Shown here: positions 1 to 64,000 of the stretch, piece by piece | Layout: every line of letters starts with the position of its first letter | How positions within the stretch are numbered: the first letter of the stretch is position 1 | DNA from: Strigamia acuminata | Lineage: Eukaryota > Arthropoda > Chilopoda > Geophilomorpha > Linotaeniidae | Length of the DNA: 64,000 bases | Direction of reading: 5' to 3' | Assembly: GCA_949358305.1 (NCBI GenBank) | Contig: OX442314.1 | Span: forward strand, 26,397,118 to 26,461,117 | Position numbers and translations under genes: made by a program | Notes under the pieces: model-generated | What the model was told of the DNA's origin: nothing | Seen by the model: only the letters and a program-made list of their open reading frames with translations | Databases searched by the model: none

Positions 1-1187
1 TGTTGGAGGGCTCGTAGACCATGTGGGGGGATGGTTGGTCGTCCTCTTTGCCCGCTGAGACGGACTTGAGGTGCAAAGCGTTCGCAAAACTATCTTACCA
101 AAGTAGTAATAGTAGTGGTAAAATCAGTTTTTTCTTGCCAATTTAATTTTAGTAGAAAAAAATAGTTTTTTTTGGCTTAGCTAAATTAGTGGGACAAAAA
201 AGTACCGTTAGTGGAAAAATCAGTCAGTGTAAGATGTAGTTTTTTTTAAGTGGAAATCGAAAGAAATTTAGTGGGGTTTTAAATGGGACCCAAAAAGAAA
301 GTTAGTATCATTGATACGATATGGTTGAATATTTGTTTTATTATTTGTTGTAATATTCGTACATTATGTGAAGGTTGTGAGGACATTTTCTATCCTACAA
401 TTTTTATATTTTACATAGATTTTGTAGCACATATTCATTAAATATTGATATAATTAATGCCCAAAAGGAAATACTAATTAATGCTTACCAGTAAATTGGA
501 TTAGAGTACAGTATGATGATTATCTTAAGTATGATATAAAACTAAAATACCGGTAGTGCAAGTAAATGTGAATTTATGAATAGAATTCAAATAGAATTAC
601 AATTACCATAAGCATAAAACTTCTCAATTGTAATCATGGAATGTTGAATTAATTTTATTTTTATTAATCTATTAATTATGTAATTTATTAGCACATTTAA
701 TAATCCATTAAATATTGCATTTAGAATTCTATTCTAAGTGTATTTATTATTGTAATTCCTATTCTATTTATTATTGAATTCCCTGTTACATTTATTATTG
801 CATTTCCTATTCTATTTATTATTGCATTTCCTATTCTATTTGTTATTGCATTTCCTATTCTATTTGTTATTGCATTTCCTATTCTATTTATAAATAAACA
901 ATAATTTAATAAATTTATCCATTTAACAATCTATTCAATAATCTATTCAATAATCTAATCAGTAATCTATTTAATAATCTAATTAATAATCTATTAGGTT
1001 TAATGCATGATTAATCAGCCACCTAAAGCACTACTCCTGGTGGAAAAAATGGGACAGTTTATTACATGGAAACACTAGTTAATTAAAAGAGTTATAATAT
1101 TTGAACGCTAAAATCAAATTGCAGGTCTTACACGAATGTCCTGTGATTTATCTTACTTCTAAATGGGCAGTACCTTTAAGAGTAAGA
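1..1187. other. AT-rich flank downstream of DEG/ENaC copy A
   Basis: This is very AT-rich sequence past the stop codon of the minus-strand channel gene. I see no convincing coding exon. The only clear structure is short tandem repetition at about 741-1000, listed separately. Positions about 1090-1160 have a counterpart at about 37380-37440 beside copy B, so the tandem duplication extends at least this far past the gene end. Confidence 0.5.
741..892. repeat. 24-bp AT-rich minisatellite
   Basis: About five copies of a 24-bp unit (TATTGCATTTCCTATTC and a short tail) run head to tail, with the first copies more diverged. A second block of roughly 12-bp units of the CAATAATCTATT type follows at about 905-1000. 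No function is implied. Confidence 0.65.
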
Positions 1188-1566
1188 TTATTTTTTGAAA
1201 CAATTAATTAGATTTAAGTAAAGAACTTGGATTATTTCGGGTATTGCAAATAGAGACAACCCAAGCATCAAACCAAACCCATTTCCCACATCACAAAAAA
1301 GAGCATTAAGGCTGTACGATGAAATTTCTTCAAACTTCTCTACCATGTTATTCATTCCGGTAATACCAAGTATCTCGGTTATCCATGTTCCAGGCTCTTG
1401 AAAATAAACGTCTGTTGTGACAACGCTTTCTTTGCATGAAGGTTGGCAGTGACAGACTTCCATTTTGTTTATATTCATAGAAATGTTAATAAATGTTGCC
1501 ACAACTTGTTTAGCTTCAGAGGCTGTTTTGCATGGATTTGTGAGATTGTCATCAGTAAGAGGTACA
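1188..1566 (-). CDS. Copy A exon 11: second C-x-C-P-x-C motif and final TM
   Basis: The acceptor CTACTAG ends at 1567; the stop codon is at 1188-1190. The exon encodes about 125 residues with EVCHCQPSCKES, the conserved Cys motif of the family's ectodomain, then CDVGNGFGLMLGLSLFAIPE, a second pore/TM signature (GLS), and a short cytosolic tail. This exon is absent from copy B. Having two complete sets of signatures in one gene is the basis for the two-module call. Confidence 0.7.
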
Positions 1567-2514
1567 CTAGTAGTAAAAAAAAATCTAAAATAGACAAGTT
1601 GAAATAAAAATATAACTCTTATCATAGAATTCCAGTTTAAAAATCCACTGTTGCTTCTGTCTGCAGTCCAAAACTACAATAGTTTGCAAGTGGTTTAACG
1701 AATCTCTTCTATATAGGTGGAAAATAAATGGTCTTGTAAGTTATACCTGCATTTGATTGATTCAAGTAGTTTCTTCTTGAAACAACTGTCCTTGCATTGC
1801 TTGTGCTCCTCCATTCCAACACAAGGATTTGATTTTGTTTTCAATGATGTTTTCTGCAGTGAATTGTTTTTAAAAATACATGAAATATTAAAGTCAATCA
1901 AATGTTGTTGTAAAGCCACTGATGACACTTAATGGGCATGCAAATCTGAAAATCTTTATATTATTTTAAACTTTAGGAAACTGATCAACTAAATTGGGTC
2001 AGTGCCCAGTGTACCCATGTGACAACATGCCACTGGTTGAAATGGGCAAAAAGTAAAATTCAGGTTTATATCAAATTTTTGCATTTTGGGTATACTGTAC
2101 TTCAAAAAATGAAAATCGGAGGACTGAAACAGCAGTCTGTAGAATGTTTCGTTTACTCGTAAGAATAGAATATTTTTCAGCTCCTGGCGGACGAACGTAC
2201 AACTACAGAAAAAATGAAAATGAAATGAATTAGGATAACGATAAGACAAAGACAAAGATTTAGGCCTCAAAGTGCAAACGTGCTATAAAAAAAAACCCAT
2301 ACAAAAGATTTTTAAACACAACACATGCATGAGGAATTACAGGAAGTGAGTTACCTGAAATAATCCATCGGTGCAATTGAGGCGCACAGGTTTTTTAAGA
2401 ATAAGGAAAAATGTTGATGTAGTTCCGGCATATTTCATTCGTTCTGTAATCAAAGCATTCGTAACTTCAAACTGGTTGATTGCTAGCATAACTATTATTC
2501 TGATTGGGTATACT

Positions 2515-2674
2515 AGGTGCATTCAAAAAGTCTAAAACGTATGCAAAACGCGTTTTGTGTTTATACGTGACGTCATTCCCATTGAAATGTTATTCAATGT
2601 TATTCAATGAGAATGACATCACGTATAAACACGAAACGCGTTTTGCATACGTTTTAGACTTTTTGAATGCACCT
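2515..2674. mobile_element. Hairpin MITE at the exon 7 donor of copy A
   Basis: This near-perfect palindrome has arms of about 70 bases around a short centre and ends with AGGTGCATTCAAAAAGTC as inverted repeat. It is flanked by ACT (2512-2514 and 2675-2677), and copy B (about 40688) lacks it, so it is an insertion. It lies immediately inside the intron after exon 7, and its own end now supplies the bases after the GT donor. No coding capacity; non-autonomous DNA element. Confidence 0.8.
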
Positions 2675-3002
2675 ACTGATTTCAATTTCCAAACATGTTC
2701 CTGAGTGCATGTAAATATCTCTATCCACGAAGGTTGATTCATTTTTCAGGAAACCCGATCCCTACGATCGAAAAAGCAAACAATAACAATTATTCTTCCG
2801 GTATTTAAAACTGGTAAATGTTAAATTTGAAATTGCTTGTGCATGACAAGATAACAAAACAGTTAAACTGAAAATAAATTTAGCTATATATGGCACTGGA
2901 TACCCACTCTATACTAATATTACATGAAAATCAAAACTATCCAGAAAGTTGCAGTAAAAGTAAGAAATTTCGTTGCATTTTTCTGGCAAAAATTCTGAAA
3001 GT

Positions 3003-4183
3003 TGTTGCGATCTCAAATGTTCGCTTCATTTGTGGTGAAATTGTTCTGCCACGTTGCTAAGATATTATTTATATTTTAACCATAATTATTAGAATTGTGT
3101 TTTTTGCCGTGCACCTGTTGCGCTTTTGGGCAATTGGCCCAGAAGCTGTAACGGCTGCCCTGGTATTTTGAGCCCTGGATTGGGGCGTTGCTAAGTCAAT
3201 CCCCAAATTTTGCACCGTTGCTAGGGCTGAAGCGTGCCTTGGCACACGCCACGCCTGCGCACTGGCCGTTTTCCGGCCATATTCCGAGCAATAATTCGAA
3301 TTATTACTCACTCTTTGCATCACACTCATACTGTTCACACCGACACAGCTTTGTTCACTAACCAAAAACACTGTTTTGTCCGTGATCCGTGAGTCTTGCC
3401 AAGTTTCACCTCGATTTGTTTGAACCAACGTTCAAACGAATCACTTTCCGAGCCGCGAAGACGACGCACGACGGCCCAAACCACCGTCGTTCCCGCCGCC
3501 GCCCGAAGACCAACGCGCCCACGCCGTTGAAGATCGACGCCAGCCAGCCGCCGAGGATTGCAGAGCCACCGTCGCCGCTCCTCGACCTGTTGACGACGAT
3601 TCCGATTCAGATTGTAGCGGATCTCCAGTCAGGTTTTAACGATCGGCGGTACCCGCCGTTTGACTACTTGTCTTCAACGGAAATCTCCCGTTGCAATCTA
3701 GGGTTTAACCTAAGATTTCCCGTATTGTCAGGCTTAACAGCCGGACCACTTTGTGAAGTCTTTCGGCTTCACGCTTCCTTTCCCACTTCGCAGAGTTTGC
3801 GCGGCGTCGAGTCGCCATTTCTGCATTGCTTTTTCCCGCCCGAAGGAGACCCGCGCTGTTTCGAGCACGTCGCCTTCTACGCCGACGATATTATCCTCAT
3901 AGAACCCATCTTATTAACCATTTCATCAATCGAATCTGTAATTAACGCACAATAAATTGATTAACTGTTTGATTTAAAATAACTAAACTAGCCTTTATTC
4001 AAGATCAAATCCCTAGACACCGAGTTAACGGCTAACCCACCCGATAGAAGACCTATAAACGGCATTCAACTGCTTTCCACAGGTGAACGCCGGGATCTCT
4101 TGCAAATTAGAAAATCCCATAGTGACTAAATATAAATTTAGTGTTGTTGTAAAAATTCAATTGGAACCGTCAGGAACGCGACA
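3003..4183 (+). repeat. 5' LTR of element 1
   Basis: 1,181 bp, starting TGTTGCGATC and ending AACGCGACA. It contains an AATAAA at 3951-3956 and a GC-rich middle that is open for 188 codons on the plus strand (3389-3955). It differs from the 3' LTR at about four positions (for example Arg versus Trp in that frame). Confidence 0.92.
3389..3955 (+). other. Open frame of 188 codons inside the LTR, status unknown
   Basis: A frame beginning at a non-ATG codon (TTG; the annotated first residue is assumed) runs through the GC-rich part of the LTR and is Arg/Pro-rich at first. The 3' LTR has the same frame at 13908-14474 with one visible residue change. I recognise no domain. GC-rich sequence can stay open by chance, and a young element would keep both copies alike regardless, so coding is uncertain. 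Confidence 0.25.
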
Positions 4184-4185
4184 CT

Positions 4186-4203
4186 TGGGGGCCCGTCCGG
4201 GAT
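4186..4203 (+). promoter_or_regulatory. Primer binding site, tRNA-Pro-like
   Basis: TGGGGGCCCGTCCGGGAT begins two bases after the LTR. It matches the complement of the tRNA-Pro 3' end, as remembered from retroviral PBS types, with one mismatch. It primes minus-strand DNA synthesis. Confidence 0.8.
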
Positions 4204-4274
4204 TTTCAATTGTTTAAAGTTAGAACTTATTCCTACTTTCCTATCATCTTTCTCTTTTATCTGTCTAATTCAAC

Positions 4275-6878
4275 ATGTCTAACTGCGAAGGAGAAATTCC
4301 CATTGACGATGAAGGAGTTCAGACTCGCACGAAAACGAGCGCGAAGCGCCGTAGATCGGGTCGTCCTCGAACGGCACGTAATAGTCTAACGGCTCAACAT
4401 TTAGCCGAAACTATTGACGCGGTTGCCGCCGAGGGTGCCACGACTAAGGAAGTTGGGACAGGCAGTGAAGAACGCGAAGAAGCGATTTCCGCTGGACCAA
4501 CAAACTGGGGTGATTCTTCCATGGATTTGGACACCATCGAGATTCCTGATACGCAACCGGTGGGTTACAAGGAACTTCTGGATCGAGCAATTCTCCAGGG
4601 GGCACAAGTGACCGATCAAATGACGATTATGGAGATTTATGAAGCAATGTCTAATCATGAAAGAAAACGCCTAGTCGATCACATGAATGAGCAAATGGCC
4701 GCTGTTACTCGAAAAATGAATGTAGAGTCGCAGGCCAAGGAAGCTGCTGAAAAGTCGAATCAAGCTCTGCGAGAGATAAACGCTCAATACCGTCACAGTG
4801 AAGAAAAGCTGAAAAAACAATCGGATGAGCTGGAGCGCCAGCGCAGGGAATTCGATGCTCGAAAGAAACATTTGTCCAAAAAAGAGACTGAAGTCTTTAA
4901 TAGGGAGCAGAAGATTGCCTGGGATTCCATAAAACGACAGGAATCATCTAATGAAGAACTTCGTAGACAAATGGCAGCCGCCGACAAGAAAGCTCAAGAA
5001 ACTGAAGATGAGCTACGGCGAGCCAACTTGCTGAAAGAACAGGAGGAATTTGAGGAGGAACAAGAACGAATACGTGTTGTTGAATTCGCCTCACAACAGA
5101 AAGGTCCTGCCGCAAAAGTGAAAAAGAAAGTCGTGCGGCTAGGAGACTCTGCAAGTGACGAATCATCTCAATCATCAAGTGAAGATGAGCGACAGTTGCG
5201 CAAAAGAAAATGTTCCAATGCTGAGGGGCCTATATCAAAAAAGAACGGCGCTTCAGATGCCGAGATTTTCACAAATAGCGACAAACTCATGACAATGATG
5301 GATGAGAGAAATCGTATGAAAATACAGAATGATTCACATCGGTCCAACGATAATTATGACCGAAATAAAAGTCGAAATACGTCTCCAGATCCCGAAGATA
5401 ATAATCAGGGGGATGATAGTCAGAACCATGACTACGTGCCTCCGCCAGGGGGATCGAAGGACGAATCCCTTTCGGAAGGCGAAAAATCTACTCGATCTGA
5501 GACGCGGAAAGAGCGAAAGAGTCGTTCAAGGACGAAATCGAGAAGATCTCAGTCAAGCGACGAACGTTATTACACCGCTGAACAGATTGACGCAATGTTT
5601 CAAAAGCAAGCGCAGTCAGCAAGTCGAACCACACGGCTAGCAGAGTTGCGTAAATTCGACTTGAAGCGCAAAATTGCAAAATACACCACTGATAAGTGGC
5701 GGCATAAAATTGCCGATGTGAAAACAATCCGATGGGATCGATTAGTCCCTGATCGTTTCAATGGAGAATTCCAAATGGGGTCAACATTTTTGGAAGAAAT
5801 TACCAGGATGGCTCGACTAAATGGTATAACACCTCAAGATACTCTGGAAAAGTTAGTCCCAAAATCATTGGTGGCACGCGCCGAAAATTGGTTCGTCGAA
5901 CGTGAATTCGTGCACTGGAATCAATTCGTACAAGCATTCATGCGAGAGTACGCGGAACCTACTGAAGATATTTATCAGTTATGGGACAATTTAGCTCAAT
6001 CAGCGGGAGAAGACATTCGTTCTTATCTGCGCCGAACTGAAGATTTGTTGTCGTCATTACCGACTCCGTCTACTGACCATGATGTGGACCGAAAATTTCG
6101 GAAAGCTATGACACCATATTCCCGAAGTATTCTGCAAAACGTGGATGCGCCACCAGTTGGATCATTCAAGGAACTCTCACAATTTTTAAGGGATAATGAC
6201 CTAAGGATTGAAGAAAAATATAATGAATATCTGACTCCGGAGGAGACTGCGGCGATTAAGAAGCGGCAGTTACGCATTAAAGAATATGTGAAAGAAGCTA
6301 GGCTTGGACAAGCTCCTTTAATGCAACCCCGAGATCGAGGGGATTACTTTGCAGAGAAGACGGATAAAAGTTTAAATACGGGACCTCCAAATCCCCACAA
6401 ATTACCCAAAAACTCTCGAGCTTACGCGAATCTTGCCGTGTCGGGAGACAACGCTGATACGGTGGAAGGAGACAGTGCAGGGCTGGATCCTTTATTTGAG
6501 AATGCTATTGTGTTACTCGCGAAGCATGTCACTGAGAATAAATTCAGACCAAAAATGGTTGGAAAAAACGTTACTTTTAATACAGCAAACCTTAATACAG
6601 ATGCTCGATCAAAATCACCTTTGCCGCTGCCCGTCAAGCCCGAAGCGATTCCGGATACTGACAAGGAATCGGCTACAGATAAAAAGGCCGTAGAACCTCG
6701 TTCAAAGTCGCCCACTTCAGGAGACAGTCCTAGGCGCAAGTCGCCGGAAACCGATCCGTGCCATAGATGTGGAAAGTTGGGGCATTGGTCGAATCAGTGT
6801 CCTGATAGAAGTCCAGCAGCTGCCGAGATAGAAAGTCTTGTCAGCAAGTTGGGAGAAATGATTCGAAAAAACTTGTGA
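4275..6878 (+). CDS. gag: Gag polyprotein of element 1
   Basis: The 867-residue structural protein starts at the first ATG after the leader (AACATGTCT). The N-terminal third is Arg/Thr-rich, then about residues 130-270 form a heptad-rich, highly charged probable coiled coil. A Ser/Arg/Asp-rich linker follows, then a capsid-like helical region near 480-660 (including WDRLVPDRFNGEFQMG). One CCHC zinc knuckle, CHRCGKLGHWSNQCP, lies near 829-843 and binds RNA. The stop at 6876-6878 lies just after a slippery heptamer, so pol is probably made by -1 frameshifting. The coiled coil is longer than in most Gypsy Gags I know. Confidence 0.85.
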   Translation: MSNCEGEIPIDDEGVQTRTKTSAKRRRSGRPRTARNSLTAQHLAETIDAVAAEGATTKEVGTGSEEREEAISAGPTNWGDSSMDLDTIEIPDTQPVGYKELLDRAILQGAQVTDQMTIMEIYEAMSNHERKRLVDHMNEQMAAVTRKMNVESQAKEAAEKSNQALREINAQYRHSEEKLKKQSDELERQRREFDARKKHLSKKETEVFNREQKIAWDSIKRQESSNEELRRQMAAADKKAQETEDELRRANLLKEQEEFEEEQERIRVVEFASQQKGPAAKVKKKVVRLGDSASDESSQSSSEDERQLRKRKCSNAEGPISKKNGASDAEIFTNSDKLMTMMDERNRMKIQNDSHRSNDNYDRNKSRNTSPDPEDNNQGDDSQNHDYVPPPGGSKDESLSEGEKSTRSETRKERKSRSRTKSRRSQSSDERYYTAEQIDAMFQKQAQSASRTTRLAELRKFDLKRKIAKYTTDKWRHKIADVKTIRWDRLVPDRFNGEFQMGSTFLEEITRMARLNGITPQDTLEKLVPKSLVARAENWFVEREFVHWNQFVQAFMREYAEPTEDIYQLWDNLAQSAGEDIRSYLRRTEDLLSSLPTPSTDHDVDRKFRKAMTPYSRSILQNVDAPPVGSFKELSQFLRDNDLRIEEKYNEYLTPEETAAIKKRQLRIKEYVKEARLGQAPLMQPRDRGDYFAEKTDKSLNTGPPNPHKLPKNSRAYANLAVSGDNADTVEGDSAGLDPLFENAIVLLAKHVTENKFRPKMVGKNVTFNTANLNTDARSKSPLPLPVKPEAIPDTDKESATDKKAVEPRSKSPTSGDSPRRKSPETDPCHRCGKLGHWSNQCPDRSPAAAEIESLVSKLGEMIRKNL

Positions 6879-6914
6879 GCGCGGGTTTGGCAGCGAACAC
6901 GCTGAAACTCGCGC
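6866..6914 (+). promoter_or_regulatory. -1 ribosomal frameshift signal, gag/pol of element 1
   Basis: The slippery heptamer A AAA AAC (6866-6872) is in the correct phase of the gag frame. After six bases a hairpin begins: an outer 10-bp stem 6879-6888 with 6905-6914 (one G-U pair), a two-base bulge GG, and an inner 5-bp stem 6891-6895 with 6900-6904 around an AACA loop. Pol lies in the -1 frame. All parts of a classical signal are present; activity is inferred. Confidence 0.85.
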
Positions 6915-9136
6915 CAGTTGCCTCGGAAACAATTAAGGAAGTTGGAATTGAAGTTTGTCCTAAAATTGAAGTAACCCAGGATTATCGAGAATCATTAGAT
7001 AAAAATTATGTAGACTACTGGGATATAGTAGATAAAAAACATTTGTTAGTAGCTCAGTTTAAACCATGTGACCTGAGATTTCCTAAAGTGGATATTACAA
7101 AACTTAACGAAGTTTTGGCCGAAAAAACGGCCGACAAGCGATACTTCCAATATCACGTTAGAAAAGCACTACAGTGCTATCCCAAACCAAGTAAAAATTG
7201 GATGGATAAACTTTGGGAAAAATTCCGTCCCAGGTCAAAAGAAGTCGATGAAATTGAAGAGATGACCAGAGCTATGGAAGAGGTCGTCCTATCATATAAC
7301 GATGAAATGCACGAACTACCGATTGATTACCCTGCATTAGAGCATCGGATACGTAGAGTCACCTGTAATTTGAATATGGAGGATTTTACGGGAATTCCAA
7401 AGATACAACTACAAACCATGAAAGGACCAATTACTGGGCTGTTAGATTCCGGAGCTAATCGTAGCTTTATGGCAGCATCAGTAATGGAGAATTTGAAGCT
7501 GGAAAAAGAGCTTAAGTACATATCACCAGGTCTTTGTATAGGGACAGCTGGTAAAGACATTCGACCAGTTGGTACCCTGTTACTGTCGTTTCGATGGACA
7601 CATGGCGTACTGGTACACCCTTTCATAGTTATTGAACACCGCTTCCCGATGATATTGTTAGGGAATGATTTTATGAAACGGCTAAGCATACAGCCGAATC
7701 CAAAGACAATGTCTTGGAATTTTATTACTCCGATAACTGAAACTTTGCCATATATACCACAGTCTGTCTTGGATAGATACAAGACAAAAATCGAGGAATT
7801 ACCACTTGACAATGCTAGTTTTATATGTCATGATGAGATTCTAGCTGGAGCCGCTACTCTAAAAATAGGAGACGACATTACGAAGATGGTAAACGATGCT
7901 AATTTGACTTTAGAGCAAGGACTCTCACTAGCTGAAGTATTGCAGCGACGACAAAGAATTCTATCGAGAGTTCCAGGACGTACCCACATTGTGCAGCATG
8001 ATATCAAGCTGACAACTGATAAACCGATAAGGGTACCATTTAAAAGTTATAACCCACAAAAAAGGGAAATAATTAGGCAAATCTGCCAAGACATGGTCGA
8101 CAAGGGGATTGCCGTGCCTGCGACTGGAGATTATGCCATGCGAATTGTTTTAGTGGTCAAACCAGGGGCCGAACCACGTCTCTGTGTAGATTACCGGCCA
8201 TTAAACGAACATACAGAATATGATCCTCCTCAGATGCCGACGATCGAGGAAATTTTGAGAGAAATTGGTTCATTTGAGTGGGTCACCACAATCGACTTGA
8301 CGAAAGGCTACTGGCAGATAGGCTTAACCCCATCTGCACAGCCGAAAACGGCTTTTTGGAGCCCTATAGGTCGCTTAATGTTTTTAGTTATGGCATTTGG
8401 ACTAAAAAATGCGCCAACCAGCTTCCAGCGTTTAATCGAGAAGGTCCTCGACGAAATGTATAGGAGACAGGCATGGGCATACCTGGACGATATCATAACC
8501 GTCTCAAAAACATATGAAGAACACTTGATCAATGTCGACAAAATTCTAGAAAAATTAGAGCAAGCTAATTTATGTGTCAACCCCGGCAAATCAAAATTCT
8601 GTCGTAAGGAATTGATTTTCCTTGGGTATAAATTAGGAACCGGCGGACTCGCCGTTGATCCAAAAAAGATGGATGCAATCACGAAATTTCCAGCCCCAAC
8701 TAATTTAAAAGAACTTCAACGCTTTCTGGGAATGGTTAACTTTTTTCATCGATTACTAAAAAATTTGTCTGTCATCGCGGAACCACTGAGACCATTGCTG
8801 AAGAAAGATGCAGATTTTAATTGGCAACCCATTCATCAAGAGGCCTTCGAGCAGATCAAAAAGGCTCTCACCGATTCAGGAACAATGGCCATGCCAGATC
8901 TGTATCAACCGTTTATAATTCACACGGACACCAGTCGACAAGGATTGGGTGCCGCGTTAATGCAAATCCAACCTGAGAAAGGTGGACAAGAAGAATTACC
9001 TTGTGTTTATTCGAGCCGTAGCTTGCAGCCGGCTGAAGTAAACTACACGGCCACTGAACTAGAATGTTTGGCCGTTGTTTGGGCATTGCGTAAATATCGA
9101 CCTTATATTGAATTTACCAAGTTCACCAAGCCTTAA
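6875..9136 (+). CDS. pol: Pol of element 1, part 1: protease, reverse transcriptase, RNase H (truncated)
   Basis: This frame lies in -1 relative to gag. The annotated start (GTG) is only the first open position; translation probably enters by frameshift. Protease active site LLDSGANRSF near residue 190; RT with the YLDD catalytic motif near 535 and FGLKNAPTSFQ before it; RNase H starts at HTDTSRQGLGAAL. The frame ends at a TAA (9134-9136) inside RNase H, where a few expected residues are missing and the frame changes. RNase H continues in another frame from about 9140. This copy therefore cannot make a complete Pol. Confidence 0.88.
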   Translation: MSAGLAANTLKLAPVASETIKEVGIEVCPKIEVTQDYRESLDKNYVDYWDIVDKKHLLVAQFKPCDLRFPKVDITKLNEVLAEKTADKRYFQYHVRKALQCYPKPSKNWMDKLWEKFRPRSKEVDEIEEMTRAMEEVVLSYNDEMHELPIDYPALEHRIRRVTCNLNMEDFTGIPKIQLQTMKGPITGLLDSGANRSFMAASVMENLKLEKELKYISPGLCIGTAGKDIRPVGTLLLSFRWTHGVLVHPFIVIEHRFPMILLGNDFMKRLSIQPNPKTMSWNFITPITETLPYIPQSVLDRYKTKIEELPLDNASFICHDEILAGAATLKIGDDITKMVNDANLTLEQGLSLAEVLQRRQRILSRVPGRTHIVQHDIKLTTDKPIRVPFKSYNPQKREIIRQICQDMVDKGIAVPATGDYAMRIVLVVKPGAEPRLCVDYRPLNEHTEYDPPQMPTIEEILREIGSFEWVTTIDLTKGYWQIGLTPSAQPKTAFWSPIGRLMFLVMAFGLKNAPTSFQRLIEKVLDEMYRRQAWAYLDDIITVSKTYEEHLINVDKILEKLEQANLCVNPGKSKFCRKELIFLGYKLGTGGLAVDPKKMDAITKFPAPTNLKELQRFLGMVNFFHRLLKNLSVIAEPLRPLLKKDADFNWQPIHQEAFEQIKKALTDSGTMAMPDLYQPFIIHTDTSRQGLGAALMQIQPEKGGQEELPCVYSSRSLQPAEVNYTATELECLAVVWALRKYRPYIEFTKFTKP

Positions 9137-9144
9137 GGTGGCTG

Positions 9145-12100
9145 ATGTCTCTAGAAGAGCCTGCAGGACGTTTGGCACGGTGGCAGCTCGAATTGATGGC
9201 TTATACGTTTGAAATCCAATATATTAAAGGACCATTGAATGTGTTGGCTGACGCGTTGTCCCGAGCTCCTGTCTGTACGCCCGAAGAGGACAACACTGAG
9301 GGTGAAGATGACGACTTGTTAGCGTACTGTCCTTCGCCTTATCGACATTGGAGGCTGGGGAGACCTAATCAGCTTCCCACGTCTGAGATCGTCGAAAACG
9401 AAAGAATAATTAATTTCTGGTCGCATGCTTACGATCCTCCGGAAACCGAATCTAAGGAGAAAATACATCTCATGATGACTCAAGAATTCGGATTTCCATC
9501 ATCAAACGTCCTGGTGCATGCTTTTGCAGCTAATGTAGTGAAGAAATTAGAATGCGAGCCGCCTACAAGAGAAGAAATTATTGTTGGGCAAAAACAAGAT
9601 AAAGAATGCCAAAAAATCCGAAATTTCCTGTTCAATGGCTGTTACCCTCCTGAACTTAAACACGCAATGAGTAAGAGACGTTTTAAACGAAAAGCGTCTG
9701 CTTATCTAATTGAAGAGGATTTACTTCTAAAATTCCACCCAACATTGACGGATGAGCTAGGAGAGAACGGAAGAGCGTTGAAAGTGGTTGTACCAGAAAA
9801 TTTGGTTTATCGAGTCATCTGGACAGCTCATGGACACCCGTTGTCTGGGCATAGCGGCATTACTAGAACGGTGTATCGAGCTAGAAGAATCTACGCATGG
9901 CCGACGATGAAACGAGATATCACTCGCTTTATCAAACATTGTCAACGCTGCCAAGCTTGCAAGCCAAGGCAAAAATTAGAAATTGAAGCAGCTCAAATGG
10001 GTCCTTATGCTCCCTTTGACTGTTTAAGTGCTGATCTCATGGGCCCAAAACCTAAAACTCCAAGGAGTAACACTCACATACTCGTAATAATCGATGTGGC
10101 TACCAAATGGCCGGAGATGCGGCCAATGTCGAAACCAACTTCAGCTAAAATAGCTGATTGTATTTATAATTTATCACTGCAATTTGGCTTTCCACGCAAA
10201 ATACTGTCTGATAATGGCTCACAATTTAGGTCACAAGTATATCAGAAGTTTTGCGAGAAATTTAAAATGTTGCCGGCCTATACATCGCCATATCATCCAC
10301 AAGCTAATCCAGTGGAAAGAACCAACAGAGATATTAAATATTTAATTGCTTTATACACGGATGTTCACACCCGTTGGGATGAATATTTACGAGAATTTGC
10401 CGTTAGTCTGCAAACTACAGTCGCAGCCGGAAGAGAATTCTCACCGGCTTATCTAAATTTCGGCAGAGAACTTAGAGTGCCGTGGGATCCGCGCTTGCCA
10501 GATGAAGTCCTTGTGGTGGATCCGAAAAACCCTCATTTACATTCATCAACTAGAAAAAGTGCTAGCAAGCACATATCAACATATGATGTCACATGTATTC
10601 GACCTACAAAAACGAGTACAAGAGCACCAATTAGAAAAGAAGTAACCGGGATTTTTAGAGGAGAATTATCTGCCGAAGTACGACGTTTGCGGCAACCTGG
10701 CCAGACTTGGGAGGATGTAAGACAAGAATTCTCCGATGCCATTGCCGCTCACTGGGGCTGTAGATGTAGAATCTGCGCACGGCTAACAATAGCCGACCCC
10801 GTTTCATGGAACTTGAGATTGGACCCGCCATCACCATTGAGATCCAGAATGCTTTTTTCCTGGCTCTTTCCCACGGAGGAGGAAGACATTGACTTTCATG
10901 GCTTTTTCCGAATCCCACATTCTGAGCGTAACGCTTATTTAGACGCCATCTGGGAGAAATTAAAAGCCCGGAAAGAGGAAACCATGCGGAAGCTACAAGA
11001 GGAACAAGCGTGGTGGGCTGACCGTCGTAAGCACTACGACTTATCCGAACTTGCCGACTCACAATACGAAATGCACATTTTGGGATTGGCCGGACACTTC
11101 GGCCACGCTCGTGCCCGATTCCGTGACTGGGAACGCCAAAAGGACGCATATCACAACCAAGAGCGCACAGACAAGCGTGAACGGTCAAGTTCAATGGCGT
11201 CAAACGAACCACGTGCCAAGATGACCCGTGGTAATCACCACAATACGGCTTCAAGAGCCGTTGATAATGTTTTGGAAGCCAGAGTTTCAAGATGGGACAC
11301 GGCTTGTCGATTTCCTGGAGGAGTGGATCCATACGCCGCTCGCCCGGGAACAAGACCAGATTTGCTTCGTGCCAACGGCCGTCTTAAGCATCGAGCGGGC
11401 CGACAAAACCGTGAAAAGTTAGAGCGCGAACGCCTGGCCCTGATTCCACCACCGCCCAAGAAAGATGAACTGCCTGGTCGATGGGATCGCGAAGTGGAAG
11501 AGCATTCCATGCAAGTCACCCTTCGCAAGAAAGCAGCGTTAGATCAACAGCAAGCTGAATGGGACGCCTGTTTCCAATCGCCCACTGCAGAAGAACCAAC
11601 GATAGGATCCAATGAGACTTTGATGCTAAATACACCAACATCGGTGTCCGCTTTAGAGGAAGGAAGTTCTGCGGAAGTCCGTGTCGTTGACAGAAGCTAC
11701 CGAATTTCACCTCCGTCCACGGCCGACAACACGGCCTGCGAATGGAAGAGTCTTCCAATTGTGCAAAACTTGACCGCAAAGCCTAGTCACCGGCCAATCG
11801 AAGGGCCGATCCCCGTTGAGTGTAGAGAATTTACGGATTCGATCAACCCGGACCCAAGCCTTCCAGAACCACGACTTCCAACGAGAAAGTTCGGGATGGT
11901 GTCTCAGGTCCCGAAGAAGGGATTTGATCAAAACTACGAAGCCATGTGGCAAGGATGTTGTGAAGCACCGCTCGAAACTCAGGAGATTGAGTTGTCTGAC
12001 ATGGATTTGTACCAGATTGCCCAGGTTTCTGAGGGACTGAAAGGTTGTCGTCACGTCGCCGGCTTACTGAATCGAATGGAGCCGACGGGACCCGACGACC

Positions 12101-12495
12101 CACGTTTAACTGATTTACAGCGGCAGCTAGTGCCGAGTTATCGGAGAATCCTGTTTCCTGGGGTGTTTGACAGTCCAAGACCAGGCTTCGCTGCTACAAC
12201 GTGCCTAAGAACGGCCGCCATGGCCGTCAAACCCCAGTTCCTAGAATGTTGGCGATCCATCCAACTTGACCCACCCACGATGTGTAGTGAACTAATGCGC
12301 CAAGTTGCTGTCGTTGGCGAGAACCCGGCCGCATCGGCCATCCGTCTCCGACGTGAATGGGACATGCGCAAAATCACCTACCAGCAGGAATTGAAAACGA
12401 TTCGACCGGCAGGAATGCCGCCAAGAGACCAGACATCCCAAAGAAAGATGCCAGAGGCCACTTACACGCCAACTGCTGCCGCGATCGAGAGCTAA
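9145..12495 (+). CDS. Pol of element 1, part 2: RNase H end, integrase, and a ~690-residue unrecognised extension
   Basis: The frame opens with the end of RNase H (ADALSRAP). Then come the integrase HHCC zinc finger (HGHPLSGHSG to CQRCQACK, about 225-272) and the catalytic core with DLMGPKP (about 297), SDNGSQF (about 354) and VERTNRD (about 390). The usual GPY/F module that follows the core is not visible. Instead the frame stays open for about 690 more residues: a Cys pair region (WGCRCRICARLT), a Trp/Glu/Arg-rich probable helical stretch (EKLKARKEETMRKLQEEQ), and a Pro-rich tail. I recognise no domain there. It could be an accessory protein fused to integrase, possibly through an internal deletion. 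Confidence 0.8.
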   Translation: MSLEEPAGRLARWQLELMAYTFEIQYIKGPLNVLADALSRAPVCTPEEDNTEGEDDDLLAYCPSPYRHWRLGRPNQLPTSEIVENERIINFWSHAYDPPETESKEKIHLMMTQEFGFPSSNVLVHAFAANVVKKLECEPPTREEIIVGQKQDKECQKIRNFLFNGCYPPELKHAMSKRRFKRKASAYLIEEDLLLKFHPTLTDELGENGRALKVVVPENLVYRVIWTAHGHPLSGHSGITRTVYRARRIYAWPTMKRDITRFIKHCQRCQACKPRQKLEIEAAQMGPYAPFDCLSADLMGPKPKTPRSNTHILVIIDVATKWPEMRPMSKPTSAKIADCIYNLSLQFGFPRKILSDNGSQFRSQVYQKFCEKFKMLPAYTSPYHPQANPVERTNRDIKYLIALYTDVHTRWDEYLREFAVSLQTTVAAGREFSPAYLNFGRELRVPWDPRLPDEVLVVDPKNPHLHSSTRKSASKHISTYDVTCIRPTKTSTRAPIRKEVTGIFRGELSAEVRRLRQPGQTWEDVRQEFSDAIAAHWGCRCRICARLTIADPVSWNLRLDPPSPLRSRMLFSWLFPTEEEDIDFHGFFRIPHSERNAYLDAIWEKLKARKEETMRKLQEEQAWWADRRKHYDLSELADSQYEMHILGLAGHFGHARARFRDWERQKDAYHNQERTDKRERSSSMASNEPRAKMTRGNHHNTASRAVDNVLEARVSRWDTACRFPGGVDPYAARPGTRPDLLRANGRLKHRAGRQNREKLERERLALIPPPPKKDELPGRWDREVEEHSMQVTLRKKAALDQQQAEWDACFQSPTAEEPTIGSNETLMLNTPTSVSALEEGSSAEVRVVDRSYRISPPSTADNTACEWKSLPIVQNLTAKPSHRPIEGPIPVECREFTDSINPDPSLPEPRLPTRKFGMVSQVPKKGFDQNYEAMWQGCCEAPLETQEIELSDMDLYQIAQVSEGLKGCRHVAGLLNRMEPTGPDDPRLTDLQRQLVPSYRRILFPGVFDSPRPGFAATTCLRTAAMAVKPQFLECWRSIQLDPPTMCSELMRQVAVVGENPAASAIRLRREWDMRKITYQQELKTIRPAGMPPRDQTSQRKMPEATYTPTAAAIES

Positions 12496-12540
12496 GCTAC
12501 TGCCCAAACCACGACTGACCAGTCCAATGGTCATGTCGCC

Positions 12541-13272
12541 ATGGAGATTGAAAACTTCGACGATCCCAGACCAGGACCAAGTCGAGGTCGAGCTGCGGCA
12601 TCAAGTTCAACCACGTTTTTCGCACACGTCGAAAATACCAATTCCGGGGCGTGACCCAAAACTCGGCCGAAACCGCGCGGAGCTTTGATCCTCCGGCCAG
12701 GGGGCCGATCCTGTTATGTAAAACGACCAGACGAATCGTCTGCGGCACCTAGACCGCCGACACCTCCAAGGAGCGTTCATTCGCCTATTCGTGCACCCAC
12801 ACCATCGCCCGAAAAAGACGATCCAAAGATGCAGATTCAACCGGCGGTAGGAGCTGCCGAAACCAAGAAGCAAGAGAGCAGCCCAATCTACATTAAGCTG
12901 CGAAGGACTTACCCAAGACTTGAGATGCATCCGCATACAAGGATTTTGCTCAAGCACAATGTGGAGCTGTGCCACCACGTGTTCAATTGGCTCGAGCGGA
13001 AGATAAGGAAGAAAAGGCCGTGGATGTTGCATCAACGGCTGATCCGAGCTCGTCGACGCCCGTCCCACCCTCAAGAATTTTTCGAGATGGCTTTTGGAGA
13101 TGACGCCTTATCCAGACTTATCCGCAGTGTGTGGATACACGTAAACCCCGGCCTTTCCTCAGGGCCGAATACGGGGCAACCGTTCATAAATATTAACGAG
13201 AGCGGGAATCCCTTGTCCGACGAAACGGACATGATGTCATTAGACTTGCCGTCGCCTAAAACACCCGAGTAG
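12541..13272 (+). pseudogene. Third ORF of element 1, interrupted by one stop
   Basis: From the ATG at 12541 the frame runs to a TGA at 12652-12654, then stays open in the same frame to 13272 (about 243 codons in all). The second part is Pro-rich (PPTPPRSVHSPIRAP), then a more structured basic region (YIKLRRTYPRLEMHPHTRIL) and an acidic end. There is no signal peptide or membrane segment, so it does not look like an envelope protein. I do not recognise it. The internal stop may be a recent mutation in this copy. Confidence 0.5.
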
Positions 13273-13510
13273 GCCGATTGTGGCCAGAAAACAGACACAA
13301 ATCCGGTTGTTTCCAAAAAATAAGTCTTTTCTGGAAACGTTTACTTTCATATGTATCATTCTATTCAATAGATTAATCACCAATGTTTTCCTTAATGCAT
13401 GTACTCTCTTTTATATAAAATAAATTCGAACCAGCACTATAGCGAACTTAGAAAGAAATTTTGTCATGTTGTAATTAACTAAGAAACAAACAAAAAATTG
13501 TAAAAGTTAA

Positions 13511-13521
13511 TTGGGGGGAAG
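13511..13521 (+). promoter_or_regulatory. Polypurine tract of element 1
   Basis: TTGGGGGGAAG lies directly before the 3' LTR; it is the expected primer site for plus-strand DNA synthesis. Confidence 0.75.
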
Positions 13522-14702
13522 TGTTGCGATCTCAAATGTTCGCTTCATTTGTGGTGAAATTGTTCTGCCACGTTGCTAAGATATTATTTATATTTTAACC
13601 ATAATTATTAGAATTGTGTTTTTTGCCGTGCACCTGTTGCGCTTTTGGGCAATTGGCCCAGAAGCTGTAACGGCTGCCCTGGTATTTTGAGCCCTGGATT
13701 GGGGCGTTGCTAAGTCAATCCCCAAATTTTGCACCGTTGCTAGGGCTGAAGCGTGCCTTGGCACACGCCACGCCTGCGCACTGGCCGTTTTCCGGCCATA
13801 TCCCGAGCAATAATTCGAATTATTACTCACTCTTTGCATCACACTCATACCGTTCACACCGACACAGCTTTGTTCACTAACCAAAAACACTGTTTTGTCC
13901 GTGATCCGTGAGTCTTGCCAAGTTTCACCTCGATTTGTTTGAACCAACGTTCAAACGAATCACTTTCCGAGCCGCGAAGACGACGCACGACGGCCCAAAC
14001 CACCGTCGTTCCCGCCGCCGCCCGAAGACCAACGCGCCCACGCCGTTGAAGATCGACGCCAGCCAGCCGCCGAGGATTGCAGAGCCACCGTCGCCGCTCC
14101 TCGACCTGTTGACGACGATTCCGATTCAGATTGTAGCGGATCTCCAGTCAGGTTTTAACGATCGGCGGTACCCGCCGTTTGACTACTTGTCTTCAACGGA
14201 AATCTCCCGTTGCAATCTAGGGTTTAACCTAAGATTTCCCGTATTGTCAGGCTTAACAGCCGGACCACTTTGTGAAGTCTTTTGGCTTCACGCTTCCTTT
14301 CCCACTTCGCAGAGTTTGCGCGGCGTCGAGTCGCCATTTCTGCATTGCTTTTTCCCGCCCGAAGGAGACCCGCGCTGTTTCGAGCACGTCGCCTTCTACG
14401 CCGACGATATTATCCTCATAGAACCCATCTTATTAACCATTTCATCAATCGAATCTGTAATTAACGCACAATAAATTGATTAACTGTTTGATTTAAAATA
14501 ACTAAACTAGCCTTTATTCGAGATCAAATCCCTAGACACCGAGTTAACGGCTAACCCACCCGATAGAAGACCTATAAACGGCATTCAACTGCTTTCCACA
14601 GGTGAACGCCGGGATCTCTTGCAAATTAGAAAATCCCATAGTGACTAAATATAAATTTAGTGTTGTTGTAAAAATTCAATTGGAACCGTCAGGAACGCGA
14701 CA
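13522..14702 (+). repeat. 3' LTR of element 1
   Basis: 1,181 bp, the same ends as the 5' LTR at a constant offset of 10,519, with about four substitutions seen. It is followed by the AAGT target duplication. Confidence 0.92.
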
Positions 14703-14815
14703 AAGTCTTATATTCAAAACTGAAGCAGCCATAAAAAAATACAGCGATGTCTTGACCACTCGTGTATGTTTTCTTTCTGAAAACATATAAATAATTCATT
14801 ACAGAAGCCACACAC

Positions 14816-15125
14816 CTCTTTAAAATACTTCATTAGGGCCATATTCATTGATAGCTTCTGAGTGTCCCATAAATTTGTTAGCGACGATAGTGCCTTTGAA
14901 GAATTCAGTAAATCAATAAAATGAACATTGCAATGGTCTTTCTTTATCTTTTTTGCATATCTTATCCGTAATGAAGTCAGCTTTTGGCTATCTCCACAAG
15001 CAATTACATCGGGCATGTACAGAGTGCTATTTTCCACAACCGACACAACTATTTTTGTAGGTTCACTGAAGTACAGTTGTACTTTCATCACCGCCACAGT
15101 AGTTGCAATTACAGTGCTTGCAACT
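14816..15125 (-). CDS. Copy A exon 6, 3' part: third TM and start of second ectodomain
   Basis: This is the other side of the element 2 insertion. Reading resumes in frame after one copy of AACT is removed: the third TM completes (ASTVIATTVAVMKVQLYF) and is followed by SEPTKIVVSVVENSTLYMPD, the position of the fPavTiC signature after TM1 in DEG/ENaC proteins. It ends at the donor GTGTGT just below 14816. Copy B retains the same stretch uninterrupted at 42693-41865, which confirms the join. Confidence 0.75.
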
Positions 15126-16715
15126 TGTGACGGTTACACTGTCATGCACTTTGTTAGTATAGGACGATTACTTCACCAATAGATGGCGCTGATGCGTTTT
15201 AGCGGTAAATTCAAATTTCGACAATTTTTGAGTGAATAAAATATAAATTACTATTTATATTTTATTCCACTGCAACTTTAGACACTTTTAAATACTTTTG
15301 GATGTTCAAATGCTAGTTGATTTATTTGTCACATAATTCTATTGAATTATGTGCAAACTCTACACCTGGTGAAGTCACCCCCCATCACCCACTGTGAGTT
15401 GGACTCCTTTTGGATTATAGTCAAAGGGACTTAATCCAAAATGTGTCCTGCGTATCCAGTTCCTGTTTTGGACCTAGTAGAAGACTATGTCCTGAGTATC
15501 CACTTCCTATGACCTAGGATTGGATGGATTTGACTGCCCAGTGATCCCATTGGATCACTGAACAGCTATTCTCCTCACCGAGTATATATCCCCCTGCAAA
15601 ACGGATATAGCTCGCTCTTGTTCTGTTTTTGTTTGATACTGATATTACTTGAGCACATATTATACTTCTCTGCGTTCCGACAATCCGTTGTAGAAATACT
15701 TTGTATTTAGTGTAAGTATCTAGAGTGGGTAGAAGACTCACAGACACACTGCCCGCCTCTTCATGCCAACATTCCGTTGTAGAAATGTTGTAACTAGAGT
15801 GAGTAATTCACAGACACATTTAAGTGTAGTATCTAGAGTGGGGTACAACCCACAGACGCACTCCCTCCAGCTTCATGCCAACATTCCGTTGTAGAGTGCA
15901 GAATCTAGAGTGGAGTAAAATTCACAGACGCATTGGTAATGTAGAATCTAGAGTGGAGTATTTATATTTCACAGACGCATTATCAGAGTAATCGACGCGG
16001 AGTAATTTCCCGGTTACTCTCCCGCCAGCCAGGACCGAGTGGAGTAATTTCCCGGCGATGGATAACCTTTCCTGCGAGATATTTCGATTCAATTCGTTAT
16101 TGGTTTGACGGAACATTTAAGTCTAACTTAGATGTTGATTGCACTCGGGGCAAAAAATAGCTCGGCGCTATTTTAATATATTTTACTTATTTTCATAGTT
16201 TTAGTTAAGTTTGTGACTCTAAAATATCATGATTAATTCCATAGAATTAATATGAATATTTATTCTCACATTGTTACATCTCGCGGTAATTATTGATTAC
16301 AACAATTATCTGCGATGCGATGTGTGTGACGATACAGAAAAGTCAACCGCACCTCTCGGATATAACCCACCCAGCCTAACCATTTACACGCCTTTTAGAA
16401 CCAAACCCCGGACCATTTAGAAGCCAAAGCCATTCATAGATGACATCTTTTACGTCACAGCAATAAGACCGTTACAAATTCTTATTGCATGACTGAAGCC
16501 TTCAAATGATATTATTTCAGGGCTTTTGCCAAACAACTGTATAGTTTAACTTCTCGTCATTTTAGCCACTTGTAGGCATAGTATTTATATAAGGTTCAAA
16601 CCGGAATAAATGTTATATGTTTTGAGAAAACATCAGGTTTGCATATTTTACATTTTCACACAGATAGTTCACACTTTAGTTTAGCAATTGCTATCTCCAG
16701 AAGGTAATCGTCACA
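15126..16715 (+). repeat. 5' LTR of element 2, with internal repeated units
   Basis: Starts TGTGACGGTT, ends ATCGTCACA. It holds a TATATAT box at 15584-15590 with an 8+8 inverted repeat AGTGATCC/GGATCACT 24 bases upstream (15541-15560). Five spaced copies of a unit of the form CTAGAGTGG...CACAGACGCA lie between about 15718 and 15982, and three of AACATTCCGTTGTAGA. AATAAA is at 16605-16610. Confidence 0.92.
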
Positions 16716-16717
16716 CG

Positions 16718-16735
16718 TGGAGGTTCTACCGAGAT
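16718..16735 (+). promoter_or_regulatory. Primer binding site, tRNA-Gln-like
   Basis: TGGAGGTTCTACCGAGAT begins two bases after the LTR and matches the complement of the tRNA-Gln 3' end as I remember it, with one mismatch. Confidence 0.7.
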
Positions 16736-17593
16736 AGGTTGCATTTTATCGAAGTGAACTCTGTGATCAAAGTGTAAATTGAAAAATGAATTTTCTTGAT
16801 TATTTTATATAGATATTATAATTAGAAAATTTCCGATTTTTCTCTATAGATTTACTGTGAAATATCCATTTGTTTTCAAAAAAATTCTCATTATCTTTTG
16901 GAAATATCTGAATTCGAATTTTTGGATTATTTTGAAAAAAAACTCATTATAATTTCGAATCTCTTACGAAAAATCTATTATGATTTTATTGAGTTTCCCA
17001 GAATATTCAGCTATATTCTGGAAAATTTCGAAACCTTGAATTTTGATCAAAAAACGAATTTGACTAGAAATCCTGCTGACTGAAAAATAAAAAGTTAAAG
17101 TATTTTATTTTGCTGGTTAAAAACTTGACCAAGTTTCTATTGTTCTGTTTTCAATGTTTTTGATTATTATTTTAATCTTTAACAAAGTAAAGAATGTGAC
17201 AAAGAGAACCACTCACGATGCAGCTCGGAGTAGGTCATCCAGATGTGACATTGTTGAGAATTTCGGATTAGAAATTATCAGGAATTTTTCAACATCGCCA
17301 ATCACAGCAGACTGTCTTGACAAAGGAGATTTTCCGGAAGCTAGTTTGACAACCAATATTCAGCCACACTTGCTTTTCGACAGTGCGACCATCCAGTTGT
17401 GCCTTTGTGACCAGTGCCCGTTTGGACCATTCTTGACCACGCAATAGGACAGTTTTTCCGAAGCCACTTCAGTTTCAGCAGCTAAGGTTGTATTTTTTCA
17501 AATTATTTCTTAGTTTAATATTAAGCGTGTTACATTTACGCTAGTTCAGTTAAAGTTTATTTTTTCTTTTGTACGTGTATTTCTTTGAGTATT
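16736..17593 (+). other. Untranslated leader of element 2
   Basis: About 860 bases between the primer site and gag. A 97-codon open stretch at 17154-17447 has no recognisable content and precedes gag; I treat it as leader. The packaging signal would be expected here by analogy, but I cannot point to one. Confidence 0.5.
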
Positions 17594-19642
17594 ATGGCCC
17601 GTAGACCTGTAAGAGTTCGTGGAACACGAGGAAATCGTGGAGCACGACGACGTGGTGGTATGTGTGAAACACCAAGAGGAATTGTGGAGTCTGATCTAGA
17701 AAGCCAGGGGGAAGAAAATGTTCCTAGAGACGTTTCCAACCCAGGTAGTTCTCGAACGGATCCACTATCAGTCCCACATGATTTAGAAGTTTACTGTCGC
17801 CATTACCAATTGGAAGTGACGCAGTTTTCCTCTTTGTGTGAAGCTCAACAATACACGGCGAATAATCATCACGAGAGAAATCGTGTAATTACTCCCGATG
17901 TAGTTGTAACCAACGAACAAAGTGTTTCTGTAGATCGAACTGGCCCTCGTTCGCCGGCCACATATCGCTACCAGCAATTGCCTGGATGGCGAATGAATGT
18001 TGCTCGTGACGACAATGGGCAGTTAAATTCTTCACTATCTGTTCAACCTTTGATTCAGTTACCAACTAGTTCTTGGCGATCGAATTCGGCCGAAAGAATG
18101 GGAAATTCCGGACAAAGAAATATTTCTGCGCCAATTTCCCGAAATTTACCAAGTGCGACGGCTGTAAATAATATTTTACCCGCTCCCACTGGGAATTTGA
18201 ATGATTCTTTCAGAGTTCCACAGCCTCGAACTAATCTGTCGGTCCAACCAAGGGGGAGAAATGAAAATTATCAAAATTTTCAATCTCACACCCAATCTGA
18301 TGGAGATTTTAGGAATTATAGAAATTCCCGCTCTCAAGGTGGACGAGCTCCGCCGAGAAATCAACGATTTCCCGGAGCTCCTGGTGATCCGCGTGACTCC
18401 GATCCTAACTCGAGTAGTGACGAATCTCACGCTGGTGGAGGGGGAAATTATAACAATAATTTCCACCGACGTAATAATTCTCGTTCTCCACCGCCACCTG
18501 ATAGACATCAAAATTTTCAAGGAGAGCCAAATCCGCCACCCAGAGACCAAGGAAGTCGGTCTACACCCAATTCGAACTCTGCTTCTAATTTGTCGGACGA
18601 AAATGTAAAACAAATTATTCAGGGTTTAGTTGGTCAAATCCGAAGCCCGAGTAATCCCAGTCAGAATTTTGGAAAAGGAATCGAGATTCCTATTTTTGAC
18701 GGGAAACAGACAGAGGTTGCGCGATTCCTTGAAATCGTCAAAGCTGTCGCACTCGGGAAAGGCATCCCTTTAGACGACATGGTACACACTGCTGTACCTG
18801 GACGACTATTAGGCCATGCACAACGTTGGTTCCATAAGCAACGCCATACTTTTAACAGTTGGCGAACTTTCGAAGCCTCTTTTCTCGATTGTTTCGACCT
18901 CGTTCCACTTACAAGAGAAAGGCGACTTCTTAATGTAAAACAACGAGCCGACGAGTCACTTTATAGTTTTCTTCTGCGTTATACGCAAGAACAAGGTGAA
19001 GTGCCGCCAGGTGATAAAACTGGACGTGCGCAATTATTCGACAATTTAACTCAAGAAAGTTTCACGGCGTTATGTACACAAGGAATGTATGGTAACTTTA
19101 CAGTAGATGACATTCTACAATATGTAGGAGCAAATCGCTCTAAGTTTGAAAGTTCTCAACTTGCAGCAAAATTGGAGTACGATAATCGAGAGAATCATCC
19201 TACTCCCAAACTTCACGAAAAATCTAAGATTTTTCCATCTAAAACTTCACTACGTTTAACGCAAACTCAAGATGAAGTTGAAAATGAAGACGAGTCGGAA
19301 AATGACGACTCAACTGACGATGGTTCAATGGAGCGATTATTTGCCGCCCAGTATGAAAAGACTACTGGAAAATGCTTTTTCTGTCACGAGCCTGGACATT
19401 TTAAAAGAGAATGTCCCGCCCTTGCCAAAAAATTAGCAGGGAAAACAGACTCGTTAAATTCAAATAAAAGATTTAACCACTCTGCTCCCAACCCCGAGTT
19501 TAAACGACCCAAACAAAATTGGGTTACGTCAGAAACTTTAGACTCCAAATTTACTGACTTCCAGAAAAACATGGTTGACCTGTTAATTAAGCATTTACCA
19601 GCAGCCACTGAGTCAGTCACTCCCGACGAGACAAAAAACTGA
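17594..19642 (+). CDS. gag: Gag polyprotein of element 2
   Basis: About 682 residues from the ATG at 17594 (MARRPVRVRGTRG). Very Arg-rich N-terminus; a Gln/Asn/Pro/Arg-rich disordered half; capsid-like helical part near 360-500 (GIEIPIFDGKQTEVARFLE); an acidic stretch; then one CCHC knuckle, CFFCHEPGHFKRECP, near 594-608. The stop at 19640-19642 comes directly after a slippery heptamer, so Gag-Pol is probably made by -1 frameshifting. No breaks seen. Confidence 0.88.
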   Translation: MARRPVRVRGTRGNRGARRRGGMCETPRGIVESDLESQGEENVPRDVSNPGSSRTDPLSVPHDLEVYCRHYQLEVTQFSSLCEAQQYTANNHHERNRVITPDVVVTNEQSVSVDRTGPRSPATYRYQQLPGWRMNVARDDNGQLNSSLSVQPLIQLPTSSWRSNSAERMGNSGQRNISAPISRNLPSATAVNNILPAPTGNLNDSFRVPQPRTNLSVQPRGRNENYQNFQSHTQSDGDFRNYRNSRSQGGRAPPRNQRFPGAPGDPRDSDPNSSSDESHAGGGGNYNNNFHRRNNSRSPPPPDRHQNFQGEPNPPPRDQGSRSTPNSNSASNLSDENVKQIIQGLVGQIRSPSNPSQNFGKGIEIPIFDGKQTEVARFLEIVKAVALGKGIPLDDMVHTAVPGRLLGHAQRWFHKQRHTFNSWRTFEASFLDCFDLVPLTRERRLLNVKQRADESLYSFLLRYTQEQGEVPPGDKTGRAQLFDNLTQESFTALCTQGMYGNFTVDDILQYVGANRSKFESSQLAAKLEYDNRENHPTPKLHEKSKIFPSKTSLRLTQTQDEVENEDESENDDSTDDGSMERLFAAQYEKTTGKCFFCHEPGHFKRECPALAKKLAGKTDSLNSNKRFNHSAPNPEFKRPKQNWVTSETLDSKFTDFQKNMVDLLIKHLPAATESVTPDETKN

Positions 19643-19673
19643 TTCAGGGGGTTGTTCAAGTTGCCCAACCCCC
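19633..19673 (+). promoter_or_regulatory. -1 ribosomal frameshift signal, gag/pol of element 2
   Basis: The heptamer A AAA AAC (19633-19639) is in phase with gag and abuts the gag stop TGA. After seven bases a perfect 8-bp stem, GGGGGTTG (19647-19654) with CAACCCCC (19666-19673), closes an 11-base loop. The -1 frame is open from before the heptamer into protease-RT. Loop bases could add a pseudoknot; I did not find a certain partner. Confidence 0.87.
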
Positions 19674-19683
19674 GCTTAAAGAG

Positions 19684-22600
19684 TTGTTTCCTTTCTCGGA
19701 ATTGTCAAATGATTTATTTTTACGAAAAGATGAATTTAAATTAAGACATAAGCCTAGTCATCTCACAGTACCTTATGTCGATGATTCGAAGAATAAACCA
19801 CCATCGTTGGTCATTTCTTACGAAGCAGTACCTGTCTGTCGAAAGACTAGCAGCTCTACTGGCGGTGTCGATGAAAATTTAAAAGTCATGACAGACCAAC
19901 TAGAAAATTTGAGTATTTTCAGTGGAAGCTGGAATGCACCCAAGAAACCGCTTGTACCCAAGGTTTTCAAGTTAAGAAAACTTCTTAAACTTGAAAAATG
20001 GAACAAGAAAGAACGAAAAGTATTGCTTGGCAAACTTTGCAATAGCAAATTAATTAATGGTGGCAAAGATGATCCGCGTATGAATGTCCAAATTGGAGGT
20101 TTGGATTACAACGCACTAATGGACTCTGGAGCCACCCAATGTTTTATTGGAGTACAACTCCTCTCAAACACGGAAATTCCGGTGGAATTCATACAAGAAT
20201 GTCCCCGGGGAATGCGTGTCTGCGCGGTCGGAATAGATCACCGACCTATCGGTCAAGTTTGTCTTTGTGTCAAATGGGCCGATAAAAGGAGAGTTACACC
20301 TACGACCTTCATAATTCTACACAAGAATGTATGTGGGTTGATTTTGGGTCACAATTTTATGCGTAGAACGGGGATAAACCCTAATCCCCGACGAGCAGTG
20401 TTCACCTGTGATGACATGCCCGGATGGACAGCCCCGTACGAGACCACTGAACTTAACTGTTGCTTAGCAAGCATTAAGACTTTGGGCCTCCAAGGTGAAG
20501 GAACTCCCACTTCACCGGACTGGGCAGAAAAACTCGTCGAAGGCTGCAACAGTTCGGCGGAAGAAAAACAGTTACTCGTAAACGTTCTTGTACAATTAAA
20601 AAACGTATTTCGAGACCAATTGGGCTGTACGAAGGTTGCCAAGCACAGCATCAAGTTTAAACCTGGTGCTACTTGGAAACACCAGCCGTATAGAATGTAC
20701 AATCCGGCCAAGAAGGCGATTATGACGGAATTGGTCGAGGAGTTAGAGGCCGATGGGTTAATCGAACCTGCCACTGGCCCTTATATAAGTCACCCCGTCA
20801 TAGTGGCTAAACCCGGCGGGAAGTATCGATTATGTATCGACTACCGCTGGTTGAATGCGATCACAGAAGTTGATGCAATTCAAATGCCAAGTATTGACCT
20901 ATTAATTCACCATACTAATCAGGCCAAGTACTTTACATCCATTGATTTAACTAAAGGTTATCATCAAATGGAAATGGAGGAGGAGGATAAGAGTAAAACT
21001 GCTTTTTACACCCCAAAAGGCAAATTTCAATTCAAAAGGTTGCCATTTGGTCTTTGTAATGCACCCAGCTCTTTTCAACACCTCATGACTACCGTATTGG
21101 GTGACTCTTTATATAAACATGCTCTGGTCTATTTAGACGATATAATTATTTTTTCCGACACATGGGAAAATCATTTATTACATATTAAAGACGTACTTGA
21201 GAAGTTGGATGCCGCGAATCTAACTATCAATAAAGACAAGTCAAAATTTGGTCGAACATCATTACGATTTTTAGGCCATTTAATTTCGGAGGGATCTCTT
21301 CTTCCAGACCCTGACAAAGTCTCGGCTGTAAGGAATTTTCCCAAACCGACTTGCTCTAAAGACATTCAAAGATTTGTAGGACTTGCGAATTTTTTCCGAA
21401 AATTTATTCCTAACATCGCAAATATTGCTCGTCCATTGACCAATATTATGCATGATCAAGCAAAGTTTGTGTGGGATGATCCACAAACAACTGCATTCGA
21501 AACTATCAAAGATATTTTGTGTGACAAGGACCAAGCCCTTCTCCACATGCCAGATATGAATAAGCCTTTTGTCATTTTGACAGATGCTTCTCATTCAGGC
21601 TTAGGTGCAGTACTCTGCCAAGATGTCGAGTTATTCTGTGAAAAGAAACAGAAATTAATTATGGTCCCGAAAGCAGTCGCGTACGCCAGTCGAGTGTTAC
21701 ACGGGGCCGAAGTAAGGTATTCTACGCCGGAATTGGAGTGTTTGGCCGTTGTATGGGCAATCGAGAGATTTCGCCCATATATAGAATACACGACTTTCAC
21801 TCTCGAGTCCGATGCTAAAGCTCTTAGCTGGTTGATGAGTACGCCGGAACCATCCGGAAGGTTTGGTCGTTGGGCCGTCAAAATACAATGTGGCGCGTTT
21901 AAAATTATTTTTAGACGCGGCGCAATGAACCAAGTAGCGGACGCATTATCACGCGCTCCACTGTCTGCACTAGACACTCCGGATTATGATTATATCGAAC
22001 CAGAGGAGATCACCCATTTCTATCCAACTTGGAATGGAAACAGGTGTGCATCTTTACAAGTGACGGAAACTGAGCGCAAACATTTTCTTACAAATGTTGG
22101 CCTTAGTTTAGACTTTTTCTCAGAATCATATAATCCAGTTAGATTTCATGATTCTGGAGAAAAGGGGGAGGAAGAAGGATGTACAAGAGAAAATTGCAGA
22201 CATATAGATGTCCACAATTGTAATCACGAAAATGTACACACTGCGCTAACAGATATCCTAAAAGTAGTTCCGCCGACGCGAGACGAAATTATCGAAGCGC
22301 AGCTTAAAGATCCAGCATGTAGTAAAATCCTTGTTTACCTAAAAGGAGACGAAAAATTAAAAAATCGTATCACGGATAAACATTGGTTAAATGCGATTCG
22401 TGGCTACACTCTCGACGAACCGGAAGAAAATAAAGGTGTTATGCTAATTTATTTTGCTCCGACCGATGAGGAAGAGTTAAACGACTCTGGCAACGGGTTT
22501 AAGGCGGTAATTCCACGCTCTCTCGTGAGACGTGCATTATTCGCATGCCATGGCCACCCACTTACAGGACACGCTGGCATGAGCAAAACCCTAGATAGAG

Positions 22601-23919
22601 CAAAACAGATGTATTTCTGGCCTAGAATGAGCAAAGACACTCGAAACTACGTTCGCAGTTGCACTCATTGCCAACAATACAAACCTAGCCAACACCAAAA
22701 GCATCGGGCAAGCTATACACCTCACAACATGACCAACCCGTGGGAGACTGTAAGCATTGACCTGATGGGACCAAAACCAGCCGGTCGTTCACAATTAAAA
22801 TGGATTTTAGTAATCATTGATAATTGTACAAAATGGATTGAAGTCTTCCCATTAGCGACTGCATCAAGTGAATGCATCGTTAATAAAATGAGCGAAGTTT
22901 TCCACCGTTGGGGATATCCAAAAAAGATAATCTCCGACAACGGCAAACAATTCGTGTCAACAATATTTAATGATTTTTGTCGAAAAAATCACGTAGATAT
23001 TGCTCACATTAGCCCATATCACGCTGCCGCTAATATTACAGAGCGGGCTAACAGGACTTTAAAAATGATGTTAGCTTTATACTCGGACATTCACTCCCAC
23101 TGGCCAAAATACTTAAATTCTTTTGCCTTTGCGATGCGCACCGCTAAGTCCGAGGCAACAAATTGTTCACCGATGATTCTTAATACGGGAAGAATCGTCC
23201 CTTTGCCATTTGACCCGCGTATTACTAAACACGCCATCAAATTCGACAAAGAGAATCCCGAAGCTTATGTCTATAGTATTTTAGACGTAATTAGACGTGC
23301 ACACAGCGAAATGCATCGGAAAATTCAATCGAATTACGAAAAGCATGATCGACTACATAAAGACAAATATTATATTTGTCAATTTGCCAAAGGAGATCTC
23401 GTGTGGAAAGCCACACATATTTTATCAAATAAAGATAAAGGGATTTCGGCAGGATTCGCTGAGAAACGTGATGGACCTTGGGAAATTACGGCTGTTCTCG
23501 GCGGAGGTTCCTACACACTACGTAAGCTTTCTGATAACACGAAAGCAAAAGCGATCAACATACAGGATTTAATGCCTTATATCCCAAGTTACCCAATTGA
23601 GGAATGGACATTAGATCAGAAAGTCGGTACCAACGAATCACACCCGACTCCAGATTGGATGGCAGGTCAGGTTATTAATTCTTCAGAATTAATAAATGAA
23701 CCTGTGTCCATGGAAACAGAGGATTTAGTTGAAGAGAAAGAGGAGGAAACTTCTCAGATTTCTTCTAAAGAGGACGAAACTCCTCAAAATTCATCCAAAA
23801 AGAGGAAAAGATTTCCATCTCCCGTTCGACAGTCTAAACGTAGACCCAAGCCGAACACAAAATACGTGACCGATTTTGTACAACTCGTAAATTGTCTAAA
23901 ACAAGTCAAGTTGGGTTAG
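19684..23919 (+). CDS. pol: Pol of element 2: protease, RT, RNase H, integrase
   Basis: 1,411 residues in the -1 frame to gag; the listed start is a TTG, and the frame is open further upstream to the frameshift site. Protease LMDSGATQCF near 146; RT with FGLCNAPSSFQ and YLDDIIIFS near 482; RNase H ILTDASHSGLGAV to DALSRAP; integrase HHCC finger (HGHPLTGHAG...CTHCQQYK) near 955-1000; catalytic DLMGPKP, SDNGKQF and TERANR near 1024, 1084 and 1119; then a GPY/F-type module (DGPWEITAVLGGGSYTL) near 1262. It ends in a Glu/Ser/Lys-rich tail. No stops or shifts: a complete, apparently functional Pol. Confidence 0.92.
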   Translation: MFPFSELSNDLFLRKDEFKLRHKPSHLTVPYVDDSKNKPPSLVISYEAVPVCRKTSSSTGGVDENLKVMTDQLENLSIFSGSWNAPKKPLVPKVFKLRKLLKLEKWNKKERKVLLGKLCNSKLINGGKDDPRMNVQIGGLDYNALMDSGATQCFIGVQLLSNTEIPVEFIQECPRGMRVCAVGIDHRPIGQVCLCVKWADKRRVTPTTFIILHKNVCGLILGHNFMRRTGINPNPRRAVFTCDDMPGWTAPYETTELNCCLASIKTLGLQGEGTPTSPDWAEKLVEGCNSSAEEKQLLVNVLVQLKNVFRDQLGCTKVAKHSIKFKPGATWKHQPYRMYNPAKKAIMTELVEELEADGLIEPATGPYISHPVIVAKPGGKYRLCIDYRWLNAITEVDAIQMPSIDLLIHHTNQAKYFTSIDLTKGYHQMEMEEEDKSKTAFYTPKGKFQFKRLPFGLCNAPSSFQHLMTTVLGDSLYKHALVYLDDIIIFSDTWENHLLHIKDVLEKLDAANLTINKDKSKFGRTSLRFLGHLISEGSLLPDPDKVSAVRNFPKPTCSKDIQRFVGLANFFRKFIPNIANIARPLTNIMHDQAKFVWDDPQTTAFETIKDILCDKDQALLHMPDMNKPFVILTDASHSGLGAVLCQDVELFCEKKQKLIMVPKAVAYASRVLHGAEVRYSTPELECLAVVWAIERFRPYIEYTTFTLESDAKALSWLMSTPEPSGRFGRWAVKIQCGAFKIIFRRGAMNQVADALSRAPLSALDTPDYDYIEPEEITHFYPTWNGNRCASLQVTETERKHFLTNVGLSLDFFSESYNPVRFHDSGEKGEEEGCTRENCRHIDVHNCNHENVHTALTDILKVVPPTRDEIIEAQLKDPACSKILVYLKGDEKLKNRITDKHWLNAIRGYTLDEPEENKGVMLIYFAPTDEEELNDSGNGFKAVIPRSLVRRALFACHGHPLTGHAGMSKTLDRAKQMYFWPRMSKDTRNYVRSCTHCQQYKPSQHQKHRASYTPHNMTNPWETVSIDLMGPKPAGRSQLKWILVIIDNCTKWIEVFPLATASSECIVNKMSEVFHRWGYPKKIISDNGKQFVSTIFNDFCRKNHVDIAHISPYHAAANITERANRTLKMMLALYSDIHSHWPKYLNSFAFAMRTAKSEATNCSPMILNTGRIVPLPFDPRITKHAIKFDKENPEAYVYSILDVIRRAHSEMHRKIQSNYEKHDRLHKDKYYICQFAKGDLVWKATHILSNKDKGISAGFAEKRDGPWEITAVLGGGSYTLRKLSDNTKAKAINIQDLMPYIPSYPIEEWTLDQKVGTNESHPTPDWMAGQVINSSELINEPVSMETEDLVEEKEEETSQISSKEDETPQNSSKKRKRFPSPVRQSKRRPKPNTKYVTDFVQLVNCLKQVKLG

Positions 23920-25226
23920 GACACAATATATTGAAAATATTTTATTTTAAATAAATATTTCCAATCATATTCACGAAGAATTGTTAAATTTTATTAATTA
24001 AAAACATTTTTTTTTGATGTGGATAAAATTTAACAAATGTTTGAGTTATTTTTTACACAAGCTGATTGTATTCAAATTAATCTACGTGTAAACATTTACT
24101 TGAAACTGTGTTTCCCCCTTTGGGTTAATAGAAACTTCGAGATGAGTAATTACAAACCAATCAAATTACTCCTCGAAACTCCCCTTAACCCCTGGTTTGA
24201 GATTATCACTCACTTGTTCGCCAAGTTTTGTACTGGACTGAAATCAAGGATTATTCTCGACCCTTCGACGCTTTAACGGATTTTCGCTGAAATTTAGTGA
24301 GTTAAAATCTAGATGATTTTGAACACTTATCGTTTATTTTACTGATTTTTTCATTTGACAAATATCAGTTCAAATTCAGAAATTATCGACACGACGCTGA
24401 TTATCGAAACCATCTCGTGGACAAAATCGCGAGTAAGCCTTTCACGAACTCACTAAGTGAATTCCCGGTAAATATTTAAGCAATATTTTGTCAAAATTTA
24501 TAATATTTTGACATTAATTGACAACATTTATTTTGGTTAAGCGTTCATTACGGCGGACTTAGAATTCGCACGCGCCGCACAACGTTTTTATCGGCCAACA
24601 TCGCCGGAACCGAGCAGCCCTCGCAAATACGTGAAGCTAGACATTAAACTAGCCAAGTATACCCTTCTAGGACTACACCTAGTTAGTAAGTGTTTATTTT
24701 TTGAAAGATAAAATATCTCTTAAGTTCCTTGGAAATTGGTGAGCAGACATGGGTTAACAAGTCACGTGTATGATAGGGGCAAACGCCACCAGATGTCGGT
24801 AGTAAATTATTTACTCGGACGAATTGTGGAATTATTCGTACAATTAAAACCATGTAAAATGACTATTGTCGGATGCTAAAAAACACTTACAAAAATATTT
24901 TTTTTTTAATATTTTTATATGTTTTTTAGTTATTATGTCGTGTAGATACAAAAATTAGGTTTATTTCATTAAATAAACACTAATTTGAATATTTTATCAG
25001 CGATATTGTGTTAAACGATAAAATGAAATTATATGCCAAGTCGAGAATAATTATTAATCTTAATAATTATTCGACAAATGGAGGAAACACGCTAACAAGG
25101 GAACTTAAGAATTAATTATGAAATTAATCCAGTTGTTGGTCGACAATTAATTTAATTTGAAATTAAATTAATTTCCGACGGTTGATTCATGTTCTCAAAT
25201 AAAATTTATATTTTCTTGAAGATGCA
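23920..25226 (+). other. Noncoding gap between pol and ORF3 of element 2
   Basis: 1.3 kb of AT-rich sequence with stops in all frames apart from a weak 79-codon stretch at 24037-24276. GTAAGT-like sequence (about 24687) and a pyrimidine-rich tract before ORF3 (TTTTCTTGAAG at about 25211-25221) suggest that ORF3 may be expressed from a spliced RNA, as envelope genes are; this is inference. Confidence 0.4.
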
Positions 25227-26870
25227 ATGAGTCGCCGAGGTCGTGCTAGCAAGCGACAGTACGTGCATTGGGATCCAGAAGAATCGGAAGAGACGGATTA
25301 TCGCTTTGTTAATCCCTCCTCTGACCCCGAGCTCGTCGCCAACTGGGCCCGTGATAACCCGGATCTCGTACCGCCACGAATTAGGACCGCCATGGGTGTT
25401 AGCCCGACCGACTCGCGTCCTTCCAGAGGCCGTCAAGCTAGTCAGCGTGTTGTAACCTATGATGCGCCGAATTGGGATTTTTCTGACGACTCGTCACAAT
25501 ACTCCCGTTCTGCCTCGAGGAGACGGCGCCAAGATGACTTCTCACAAGAAGAAGAATCGGTTGAAGAAGCTCCGCCTCCAGCTACCAGCAGGCAGTTTGC
25601 CCGACCACGAAATCCGCGTGATACCGCTAGTCGAGGCAAGACTGGCAAATCCAAAGGACCCACCAAGTCCACGTTGGCATCTTCATCCGAAGCGCTGACC
25701 CGCCCAACATCGCAAGCTCGTTCGATATCGGAGCTAAATTTGCCAAGTTACCGGAAGCAGCGAAGAGAACACGTATTTCGAGATATGGAAGCTGCCGCCT
25801 TGGGGACTAACATCATGCCAAAGTCGAAGCTGATGTTCTGCCCATTGTGCGCAGGATGCGGATGGTTGTCGTCCTTGTTATCCGGCATTCACGCCGTAGT
25901 CTGCGTGAACTGTCACGGTGGTAAGCGCGTTGCCATATCCAGCATGTGGAATGAAGAAATTCTTCCATTTATCGTCAAGGGGCTAAGTACGCCGACAGCA
26001 CGCAATTGGGCGATGTGTCGCGAATGTGGCCTCATCCACCAGGGCCCGGAGCAGGCTATTTATGTAGACCCGGCACAAATGTCCAGCACCTCGACTCCAC
26101 GAGGAGGATTTACGGAGCCACAACGCGAGCCGGAAACTCCCACCCCTGCGATTGATGGAACTCCAGTTGCCTCGGCAGAAAACCTTCCAACGTCAGTTAT
26201 TGCGTCTGATTCTCCGCCGGTTGCATCCGATTCTGGTCCACAAGCCGCCGCTTCTCCAGAGGGAACGTCGACTAACAACATGATTGTAGCGACTATCCCG
26301 CTCCCAGAAGCAAGCCACGCTGCTGAAACGGTTATTTTACTGGTCCACCCATATATGCCGAGACCAGACATGTCGCTCACGGAGCAAACTAAGGCGGAAG
26401 TGGAACATTATTTCCCAATTTTATTGGAAGCAGCTAAGCGTATTAGTGTGTCGATTTCAAACGACCGAATTCCAGATTTGAGCGTGCCACTGGCCGTGAT
26501 CCAATGGATTTTCCATCCATCCCGGCCGGAATCTTTTCAAACTCGCTCTTTTATTTGGTGTAAGATTTTGCAACAGGTCTCAGCAGCAGCACACCCGTTG
26601 ATTCGTGAGGGATGGCACTCCGGCTTACCCGACCATCACTTGGTTTTCTCCGAGCCAACCAGCGCTAACACCATTCCGTTAGGAGGGCCTGATCCCCTGG
26701 AAGTATTCACCGAGGAACAACACAGAATGCTCCTGAATCCCCTGGCCCATGACGTTGAGACAGATGTAGTACCGGAATTGGTAGCTATTCAACTTAATTC
26801 TCCACCCGCAGCCGTCTCGGAAGTTGTTACATCCATGGAAGGATTTATTGAGGATGAAGAGTTGGACTAG
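25227..26870 (+). CDS. ORF3 of element 2: unrecognised 547-residue protein with a Cys/His cluster
   Basis: Starts at ATG 25227 (an ATG five bases earlier gives only a two-codon frame). Residues 1-190 are polar and disordered, rich in Arg, Ser, Asp and Glu. Residues 203-271 hold a cluster that looks metal-binding: C205, C208, C211, H222, C226, C229, H230, C264, C267 and H271. Then come a Thr/Pro/Ala-rich linker (about 280-370), a likely folded hydrophobic C-terminal part (about 375-500) and an acidic end. There is no signal peptide or TM, so it is not an obvious envelope protein. I do not recognise the family. It is an intact frame in a young element, so probably functional. Confidence 0.75.
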   Translation: MSRRGRASKRQYVHWDPEESEETDYRFVNPSSDPELVANWARDNPDLVPPRIRTAMGVSPTDSRPSRGRQASQRVVTYDAPNWDFSDDSSQYSRSASRRRRQDDFSQEEESVEEAPPPATSRQFARPRNPRDTASRGKTGKSKGPTKSTLASSSEALTRPTSQARSISELNLPSYRKQRREHVFRDMEAAALGTNIMPKSKLMFCPLCAGCGWLSSLLSGIHAVVCVNCHGGKRVAISSMWNEEILPFIVKGLSTPTARNWAMCRECGLIHQGPEQAIYVDPAQMSSTSTPRGGFTEPQREPETPTPAIDGTPVASAENLPTSVIASDSPPVASDSGPQAAASPEGTSTNNMIVATIPLPEASHAAETVILLVHPYMPRPDMSLTEQTKAEVEHYFPILLEAAKRISVSISNDRIPDLSVPLAVIQWIFHPSRPESFQTRSFIWCKILQQVSAAAHPLIREGWHSGLPDHHLVFSEPTSANTIPLGGPDPLEVFTEEQHRMLLNPLAHDVETDVVPELVAIQLNSPPAAVSEVVTSMEGFIEDEELD

Positions 26871-27516
26871 AAAGCGTCAACGATGTCGGGATCCGTTACT
26901 TTCCCGATATCTTCCCTTTTAAGGCAAGACCAGAAGTAACGAGTCCATTTTCTCCATCTCCATTTCTTGACCCGAGTTGAAACAAAGATTTAGTCAGGTT
27001 CAGGTGTATTTTATGCCGTTTTTGTGAATAATTCAAAGATCTTTAATATTTAAATTAACAATTTTGTTAAAATTTGATTACGAGTCAATGTGAGTTTGTT
27101 TAAATGAATACTAATTTTAATACTTGAATTTTAACGTGTAAAGTGTTATTTTGCAAATCATTATATTTCCAGTGAGAAGTTAAGTTTTGTGAAAATAATT
27201 GTTAAATTTTATTAATCATTTGTTTGGTACAAGAGTTTGATGTTAGTTTAAGTTATCGCCTTTTCTTGATGCAGTTGTAAGTCCACCTGTAAAGAGAGAT
27301 GGAAGCTATTATTGATAATTGAAAGTTTTATAACCTTAATAAATATTTTTTGAAGCATTTGATTAAGAAATACTCTTTATTTATACTATTAAGATATAAA
27401 ATAAAGGTTTTTGCTTACCAAGGATTACAGCTCGAGTCCCCTAGATGACAGTGTGGTCTTGATCCTCAAGATATTCGGAATAAATAGTATGTTAATACAG
27501 GTATTAACATATATTT

Positions 27517-27524
27517 AAGGGGGA
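27517..27524 (+). promoter_or_regulatory. Polypurine tract of element 2
   Basis: AAGGGGGA lies just before the 3' LTR; plus-strand primer site. Confidence 0.7.
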
Positions 27525-27526
27525 CT

Positions 27527-29116
27527 TGTGACGGTTACACTGTCATGCACTTTGTTAGTATAGGACGATTACTTCACCAATAGATGGCGCTGATGCGTTT
27601 TAGCGGTAAATTCAAATTTCGACAATTTTTGAGTGAATAAAATATAAATTACTATTTATATTTTATTCCACTGCAACTTTAGACACTTTTAAATACTTTT
27701 GGATGTTCAAATGCTAGTTGATTTATTTGTCACATAATTCTATTGAATTATGTGCAAACTCTACACCTGGTGAAGTCACCCCCCATCACCCACTGTGAGT
27801 TGGACTCCTTTTGGATTATAGTCAAAGGGACTTAATCCAAAATGTGTCCTGCGTATCCAGTTCCTGTTTTGGACCTAGTAGAAGACTATGTCCTGAGTAT
27901 CCACTTCCTATGACCTAGGATTGGATGGATTTGACTGCCCAGTGATCCCATTGGATCACTGAACAGCTATTCTCCTCACCGAGTATATATCCCCCTGCAA
28001 AACGGATATAGCTCGCTCTTGTTCTGTTTTTGTTTGATACTGATATTACTTGAGCACATATTATACTTCTCTGCGTTCCGACAATCCGTTGTAGAAATAC
28101 TTTGTATTTAGTGTAAGTATCTAGAGTGGGTAGAAGACTCACAGACACACTGCCCGCCTCTTCATGCCAACATTCCGTTGTAGAAATGTTGTAACTAGAG
28201 TGAGTAATTCACAGACACATTTAAGTGTAGTATCTAGAGTGGGGTACAACCCACAGACGCACTCCCTCCAGCTTCATGCCAACATTCCGTTGTAGAGTGC
28301 AGAATCTAGAGTGGAGTAAAATTCACAGACGCATTGGTAATGTAGAATCTAGAGTGGAGTATTTATATTTCACAGACGCATTATCAGAGTAATCGACGCG
28401 GAGTAATTTCCCGGTTACTCTCCCGCCAGCCAGGACCGAGTGGAGTAATTTCCCGGCGATGGATAACCTTTCCTGCGAGATATTTCGATTCAATTCGTTA
28501 TTGGTTTGACGGAACATTTAAGTCTAACTTAGATGTTGATTGCACTCGGGGCAAAAAATAGCTCGGCGCTATTTTAATATATTTTACTTATTTTCATAGT
28601 TTTAGTTAAGTTTGTGACTCTAAAATATCATGATTAATTCCATAGAATTAATATGAATATTTATTCTCACATTGTTACATCTCGCGGTAATTATTGATTA
28701 CAACAATTATCTGCGATGCGATGTGTGTGACGATACAGAAAAGTCAACCGCACCTCTCGGATATAACCCACCCAGCCTAACCATTTACACGCCTTTTAGA
28801 ACCAAACCCCGGACCATTTAGAAGCCAAAGCCATTCATAGATGACATCTTTTACGTCACAGCAATAAGACCGTTACAAATTCTTATTGCATGACTGAAGC
28901 CTTCAAATGATATTATTTCAGGGCTTTTGCCAAACAACTGTATAGTTTAACTTCTCGTCATTTTAGCCACTTGTAGGCATAGTATTTATATAAGGTTCAA
29001 ACCGGAATAAATGTTATATGTTTTGAGAAAACATCAGGTTTGCATATTTTACATTTTCACACAGATAGTTCACACTTTAGTTTAGCAATTGCTATCTCCA
29101 GAAGGTAATCGTCACA
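27527..29116 (+). repeat. 3' LTR of element 2
   Basis: 1,590 bp; same length and ends as the 5' LTR, and identical in every stretch compared, including the TATA box and the repeated CTAGAGTGG units. Followed by the AACT duplication at 29117-29120. Confidence 0.93.
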
Positions 29117-29657
29117 AACTAACAGAATCAAGTGGACAAAACGTTCAATGGTTAATTCGTTGCTTCCAGTAGTTTTGGTGGTTTCGATTAATATTTTTTC
29201 ATATACTTTCAGTATTCTAGTTGTAATTTTTTTGTTCGATTGATAAGCACGACGAGAAATTGCTGGTCCGATCGCTGCCCAAACCCGACGAGTTAAAGTT
29301 TGTCCTATTGCCATTAAGGATAACAAAGATAGTCCCAATGAGAATCCCAGATTTCCTCCGAAATCTATTAACAATGCAATTGTGTCGTAAGTATATTCTT
29401 CAGTCAGAAGCAGATATGTTTCTTCGGATTGAAGCGCATATAATACGATTTTATTTTTGTCTTTTTTTGGTAATCTCTCTACAGCGACTCTTGTCATGTA
29501 CATGTGCTTCGTGCAAGGTCTTAGGCACCCACAATCTAACGTTGCTACGGTTGTTAATTCAAGTTGGTAGGCATTCTTATGAATTTCAAAAACTTTGCTT
29601 TTGTTTATAAAATCACTGCAATCTGGAATGCTGCTATTAAATGCCATGTAGGGTAAC
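29117..29657 (-). CDS. Copy A exon 6, 5' part: Cys motif, TM2 and selectivity filter
   Basis: The acceptor TTTTAG lies just before 29657. The exon carries the family C-x-C-x(3)-C motif (LDCGCLRPCTKHMY), then IDFGGNLGFSLGLSLLS, whose GLS matches the G/S-x-S filter that precedes TM2 in this family. A basic linker (SRRAYQSNKKITTR) follows, then the first half of the third TM (HLILLV). The exon is cut here by the Gypsy element; the AACT target duplication occupies 29117-29120. Confidence 0.75.
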
Positions 29658-29874
29658 CTAAAATGATGAGAAAAGCCTGTATTTCTTGTTCTCCGATTGG
29701 TGAACGCAATTAAATAAATCGTCATAGGATTTGGCCCGATAGTTGATGGTTCGTGCGCTTTTGTAGCTGAATTGAGTACATGAGTAAATGGCAGATACCC
29801 AGCACGGTGCCAGACTGCTAGTAACCCTCAAGGAAGGGGCGCTCTTGTGTGTTTAGCACAAAATGTAAAATTGG

Positions 29875-30340
29875 CAGTATTGTATCTCGTTCACTAAATT
29901 GTGACCGTGTTCAAGTTCGCGTTCATGATCATGACCATGTGAACACGTTCGTGTTCGCATTCACTAATTTTTTTTTAGAAGTTAACTAAGTTCAAGTTCA
30001 TAAACTTGAATCAAAAGTTCACGTTCATTTTTCAGAATTTTTTTTAGAAATTAAAATGTTTTTTGTTACATTTTGTGGATTGAAGATAACAAAAAAAAAA
30101 ACACTTTTTTTTAGTAAAGCAGTCATTTTCATCGCTTTCATGGCTGTTTTTGTTGTAAAAAGTGATTGGAAATGAATGTTTTGATGATAAAAATGTCATC
30201 TAAACATTTAAACTAACATTTTTGCAACGTTTTCATCATCAAACTTGGTGAACGTGAACTTCATTCAAGTTCACTTCTAAAAGTGAACGAATTTCGAATT
30301 TTTCATTCATCTGTAAAAGTGAGCTAGTTCACGAACACTG
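29875..30340. mobile_element. hAT-like non-autonomous element in intron 5 of copy A
   Basis: The ends are CAGTATT and its approximate reverse complement AACACTG, which fits hAT termini (CAGTG type). The flanking 8-bp sequences, AAAATTGG and ACAATTGG, agree at seven of eight positions. The 466-bp interior is AT-rich with many GTTCA motifs and no coding content. Confidence 0.65.
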
Positions 30341-31088
30341 ACAATTGGATGTTAGTATTAGAAACGGGTCTGATAATTCACGTAGTATGAAACCTTGTTA
30401 GGTTTTTTCTACAGTGGGTCTGGCCCACAGAGGATCCTCATTTCGGAGAAATCAGTTTTTAACAGTTTGTTTGGACAAAGACTGGTGATTAGGTTTGGGT
30501 CCCAAAGCAGCAGTCCAAACTTTGCACTTATTCTGACGACAGAGCCGTGTAACGATATCTAGCTAATTTTATTGTAAATAAACGATAACTGACCGACATT
30601 CACTCTGTTCCAATCTTGCTAAACATTCTTGGTAACACTTAATCTGAGCTTCTTTGTCCGATTCACAATTAGGTTTGTTTAACGGTAAAAAATTATACTA
30701 GAAATTAAAAAAAAAAATTACGGTAAAAACTAAATTTTTTTTTATAAAAAATATAAATTACTTGTCGCAGAAAGAAGTAAAGTGAGGCCTTATTGCCTAC
30801 TGACACTGGTAATGCATATTGAAATGGCATTATAGGGTTGTCAGGTGCTATCTACAAGTATAAGAAAATAAAGAAATAAACTCCAAACCTATTAGACAGC
30901 TAAAGAGTTTGGGAAATATTACTTTTGTTAAGGCGAAAATAAGACCATTTTAATAGGTATTAATGACATTTTCACTCAGACGTTTAGATTTAAAAATTTT
31001 AAAAAGAAAGTGTAAATTTGTACAAGCTTAGTACAATGATTCGTTTGCATGTGGGATAATGAGATGATACAGTAACAAAAACGGCCAC

Positions 31089-31510
31089 TATACTCTTGTT
31101 CGACTCAAAAGGGTGGCCTTCTCCCATTGGCCGAGCCGCATTACTCCTAACTCCAGTCTGTATTACTACCACTAGGAGAAGTAGTTTTTATTTTTATTTA
31201 TTTTTAGATTCTTATGACCATTTAAATTGATATAATTTTAATTGTATTTTAATATAAAATGTTATTTCCATTTAGGAAATAAAGTTTTATGCACATATAA
31301 ATGTAAAACTCATGTTTGTTCTGTTTATTGGTTGCTTTGTCTGGAAAGCAAACAATTTTGAAATTTTGGCTGTTACCTAGGCAATCGATTACAATGTCCG
31401 TACATTGTAATGCATTTCTGGTGTTTGGGTCTATATTTTTGGATCACTACACCAGTGATACAGCTCGGCCAATGGGAGAAGGCCGCCCTTTTGAGTCGAA
31501 CAAGAGTATA
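31089..31510. mobile_element. TATACTC-type MITE, copy 1
   Basis: Long terminal inverted repeats (about 48 bp) begin TATACTCTTGTTCGACTC. The same family occurs at 37497-37909 and 43178-43486. TA ends suggest a Tc1/mariner-type target. No coding capacity. It lies in an intron of copy A. Confidence 0.78.
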
Positions 31511-32164
31511 GCCCTCCTCCCCGGGCTAGGTCAATTACCCACATAGGGGTTGACCTTTGGGGCCGCAGGCGGTGTGTGGCAGTGACGCAGGTCACCAGGG
31601 TGGCCTAGCGGTCACAGTTTAAACAGCATTGTTAAACGGTTATATCTTAAAATTTAGCGGCTGATTTAGATTGATTTGAGTGGCAGTGGGCATGGCCACA
31701 CAGCATTTAAACATCAAACCATGTTGAACTGCAATTGTAAACTGACTTTCGAATGTAGCTAGCGAATTGTACTTCTAGCATTGTAGTGACTACACTTTCA
31801 CGGTCATCATGGTGCGATTTCCCCACCCAATCACAAGCTTTTGATTAAGAGAGCACTTCATTATGAAATAACGGTATTTTTAACACATTACTACCGTAGG
31901 AATGTGAGCAAAACATAGATTTATTAGGTAGTGTACCAACCAGTATGGCAGTTTCATCGCAGTATCCATCTGTATGGACACCGAAATTCAATTCACTTCC
32001 TTGATCAAGAAAATATCCTAAAAAATGAAATATTTCTGTATGAGAATTTTAGAGATCCAGAAACCACTTCTCATTTTGCAGTTGCTTCTCATTCTAATTT
32101 GGCTAGATTTTTCCATTGAGGAATTGTATGAATAATTTAAATAACATGACCTTACGTTAAAGGC

Positions 32165-32477
32165 AGTGGCTACGTTCATGTCCGACGTGAAAGTATTATT
32201 TTCAAGCTGCGCTGTGATTGGTTGAGAGCTAACGATGGCGCTTCGTTTCATCAATGTACGTTTTCTCAAATCGATGTATTTCGAGGTGTTAGCTTCTTTT
32301 TTCCTAAAGAGGGGGCGCGTAGCCCCCCCCCCCTTGACCCTCCCAGACCTAACCTTATCTGTTTTTAGCAATGTAGACAGAACGGACTTTTTCGTCAATG
32401 TAGTTCAATGCATCTCTCAACCAATCACAGCGCGCCTTGAAAACAATACGTTCACGTCGGACGTGAACGTAGCCACT
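32165..32477. mobile_element. MITE with ~62-bp inverted repeats
   Basis: Starts AGTGGCTACGTTCATGTC and ends with its near-perfect reverse complement; arms continue through a CTGTGATTGGTTGAGAG box. About 313 bp, noncoding, located between exons 2 and 3 of copy A. Confidence 0.72.
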
Positions 32478-32870
32478 TCGTACATGAAAACATGAAGCGA
32501 GCAAGTTACTGCAGAAGATCAGAAGCAGGAACTAGTCACCGCATCAGCCTTTCGGTTGTCAAATATTACCTCCATTGACGATTAATGCAGTTCCCGTTAC
32601 AGTTTTCTTTTCATAAATGTCAATCATTGATGGGTCTGTGAAGTATGTAAGATTGCCTTCATTTGCAGTCATATTAACGATGAGACGTTTGTACTATAAA
32701 TACACAACAGAAGTTTTCTTTTAAAACAGTTAAGGAAAATAATTTTTATTTAACAAAACACTGCTGTATTCAGGATTATTAATACCGTAGAAATTCGGTT
32801 CTAAGATGCACCCCCAACTTTTACACATGGTATTTTGGAGAGAAAAAAATTAGCAGTCGATTGTAAGACG

Positions 32871-33407
32871 TGTGACCATTCGGCCACCCAAGGATGACCT
32901 GCATCACTACCATACACTACCCAATGGTCCCAAGGTCATCCCTCCTCGCAGAGTGATATGACCCAGTAAGGGAAAGGAGGGAGCGGAGTGGTGTAGGGAG
33001 AGAGAAGAGCTGGGTCTCAACCGAGACAGACATGCAAACAAGAAGTCTTTAAGCTAGCAAGAGCAGTCGTGTTCTGTGCTGTCACTGCTCTCTTCCCTAT
33101 TCACCATGGTGACACAGTGGCGAGATGTTAGGTCCACCACAGCCTCCATGAGTGGTTGCTTAGGCTGTGCGGGTAAGTACGGCAGAATAGATAAGTCCAA
33201 CCGGTCACATTATTCATGGGGATCCCCCCCTATGTGTGACGAGTCGGTTGCTGGTGTGGGTTGACAGGAGACTCCAACCCCTAAACGAGATTAATAAAGG
33301 CCAACAACCCAACAATCTGGAGTCCTTTGTCTTATTTTACGTGAGTATGCATCCCACCCCATGGTATTCAGTCCACAGGCTGCCATGGCTAAGATCATAC
33401 CGTCACA
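32871..33407 (+). repeat. Possible solo LTR
   Basis: It begins TGTGACCATT and ends ACCGTCACA, has an AATAAA near the 3' part, and the last 100 bases resemble the layout of the ends of the other Gypsy LTRs here. I could not find a matching target duplication, so the borders are uncertain. Confidence 0.4.
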
Positions 33408-34516
33408 ATTGAGGGCCCTGTCCTGAGATGATGAATCTGGACTTTTTTTATAATTTCATCTACTGGTAACAAGTAGATTGCTGCAAAAAATTTCATGGGT
33501 TACAGCAAAATTCCTACATTATTACTGATTATTAAATTCTGTGCATCAGCATGCAGGCACCCTCTATTGTAACTTCCAGTTATTTGTGTCTAGCTTGAAA
33601 TACCATGTACCGGTACTTTGGAGCCCCCTTGGGCCTGTTAGCCCCATATACAAGTATTGTAACAGAACCTGACAAGCTTCGTATTTGAAACCCCTGAAAG
33701 ACTTGTAGTAATCCGAAAATTACTACTAGAAAAGGATTATCATTCTAAGTGTATTTTGAAATATACATTATAAAGGTGTAATGAAAGAGTTAAATTAACT
33801 GATAAAATGAACAAGATGTAGCCCCTATGATTCCGTGGGAAGCGCGAGGAATTGAGTTTACAGAAAACGCTATTTCCAGTTAGCATGAGGAATTCTCCTC
33901 AGTCTGAACCAAACCCTGAACATTGAAACATCTCTGCATGAGCACACTTGAAAACACATTACATTTCTTGTTTGCTTGGAGATATCTGGTCAGCCCTTGG
34001 ATTCACCACTTGGAATACTAGCCAGTTATTTCCAGCATATTTGGTAATTGTCTTTGCCACAAAACATATTCTGCGTGAGAAGAATAGTTAGTGTCTTTGC
34101 TACAAAAGACAATGGAATTTCCAAGTCCGTCATCGACGTTGACGCTCGCCCGCTGTCGCAACCACAAGCGGATCAGTGAGAGCAAATTCCACCGTTGCCG
34201 AAGTAAATCGCAAATTGTTCACGAGAATTCCCATACTCAAGTATCGGAGAATCCGATTTACATTTCGCTCCACCTCAAATGAGTGAAGAGATTCAGCTCG
34301 AATCTATCTCTGAGTTACCAGAAGAAGCGCCCGTCGAATCGCGAGTAGAGACCCACGTACGATTCTAAGTCGAGTCCAATCTGTTGACGAGAGCCCAGTC
34401 GGATCGAGTCGGCTATTCGCCAGTTTCAGACCAAATCAGTCATCTTTATTTCTATTGTATTATTTCTTCTTTCCACATTTGCTATCTTCATTTGCATATT
34501 TTATCAGAAATACGCG
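33408..34516. other. Intron 1 of copy A, no gene recognised
   Basis: About 1.1 kb of mixed sequence. A less AT-rich stretch at about 34100-34440 has several short open frames but no domain I can name and no splice pattern connecting it to the channel gene. Confidence 0.35.
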
Positions 34517-34680
34517 TACTGCCTCATTTAAACGCCCGGGTTCATTCAGATGCCGGGCCCGAATAAACGCCGGGGGTTCAGCAGCGTTTATTGCACCGCG
34601 CGCCGCCCCGAACCGACTTTACCGGGAGGGGGGGGTCGACAAAAAAAAATTTAACGCCCGGGCATTTAAATGAGGCAGTA
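34517..34680. mobile_element. GC-rich MITE (CCCGGG core)
   Basis: Inverted ends TACTGCCTCATTTAAACG and its near reverse complement enclose GC-rich sequence with CCCGGG repeats. The ends resemble those of the larger element at 43033-43882 (TACTGCCTTGAATAAACG), so they may belong to one family. Confidence 0.65.
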
Positions 34681-34859
34681 AGGTAGTTTGTATAGTCTAA
34701 AGTCTAAAATTAAACTCGAATTGTACATCTTCTCAAGTTGAGAAGTTCCTATTTATTCTATATTCCATCTTTGTAAATTGTTTCAAGACGAAACAATCCG
34801 GTTCATATTGTGTTAAATAAATTAAGTAAGATTGCTTTGAGAATCCAAGAGATTTCATT

Positions 34860-35297
34860 AAGGGGTTTCATTAAGTGGGCTATTATTGTGATTAGTTGAT
34901 TATTGCAATAATCATAATCATTCAATTATTAATACGTTACAATTGTTTAAAAAAAGTTCCTACAAATAATAATTGCAACTACCTAACTCGTTTCATGTGT
35001 TCAGTTTAACATAAACTGAGCAGACTTTGTTATATTATGACCTTGTGTAGTTCAAGCGGGTCTGGCGCCGCCATGTTAGTTTCAGTCGAGAGAGCCCAAG
35101 CAAGGACGACTACTAGTAGTCGTCCTTGGCCCAAGTCAGCAGAAAATCATGGTTTGGGGTGATTACTTGATTAGTTGCTTATTAGATTAAATGATTATTC
35201 TGGGGACTGGTTGAATCCAGTCACATGAAACATCAAGTAATCGACTAATCAAAGTAATCAAAGTAATCAACTAATCGCTCATTTAATGGAACCCCTT
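34860..35297. mobile_element. MITE with AAGGGG ends and a central palindrome
   Basis: The ends AAGGGGTTTCATTAAG and CTTT/CCATT counterparts are inverted repeats running on into repeated GATTAGTTGATTA motifs. TTA/TAA at the borders suggests a PIF/Harbinger-like target. A perfect 28-nt palindrome lies at 35101-35128. Confidence 0.62.
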
Positions 35298-35539
35298 ATT
35301 GTATAACCATAAGACTTAGAAATAAGCAACCATGCGATATTTGTCTTTTATTAAGTAGTAAAAGTGAGATCACGACAGCCTTTGTGTTTGCACTGCTGTT
35401 GTGTTAAAGTCACTTATTATATTTCTTAGTTTTCTCAATAGAGCATCCAGAAACTCTATATTCATGTTCACAGAAAAAAAATAATTCATGACTTTAAAAT
35501 GGCTAAAATTTAATTAAATTTGATACTTGCCCGATTCAC

Positions 35540-36007
35540 ATTCATATAGTCCCAATTTTTAATAATACTGGAATCTGACCACAGCTGTGTGTAGTTTGAA
35601 ACAGACACTTTCAACTCGAAAATTCCTTTCAGTGCCAATGCACAAGCTTGAAATTTATTTATGAAGTAACCGTAACCGTGAATATTGTCTTTTGCTTGTT
35701 TCCAATAAGTAGTCAAAGCCTTATTATCCATTCCAGACATCATAAGCCGGGAAGAATTTAGTCCAGACGTCTGTCTAAATTCAATGTTGACTTTGTATGG
35801 GCCAGATAAGTAATATTGTATTCTTTCAAATGTTTGATAGCAGCAGATGGCAAAGCAAATTGGAACAACAACCAACCACAGTACACGAACTGAAAGAGAC
35901 TTCTGTTTGACTAATATCTTATCCAATATTGGTAAAGATCTATTCTCAGTTGACGTTGCAATTTCTGCTTTGCACAAACGCCTGATGCGAGATTCAGGAA
36001 TTCTCAT
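35540..36007 (-). CDS. Copy A exon 1: cytosolic N-terminus, TM1, start of ectodomain
   Basis: The start ATG at 36005-36007 is chosen because copy B aligns from the same methionine (MRIPESRIRRLC against MKISKLRVRRLC). About 40 cytosolic residues precede TM1 (VLWLVVVPICFAICCY), then YYLSGPYKVNIEF, which resembles the Y-rich post-TM1 stretch of DEG/ENaC proteins. The donor GTGAAT at 35534-35539 gives 156 codons in phase 0, matching the phase of exon 2. An alternative donor, GTATCA, 13 bases further on would break the phase. Confidence 0.7.
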
Positions 36008-37496
36008 TTTGCAGGATTTCACGGTTAACGCCAGAGAACTCTTGCGAGTAATGCTAATGCTGTGAGGCAACAACACTTTCTAATCTTTAATATTTATACG
36101 CACGCGATGCGTAGATATTAATATTCTTGAATGTATGTATGTATGTGAAGTAGCAGGTGTTTATTCATAATATATACTCTTACACGCGTGGGAATATGTG
36201 TCAATTGACAACTATCACAAACCACAGTGAATGTTGTTCAACGAGTTAATTCAAATTTGATTATACATAATTTTAATAATTATACTCGAGCACCTCATTT
36301 TACTAACAAATCAATTGTGCTTATACATACATTATAAGAAAAATAAATTACAAAATTAATGTAATTCAAACACAATCTAAACCTTACTAAAAGTACTTGT
36401 AGAACCCAATTTGTAAGTTATGCTTGGTGCTATAAAGTCTGCGCCTTATATCTTGAACTTGATACCAAATTATAACACTAGCTGCATTCAAAAAATAAAA
36501 ATAACAATTTTTAAGTGTATTTTAAGTTTTAACATGGGTTTAAACAGGAAATGATATCATTTTTGGTTTAAAATTGAAGTAAAAGACAAAATATTTTAGT
36601 TTTTGAATGCAGCTAGTGTATTTTTGATAATCCCTTGAGTTGTATGTTGAATGTTTTTAATAAAATTCTTTATCATTTTGAACTGCCTGTGAACGAGTGC
36701 CATTAATATTTACAACAAAGAGTGCAAGTTCAACATCTTTTAAAATAAAAAAATCAATTATGGGAGAAATTATCAATTCAATTCTACGTGTTAAGTAACA
36801 TTTGAAATATAGTAATTTGTCGTGCTAATTATTAGTTGTGTGCGTGAAGTGAATATTCGATACTGTATACATATTAAATTTTCTGGAAAGATATTAAAAA
36901 TTAAAATTTGTTTCAAAAATTTAAAAATGCAACTTGTACAACCATGTAATTTAAAATTATCATTTCTGAATTATTCTAGTTTTCAACGTGCTAATTTAAA
37001 TTTTTAATATTTCAATTTGATTACAGGTGCAGCTGTTCATGCTACACATATATATTAATTATAATAATTATTACTGTGCTGAATACGCAAATCAATTTTG
37101 ATTAAATTATAGAAAAAGAAGTAGCAAATTTGTTTCATGTAATTCAACAACACAGCAAAACAAAAGTTTGTTTCAGAAATAAATAGCATAAAGACGTCCA
37201 ACACAATAAAATTGTAAAATAATCTAAACAGGCTCAATTACATGTTTACATACCGTATACCCAGTTATCTAGATAGGTGAAAATGTGAATTTCACTTTTT
37301 TAGAAAACTGATCATGTAAACAAACCAGTTTACCAGAAAAAAAAACTGATCATTTAAACGAACCTGTTTTCCAATTATTTAAACGCTAAAATCAAAGTGC
37401 AGGTCTTACACAAAATGTGTTGTGATTTTATCTTAATTTTAAATTTTAAATTAAAACAGACAAGTTGAAATGTAAATATAATTCGTGACATGAACA
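36008..37496. other. Spacer between copy A start and the end of copy B
   Basis: AT-rich, with a short GTAT run near 36130 and one MITE at 36475-36619. The upstream promoter of copy A would be here; I see no convincing core promoter element. No other gene. Confidence 0.45.
36475..36619. mobile_element. Small MITE, ACACTAGCTGCATTC ends
   Basis: 145 bp with perfect 20-bp inverted ends (ACACTAGCTGCATTCAAAAA and its reverse complement). A single end of the same family is seen at about 41672-41694. The ends resemble the hairpin MITE at 2515-2674. Confidence 0.75.
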
Positions 37497-37909
37497 TATA
37501 CTCTGGCTCATCGTAAGAGGGGGACCAGTTCCTATTCGCCGAGCCTGTTTATTCCTAACTGTTGCCTTTATACTACCACCAGGAAGTCTAGTTTTGTTGT
37601 GTTTTTAATTTGTTTGATTATTGTAATGGTTGAAATGATGTTAATTGACTTTTATTTAATAATAAAATGTTTTAAAAAATCTTAAAGCAATGTTTTATGC
37701 TGTTATTGTTTCAAAATACATGCTAGTTCAGTTCGTTCAGTTTATTGGTTGCTTTGTCAGAAAAGCAAGCAATTTTTGAATTTTATTATTGATTGTTTAG
37801 TCTGGCAAGCACTCAACATGTATTTTGGCCTACTTTTATGTATACCTACACCAGTGAAATGGCTCGGCCAATAGGAACTAGTCCCCCTCTTACGATGAGC
37901 CAGAGTATA
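37497..37909. mobile_element. TATACTC-type MITE, copy 2
   Basis: 413 bp with inverted ends TATACTCTGGCTCATCG. It lies downstream of DEG/ENaC copy B, close to where the missing exon 11 would have been. Confidence 0.78.
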
Positions 37910-38513
37910 GAAGTGGAATTAGAAAATCCAGTTGCTTCTATCTGCAATCCAAATGTACAATTGCTAAAATTTCCATGAAGTAAATAGTGTGTGTCATGTA
38001 GTAGGGTTACTACACTTAATGATGTAATGAATATAACGCCCTCTGCAGATAACCATTGTAAACCAGTTAGGAAGTTACCTTCAGATGACAAGGTCATCAC
38101 TCACTCATGTATGATCATTCAGAAGTATAACATGTGTTCCCTCATCAGTAAAAGCTAGAAGCATTCAATGTGGACTCTTTATTAAGCAATTAGATAACAG
38201 TGTGCAAGTGGATTAACGAATCCCTTCTATGTAGGTGGAAAATACAGTCTTGTAAGTTATACCTGCATTTGATTGATTCAAGGAGCTTCTTTTTGAAGCA
38301 ACTGTCTTTGCAGTGCTTGTGTTCTTCCATTCCAACACAAGGATTCGATTTTGTTTTCAATAATATTTTCTGCATTATTCAATGCGCTAAATATTTTACA
38401 GAGTAGTGAAGCTAATTGTCGTGTTGAACAGGTGCACCACTGAATGGCAGCACACGTGTTGTAAACACTGGGCTAAGGTGATAAGTCAGTTGACAACTGA
38501 TTCAATAAACAGT

Positions 38514-39503
38514 TGTGGTGACCCTGATTTTATACCGCCTAAAATCATCGTCCCCGCTTAAATAATTATCTATTTAATTGTTTGGTGTGGCACACGCCAA
38601 AAGTGTGACTTGAGAGCGGAAATCCCTCAGGCACACTTTACCCTCTTTTGGGCTAATGCATTGCATCAGAGCGATAATAGTGATGTAATACATCCTGTAT
38701 TGCACCAAAATTATCACTCTACGCACATTTGGTGCGCAGGACCAGAGAGCACATAAATACCCAAATTTTGGTGCTCTCGATCAGACTCGACCACATCACC
38801 AACAAGAACACAACATCACTGCTTCGAACAAGGAACAAACCTGAACTTCAAGTATTGATAGTGTTAGTTTGGTGAGTTGAGACTTCTATTTGCAGTTTCC
38901 ACTGTATTATCGGTGGAACCAGCCACATTTGCGCTTTGTGTGTAACCGCCACTGCCGGTTACACGCACTCATCACGAATCTCGGGTAACGCCCGAGAAAA
39001 CCGCTCACTGCCGGTTATTGTGAGTCTCGTTGACTTGTTCCGAGCCTCATCGTTGCTGGTACAGCACACACGCTTGTTCGTGAACCATCGTGGACAACTG
39101 CAGACCACCGAGAGCTTCCTCCGGAGTCTGTAGTTTAAACCATCGTACGAGCGGCGAAATTTGTCTCGGCAAAGTCCGCCTCGCCATTTTGGTGTACGTG
39201 ACAAACTCTGCGCCCAAATAAAAAACCTTTGTTCCACGAGAGCATTGTAGCTCTCGTTATTTTCATCTTTCCTTTCCTTTATCATAATTATTAATATTAG
39301 TATTACCATTATTATTGTAAATTCATTGAATAAAGTTATTTGTATTTTTATTTCAATTCAAACTGCAGTTTTCATTTCACTAAAATTACCCCTAGACACC
39401 ATTTTTACAGGCAGCCGAGTATAAGGCCTATCCACGGCATCTCAATTGCGAGATATTCACGAACAGGTAAGTATTTCGTGAATAAATTCCCGGAGTCGCA
39501 ACA
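38514..39503 (+). repeat. Solo LTR of a Gypsy-type element
   Basis: 990 bp from TGTGGTGACC to GTCGCAACA, flanked by the target duplication CAGT at 38510-38513 and 39504-39507. Contains a TATA-like CATAAATA at about 38752. The last 150 bases (CCTAGACACC, then GGCCTATCCACGGCAT) parallel the end of the element 1 LTR, so a related family. It lies in intron 9 of copy B and marks a past insertion removed by LTR recombination. Confidence 0.82.
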
Positions 39504-39814
39504 CAGTTAGTTAGGAATTTTCATCCTGTGCACTTCATTGGCTGTAGACACTACACTAATGTTGTCGTAAAGCCAAAGAATCACAATTTTAGTTTCAAGC
39601 ATCATAGGCAAACCACATGCCTGAACCGCATTTTCTTTAGCCTTAGTTCCTAGACCAGGGCATCACATTAGAGGTGAGTTAATTAATTAAATGCTTGATA
39701 ATTTTTTATGGCCGTTGGCAGAAAAAATTTCCCCACCCCAACCCTGTCTTAATCAGTGGCAGGTTAGCTTTTGCAAGGCCCTCGACAAAATGTTTACATT
39801 ATTATTATTCCAAT

Positions 39815-40033
39815 GCATAAGGGCGACGTCACATTTACGCATACATGTAGCGTACCTATTTATAACCTGACCAGAACCAACTTACCCTGACTAAACGTTT
39901 ACTGTTTTGTGCCAAATATTGGTTGTAAAAAATTAAAGCATAGCTTAAAACCTAGAGTGGAAGATTAACGCGAATTTATATATTGCGCTTACAGATACTT
40001 TTTGTCGGCGTAAATGCGACGTCGCCCGTACGC
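39815..40033. mobile_element. MITE with GGGCGACGTC ends
   Basis: Inverted ends of about 28 bp (GGGCGACGTCACATTTACGC and its near reverse complement) around AT-rich filler. 219 bp, noncoding, in intron 9 of copy B. Confidence 0.65.
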
Positions 40034-40929
40034 ATTTAGTGTTTGACGTGCATATGCGTAAGTGCAACATTGGTTCGTCGCACTTATATGTTGGATCACC
40101 AATGGTTGAAGTAGGCAAAAAGTAAAAAAATCAAATTTCTACATTTTGTGAATAATACTGTACTTCAAGAAATGAAAATCTGAGGATTGAAACAGCAGTC
40201 TGTAGAATGTTTCGTTTACTCATAAGAATAGAATATTTTTCAGCTCCTTCTGGACGAACGTATAACTATAAAAAAAATACAAAATTTGAATCAAACCGAA
40301 TGCAATCTAAAAATGACGAATAAACAACTGATCCCATAAAGAACTGGAAGTAGATAATTAGGGTAACGACAACTTTTTATAACATTTGTATACTTATACA
40401 AAGATTTAGGTTTGACTGTGCGCAAAGCATGGCAGAGAAGAATATGTCCGAGCCATGTCAACTGCAACTATGCTAAAACTCTGGATATTTTGAACACACA
40501 ACACATAACAGAGAAATCTTGGAATACAGACAGTAAGTTACCTGAAACAACCCATTAGTGCATTCGATACACACAGGTCTTTTAATAATGAGGAAAAATG
40601 TAGATGTAGTTCCAGCATATTTCATTGGGTCTGTAATAAAAGACATTTGTACGGGTTACTGGCACAATTATTATTCTAATTGGGTGTACTTATTTTTATA
40701 TCCAAACATGTTCCTGTGTGCATGTAAATATCTTTATCCTCGTAGCTTTTCTCACCTTCCCGGTTCAAGAAACCTGATCCCTACAATCGAAAAGCAAACA
40801 ATCAAAATTGTTCTGTCTGTGTGTTAAAAATGGTAAATGTTAAATTTGAAACCCCAAAGTGCTTTAAAGATAAAAAAAAAAAGTAAGAACTAACACAAAT
40901 TTTGTCATATGTGGCATTGGATACCCGAT

Positions 40930-41178
40930 GTAGTAATACCATGAACCAAGGATAACATGATCACGTATCAACATGTTCAATACGTTTTGCCACTGATGGC
41001 GCCACATAATACATAGCTGCATTGTATTCTGGGATGACAACAGGTAACAAATGTGTTAGTCGGCAAGCAATGCATTATACGTGATTGCTGTCATCCAATC
41101 AGCGCACAGAATAACGAATCAATAGGAAATAACTAACGGATACGTGTCCATGTTATCCTTGGTTCATGGTAATACTAC
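40930..41178. mobile_element. MITE with ~40-bp inverted repeats
   Basis: GTAGTAATACCATGAACC at the left is matched by its near reverse complement at the right (arms about 40 bp, few mismatches). The element abuts the reverse transcriptase fragment on the right. Confidence 0.7.
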
Positions 41179-41668
41179 ACAAAACACTGCGCGCAACAAC
41201 CCGATAAACATGAGGACCAAAAGTAAGGCCATCATCCACAGTAACACCAAGATACCTAATAGTTGAACAACGAGGTATAAGAACACCAGCAAAACGACAA
41301 AGAAAACAAAGCTTAACCGTCCTCGAGAAAAAGGACACGACAACCGACTTTTCAAGATTTACCGATATATGGCTCAAAGACGTCCACTCAAGGACCACAC
41401 CGAGACACTGCTGAAGACGACTACAGTCCTCAATCGAGCAGATGACCACACCCAACTTGGTATTGTCCATGAATAAAGCATGGTAAAAATCACAAATAAA
41501 ACACGATAAATCATTCATAAAAATCAAGAAAAAAATACGGCCAAGGATAGAGCCCTGGGGGACACCAGTTAAACAATTAAAGGAAACAGGATAAACATAG
41601 TCACCACACTTAACATAAGCAGAACGAGAACTCAAAAAACTCTTAAACAAGAAGCAGAAAACGTACAA
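41179..41668 (-). pseudogene. Non-LTR retrotransposon reverse transcriptase fragment
   Basis: About 160 codons reading on the minus strand, with TGVPQGSILGRIFFLIFMNDL, the classical RT block before the catalytic site of LINE-type (Jockey/RTE-like) elements, and IRYLGVTVDDGLTF downstream. The catalytic position reads FMDN where family members have ADD, so it is inactive. Truncated at both ends; it lies in intron 6 of copy B. Confidence 0.75.
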
Positions 41669-41864
41669 GTATTTTAATTTTTGAATGCAGCTAGTGTCTG
41701 GAAAAATCTAGTAAAATAAGAAATTTCTTTTCATTTTCTCACAAAAATATCAAATTCTTATTCAACGCTGAAGCAGCAAGAATAAAATATTGTGTTTTTT
41801 GACAGCTTGTGAACACTTTTGAAAAAGGAACGGTAATTATAATATTAACTCTGCAGTCACATAC

Positions 41865-42693
41865 CTCGACAAATTTCTGCATTAAGGATTTATCCACTTT
41901 TGGCTTCTGAGAGTCCCACAGTTTTTTTAGCAACGATAAAGGCTTTGAAGTGTTCAGTAAATCAATAAAATGAACATCGCAATGGTTTTTGCTTATCTTT
42001 TTTGCATATCTTATCCGTAATGTAGTCATCAAATGGCTATCCCCACAAGCAATTACATTGGGCAAGTACAGAGTGCCATTTTCCACAACTGTGACTACCA
42101 TTTTTGTAGGTTCACTACAGTACAGTTGTACTTTCATCACCGCCAAAATAGTTGCAAGTACGATGCTCACAACTAACACAATTAAATGGCCAATACGTTC
42201 AATGGTTAATTTCTTGTTTGCACTAGTGTTAGTGGTTTCGATTAATATATTCTCATACACTTTCTGTATTCTAGTTTTAATTTTTTTGTTCAATTGATAA
42301 GCACGACGAGAATTTGCTGGTCTGATCGTTGCCCAAAGCCGACGAGTTAAAGTTTGTCCTATTGCCATTAAGAATCCCAAATTTCCTCCGAAATCTATTA
42401 ACAATGCAATTTTGTCGTAAGTATACTCTTCGGTCAGAAGCAGATATGTTTCTTCGGTTTGTAACGCATATACTTGTAATACGATTTTATTTTTGTCTTT
42501 TTCTGGTAATTTCTCTACAGCGATTCTTGACATGTACATGTGCTTCGTGCAAGGTCTTCGGCACCCACAATCTAAAGTTGCCACGGTTGTTAATTCACGT
42601 ATGTATGCGTTCTTATAAATTGCAGGAACTTTGCTTTTGTTTTTCAAATCAGTGCAATCTGGAATGCTGCTATTATATTCCATATAGGGTAAC
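41865..42693 (-). CDS. Copy B exon 6: TM2-linker-TM3 in one open exon
   Basis: 829 nt, acceptor TTTTAG above 42693 and donor GTATGT below 41865. Encodes CGCRRPCTKHMY, then IDFGGNLGF running directly into LMAIGQTLTRR, where copy A has eight more residues including GLSLLS. A basic linker, TM3 (LIVLVVSIVLATILAVM) and VENGTLYLPNVIACGD follow. Differences from copy A are substitutions and whole-codon indels, the pattern of sequence that was under coding constraint across the linker. Confidence 0.78.
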
Positions 42694-43032
42694 CTAAAAT
42701 GAAGAGTAAAGTCTGTATATTCTGGTCTCTGATTGGTGACCACAAATTAATTTTTGCAATTTTTAAGTTAATGCTCTTCTTCCGAACATCGTCACAGAAT
42801 TTGCTCCGACAGCTCATAGGTCTTGTTAAAAACAACCAGTAAAGCAACGTTTCTATTGTATGGTTTTCAGTCCAGAATACTGGTAAATGCCTAACTATGG
42901 ATGTGTGAGATTATTTTGCTTTTGTCTCTGATATAATTTAATTTTTGGGTTTTAAGAATTAATGACTTTTAAATTTGTTTATTTTTATTAAATCGACAAA
43001 TTATGACGAATTTCTTATAACAGAATCCTCTA

Positions 43033-43882
43033 TTACCGTACTGCCTTGAATAAACGTCGGAGTGTTTATTTATTTTTTCGACTCAACCCCCCCCCCCCCC
43101 CCACCCCATGTTTATTCAAAGTCCGGTGCTTATTCGACCCGGGCGTCTATAAAAAAAAAAGTTGAAAACATAACAAGTATACTCTGGTTCGACTCAAGAG
43201 TATGCCCTTCTAAGAGCCGCATCACTGGTGTAGTGATCCAAAAATGTAGACCCAAACACCATAACAAACATGAGTTTTTCATTCATATGTTCATAGAACT
43301 TTATTTAATAAGTTTAATAAGTATAATAAGTATAAAAATAATCAAAATTATATCAACTTAAATGGTAATAACAATCACAAATCATAATAAAAATAAAAAC
43401 TACTTTTCCTAGTGGTAGTAATAAAACTTGAGTTAGGAGTAATGCGACTCTTAGAAGGGCATACTCTTGAGTCGAACCAGAGTATAGTAATAAATTTCAT
43501 GAATTTGTCTCGAGTCCACACCGAACTTCCTTGTCACCACTTCACCAGAATTTTCCAATGCAAACATCACTGCACGTAACTTAAATTCGAGGTCTTACGA
43601 ACGGTTTTAAAGACTGGTTGGAGCCATACAGCTGTATTAATGGTAAAAATGCAGCAGTGAAACAATGAAGGCGTGTTAAATACTGGATTCGTAACGTACG
43701 GTATAGTCGATTAAAAACGTTATCCGAACGTTTTCATGTATTTACTCTAAACCCGGCGTTTAAACAAACCTGACGTTTATTCGAGGCTGGAGCTTATAAA
43801 TATTTCGGCGATCGGTTGACCGGCGCTTAATCGAGAGCCGGCGTTTGATTAGACCCGGCGTTTATGCAAGGCACTACGGTAA
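43033..43882. mobile_element. DNA element with TTACCGTA ends, carrying a nested MITE
   Basis: The left end TTACCGTACTGCCTTGAATA and the right end are near-perfect inverted repeats. Inside lie poly-C and many CGTTTATTCGA motifs, and the TATACTC-type MITE at 43178-43486, which must have inserted later. Noncoding. Located in intron 5 of copy B. Confidence 0.68.
43178..43486. mobile_element. TATACTC-type MITE, copy 3 (nested)
   Basis: 309 bp with long inverted arms beginning TATACTCTGGTTCGACTC. It interrupts the surrounding 43033-43882 element. Confidence 0.78.
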
Positions 43883-44097
43883 CTCACATTTTTGGTGATA
43901 AATTGTATTAAATATTTTAGAAATACCGTATGCCGGTACTGGTACCGTTGATAAAAAAACCAAAGGTTCGTGTACCGAGTCGCGATACATTTTTTCGAGT
44001 ACTGGCCCAACACTGGTTAATAATGAATTGATAATATTGGATTTATTTTATTTAATTCACCACTTATATTCATCCAGTCCTACGTAGTTATTCATAA

Positions 44098-44259
44098 CTA
44101 CAGTGTACTCTGTGTAGACTGGACATAGGACGGGTCCCAGAAAGTTGTCCAGAGCAACTGTCCAGTTGAGAGAGAGGATTTAACATTGCCGGATATAAGT
44201 CGGAACCCCCAAACCTGTCTGGACGGCACTATGTCCGGTCTACACAGAAAACACTGTAG
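44098..44259. mobile_element. Small MITE, CTACAGTGT ends
   Basis: 162 bp; inverted ends of about 30 bp starting CTACAGTGTACTCTGTGT. Absent from the matching intron of copy A, so it inserted after the duplication or was lost there. Confidence 0.68.
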
Positions 44260-45366
44260 TAGATATCTTCACTGACTATTATTGATTAACTCAGTATTAG
44301 CTGGTGCTGAGTCAATTACATAATGTATTTAATTATGATTGGATATAAATGATTACAGACCGACATTCGCTCCTTTCCAACCTTGCTAAACATTCTTGGT
44401 AGCGTTTAATCTGAGTTTCTTTGTCTGATTCACAATGAGGTATGTTTAATGGTAAAAAGCGATACTACAAATTTAAAAAGGTAAAATAAAATGTTTTTTT
44501 ATAAAAAAAAATATTTAATTACCTGTCGCAGAAAGAAAACAAATGAGGCCTTATTGCCTACTGTAACCGGTAATACATATTGTAATGGCATTATAGGATT
44601 GTCAAGTGACATCTACGTATGTGAAAAGAAAAAAACTTAGGATAACCATATTTATAAAGTCATTTAAACTGGCTCTCTTTTGTAAACCACTCTAAATGTC
44701 AAATTTTACATGACAAATTTTACGTTTATCATAGCTTTTGCATTTGGGATTAAGCAGATTATGCTCACAGCATTTAAACAGCAAAACTTGTTGACTAAAA
44801 TTTTAAACTGACTTTTGAAATGCAGTACTGTGGTGCATTGTGGTGGTTTTAAGTATAGTTTTGGATATTAATGTGAGTGAATGTGTTTATTTATCGCTGA
44901 AGCTGTACTATTTGAAAATAGTATAGTGTACCCACCAGTATGCCACTTCGATCGCAGTATCCATCTGTATGTAATCCAACATTAAATTCAGTTCCTTCAC
45001 TAAGGAAATAAGCTAAAAAAAAAATACAATAATTTTGCGTGAATGTTAAAGATTGAGTGATCAGAAACCATTTCTTATTTTTCATTTGCTTCCCATTCTA
45101 ATTTGGCTAAATGTTTCCACTTTTCAATATTATTTTATATATGGACATCAAATTAAAATACAAAGCAAGCAAATCACTGCAAAAGACCAAAAGGGCGAGA
45201 ACTGGACACCACATCAGTCTTTTGGTTGTCAAATATTACCTCCATCGACGACCAATGATGTTCCCATTACAGTTTTCTTTTCATAAATGTCAAACATTGA
45301 TGGGTTTTTTGTGACGTATGTAAGATTGCCTTCATGTCCAGTCATACTAAAGATTTGGTATTTGTA

Positions 45367-46440
45367 CTATAAATACACAAAAAACCTTTTTTTAAAAAAA
45401 AATATTACTTCATGTATTATAAATTGTAAATTTTAGTATTAGGATTGTTGAATTTTAATGATTTTCTCAAGGGTTTTCTTTCTGTTTTAAGTTTCTTTGG
45501 TTTTACGTATGTTAAAGTTGTCACGCGTCTTGTTCGAGTTGCATAAACGTGCTTATTCCTGTTTCCAGTGTTTAAACTCCCTTTATCATTTGTTTTGTTT
45601 GTCATCCAATAAATCTAATCCTATTTTTTTTTTTAATTTCCTGAGTTTTGACCTTGTCATAACTTTGATTTTGTCTATCTGTCACTCCTGTCTGGTTTTG
45701 GACTTGAGTGATTGATTTTGATAATTTGGATCGGTCTATTTGATGTTTTACTCTTGTTTCCCCCTCGTTTATTTTTTACTTTCTCCCATTTAATTTACAT
45801 TTGACTTGTGATGCATTGAATGACTCAGTTCATCATTATTCACCAATGCATCTCATTGGCTACTCTAACTGTCTCTGATTGGTCCTTCTATCCTGACCCA
45901 AGTTTACCTTTTTGAATGCAACCTTCTATTTGGCGCAGAATTAGTTTGCACTTTGACTTGTTAAGAGCTCTCTTCTTGAGTAGCCAGAGTCTCACGAGCC
46001 TCTTTTTCTCCCCTGGGTTTACCTCTCACATCTTTGTAGATATGCATGTTTTATCCTTTTGAATTCCTCTTTCTATTCCTTTTTTTGTATATTTTAATCA
46101 CGACGTTGAAATGTCTCTGGAGCCAAATTGAATTAATTGGCCATTAGTTTATTTATTTGACTGTCTGAGCACGTTTCATTGCGCGTAAGCTTGGTCTGGC
46201 CGCTCCTCCATTCTGGGGCCCAAGCCAGATTCTGCATCTTTTCTATACCTTCGAAGCATTGGAACGACCGCATGCATATGTTAATATCCCGTGTTGCTCT
46301 CTTTTTGTTTAGGTATATCTCTTTTCTGTCCCAGTATTTTAAGATTCAAAAAGACCCGTACTATTAATCGTCTCATGTCGAGCACTTGGAAATTGTTCCA
46401 CCACACTGCAGCATAATTTCGAAGACAGGCAGGTGCTCAA
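45367..46440. other. Part of intron 1 of copy B, nothing recognised
   Basis: About 1.1 kb of T-rich sequence without a supported exon or repeat. Short open frames here have no family resemblance. Confidence 0.4.
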
Positions 46441-46804
46441 TAGGGTTGTGCAGTTATTTCTTCGGACGAGGGCGGTGCGGTTGCCATAAAAAAACAGAAT
46501 GCATGCGATATATCGCAAAACCACAAAAAACCGCAAAAAACTGCATAACTGCTAAAAACACAAAACCGCTCAACCGCAATTTTATATAAAAAATTAATTG
46601 CACAATTGGTTATTTTTATTGATTTTTAATGTTTTTATCCATTTTTAATGGTTTTTATTTGATTTTTTTCCGTTTTTATCAGTTTTCTTTAAGGATTCTT
46701 TGCAGTTTTGCAGTTTTCTGCGGTTTGCGGTTAATCTTGTTGCGGTTTTTAAAAAAAATGGCAGTGCGATGTATCCGGATATATCGCACTCGTGAACAAC
46801 CCTA
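46441..46804. mobile_element. hAT-like MITE
   Basis: Ends TAGGGTTGT and the reverse complement ACAACCCTA. Flanking GTGCTCAA (46433-46440) and GTGCTCAG (46805-46812) agree at seven of eight positions, the target size of hAT elements. 364 bp, rich in CGCAAAAC motifs, noncoding. Confidence 0.72.
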
Positions 46805-46862
46805 GTGCTCAGGACCAGCTCTCCCAAGTGTACTCTTAACTGCGCAAAATTGAAGATGCGTT

Positions 46863-47191
46863 TGTGAAGATTCGCAAAGTCGATTTGTAACTAATTTTGA
46901 CTAAAACTGTGTAAATTTACTACTTTTCTAACTTTTATGAATTCTCGAAATAAAGCATGTCTTTTTTGGGTTAAGAACAAGTTTATTGTAATTTCTGGGG
47001 GTCACAAGTACAAATTCAGGGGAACAAAGGGTGAAACAAGATAATTTATGACACTTTTACAGCACTTCCGGTCACGCGTCATTCAATATCACTCAAAAAC
47101 ACCTCCTGCAGGTTGGCTTCTCTGTGCTGCGCCGTGCTCTTTCCCTCGAACTCGTGCGACCTTGTTACTTCTAACAACGCCAGTTTTCACA
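46863..47191 (-). repeat. 3' LTR of the BEL element
   Basis: 329 bp. The polyprotein stop codon (47187-47189) lies within its first bases. It matches the other LTR along the whole length as far as I compared. Confidence 0.92.
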
Positions 47192-50100
47192 CTGGGGCCG
47201 GAGTGGTATCACCACTCAACTCTTCCATGTCGTGAGTTTCCAGAACGCACAATCGCTGTACTGGTCGACGCAAGTTCTTTCCGACTGGTAACTTTATCTC
47301 ACATGCGCGAACACGACCGTCTCGTCCACGGAATATCTCAACGACTCTTCCTATTTTCCAGGTCATCCTGGGCTGGTTTAACTCTTCTACGAGAACTACA
47401 TCTCCTTGTTTAACTTCTCGTGAATTCTTATCATTTTTACGGTGAACTCTCAGCTCGGTGAGATATTCCTTTTGCCATCGCGTCCACCAATGTCCTAACT
47501 TCAGTTGACGGAGTTTCCAACGCTTCAAAATCGTGACTGATGTCGATGGCAACTGTTGAATCGTTTTTTGGCTGGGGTCTGGCAAAGTACAGCTTCGTTT
47601 TCCGACCAGAAAATGAGCTGGAGTGAGTGGGTGAGTGTCTTCGTCTTCAGTGTATACGTAGGAGAGTGGTCGCGAATTTATGCACGACTCGACTTCCGAG
47701 AGAATGGTTGTCAATTCTTCAAAATCTAGGGATGACTTTCCCAAGACTTTTTTCAAGCTGGACTTAGTTGACTTCACCATTCGCTCCCAAAAGCCACCCC
47801 ACCACGGTGCACGTTCGACTATATACTGCCATTTCACGCCTCGTTCGGTCAGAAATCCTTGTATCTGTTCGCCTCTCACTGCATTCAACAAAACACAAAG
47901 TTCTTTCTCTGTTCGCTTGAACGTCAGCGCATTGTCGGAGTAGATCGTGCTTGGGACTCCTCTGCGCGCAAAAAATCGTTTCAATGCCTGAATGAATCGC
48001 TCCGTATTCATGCTTGAAACTAATTCCAAGTGCACGGCTCGAACAACCGCACACGTGAACACGACGATGTAGCATTTTTCTCCACTACGTTGGTACAATG
48101 GGCCCGCGAAGTCGACTCCAACGACTTGAAATGGCTCAGCTTGAGTGACACGATCTGGTGGCAACGATGATTCTGTCTGGCGCACGAAACGTCCTTGCAC
48201 TCGCTTGCACACGAAACATTTGTGTAACACGCTTTTTACTGTCCTTCTCAGCTTTGGCATCCAAAACTTTTGACGAATTTCTGCCAAAGTCTCTCCAAGT
48301 CCACCGTGGAAAATTCTTTGATGTGCTTCTGAAACGATAAGAGTGGTTAAAATGTGATTTGAGGGCAAAACATAAGGATTTTTCATGTTGCTGTCGATTT
48401 TTGCCCATCGCAATCTGGTATTCAATCGCATTAAACCATTTTCGTCTATATAACACGAGACTTTGTTCAAAAAAGAGTTATGAGCGAACTCCTGACGATG
48501 GCTGAGTGCTGCGAGTTCTGTTGCAAAGTTCGATTGTTGCATTACACGAAGCCAATAAAGCTCTGCTGCCGATAATTCATTCACCGTCAACGGTGCGCCA
48601 TTTCTAACTTTGTCTCTGGTGTTTTTGACGAATCTTTGCACCCATCCGGTCACTCGTACTAATTGTCTCCAGCTGCCGTATTTTGATGGCTCGTCCATCA
48701 ATGGTGGCTCTGGAATCACGGCTGCTGCTGCCAAATAGTCCTCTGAATCGATCTCGTCGCTATTCTCGTCTATTTTAATGTCTGGCCATTCGTTCTCGTC
48801 CTTCACAAGCCACTCGGGGCCATTCCACCACGTATTCGCTTGAATCAACGCCTCTGCATCTATCCCTCGTGTTAGAAGGTCTGCTGGATTCTGGACTCCT
48901 GGACAGTGTCGCCAACTCGAAAAAGGTACGTGTATCTGGATTTCCTCCACTCTCCTGGCTACGAATGGAATGGCTTTCCTTTTCTCGTTCAACCAACACA
49001 AAACGATTGTCGAATCTGTCCAAGCTGTAACTTTTGCAGTGGTGAATTGTTTCAGTCTGTGCGCAATTCTGGCCAGCAGCAAAGCTCCCATCAACTCGAG
49101 TCTGGGCAACGTAATCGTCTTAATTGGCGCGATCCTGCATTTGGAAAGAATAAAAAATACATTACAACTTCCATTTGGGTGACGCACACGATTGTACGCC
49201 ACCACCCCGTACGCTAAGGGGCTCGCATCACAAAACAGATGGATTTCGTGATTATTCAATTCTGCATCCAAGCCAAAATGTCGTGGCACGCAAATATTTT
49301 CCAACAATGGCAACTGCTTTTTCCATTTCTCCCACTGTTCGAGAAGTTCGAGGGAGAGACGACTGTCCCATCCAATCTGCAATTTCCACAACTGCTGGAA
49401 AAACAGCTTTCCTGAAACTGTAAACGGCGACGCAAATCCTAACGGATCGAAGATCTGTGCAACCAATTGAATAACCTGCCGTTTAGTGTTCGATTCACGT
49501 TCCAAAGTTGCTTTCACATCCTCGAGTTCTAGTGACAAGTCGTCTCTCTCACCATTCCACTTCAGGCCCAACACTTTTTGCTCATTTTCGAACGTTGCAG
49601 TTGGATGGTCAACAGCAAATTGCTCTCGTAGCACTGGGGAATTGCTGTACCACTTCACTAGTTCCATATTGGCTTCGAGCATGATTGTTGACGTCTTCTT
49701 GTAGACATCAATGGCTTCTGTTGTTGTCTTTTCACTGTTCAAAAAGTCATCAACATAAAATCTCTTTAACAATTTCATAATTAATTCGGGAAAACGATCT
49801 GCATATTGTTCGAGATGGTGTTGTATCGTTCCGTTCAAGAGATAGGGACTTGGAGATGCTCCAAATAGGACTCTGGTTTGTCGGAGAATCTCCAACACGA
49901 TTGGTCCTTCAACGTCCCATCCATCCGCGATCCACAGAAACCTCACCGCATCTCGGTCAGCTAACGCCAGCAAAATTTGATGAAACGCTTGTTTAATGTC
50001 TCCAATCAATGCCACAATGAATTGTCTGAAAAATAAAAGGGCATTGATTAATTCTGGAAGGAGATTTGGCCCTGTAAACAGGCAGTCGTTGAGAGAGCGA

Positions 50101-52403
50101 CTCTTCTGCGCGTGCGACGAGGCGTCGTAGACTATGCGCAATTTTGTGGTGCTTCTCCGCTCTCGAATTACTGGTCGATGTGGGAGGTAGTAACACCCAG
50201 TCTGGTTGGCTACTTCTGGGGCCGTTTCGATTATTCCAGCGATTTTCTGGTCGTCCAGAACCTTCTTATAGCGGTGGTACAAGTCCGGATTTTGTTTAAA
50301 CTTGCGAACAAGATTCCACAGTCTCTTAAGTGCAATTTGATAGTTGCTGTCCAACTCTGATTTGTCCAGCAACCAAGGCAGTCGCACCTCGTACCGCTCA
50401 CCCGTCCAGTTGATGGACTCTTTAAATTTTGCTACTGCTTGATCATCTTCGTCCTGGGCGCTGGTGAGAGTTTCGTGGGGAATGCCTACTGCTTCCAACT
50501 CCCAAAAACGTTGAAGAAGGTGGTCGAGTCGGTCTTCATACTGCACAAGATTCACGTGGGTTGCTGACTGTCTAACCGTTTCATCTTGGCTTCTGATCGC
50601 GCCGTGGATTGTCCAACCGAGAGACGTGTGAAGACACATCAATCCCTCATCTAAACGTTTCGATTCGCCTGTTACGATACGCCAAAAGTGGTCCGCTCCA
50701 ATTAGAATTGCCACCTCGTCTTGTTGGGTCGACATCTGGTCGATATTTAAGGTGATCTTGTGTTTGCGCAACATCTCGCGCACGTTTGGACCCGACTGCC
50801 TCGCGACTGAGTGAGTTATTCGTGGCACCTCGATCAATTCTAAATCAACAAACTTATTAGTATCGGTAATATTTCTTAAAGTCACTTTCACGCGACGACG
50901 ACAAACGCTCTCTGTTTTAGAGTCGCCAAAACTGGAAATCTGCATATTTTGCTTTCCCACTACTTGGGCATCGAGTTCATTCACTAGTTTCTGGCTAATA
51001 AACGATCTGTGGCTTCCGCCATCAAACATGCACTGCACAGCCTTGGTTTTACAATTCGATTCCACATTTGTCATTAATACTTGCAAAAATAAGTCAGTGT
51101 TCTCTGCTGTAATTGCTGCTGCTGTCAACGTCGACACAAGCACGGTCTCTGGCTTGGTATTCGACGCTTCGCACAACAGGATATGGTGAAACCGCTCACA
51201 GTTCACACACTTCTCTTTCTGGGGACAGCTGCGCGCCATATGTTTGCTGCCCAAACATCTAAAACACGTTCGTTTTGACATGCACCGCTTCAATCGATCT
51301 GGAATGTTGAGCGGACAATCTTCCTTCTTGTGCGACGCATCGTCGCAGAATACGCAACTGGATGATGAAACGTTGGTAGTCAATGCATTGGCTGAGGCTA
51401 TTTTGTCGTTACGCGTCGGCTTCTTGTAGTCGACGAACGTCTTGGCGGCTGGTTTCTCTGTCTGGTCGCTCACGGCTACGTGTTCTTCTCGTAACTCCAG
51501 TTCGGCTCTGAAAAACTCCAAAAACAGTTTCATATCGTGAGTGTTTTCTTTATTTTTGCGTGCAAAATCAAGTGCAATAACGTCAGGCACCGCATTTCGT
51601 ATCAATGGACACAATACAATTCCAAACGTGGCTGTATCGATTTCTTCAGTCTCGAGACTTCGAATATGCAATTCGCACGTGTCGTAGAGTCTACGCAACT
51701 CAACGAGGTCGCTAACTCGTTTTACTGGTTTAAGTTTCATCAAAGTCTGAATGTGAGCGTTCACGATGACTTCTTTTCGCCCAAATCGATTTTGAAGTAA
51801 AGTCACTGCAGTTTCATAGTTCTCATCGCTGATTTTGAGACCATGAACAACTGTTGCTGCAGTACCTTCGAGAACTGAGTTCAAATATACGAATTTGGCT
51901 TTTGCTGTAAGTGAACCGTTGCCGTGGACACTCAACTCGAAATTGGACCAAAACTTTGACTACTCAACAGGATTCCCGCTGAAATTCCGCATTACTAACT
52001 TTGGCAGCTTTATTGTCCCTTCGCCTGAGTTGCTCGTGGCGCTGCCGCCGATTGGAATCGCTGGGGGTATAACTGGTGCTGGTGGCCGTAAAAGTTCTTC
52101 CAATTTGACTTCAATATCGGTAAGAGAGTCGATTATCAACTCACGGAAATCTTCGTTGTCGCTTTCTTCTTTCTCCAAATCCGCACGCGTAACAATCATC
52201 GGCGATATCTTATCGTCGAGCGCTGTCAATTGTTCACTCTTTGCTAACAACTGGTTTTTTAATCGTTTCAACGCGAGGATTTCTGGAGCAACGTTGGCTA
52301 ATTCGACGAGTACCGCATTACATAACCGCTTGGCTCCTTCTCTGGACGTGGCTTGTTGAGCGCGCAAACGATCAAGGGCGTCCATCTTGAAATTTTCGGT
52401 CAA
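47187..52403 (-). pseudogene. BEL Gag-Pol polyprotein with one in-frame stop
   Basis: One frame of 1,739 codons on the minus strand, from ATG 52403 to the stop at 47187. Order: Gag helical part (MDALDRLRAQQ...), Cys-rich zinc knuckles near residue 345-410 (CVFCDDASHKKEDCP and CFRCLGSKHMARSCP), aspartic protease (CMFDGGSHRSF) near 457, RT with YVDD near 882, RNase H (HLFCDASPLAYGV), integrase HHCC finger (FHGGLGETLAE to CFVCKR), the catalytic core (VDFAGPLY, YSDNALTF, GFWERM) and a C-terminal module (KLGHWWTRWQKEYL). The only break is a TAG at 51960-51962 in Gag. It is therefore a single-mutation loss in an otherwise intact copy, which could still be mobilised in trans. Confidence 0.88.
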
Positions 52404-52466
52404 AATTCGGCGTGGTCGGCTTTACGATGCTGTTTTCTACTTATTTCTGTCCGGATTCACTGATTT

Positions 52467-52484
52467 TCCCGGGTTTCGGCACCA
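52467..52484 (-). promoter_or_regulatory. Primer binding site of the BEL element
   Basis: Reading on the minus strand, TGGTGCCGAAACCCGGGA follows the LTR directly. The TGG start fits a tRNA CCA end; I cannot name the tRNA with certainty. Confidence 0.65.
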
Positions 52485-52813
52485 TGTGAAGATTCGCAAA
52501 GTCGATTTGTAACTAATTTTGACTAAAACTGTGTAAATTTACTACTTTTCTAACTTTTATGAATTCTCGAAATAAAGCATGTCTTTTTTGGGTTAAGAAC
52601 AAGTTTATTGTAATTTCTGGGGGTCACAAGTACAAATTCAGGGGAACAAAGGGTGAAACAAGATAATTTATGACACTTTTACAGCACTTCCGGTCACGCG
52701 TCATTCAATATCACTCAAAAACACCTCCTGCAGGTTGGCTTCTCTGTGCTGCGCCGTGCTCTTTCCCTCGAACTCGTGCGACCTTGTTACTTCTAACAAC
52801 GCCAGTTTTCACA
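52485..52813 (-). repeat. 5' LTR of the BEL element
   Basis: 329 bp, at the transcription-start side of the minus-strand element, bordered by the GCGTT duplication at 52814-52818. Confidence 0.92.
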
Positions 52814-52990
52814 GCGTTTAACTTACAACTAACAGTAAACCAAGCGGTTCATGATAAAGTCATTTATTATATATATTCTTATTTTTCTGAAAAGAGCATT
52901 TAGAAAGTCTATTTTCATCTACACAGAAAAATATAATTCATGACTTAAATTAGCTAAAATTAAGTTAAATTAGATACTTGCCCTATTCAC

Positions 52991-53447
52991 ATGCATAAAG
53001 TCAAAATTTTTCATTATGCTTGATTCCTCCCACAGTTGAGTGTAATTTGGAATATTAACTTTTAGATTGAAAAGTCCTTTCAGTGCTACCGCACAAGCTT
53101 GAAATTTAGATAGGGTGTTTTCAGGATTGTCAGGATTGTTTCCAATAAGAAGTCAAAGCCTTAGTATCCATTCCAGACAGCCCAAGAGCGGGAGAATTTA
53201 GTTCGGACGTCGGTCTAAATTCAATGTTGACTTTGTACGGGCCAGATAAGTAATATTGTATTCTTTCGTACGTCTGATAGCAGCAGACGGCAACGCAAAT
53301 TGGAACAACAACCAACCATAGTACACGAAGTGACTGAGACTTCTGTTTGACTAATATCTTATCCAATATCGGTAAACATCTATTCTCAGTTGACGTTGTA
53401 ATTTCCGCTTGGCACAAACGTCTGACGCGTAATTTAGAAATTTTCAT
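52991..53447 (-). pseudogene. Copy B exon 1 with a frameshift
   Basis: Same start, N-terminus and TM1 as copy A (VLWLVVVPICVAVCCY). After YWKQ near 53130 the copy A frame meets stops; the homologous continuation (FQACAVALKGLFNLKV) is in another frame. The exon is 457 nt against 468 in A, a difference of 11 that is not a multiple of three. Confidence 0.7.
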
Positions 53448-53599
53448 TTTGCAGGGTTTCACAGTTGACACCAGTTTTACAGAATAAACTGATCTGTACT
53501 AAAAAAAAACCAACACTTTTTGATCAAAAATAATATTTTTCTTCCAAAACTTCTTTTTTGGAACACTATGTGTTGATGTTGACGATACTGTATGTGTTT

Positions 53600-53870
53600 A
53601 TGATGTAACTGTGTGTCGAAGGTACAACTGTAACTTATGTATGACGTTAAAGTGTGTTGATGCGGTAGATATCAAACTTTGTGTCAGATGTTGAACTATG
53701 TGTCAGATGTCAAACTGTGGCAGGTGGACTGCATGTCAGATGGATTATGTCAGGTGTCAGATGGATTGTGTCAAGTGTCATCAGACTGCGCGTTAGATGT
53801 CAGACTATGTCAGATGTCATGACTTAGTGTCATATGTCAACCTCGTATCAGATGGACTGTGTGTGTAGTC
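53600..53870. repeat. Degenerate minisatellite of GTCAGATGTC type
   Basis: Many imperfect repeats of about 10-20 bp built on GTCAGATG(T/G) with ACTRTG spacers, upstream of copy B. No coding capacity. Confidence 0.55.
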
Positions 53871-54396
53871 GGCAAATTTGTGACAGTAAAATTTAGCAGT
53901 AGTTGTTTATGCCTCTTGTTTTTGTTGTTGGCATGGTTGTCATGTTCTTCTTGTATACGCTTACTGCTTTTGCTTATTGGATTTATTCTGCATGAGATAA
54001 AAACTACTTTTTGCCTCGTTTATCCTACTGCCTGCTATTTTCAAGCACAAATTGATAATTAATACAATACAATTTTAACAATTTTGCTTGAATTATACAA
54101 GAAAAATAATAAATCTCAGCAATATTTAAAAAAACGAAGTTAACAAAAAGTGTTTTTCAGAAATACGCAAAAGAAGTAACGAAAAGTATTTTCTAGTAAT
54201 AAAAGCCTAAGAAGACTTAACAAAAAAAAATTCGAAATAAAATTTAAACTGACCTTCATTTTCAACACAAACGGTAGCTACATTCGCGCCAACGCACCGA
54301 AGTTATTTTATATTTCTTGTTTCTGTATGAAAGTTCAGGTAAAATTAGTAAGAAATTAATTGATTAACAATAAATTATCTCACGGTGTGTGTCAGA

Positions 54397-54570
54397 ATGG
54401 CCCATCCGACGAGAAAAATTCAAAATTTTGAATCATATTCGATCGATATCGATAGCATGGCGTGCGTAGCATGGTCGACAGTTACTCAACAGTTAAAAGG
54501 ACCGTCACTAGATGTCGTCAAAGTCGCATCATTCCTACGTTTAAAATTGAAATTTGTGATGGAAGTCTAA
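54397..54570 (+). CDS. Possible short gene or exon, 57 codons, unrecognised
   Basis: ATG 54397 to TAA, less AT-rich than its surroundings and ending 161 bases before the CPLANE1 start. The peptide (MAHPTRKIQNFESYSIDIDS, then a hydrophobic/basic VVKVASFLRLKLKFVMEV) looks amphipathic rather than random. It could be a small neighbouring gene, part of the CPLANE1 transcript leader, or chance. I know no family for it. Confidence 0.35.
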   Translation: MAHPTRKIQNFESYSIDIDSMACVAWSTVTQQLKGPSLDVVKVASFLRLKLKFVMEV

Positions 54571-54731
54571 CAGCAGCAGCATGAATTTAACCCAAACAAA
54601 AAATATTCAAAATGGATAGAATTTTCCTTCCACCACTTAGGTAATTAACGCAACATCTGATGCACTAACCCAGTCGAAAAAATTAATTTTACCCTCATTT
54701 TTCCCCATCAAAACGCAGGTAATTAAGAAGA

Positions 54732-57700
54732 ATGAAAATTTCTTTAGAGGTATTGAAAGTTGCAACTTTACCCAAGAAGAAACCATGGACAAGTATTAAG
54801 TTTTTAAGTGAAGTAAGCAAATACAAACAATTAGAAAATCACAAACGAGTCCTAATAAGGCCTCTTTTGTCATGAATTGATATATTTGATCAATAATATA
54901 CAGAAAAAAAATTAAAATTTCACCGTGTTTCGTCTGAATTTCAGGATGCAGAAGATTTATTACTATTGGGTCGGAAAAATGCGAGCATTTTTCATTTGGC
55001 AAGTGGCAAAATCAAGAAAAAAACACCAAAAATTGAAAACTGCTTCAAAAACAGTGCACTTTATACCAACACAAAAGATGGTACAGTATGACGACACATC
55101 TGAAAGGAATTTGATGTTAATTTTAATAAATTTTATCCATTTATTTCAGGAAATCATCTCGTTATTTTGTTATTTACTGGAACAATTCTTGTTTGGAAAT
55201 ATCAGGTTGATTTTGTATGGACTATCGATCAACTCCCATTTTGTGTTTCTCCACCCAAGAAAAAATTAAAGAACTTAATTTTTGCATCAAACAACATAGA
55301 AAGTGTTTTGGTCATACTTCACACGCATGAAATATATCTTTGGCAACGAGACGGTGTTGAATTCAACACTAAAAATCCAATGCTTAATGGCAAATGGACT
55401 CAAATTGAGAAATCGCCGGGTATTCCCTTTCAACTAACGGATGAAGCAACAGCCGATGCTATATTTATGAATAATTCAGTAAGAACAAATCACAAATACG
55501 CACCGCACATGATCTGTCAGCACCTTAAGCCTAAAATCAATCTAAAAAATAGAGAAATAAATAAAAATTATTTTTCAGGCGTGGGAAAGTGCCGTAATTT
55601 GCACATTGGTTTTTGTGTGCGAGAATGAAATTTCCTTTACTACTTTACAAATATGTTGGAACAAGAGTCGCAGGCTCAAGATCAACTGGTTCAACTGGCT
55701 TTCTAATTACAAAAATTTAAATTTAAAAGCCGTAGACAAGCGCGCATTTGTTGCGCGCTTCGCTAATGACGAGCCGCTTTTAGCCATTTCTGTCAATCAA
55801 ACGCGAGCTTCGAATGCCTATTTAATTTTTACTAACCCTTCATTGGAAAGTGTTAAGTTCACAAATTTACCAGCAAATGATGCAGGTTACAGCAACAGGT
55901 AATTTTAAAAATAATGTTATTGGGTTAGAATTTCGCCGAATGGACTTTAAAATGCGAAATTTGACTCGAAATACAAAATTACTGAAAAATTTTACGATTT
56001 TGTCATGAAACTTAAAATGATGGTAATTTTAGATATCAACGTATAACGGATCTAGTTTGGCTGCCAAATAATACGTGCCTCGTGTGTCTTCATAGCAATG
56101 GGAGTTTTTGTATTTTGTCACGGTTAGGACATCCAATTCACATCGGTGTTGAAGGATATCATTTGGATTCGTCTAATACATTTTATGTTTCATTAAGTTC
56201 GAAAAACAGGTAAGAATAAATAAATGGGTTTAGACTGGGTAAAATTTACGGAAAAATCAATAGAAAAATTATATTTATGATAATTTAGACTGTTAATGCA
56301 AGAATAATCCGCCAAGAAAGCCCAGTATTTTTGTCAAAATTTATCAAAATAATTCATGTTTTGTCAAAATTTGTCAAAATTTATCAAAATAATTCATGTT
56401 TTGTCAAAATTTGTCAAAATTTATCAAAATAATTCATGTTTTGTCAAAATTTGTCAAAATTTATCAAAATAATTCATGTTTTGTCAAAATTTGTCAAAAT
56501 TTATCAAAATAATTCATGTTTTGTCAAAATTTGTCAAAATTTATCAAAATAATTCATGTTTTTTCAAAATTTGTCAAAATTTATCAAAATAATACACATT
56601 TTGTCAAAATTTATCAAAATAATTCACATTTTGTCAAAATTTATCAAAATAATTCACATTTTGTCAAAATGTTTCAAAATAATTCACATTTTGTCAAAAT
56701 TTATCAAAATAATTCACATTTTGTCAAAATGTTTCAAAATAATTCACATTTTGTCAAAATTTATCAAAATAATTCACATTTTGTCAAAATGTTTCAAAAT
56801 AATTCACATTTTGTCAAAATTTATCAAAATAATTCACATTTTGTCAAAATGTTTCAAAATAATTCACATTTTGTCAAAATTTATCAAAATAATTCACATT
56901 TTGTCAAAATGTTTCAAAATAATTCACATTTTGTCAAAATTTATCAAAATAATTCATGTTTTGTCAAAATTTGTCAAAATTTATCAAAATAATTCATGTT
57001 TTGTCAAAATTTGTCAAAATTTATCAAAATAATTCATGTTTTTTCAAAATTTGTCAAAATTTATCAAAATAATACACATTTTGTCAAAATTTATCAAAAT
57101 AATACACATTTTGTCAAAATTTATCAAAATAATTCACATTTTGTCAAAATTTATCAAAATAATTCACATTTTGTCAAAATGTTTCAAAATAATTCACATT
57201 TTGTCAAAATTTATCAAAATAATTCACATTTTGTCAAAATGTTTCAAAATAATTCACATTTTGTCAAAATTTATCAAAATAATTCACATTTTGTCAAAAT
57301 GTTTCAAAATAATTCACATTTTGTCAAAATTTATCAAAATAATTCACATTTTGTCAAAATGTTTCAAAATAATTCACATTTTGTCAAAATGTTTCAAAAT
57401 AATTCACATTTTGTCAAAATTTATCAAAATAATTCACATTTTGTCAAAATTTATCAAAATAATTCACATTTTGTCAAAATTTATCAAAATAATTCACATT
57501 TTGTCAAAATGTTTCAAAATAATTCACATTTTGTCTAAATTTCTAAAAAAAAATCAAATTTTGTGTAGATTTATCAAAATAATTAAAATTTTGTGTAGAT
57601 TTATCAAAATAATTAAAATTTTGTGTAGATTTATCAAAATAATTAAAATTTTGTCTAAATTTATCAAAAAATTTCAAATTTTGTCTAAATTTATCAAAAT

Positions 57701-60700
57701 AATTAAAATTTGATCCAAATTATTCAAATTTTATCTTAATTTTTAAAGAATTTTGTCATATTGAACAAACAATTATCAAATTCACCCCAAATTAATTCTT
57801 AGGCTAGAGCCACCTGAATTTATAGCTGCTATAATAATTCCCATTCTTCAAAATACAAATTTTACAATTTTACAATTTTTTTCACTTTTTTCCTTCAGAG
57901 ACTCTCACATTTCTGATCCAGCAGAAAATTCAGATTCAACAGCTACCGACTCAAACAGCAATCCAAAACAACGCTACTCCATAACCACTCATCCTAAACA
58001 TCCAGCGATGTTTTACTCCGATGGATCCTCCATTATTTCCCTTTCGATGCCACCTGCAATTCAAAACGAAATTAGATTAATCGAGCATTTATTAACCACT
58101 AACAGTCACATTCCGGCTCGAATAACCAACCCAAAGGACAAAACCAAATTCAAACTGACAACATTAGGCAGCGAAGATTCATCGACTCGATCGGACAACA
58201 TTCCTGAACAGGAATTTGCCAGTGTCAGGCGAATGTCGCACATATCAAATGTCACCGCGCCAATCACCGATTTACTGGCTAGTTTTGGTTTGCTCGCATC
58301 AACCCGCATGCCCTGGGATGAAAAAATGGAATTAATGTCGGTGGATACAGCGCGGAAACTGAATACAATTCTGGAAGATTTATTTATTTACTCCGTTGGT
58401 AAATATAAATTAAAAAATTAATAAATTTAATAAATTTATTCTTTTTGATTGCAGGTGTTGACAAGAACTGGAAATTTCCAGTTGGGATCATTGATTCAAT
58501 TATTTTGAAGTGTTTCAACACTCTTCGCTTCGATGTTCGGCACAATTTAATGGCGACCGGTCTCAAATTCTTGACGACTGTAACAGATTTACTAATTAAT
58601 AATGTAAGGACAATCACTGGAAAGCAGAGAATGCCATACCTGAATTGTGTGTATGAAATTATGGCCAATTCGGAACAACTTGTCAATGATATTTACGGCT
58701 GGACGTGCAAAAGTGATGCACAAACTCCATTTTCGTATCAAACATGTCAATTAATCACCACAAGCTTTGAAAATAAAGAGCTGGACTGCGGTTTCCAACA
58801 CAGGTACTGGAAAAATGATAAATTTATTCATTTGTTTATTTATTTTCTTCGTGATTGTAGATTGAAACTGAAATGGAAAGAATTATATAAAGTTTTACTG
58901 CAATGCTTTAGTCAAATTCAAAGAAAAAATGATGAAAACGATGAGAAAAAGTGTAAAGAATTGCTATGTAAAATTCAATTGAAATTGCAGATCTCGAGAT
59001 GCGGTTTTAAAAGGCGTAAAAAGAAACATGTCCCTGAAGGTAATTTCAGTTGTAAATGATCAAATTCAATTGATTTTGACTTCTTTTGCAGGTGTTTATA
59101 GTTTTCTCAATGGAAACTATCATTCAGCCATTTTGAGTTGGACTTTAGAAATGGACCAATTATTATCCAGTAAAATATAGTTGTTAAATAATGTTAGAAA
59201 AATGTGGATCAAAAACTGTCATTTTTTCCATTTAGGGAAAAATCTTCATGAGAAGGGAACGAAAAGACTGGAAGAAATTCTTCATTGTATTTTACACGGT
59301 CTGCTCATTACTAATGACTTAGTCACCGTCTTCAAACTCATACAAAAACTTTTAAAGTTCCTACAATTTGAGTCGAGCTTTAAACATATTTCTGCCATAA
59401 ATTCCATTCTTTTAACATTTGCACGCCTCTTAGCTTCGTATTTAACCAACTGCAGCCCTAAAATTGCAAAATGTTCAAGTTTTACGCTTAAATCGGCTAA
59501 AAATTCAGGTAAAACATGTATACTAACAATAAATTACCGCTAATCCAACTTTCTGCAGATATCTTTCAACTAATCTCGAGGGAAAGCATTCGGTCTGCCG
59601 TTACTAGCAATAATTTATCCAATTTCTGGTCGGCGGAAACAACTTGCGCTTTGTATATCTTCGTAGGCGCTTTCGCCGAAGCCGCCATTTTTGCTGACGT
59701 AATGGGTGATTGGAAAAGCACATTTTTATTGGCCGTTGCGCATTCCAAAATTGAAGTTTCAGCAAAAATGCATCCGGATATTCCAAATAATTTAAAATGT
59801 TGTGAATTAATGGTCAAGATGTTGAAGCAAATCATCGAGGCGAAAAATGAAGTCGTTGACACGGCGCTGTCCCGAACCGTCACACACACGTTACGAGACC
59901 ACATAACCGCATCTGTATTGTGCGATATTAATGTGGTCCCGGTTTTATTAAACCATTTCACGGATCAACTGAAACATCTTCTTCGGCAGTTGCCTCTGGA
60001 AGTGCCGAAAGAATTCTATTTACCTTCGCCGCCAATTTTTTGTCCGCAAGATCAAATGGTAATTTCTACAATAAATAGAAAATATTTACAATATTAATAT
60101 TTTTTTCCTTTTTAGACACTTTCAACCTCTGATGCAAAGATTGAAACTAAAATACGAAACGACCTGTCCAATTTAATCCATTCCTTTATGAATTTACTCA
60201 CCGCGTGTAATACATTGCTGCCGACAGCGTACAAATACGCCAAAGATTTGCAAAGCTCAACGCTGGCCCACTCCTTCGCGGATTACGACCATATAATCAT
60301 GCCGGAACAAGATGAAACACTTGGTCAAATGTACACCGCTTTTCGAGACATTTGTTGTGTTATTTGGTTGCTTCATTCGAGAGACAAATTCCAAATTGAA
60401 TGGAGAAAGTTCTGGCGTATTTCGAGCGAGATGAAATTTTCCCAACCGAAATGCGATGCGCATTGTCTAACGGCTTTAATTTGGGTAAAAAGAATGAAAC
60501 CCTTCACTGATTTAATGCAATGGAGTGTGGAATTTCATCAGGTGGTCTTGACCTTGGCAAGAGAAGCCACCCCGTCCACTCAAATCATCGATGTTTTCGC
60601 TAGTTTGGTGCCGGATGTAAGCGCATTGCCTCTAGAATGCGAATCCAGGGCTAAACTATTGTTAAAAGAATGGGAAACTAATAAAGTTGGTGAGTTAAAA

Positions 60701-63700
60701 TATATTTTTTTAAATAAATTTTTGTATGAATCTAATTTTGTGTTTTAAGATAAGAAAACTCCAAAGACAATGGTTGACTACTACAGAGATTGTTGTGAGA
60801 ACATTGGTATTATTGGAGAGAAAATGTTTGAATCCGAGTTAGGGGTTCATTCGAAACCGTTTGAAACTGACGACGATTTTCTGAATTGTGTGTGTTTATT
60901 CTACGACGTTGCCATTCACAAGCGCATGGAGGAGACGACTAATCTGACGTATAACGTTCCATTGGTTGTTTCTTACGCGGAGAAAGTCAAGAAAGTGGAA
61001 TTCTCCAAGTATCGTCACATTCCGGAAGCGTGTGAAGCGAAAGAAATCCCTCGAAACCGAGATTTGGACAAACTGGACATCAAATGCCGAAACCCTAGAA
61101 AGGGGTTTTTCCACACTTCAAGTCTTTTAGATCTGACCCAAAGTAACATCAGAGTCATTCCCAAACGAAGTCGGAGTTTGGAAACCTTCAAAAGCAAAGA
61201 TAAAAAAATGGCGTCCAACCTGCACAAAAAACCACATCCGAGCAAGATACCTGTCAGATCAATTCTAAACGAGCTTCAATCAATATCTAAATGGAGAAAA
61301 GTTGAAGCGATTGATAAAACGCCTTTTTTGGACCATCTCGCTTTGTGGTTGGTCAAATGGAAAGGAAGAAATCACGCGATCAAAACACTAAACTGCGACA
61401 AGGAAATTCAACCACAGATCCACATAGACATGTCTGTGGATCAAATTTTAGCCAGTATTTCGAGGCTGGAATTGTATTCGAAGAACCCGCCAAGACAAAA
61501 TGAGAAAACATCAATTGGAGTGCGAAAGCCACCAAAGTCGACTGAAAGGCTTCCAGAAGAATCTAATGGAGCAACCACAGAAAAGAAGAGTGAAGAGAAC
61601 CTAATATTCTATGCGCGTGATTTAGCTAGTGTTACCCTACCAAACAGGTAAGTTACGGCTATAAACATTTACACTTTATAAAGTTAATTGTACCTTGTAC
61701 ATTCTCTCATGCATCAGGCACAGTTAGCATCAGGTTCAGGTATCCTTAAGGTGGAAACACAAGGGAGCGGGTAAAATTCCAAAGCTTGCTTTTACTTGAA
61801 AAAGCGGCTAAAAAGTCGCCTGCTTGAGCAAACACAAGCTTGTGTTTTCATTAGGTGCGTTCAATCTGCTAGTAGAAAGTCACTTAACTGACTTAACTGC
61901 CTTTCAGAGGGCGGAAGTGACGATAATTACGTCACATTTTGACCAAGTAAAGTCACCTAAGTGACTTTCAGGAAAGTAACTGGAAAGTTCCTTTTCCACC
62001 TTTTAAAAGTCACTTATGTGCGTCTGCATGCGCATTGCACATTTAACAAAGCTACAGTGGCAGCCATTTTGTTCTCGATGAACACGGTAAATTCACACGT
62101 GTGGCACACGGTAAATGGAAATTTTGCTACAAATGAGCTGTGATTGGATGCGGGGAAAAAATGGCGCGGAAAAATAGAAATATTTCCTATTTTTCCGCGC
62201 GATTTTTTTTGCAGCCAACTAGCTGTGACAATTCCACAGCATAAATGTTGGTTTTCGCCAAAAGCACGGATATTTCTTATTTTTGCCCATTTGTCGATAA
62301 ACAGCATCAATTATTTTGTTCCTGGCCACTGTTTGAATGTACAAGTGCATTAAACAAAATGAAAACAATTTTACATGTTAGTTTTATTGTTATATAGTGA
62401 CAAATTTGAAGATACTCATATTCATCCCACAGGATTGGATTCGCCGAAGCAATCACAAACTGTTTCAGGTCTGTGCTTGGTAAAACATTCGACAAACTCC
62501 GGACAAATCCAGCCTAAACTAATTCCTAGTAATCAAATATTTGACGTCACTTCGAGCAGTGATTCTGTTACGTCATCTCTCGAGGAAGATGATGACACCC
62601 TAAACGACATGAGCTTTCCAAACAGCCTTCCAGATCCACCGCCTAGGACCGTTCGCTTCAGCGAACCTCATCCGCCACCACTTCCCAACCCATGCATTCC
62701 CAAATTCCTCCGGCTGGTCGCCGAGAAAGAAAACTTTCAGACGAAATCCACTGATCCGAGACTGCGAGGTGGAGGATGCTACGGACAGATGCAATTTCCT
62801 CTACTAAGGGCTCCAGCTATTCAGAATTTCAATGTTGGTGCACCCCCTTGTTTGTCACATTGGGGATTACCTCTGCTCCGGCTTCCCCAAAAGTATTCGA
62901 CCAATCAAGCACAGCAGTCATCTCCACCATGTCATGTGTGTGTGGATGTTAACCCTTGCAATCAAAATCTCTATGTTCAGAATATGTTGAGAAGTTATTG
63001 GATTAATGTGAAACAGAATAGATGTCAACAGATGGTGGATTATTCGCTCAATAGGAATTTGGTTGGTCATCAAACTATGGCAGCGGTAGAACCCCAAAGC
63101 GTAGATCAAATGCGGCTACTCAATGGGAAATATTCAAGCAGTGAAGACAATATTCACACCAAATATAACAAGCACGGATTGTCAAATCTTCCTGAACTAA
63201 CGGAAGACACATCTGACATTAGCACACATTTGGAAGACCGGTACAGACAAATTCTTCAATCAGATTCAAGTTGTCAGCAAATAATCCATTCTGCAAATGC
63301 ATGTTCACCAACTAGAATACACAAAAGAAATAAGCCACAACCAAAAACGTTGAGTAGGGCTACTTCTCCAATTAGAATGCCTACAAAAATGGTCACCAGG
63401 ACTACTTCACCGGAGAAAATGGTCACCAGGACTACTTCACCAGAGAAAATAGTTACCAGGACTACTTCACCAGAGAAAATGGTTACCAGGACTACTTCAC
63501 CAGTGAAAATAGTTACCAGGACTGCTTCACCAGTAAAAATGGTTACCAGGACTACTTCACCATATAAAATGTTGTTAAACAAAACAACGTCACCAATAAT
63601 GACATCTTCTGATGAAAGAACTTACAGCCCACCCATTTCTCCGCAAAGAACATTCAGTCCATCCTGTTCTCCCAGAAGAGTATGTGGTCCACCACTGTCT

Positions 63701-64000
63701 CCGCAAAGAACATTCAGTCCACCCTGTTCTCCCAGAAGAGCATGTAGTCCACTATCTTCTCCTGAAAGAGTATCTAGTCCAAGGCACTCTCCTTTACGAG
63801 TATCTAGTCCAAGGCATTCTCCTTTAAGAGTATCTAGTCCAAGGCACTCTCCTTTAAGAGTATGTAATCCAAGGTCCACTCCGATAAGAGTACCTAGTCC
63901 ACCTAATTCCCCGAAAAGACCATTTAGTCCTCGCGCTAAAGCATCTTCAGTTGCCAAAAGTAAAAGCTTATCTTCAAGTAAAATGAAGTCTACATATTAT
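54732..64000 (+). CDS. CPLANE1: CPLANE1 homologue (ciliogenesis and planar polarity effector 1), N-terminal ~2,000 residues
   Basis: Scaffold of the CPLANE complex (with INTU, FUZ, WDPCP and RSG1 in vertebrates) at the basal body, needed for intraflagellar transport assembly; human mutations cause Joubert and oral-facial-digital syndromes. Exons: 54732-54812, 54945-55080, 55150-55478, 55579-55898, 56033-56209, 57899-58398, 58455-58803, 58861-59039, 59092-59169, 59236-59508, 59559-60058, 60116-60689, 60750-61647, and 62398 to beyond 64000. Phases agree at every GT-AG junction. The start MKISLEVLKVATLPKKKPW and the spacing of WD-like strands (SGKIKKKTPK; GTILVW) parallel the human N-terminus, and PKQRYSITTHPKHP parallels a later human block. 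Residues about 1-350 form the beta-propeller-like part, followed by a long helical region and a Ser/Pro-rich tail. The human protein is about 3,200 residues, so about a third lies outside. Confidence 0.85.
56331..57720. repeat. Intronic minisatellite, 30-bp and 40-bp units
   Basis: Fills most of CPLANE1 intron 5 (56210-57898). Built from AATTCACATTTTGTCAAAAT plus a ten-base variable part (TTATCAAAAT or GTTTCAAAAT), giving 30-bp units. The first 250 bases and a short block near 56940 use 40-bp units with TTGTCAAAAT added. About 45 units; the last five are diverged. It is open in several frames only because the period is a multiple of three. Confidence 0.93.
58804..58860 (+). other. 57-bp CPLANE1 intron without a stop
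   Basis: GTACTG...GATTGTAG between exons 7 and 8. Its length is a multiple of three and the reading frame through it has no stop, so retention would add 19 residues instead of truncating the protein. Confidence 0.7.
61648..62397 (+). other. CPLANE1 intron 13, with a hairpin
   Basis: 750 bp, the second-longest intron of the gene here. The acceptor TTATATAG was chosen because it alone matches the phase of exon 13; the stronger-looking CCCACAG 45 bases on would break the frame. A 14-bp inverted repeat (GCGCGGAAAAATAG and complement) lies at 62164-62200, and GTCACTTA-type motifs recur at 61880-62020, perhaps a decayed MITE. Confidence 0.6.
63386..63565 (+). repeat. Coding minisatellite in CPLANE1: six 30-bp units
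   Basis: Six in-frame copies of a 30-bp unit encoding MVTRTTSPEK with small variations (EK, VK or YK at the end, I for M). It sits in exon 14 in a disordered Ser/Pro/Arg-rich region. Each unit has one SP dipeptide, a possible proline-directed kinase site. Confidence 0.88.
63620..63919 (+). repeat. Coding minisatellite in CPLANE1: ten 30-bp units rich in SP
   Basis: Ten consecutive 10-residue units, most with two Ser-Pro sites, such as VSSPRHSPLR (three identical in protein) and TFSPPCSPRR. Separate from the block at 63386 but with the same 30-bp period. Predicted disordered and basic. Confidence 0.86.

Follow-up and report, generated by a model that had tools for sequence, protein, structure and literature searches.

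Can a single DEG/ENaC gene naturally encode two channel modules in one chain? Most accounts treat DEG/ENaC/ASIC channels as trimers whose separate subunits have two helices each, and concatemers have been built artificially to fix their stoichiometry. The question is raised by a 64,000-nucleotide stretch from the geophilomorph centipede Strigamia acuminata (contig OX442314.1, hereafter the window), in which a preliminary description had read one gene with a phase-consistent 11-exon, 823-residue model and two sets of DEG/ENaC landmarks. A chaetognath source, suggested by the order of the mitochondrial genes, was rejected, since a 15-kb mitochondrial contig and the COX1 match are at odds with it.

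Two DEG/ENaC modules in one gene model

We reproduced this model on the minus strand (copy A, 36007-1188), as 11 GT-AG exons of 823 codons with two DEG/ENaC modules and a single terminal stop. An earlier exon 8 boundary gave 830 codons; that acceptor was revised in the final version, and the exon 7/8 and 9/10 boundaries were picked by frame from candidate sites, the same sites being present in copy B. The exons are as follows.

35540..36007, minus: exon 1, start codon, N-terminus and module 1 TM1 (PF00858 profile 15-59; hydropathy 2.41)
32570..32693, minus: exon 2, module 1 ectodomain; GT-AG, phase 0 in, 1 out
31941..32017, minus: exon 3; GT-AG, phase 1 in, 0 out
30762..30851, minus: exon 4; GT-AG, phase 0 in, 0 out
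30594..30697, minus: exon 5; GT-AG, phase 0 in, 2 out
29117..29657, minus: exon 6 part 1, CGCLRPC, module 1 TM2 with GLSLLS, linker and initial part of module 2 TM1
14816..15121, minus: exon 6 part 2, remaining module 2 TM1 and YMPDVIACGD
2677..2761, minus: exon 7, module 2 ectodomain; phase 0 in, 1 out
2355..2443, minus: exon 8, acceptor GATTACAG at the matching place in copy B; phase 1 in, 0 out
2101..2202, minus: exon 9; phase 0 in, 0 out
1747..1853, minus: exon 10; phase 0 in, 2 out
1188..1566, minus: exon 11, CHCQPSC, module 2 TM2 with GLSLFAIPE, and stop

Every motif quoted in the two landmark sets was located on the minus strand of copy A.

29513-29533, minus: CGCLRPC, module 1
29318-29335, minus: GLSLLS, module 1 TM2
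14990-15019, minus: YMPDVIACGD, module 2
1434-1454, minus: CHCQPSC, module 2
1236-1262, minus: GLSLFAIPE, module 2 TM2

Four membrane segments are seen in the hydropathy profile of the 830-residue version (38-56, 381-399, 461-479 and 795-825), the first being module 1 TM1 at about 35840-35896. Module 2 does begin within the exon that ends module 1, as had been described: the end of module 1, a basic linker of 57 residues (about 29144-29314) and the start of module 2 lie in one frame.

The two matches to the DEG/ENaC profile PF00858 (ASC; curated cut-off 23.6 bits) expected of such a reading frame were found, both copy A modules scoring above the cut-off in a provisional 834-residue version: module 1 at 67.3 bits (E 1.7e-18) and module 2 at 45.3 bits (E 8.6e-12, profile 21-454 of 455). 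Taken piece by piece, the matches covered profile positions 15-59 with the exon 1 frame (26.1 bits), 331-450 with the exon 6 frame (37.8 bits) and 334-454 with the exon 11 frame (24.3 bits); the stretch 14717-15133, which holds the start of module 2, went unmatched on its own. The modules of an intact relative, g2 (see below), scored 64.8 and 56.1 bits, and a homologous chain from S. maritima, T1ITL7, scored 111.1 bits over three stretches.

Each copy A module has two membrane helices around a large cysteine-containing ectodomain, judged from hydropathy and from CGCLRPC and CHCQPSC. The G-x-S selectivity stretch in TM2 is a feature of the family; it reads GLS in both modules of copy A and g2, and GFS and GVS in T1ITL7, the exceptions being module 1 of copy B, where it is deleted, and two loci (L012 and L013) with LDLS. 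A His-Gly dipeptide ahead of TM1 is a further DEG/ENaC feature, though not a universal one, and none was seen when the N-termini and linkers of copy A and g2 were read by eye. An ordinary member carries a single module with two TMs per chain; copy A, g1 (a second intact relative), g2 and T1ITL7 each carry two, and are thus variants built from DEG/ENaC modules and not ordinary members.

Damage to the window copies

Neither of the two copies in the window is intact. Copy A is broken by a young 14-kb LTR element, which cuts exon 6 within the third membrane helix; its LTRs, matched at 15123-16715 and 27524-29116, are identical at 1593 of 1593 positions, and it encodes reverse transcriptase, RNase H and integrase in frame (19612-23916). 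The exon 6 frame rejoins across the 4-bp AACT target duplication without any base being altered. A second element, with zinc knuckle, reverse transcriptase, RNase H and integrase domains, lies in intron 6.

15126..29116, plus: LTR retrotransposon in exon 6 of copy A; target duplication AACT (4 bp)
3003..14702, plus: LTR retrotransposon in intron 6 of copy A; LTRs 99.6% identical, target duplication AAGT

In copy B the uninterrupted linkage of the modules is retained, as the preliminary description had claimed, the fused exon 6 being open for 276 codons (42693-41865). Its first exon is frameshifted, a 24-nt in-frame deletion in exon 6 has removed GLSLLS from module 1, and no recognisable exon 11 was found.

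52991..53447, minus: copy B exon 1, frameshifted
44361..45366, minus: copy B exons 2-5, open (45366-45240, 45012-44936, 44612-44523, 44464-44361)
41865..42693, minus: copy B exon 6, unbroken fused exon
38263..40780, minus: copy B exons 7-10, open (40780-40690, 40630-40542, 40265-40164, 38369-38263)

Intact relatives and an expanded family

Intact relatives had been predicted elsewhere in the genome, and two full-length genes were found. Both g1 and g2 are open over 798 codons, with 11 GT-AG exons of equal lengths and intron phases 0,1,0,0,2,0,1,0,0,2. The fused exon (TM2-linker-TM1) is present in one open frame at 212 S. acuminata loci, the union of two exon 6 queries: with copy B, 136 of 143 genome matches span TM2, linker and TM1 stop-free, and with g2, 131 of 143. 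Fusion in frame is therefore not confined to this locus, which was the outcome that would have counted against the two-module reading. In 70 of 73 high-scoring fused loci the fused exon is immediately preceded by a start exon and immediately followed by an end exon. Three-module genes, tried in the same clade, were rejected, a fused exon following directly on a fused exon within 20 kb in 0 of 73. An array of single-module genes from this genome (C4:7356001-7366000) served as a control: all three of its TM2 exons reach a stop and are unfused.

Purifying selection acts on g1 and g2, whose full-length dN/dS is 0.39 (0.26-0.58), with 0.27 (0.14-0.49) in module 2 and 0.56, with an interval reaching 1.04, in module 1. 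Copy A and the copy at C1:1.40 Mb, the closest relative of the window copies, gave 0.43 (0.32-0.57) over their length, 0.45 (0.29-0.77) in module 1 and 0.37 (0.25-0.56) in module 2.

Beyond this genome, the S. maritima protein T1ITL7, uncharacterized in UniProt, is a homologous two-module protein of 805 residues from a one-chain gene model, with 290 of 775 aligned residues identical to g2. A protein search with the full copy A model (provisional 834-residue version) returned no relative at E <= 0.001.

A rival view would make the fused exon a decayed remnant, and the family a set of pseudogenes or of duplicates made in assembly. In its favour, both window copies are broken, the 5' half of exon 1 is missing from the C1:1.40 Mb relative, 7 of 143 and 12 of 143 matched rows are partial or contain stops, and equal scores at some loci (C4:3.01-3.05 Mb; C6:2.86/2.94 Mb with C3:11.01 Mb) may reflect recent or haplotypic duplication. 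Yet g1 and g2 are intact and constrained and a second species has a homologous 805-residue chain, which leaves this reading scarcely credible; chance juxtaposition or a pseudogene relic was rejected on the intact g1 and g2, the 212 fused frames, dN/dS and the exon order in 70 of 73 loci. To judge from the sequences, this family of natural tandem-dimer DEG/ENaC subunits is real and expanded.

The linker between the modules

Read-through transcripts could nevertheless be resolved into two ordinary single-module subunits, by alternative splicing or polyadenylation in the linker region or by protein cleavage. The selection acting on the linker itself is indistinguishable from neutral: dN/dS is 0.42 (0.08-1.88) for g1-g2, 1.70 (0.47-5.19) for A-C and 1.43 (0.47-6.20) for A-B, and 0.79 pooled over 13 close pairs, while over the whole exon some close pairs are also close to 1 (0.83, 0.88, 0.97 and 1.02). 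This agrees with a split product, as does the presence of tandem single-module genes in the same genome. The linker, however, keeps its length (49-59 residues) and its lysines and arginines (6-18) in 30 of 30 tabulated loci, and is stop-free; 7 of the 30, copy B included, have no methionine in it (the other 23 do), so that in those seven module 2 could not start independently barring another exon. The linker of copy A has no methionine after its first residue. The open frame and the missing methionines make two separate genes, the outcome that the preliminary description had named as fatal to its claim, improbable on present sequences, and with the start-fused-end exon order and the single 805-residue S. 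maritima model they leave a split into two subunits very unlikely.

Origin of the fused chain

Between genes, like modules score 242-729 against each other vs 128-169 for unlike modules, but the tree split for module 2 has only 0.82 support. Within genes, module scores are 94 in copy A and 141 in T1ITL7; in g2 the two modules score 228 against each other, nearly as high as against the like modules of copy A (248 and 273). The like-module scores favour, and the tree support and g2 scores weaken, the reading of one family of fused chains. A single origin appears most likely, in which two tandem single-module genes sharing five introns (phases 0,1,0,0,2) would have run together: with the intervening stop codon and spacer gone, the final exon of the leading gene and the initial exon of the next would have become the fused exon 6, with later duplication giving about 200 loci in S. 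acuminata. The chain would run TM1-ectodomain-TM2, then a basic, cytoplasmic linker some 50 residues long, then TM1-ectodomain-TM2. The N- and C-terminal ends of a DEG/ENaC subunit are both cytoplasmic, and two could therefore be joined in tandem without a change of topology.

Assembly and comparison with known channels

Natural pore-domain fusions by internal subunit duplication are found in K2P, two-pore and four-domain cation channels; these likewise hold a duplicated subunit in one chain, but their pores have fourfold or pseudo-fourfold symmetry, which such a chain fits. For DEG/ENaC channels the prevailing view is of threefold symmetry, and a dimeric chain therefore divides unevenly. We infer that the fused chain would be a covalent dimer occupying two adjacent places in a trimeric cation channel, with the third filled by a single-module DEG/ENaC subunit or by half of another fused chain. 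The expansion and the fast protein change suggest a sensory role, as receptors for chemicals or protons. Taken whole, the window copies are very probably damaged members of an expanded family with two subunits per chain, most likely fused once, whose chains would act as covalent dimers in trimeric, sensory channels.

Two other assemblies were weighed. Three fused chains (six modules) might form two side-by-side trimers, a double-barrelled pseudo-hexamer; every module would be used and no partner needed, and both modules of copy A and g2 retain the TM2 G-x-S, but we regard it as unlikely. Two fused chains might instead assemble as a dimer of dimers into a single fourfold channel, which divides evenly; in one study, disputing the trimer, ASIC1a was argued from crosslinking and concatemers to be tetrameric at the cell surface (PMC4529235), a direct fit for two fused chains. 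Against this, solved relatives are described as trimers, among them PDPNaC1, described as a homotrimer of two-TM subunits (PMC12714832), and we consider the fourfold channel decidedly unlikely. The trimeric channel with a covalent dimer in it remains our preferred reading.

The best solved-structure matches were myriapod BRTNaC1 (PDB 8ymr, 8ymw, 8ymx) and centipede PDPNaC1 (PDB 9jf7), at E 7.5e-15 for the window model (provisional 834-residue version) and 4.5e-18 for g2. BRTNaC1 is termed a channel in myriapods (PMC12804983). Like the fused chains these proteins are DEG/ENaC, but they are single-module (421-431 residues), compared with two modules in about 800-820. Similar in design are engineered ASIC/ENaC concatemers, in which subunits are joined C- to N-terminus via a linker and are functional in oocytes, as 2-, 3- and 4-fold ASIC1a channels (PMC4529235) and as ASIC2a/3 trimers (PMC10329638). 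Those are man-made with short artificial linkers, whereas the centipede chains are natural, with about 50 mostly basic or polar residues between diverged modules. A literature search, chiefly outside subscription papers, gave no description of a fused or tandem DEG/ENaC among the matches listed.

ENaC families have undergone lineage-specific expansion in arthropods such as spider mites, as in S. acuminata. Some members of the family have been proposed to be chemoreceptors in insects and mites, with two-module chains unmentioned in the accessible text (PMC7738191). The S. maritima genome study, as far as its accessible text goes, reports expanded gustatory and ionotropic receptor families and does not mention a two-module DEG/ENaC family (PMC4244043).

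Tentatively, and as a speculation we would not press, geophilomorphs might possess a large repertoire of tandem dimers needing a shared single-module partner as the common third subunit, in a fixed 2+1 arrangement with two tuned sites per chain, a logic comparable to that of insect odorant receptors and their co-receptor. Natural covalent dimers would reveal how an even-numbered chain came to be accommodated in a threefold channel, or would favour another number, and the fused family would supply ready-made tools for stoichiometry work; it may also reveal a large, uncharted family of sensory receptors in centipedes.

Two DEG/ENaC modules in one gene

All of the DEG/ENaC motifs reported in the preliminary description were located on the minus strand, and its phase-consistent 11-exon model for the first gene copy (copy A) was recovered; this starts with an ATG at 36007, ends in a stop at 1188 and has GT-AG introns, 823 codons and no internal stops. 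Intron phases in the first DEG/ENaC unit of the chain (module 1) are 0,1,0,0,2, and the second (module 2) repeats them as 0,1,0,0,2; four membrane segments were detected by hydropathy. Two exon boundaries in module 2 were chosen among candidates by frame; the acceptor of exon 8 was changed in the light of the second copy (copy B), where that site is also present. In the proposed check against the DEG/ENaC profile PF00858, the frames of exons 1, 6 and 11 each match alone; the short piece from the start of module 2 alone gave no match. In a provisional 834-aa version of the model, the entire module 2 covers profile positions 21–454 of 455, and module 1 matches with an E-value of 1.7e-18.

Damage to the two copies

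Neither copy in the window is intact. The features in and around them are:

15123–16715 and 27524–29116: LTR pair of a first element, identical at 1593 of 1593 bases in the window self-comparison
2999–4183 and 13519–14702: LTR pair of a second element, 99.6% identical in the same comparison
25203–26870, plus strand: 555-aa open frame 3' of the frames resembling gag and pol in the first element; a Pfam search of it gave no match
2490–2665: long inverted repeat in the copy A intron between exons 7 and 8
46863–52813: 329-bp direct repeat, 100% identical, around a 1590-aa open frame (47187–51959, minus strand) in copy B intron 1, probably another young LTR element
56336–57747: AT-rich tandem array of a 30-bp unit, about 38 copies
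63386–63901: tandem repeats of 30 and 60 bp, which may be coding, one unit being readable as a Ser/Pro/Arg-rich ten-residue repeat

Reverse transcriptase, RNase H and integrase domains are present in both LTR elements. The first lies inside copy A exon 6, within the third membrane helix (target duplication AACT), the second in intron 6 (AAGT). Because an element with identical LTRs sits in exon 6, the copy A frame reads as having been open until a recent insertion; in its present state the predicted product would be module 1 and the linker, ending in a short tail. The inverted repeat resembles a small hairpin element that copy A has gained, since the corresponding copy B intron has only 59 bases.

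The uninterrupted linkage claimed for copy B was found, with exon 6 unbroken over 276 open codons; exons 2–5 and 7–10 are also open. Its defects are a frameshift in exon 1 and a 24-nt in-frame loss which takes out GLSLLS, and alignment found no exon 11.

The fused gene is intact and abundant elsewhere

The preliminary description had supposed that intact relatives carrying the same in-frame fusion exist elsewhere in the genome, and both parts of this proved right. A 40 kb region of contig C6 holds five head-to-tail genes, each with a start exon, a fused exon (exon 6: TM2, linker and next TM1) and an end exon, the fused exon being open in four and carrying a TGA in one. Two of these (g1 and g2) have 11 GT-AG exons and 798 codons each, with exon lengths identical to one another and phases as in copy A. 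The paralogue nearest to the two window copies, C1:1398334-1413373, is open in exons 2–11, but its exon 1 is without the 5' half.

Across 237,517,015 bases in 157 contigs, the union of two exon 6 queries gave at least 212 fused loci, copy B counted, a lower bound as the searches score best candidates only and further matches are possible. Copy B exon 6 yielded at least 143 matches, 136 of these 143 stop-free across TM2, linker and TM1, and g2 exon 6 at least 143, with 131 of 143 stop-free; the remaining rows (7 and 12, respectively) were partial or contained stops. Equal-scoring loci at C4:3.01–3.05 Mb, at C6:2.86 and 2.94 Mb with C3:11.01 Mb, and some others on small contigs, may be recent or haplotypic duplicates.

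Exon order was determined with g2 start-exon and end-exon queries at 73 high-scoring stop-free loci from the g2 exon 6 search, the other 58 stop-free rows, nearly all weaker, being left out of the count. Of these loci, 70 of 73 were immediately preceded by a start exon and immediately followed by an end exon, both in the same orientation and no more than 20 kb away; in the three exceptions one neighbour was absent or farther off. At none of the 73 did a second fused exon directly follow the first.

Linker statistics come from 30 loci, five partial or broken ones having been dropped from the 35 that were extracted and aligned. Linkers span 49–59 residues, with 6–18 lysines and arginines vs. 1–5 acidic residues; seven of 30 lack methionine, and that of copy A has none after its first residue. 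The frame containing the fused exon opens later in one clade of fused genes (L017–L030) than in the rest, which points to an additional intron before TM2 of module 1.

As a control, single-module genes were read at C4:7356001-7366000 (L037), a compact head-to-tail DEG/ENaC array with genes about 2–4 kb apart. There the TM2 exon reaches a stop some 20–30 residues past the helix in all three cases, and TM1 exons form separate frames. TM2 reads G-F-C in these genes and G-x-S in fused modules.

The mitochondrial contig of the same assembly (C157, 15,068 bases) has cox1, cox2 and cox3 side by side on one strand and atp6 elsewhere; with genes named by eye from translations, its gene order is rearranged. 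The best COX1 match, at 84%, is that of the geophilomorph centipede Mecistocephalus marmoratus.

Selection on modules and linker

dN/dS between g1 and g2 was 0.39 overall (0.26–0.58), with module 1 at 0.56 (0.30–1.04), module 2 at 0.27 (0.14–0.49) and the linker at 0.42 (0.08–1.88); dS was 0.085 vs. a short-intron divergence of 0.056. Copy A and the C1:1.40 Mb paralogue gave 0.43 overall (0.32–0.57), 0.45 in module 1 and 0.37 in module 2 (each interval lies below 1) and, in the linker, 1.70 (0.47–5.19). Between copies A and B, exons 2–10 gave 0.52 (0.39–0.73) and the linker 1.43 (0.47–6.20). Pooling 13 close pairs of fused exons gave 0.52 for the end of module 1, 0.79 for the linker and 0.64 for the start of module 2, individual pairs ranging from 0.28 to 1.02. 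By these ratios the modules are constrained; apparent constraint on the linker is seen only in its open frame, basic character and similar length.

Age of the fusion

A search with g2, using words from the fused region, found a single protein, the 805-aa T1ITL7 of Strigamia maritima, a deposited but uncharacterized sequence. T1ITL7 shares 38% identity over 93% of the g2 fused region; aligned with g2 along the whole chain it has 290 of 775 residues identical, and with copy A 180 of 762. It contains three PF00858 stretches. Between genes, like modules outscore unlike ones (242–729 vs. 128–169), which fits a single fusion predating the separation of these genes. Counting against a single early fusion, the within-gene score of g2 (228; copy A 94, T1ITL7 141) is near the copy A–g2 scores for like modules (248 and 273), and the module 2 split in the end-exon sequence tree has support of 0.82.

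The literature on fused, tandem or centipede DEG/ENaC channels gave no description among the matches listed. In the available portions of the Strigamia maritima genome paper, the main text does not mention pickpocket, sodium channel, amiloride or degenerin, and sodium transport is among the expanded functions in the phylome section (PMC4244043); fused, fusion, myriapod and two domains are all absent from the available text of a broad DEG/ENaC phylogeny (PMC9822975).

Assembly and predicted role

Both termini of a DEG/ENaC subunit are cytoplasmic, so a C-to-N fusion preserves topology. As engineered ASIC concatemers also function, a natural tandem dimer could, by analogy, plausibly work: in the sections available, currents were typical for ASIC1a joined two-, three- or fourfold, and the authors put some lower bands down to cleavage or incomplete synthesis (PMC4529235), and trimeric ASIC2a/3 concatemers formed functional channels (PMC10329638). 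Among solved structures the closest are BRTNaC1 and PDPNaC1, single-module channels of myriapods. The published description of PDPNaC1 gives it three subunits of two helices each (PMC12714832, in part), whereas the fused chain is predicted to have four membrane segments. We favour a reading in which one fused chain would fill two positions of a trimer, the third being taken by a single-module subunit or by half of another fused chain; the single-module subunits of the C4:7356001-7366000 array are possible partners. Two linked trimers are the main rival to this arrangement. A dimer of dimers is a lesser one; the ASIC1a concatemer study argued, in the part available, for a tetramer (PMC4529235). 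A putative sensory role for these channels is suggested by the expansion of the family, its arrangement in tandem arrays and its rapid protein change.
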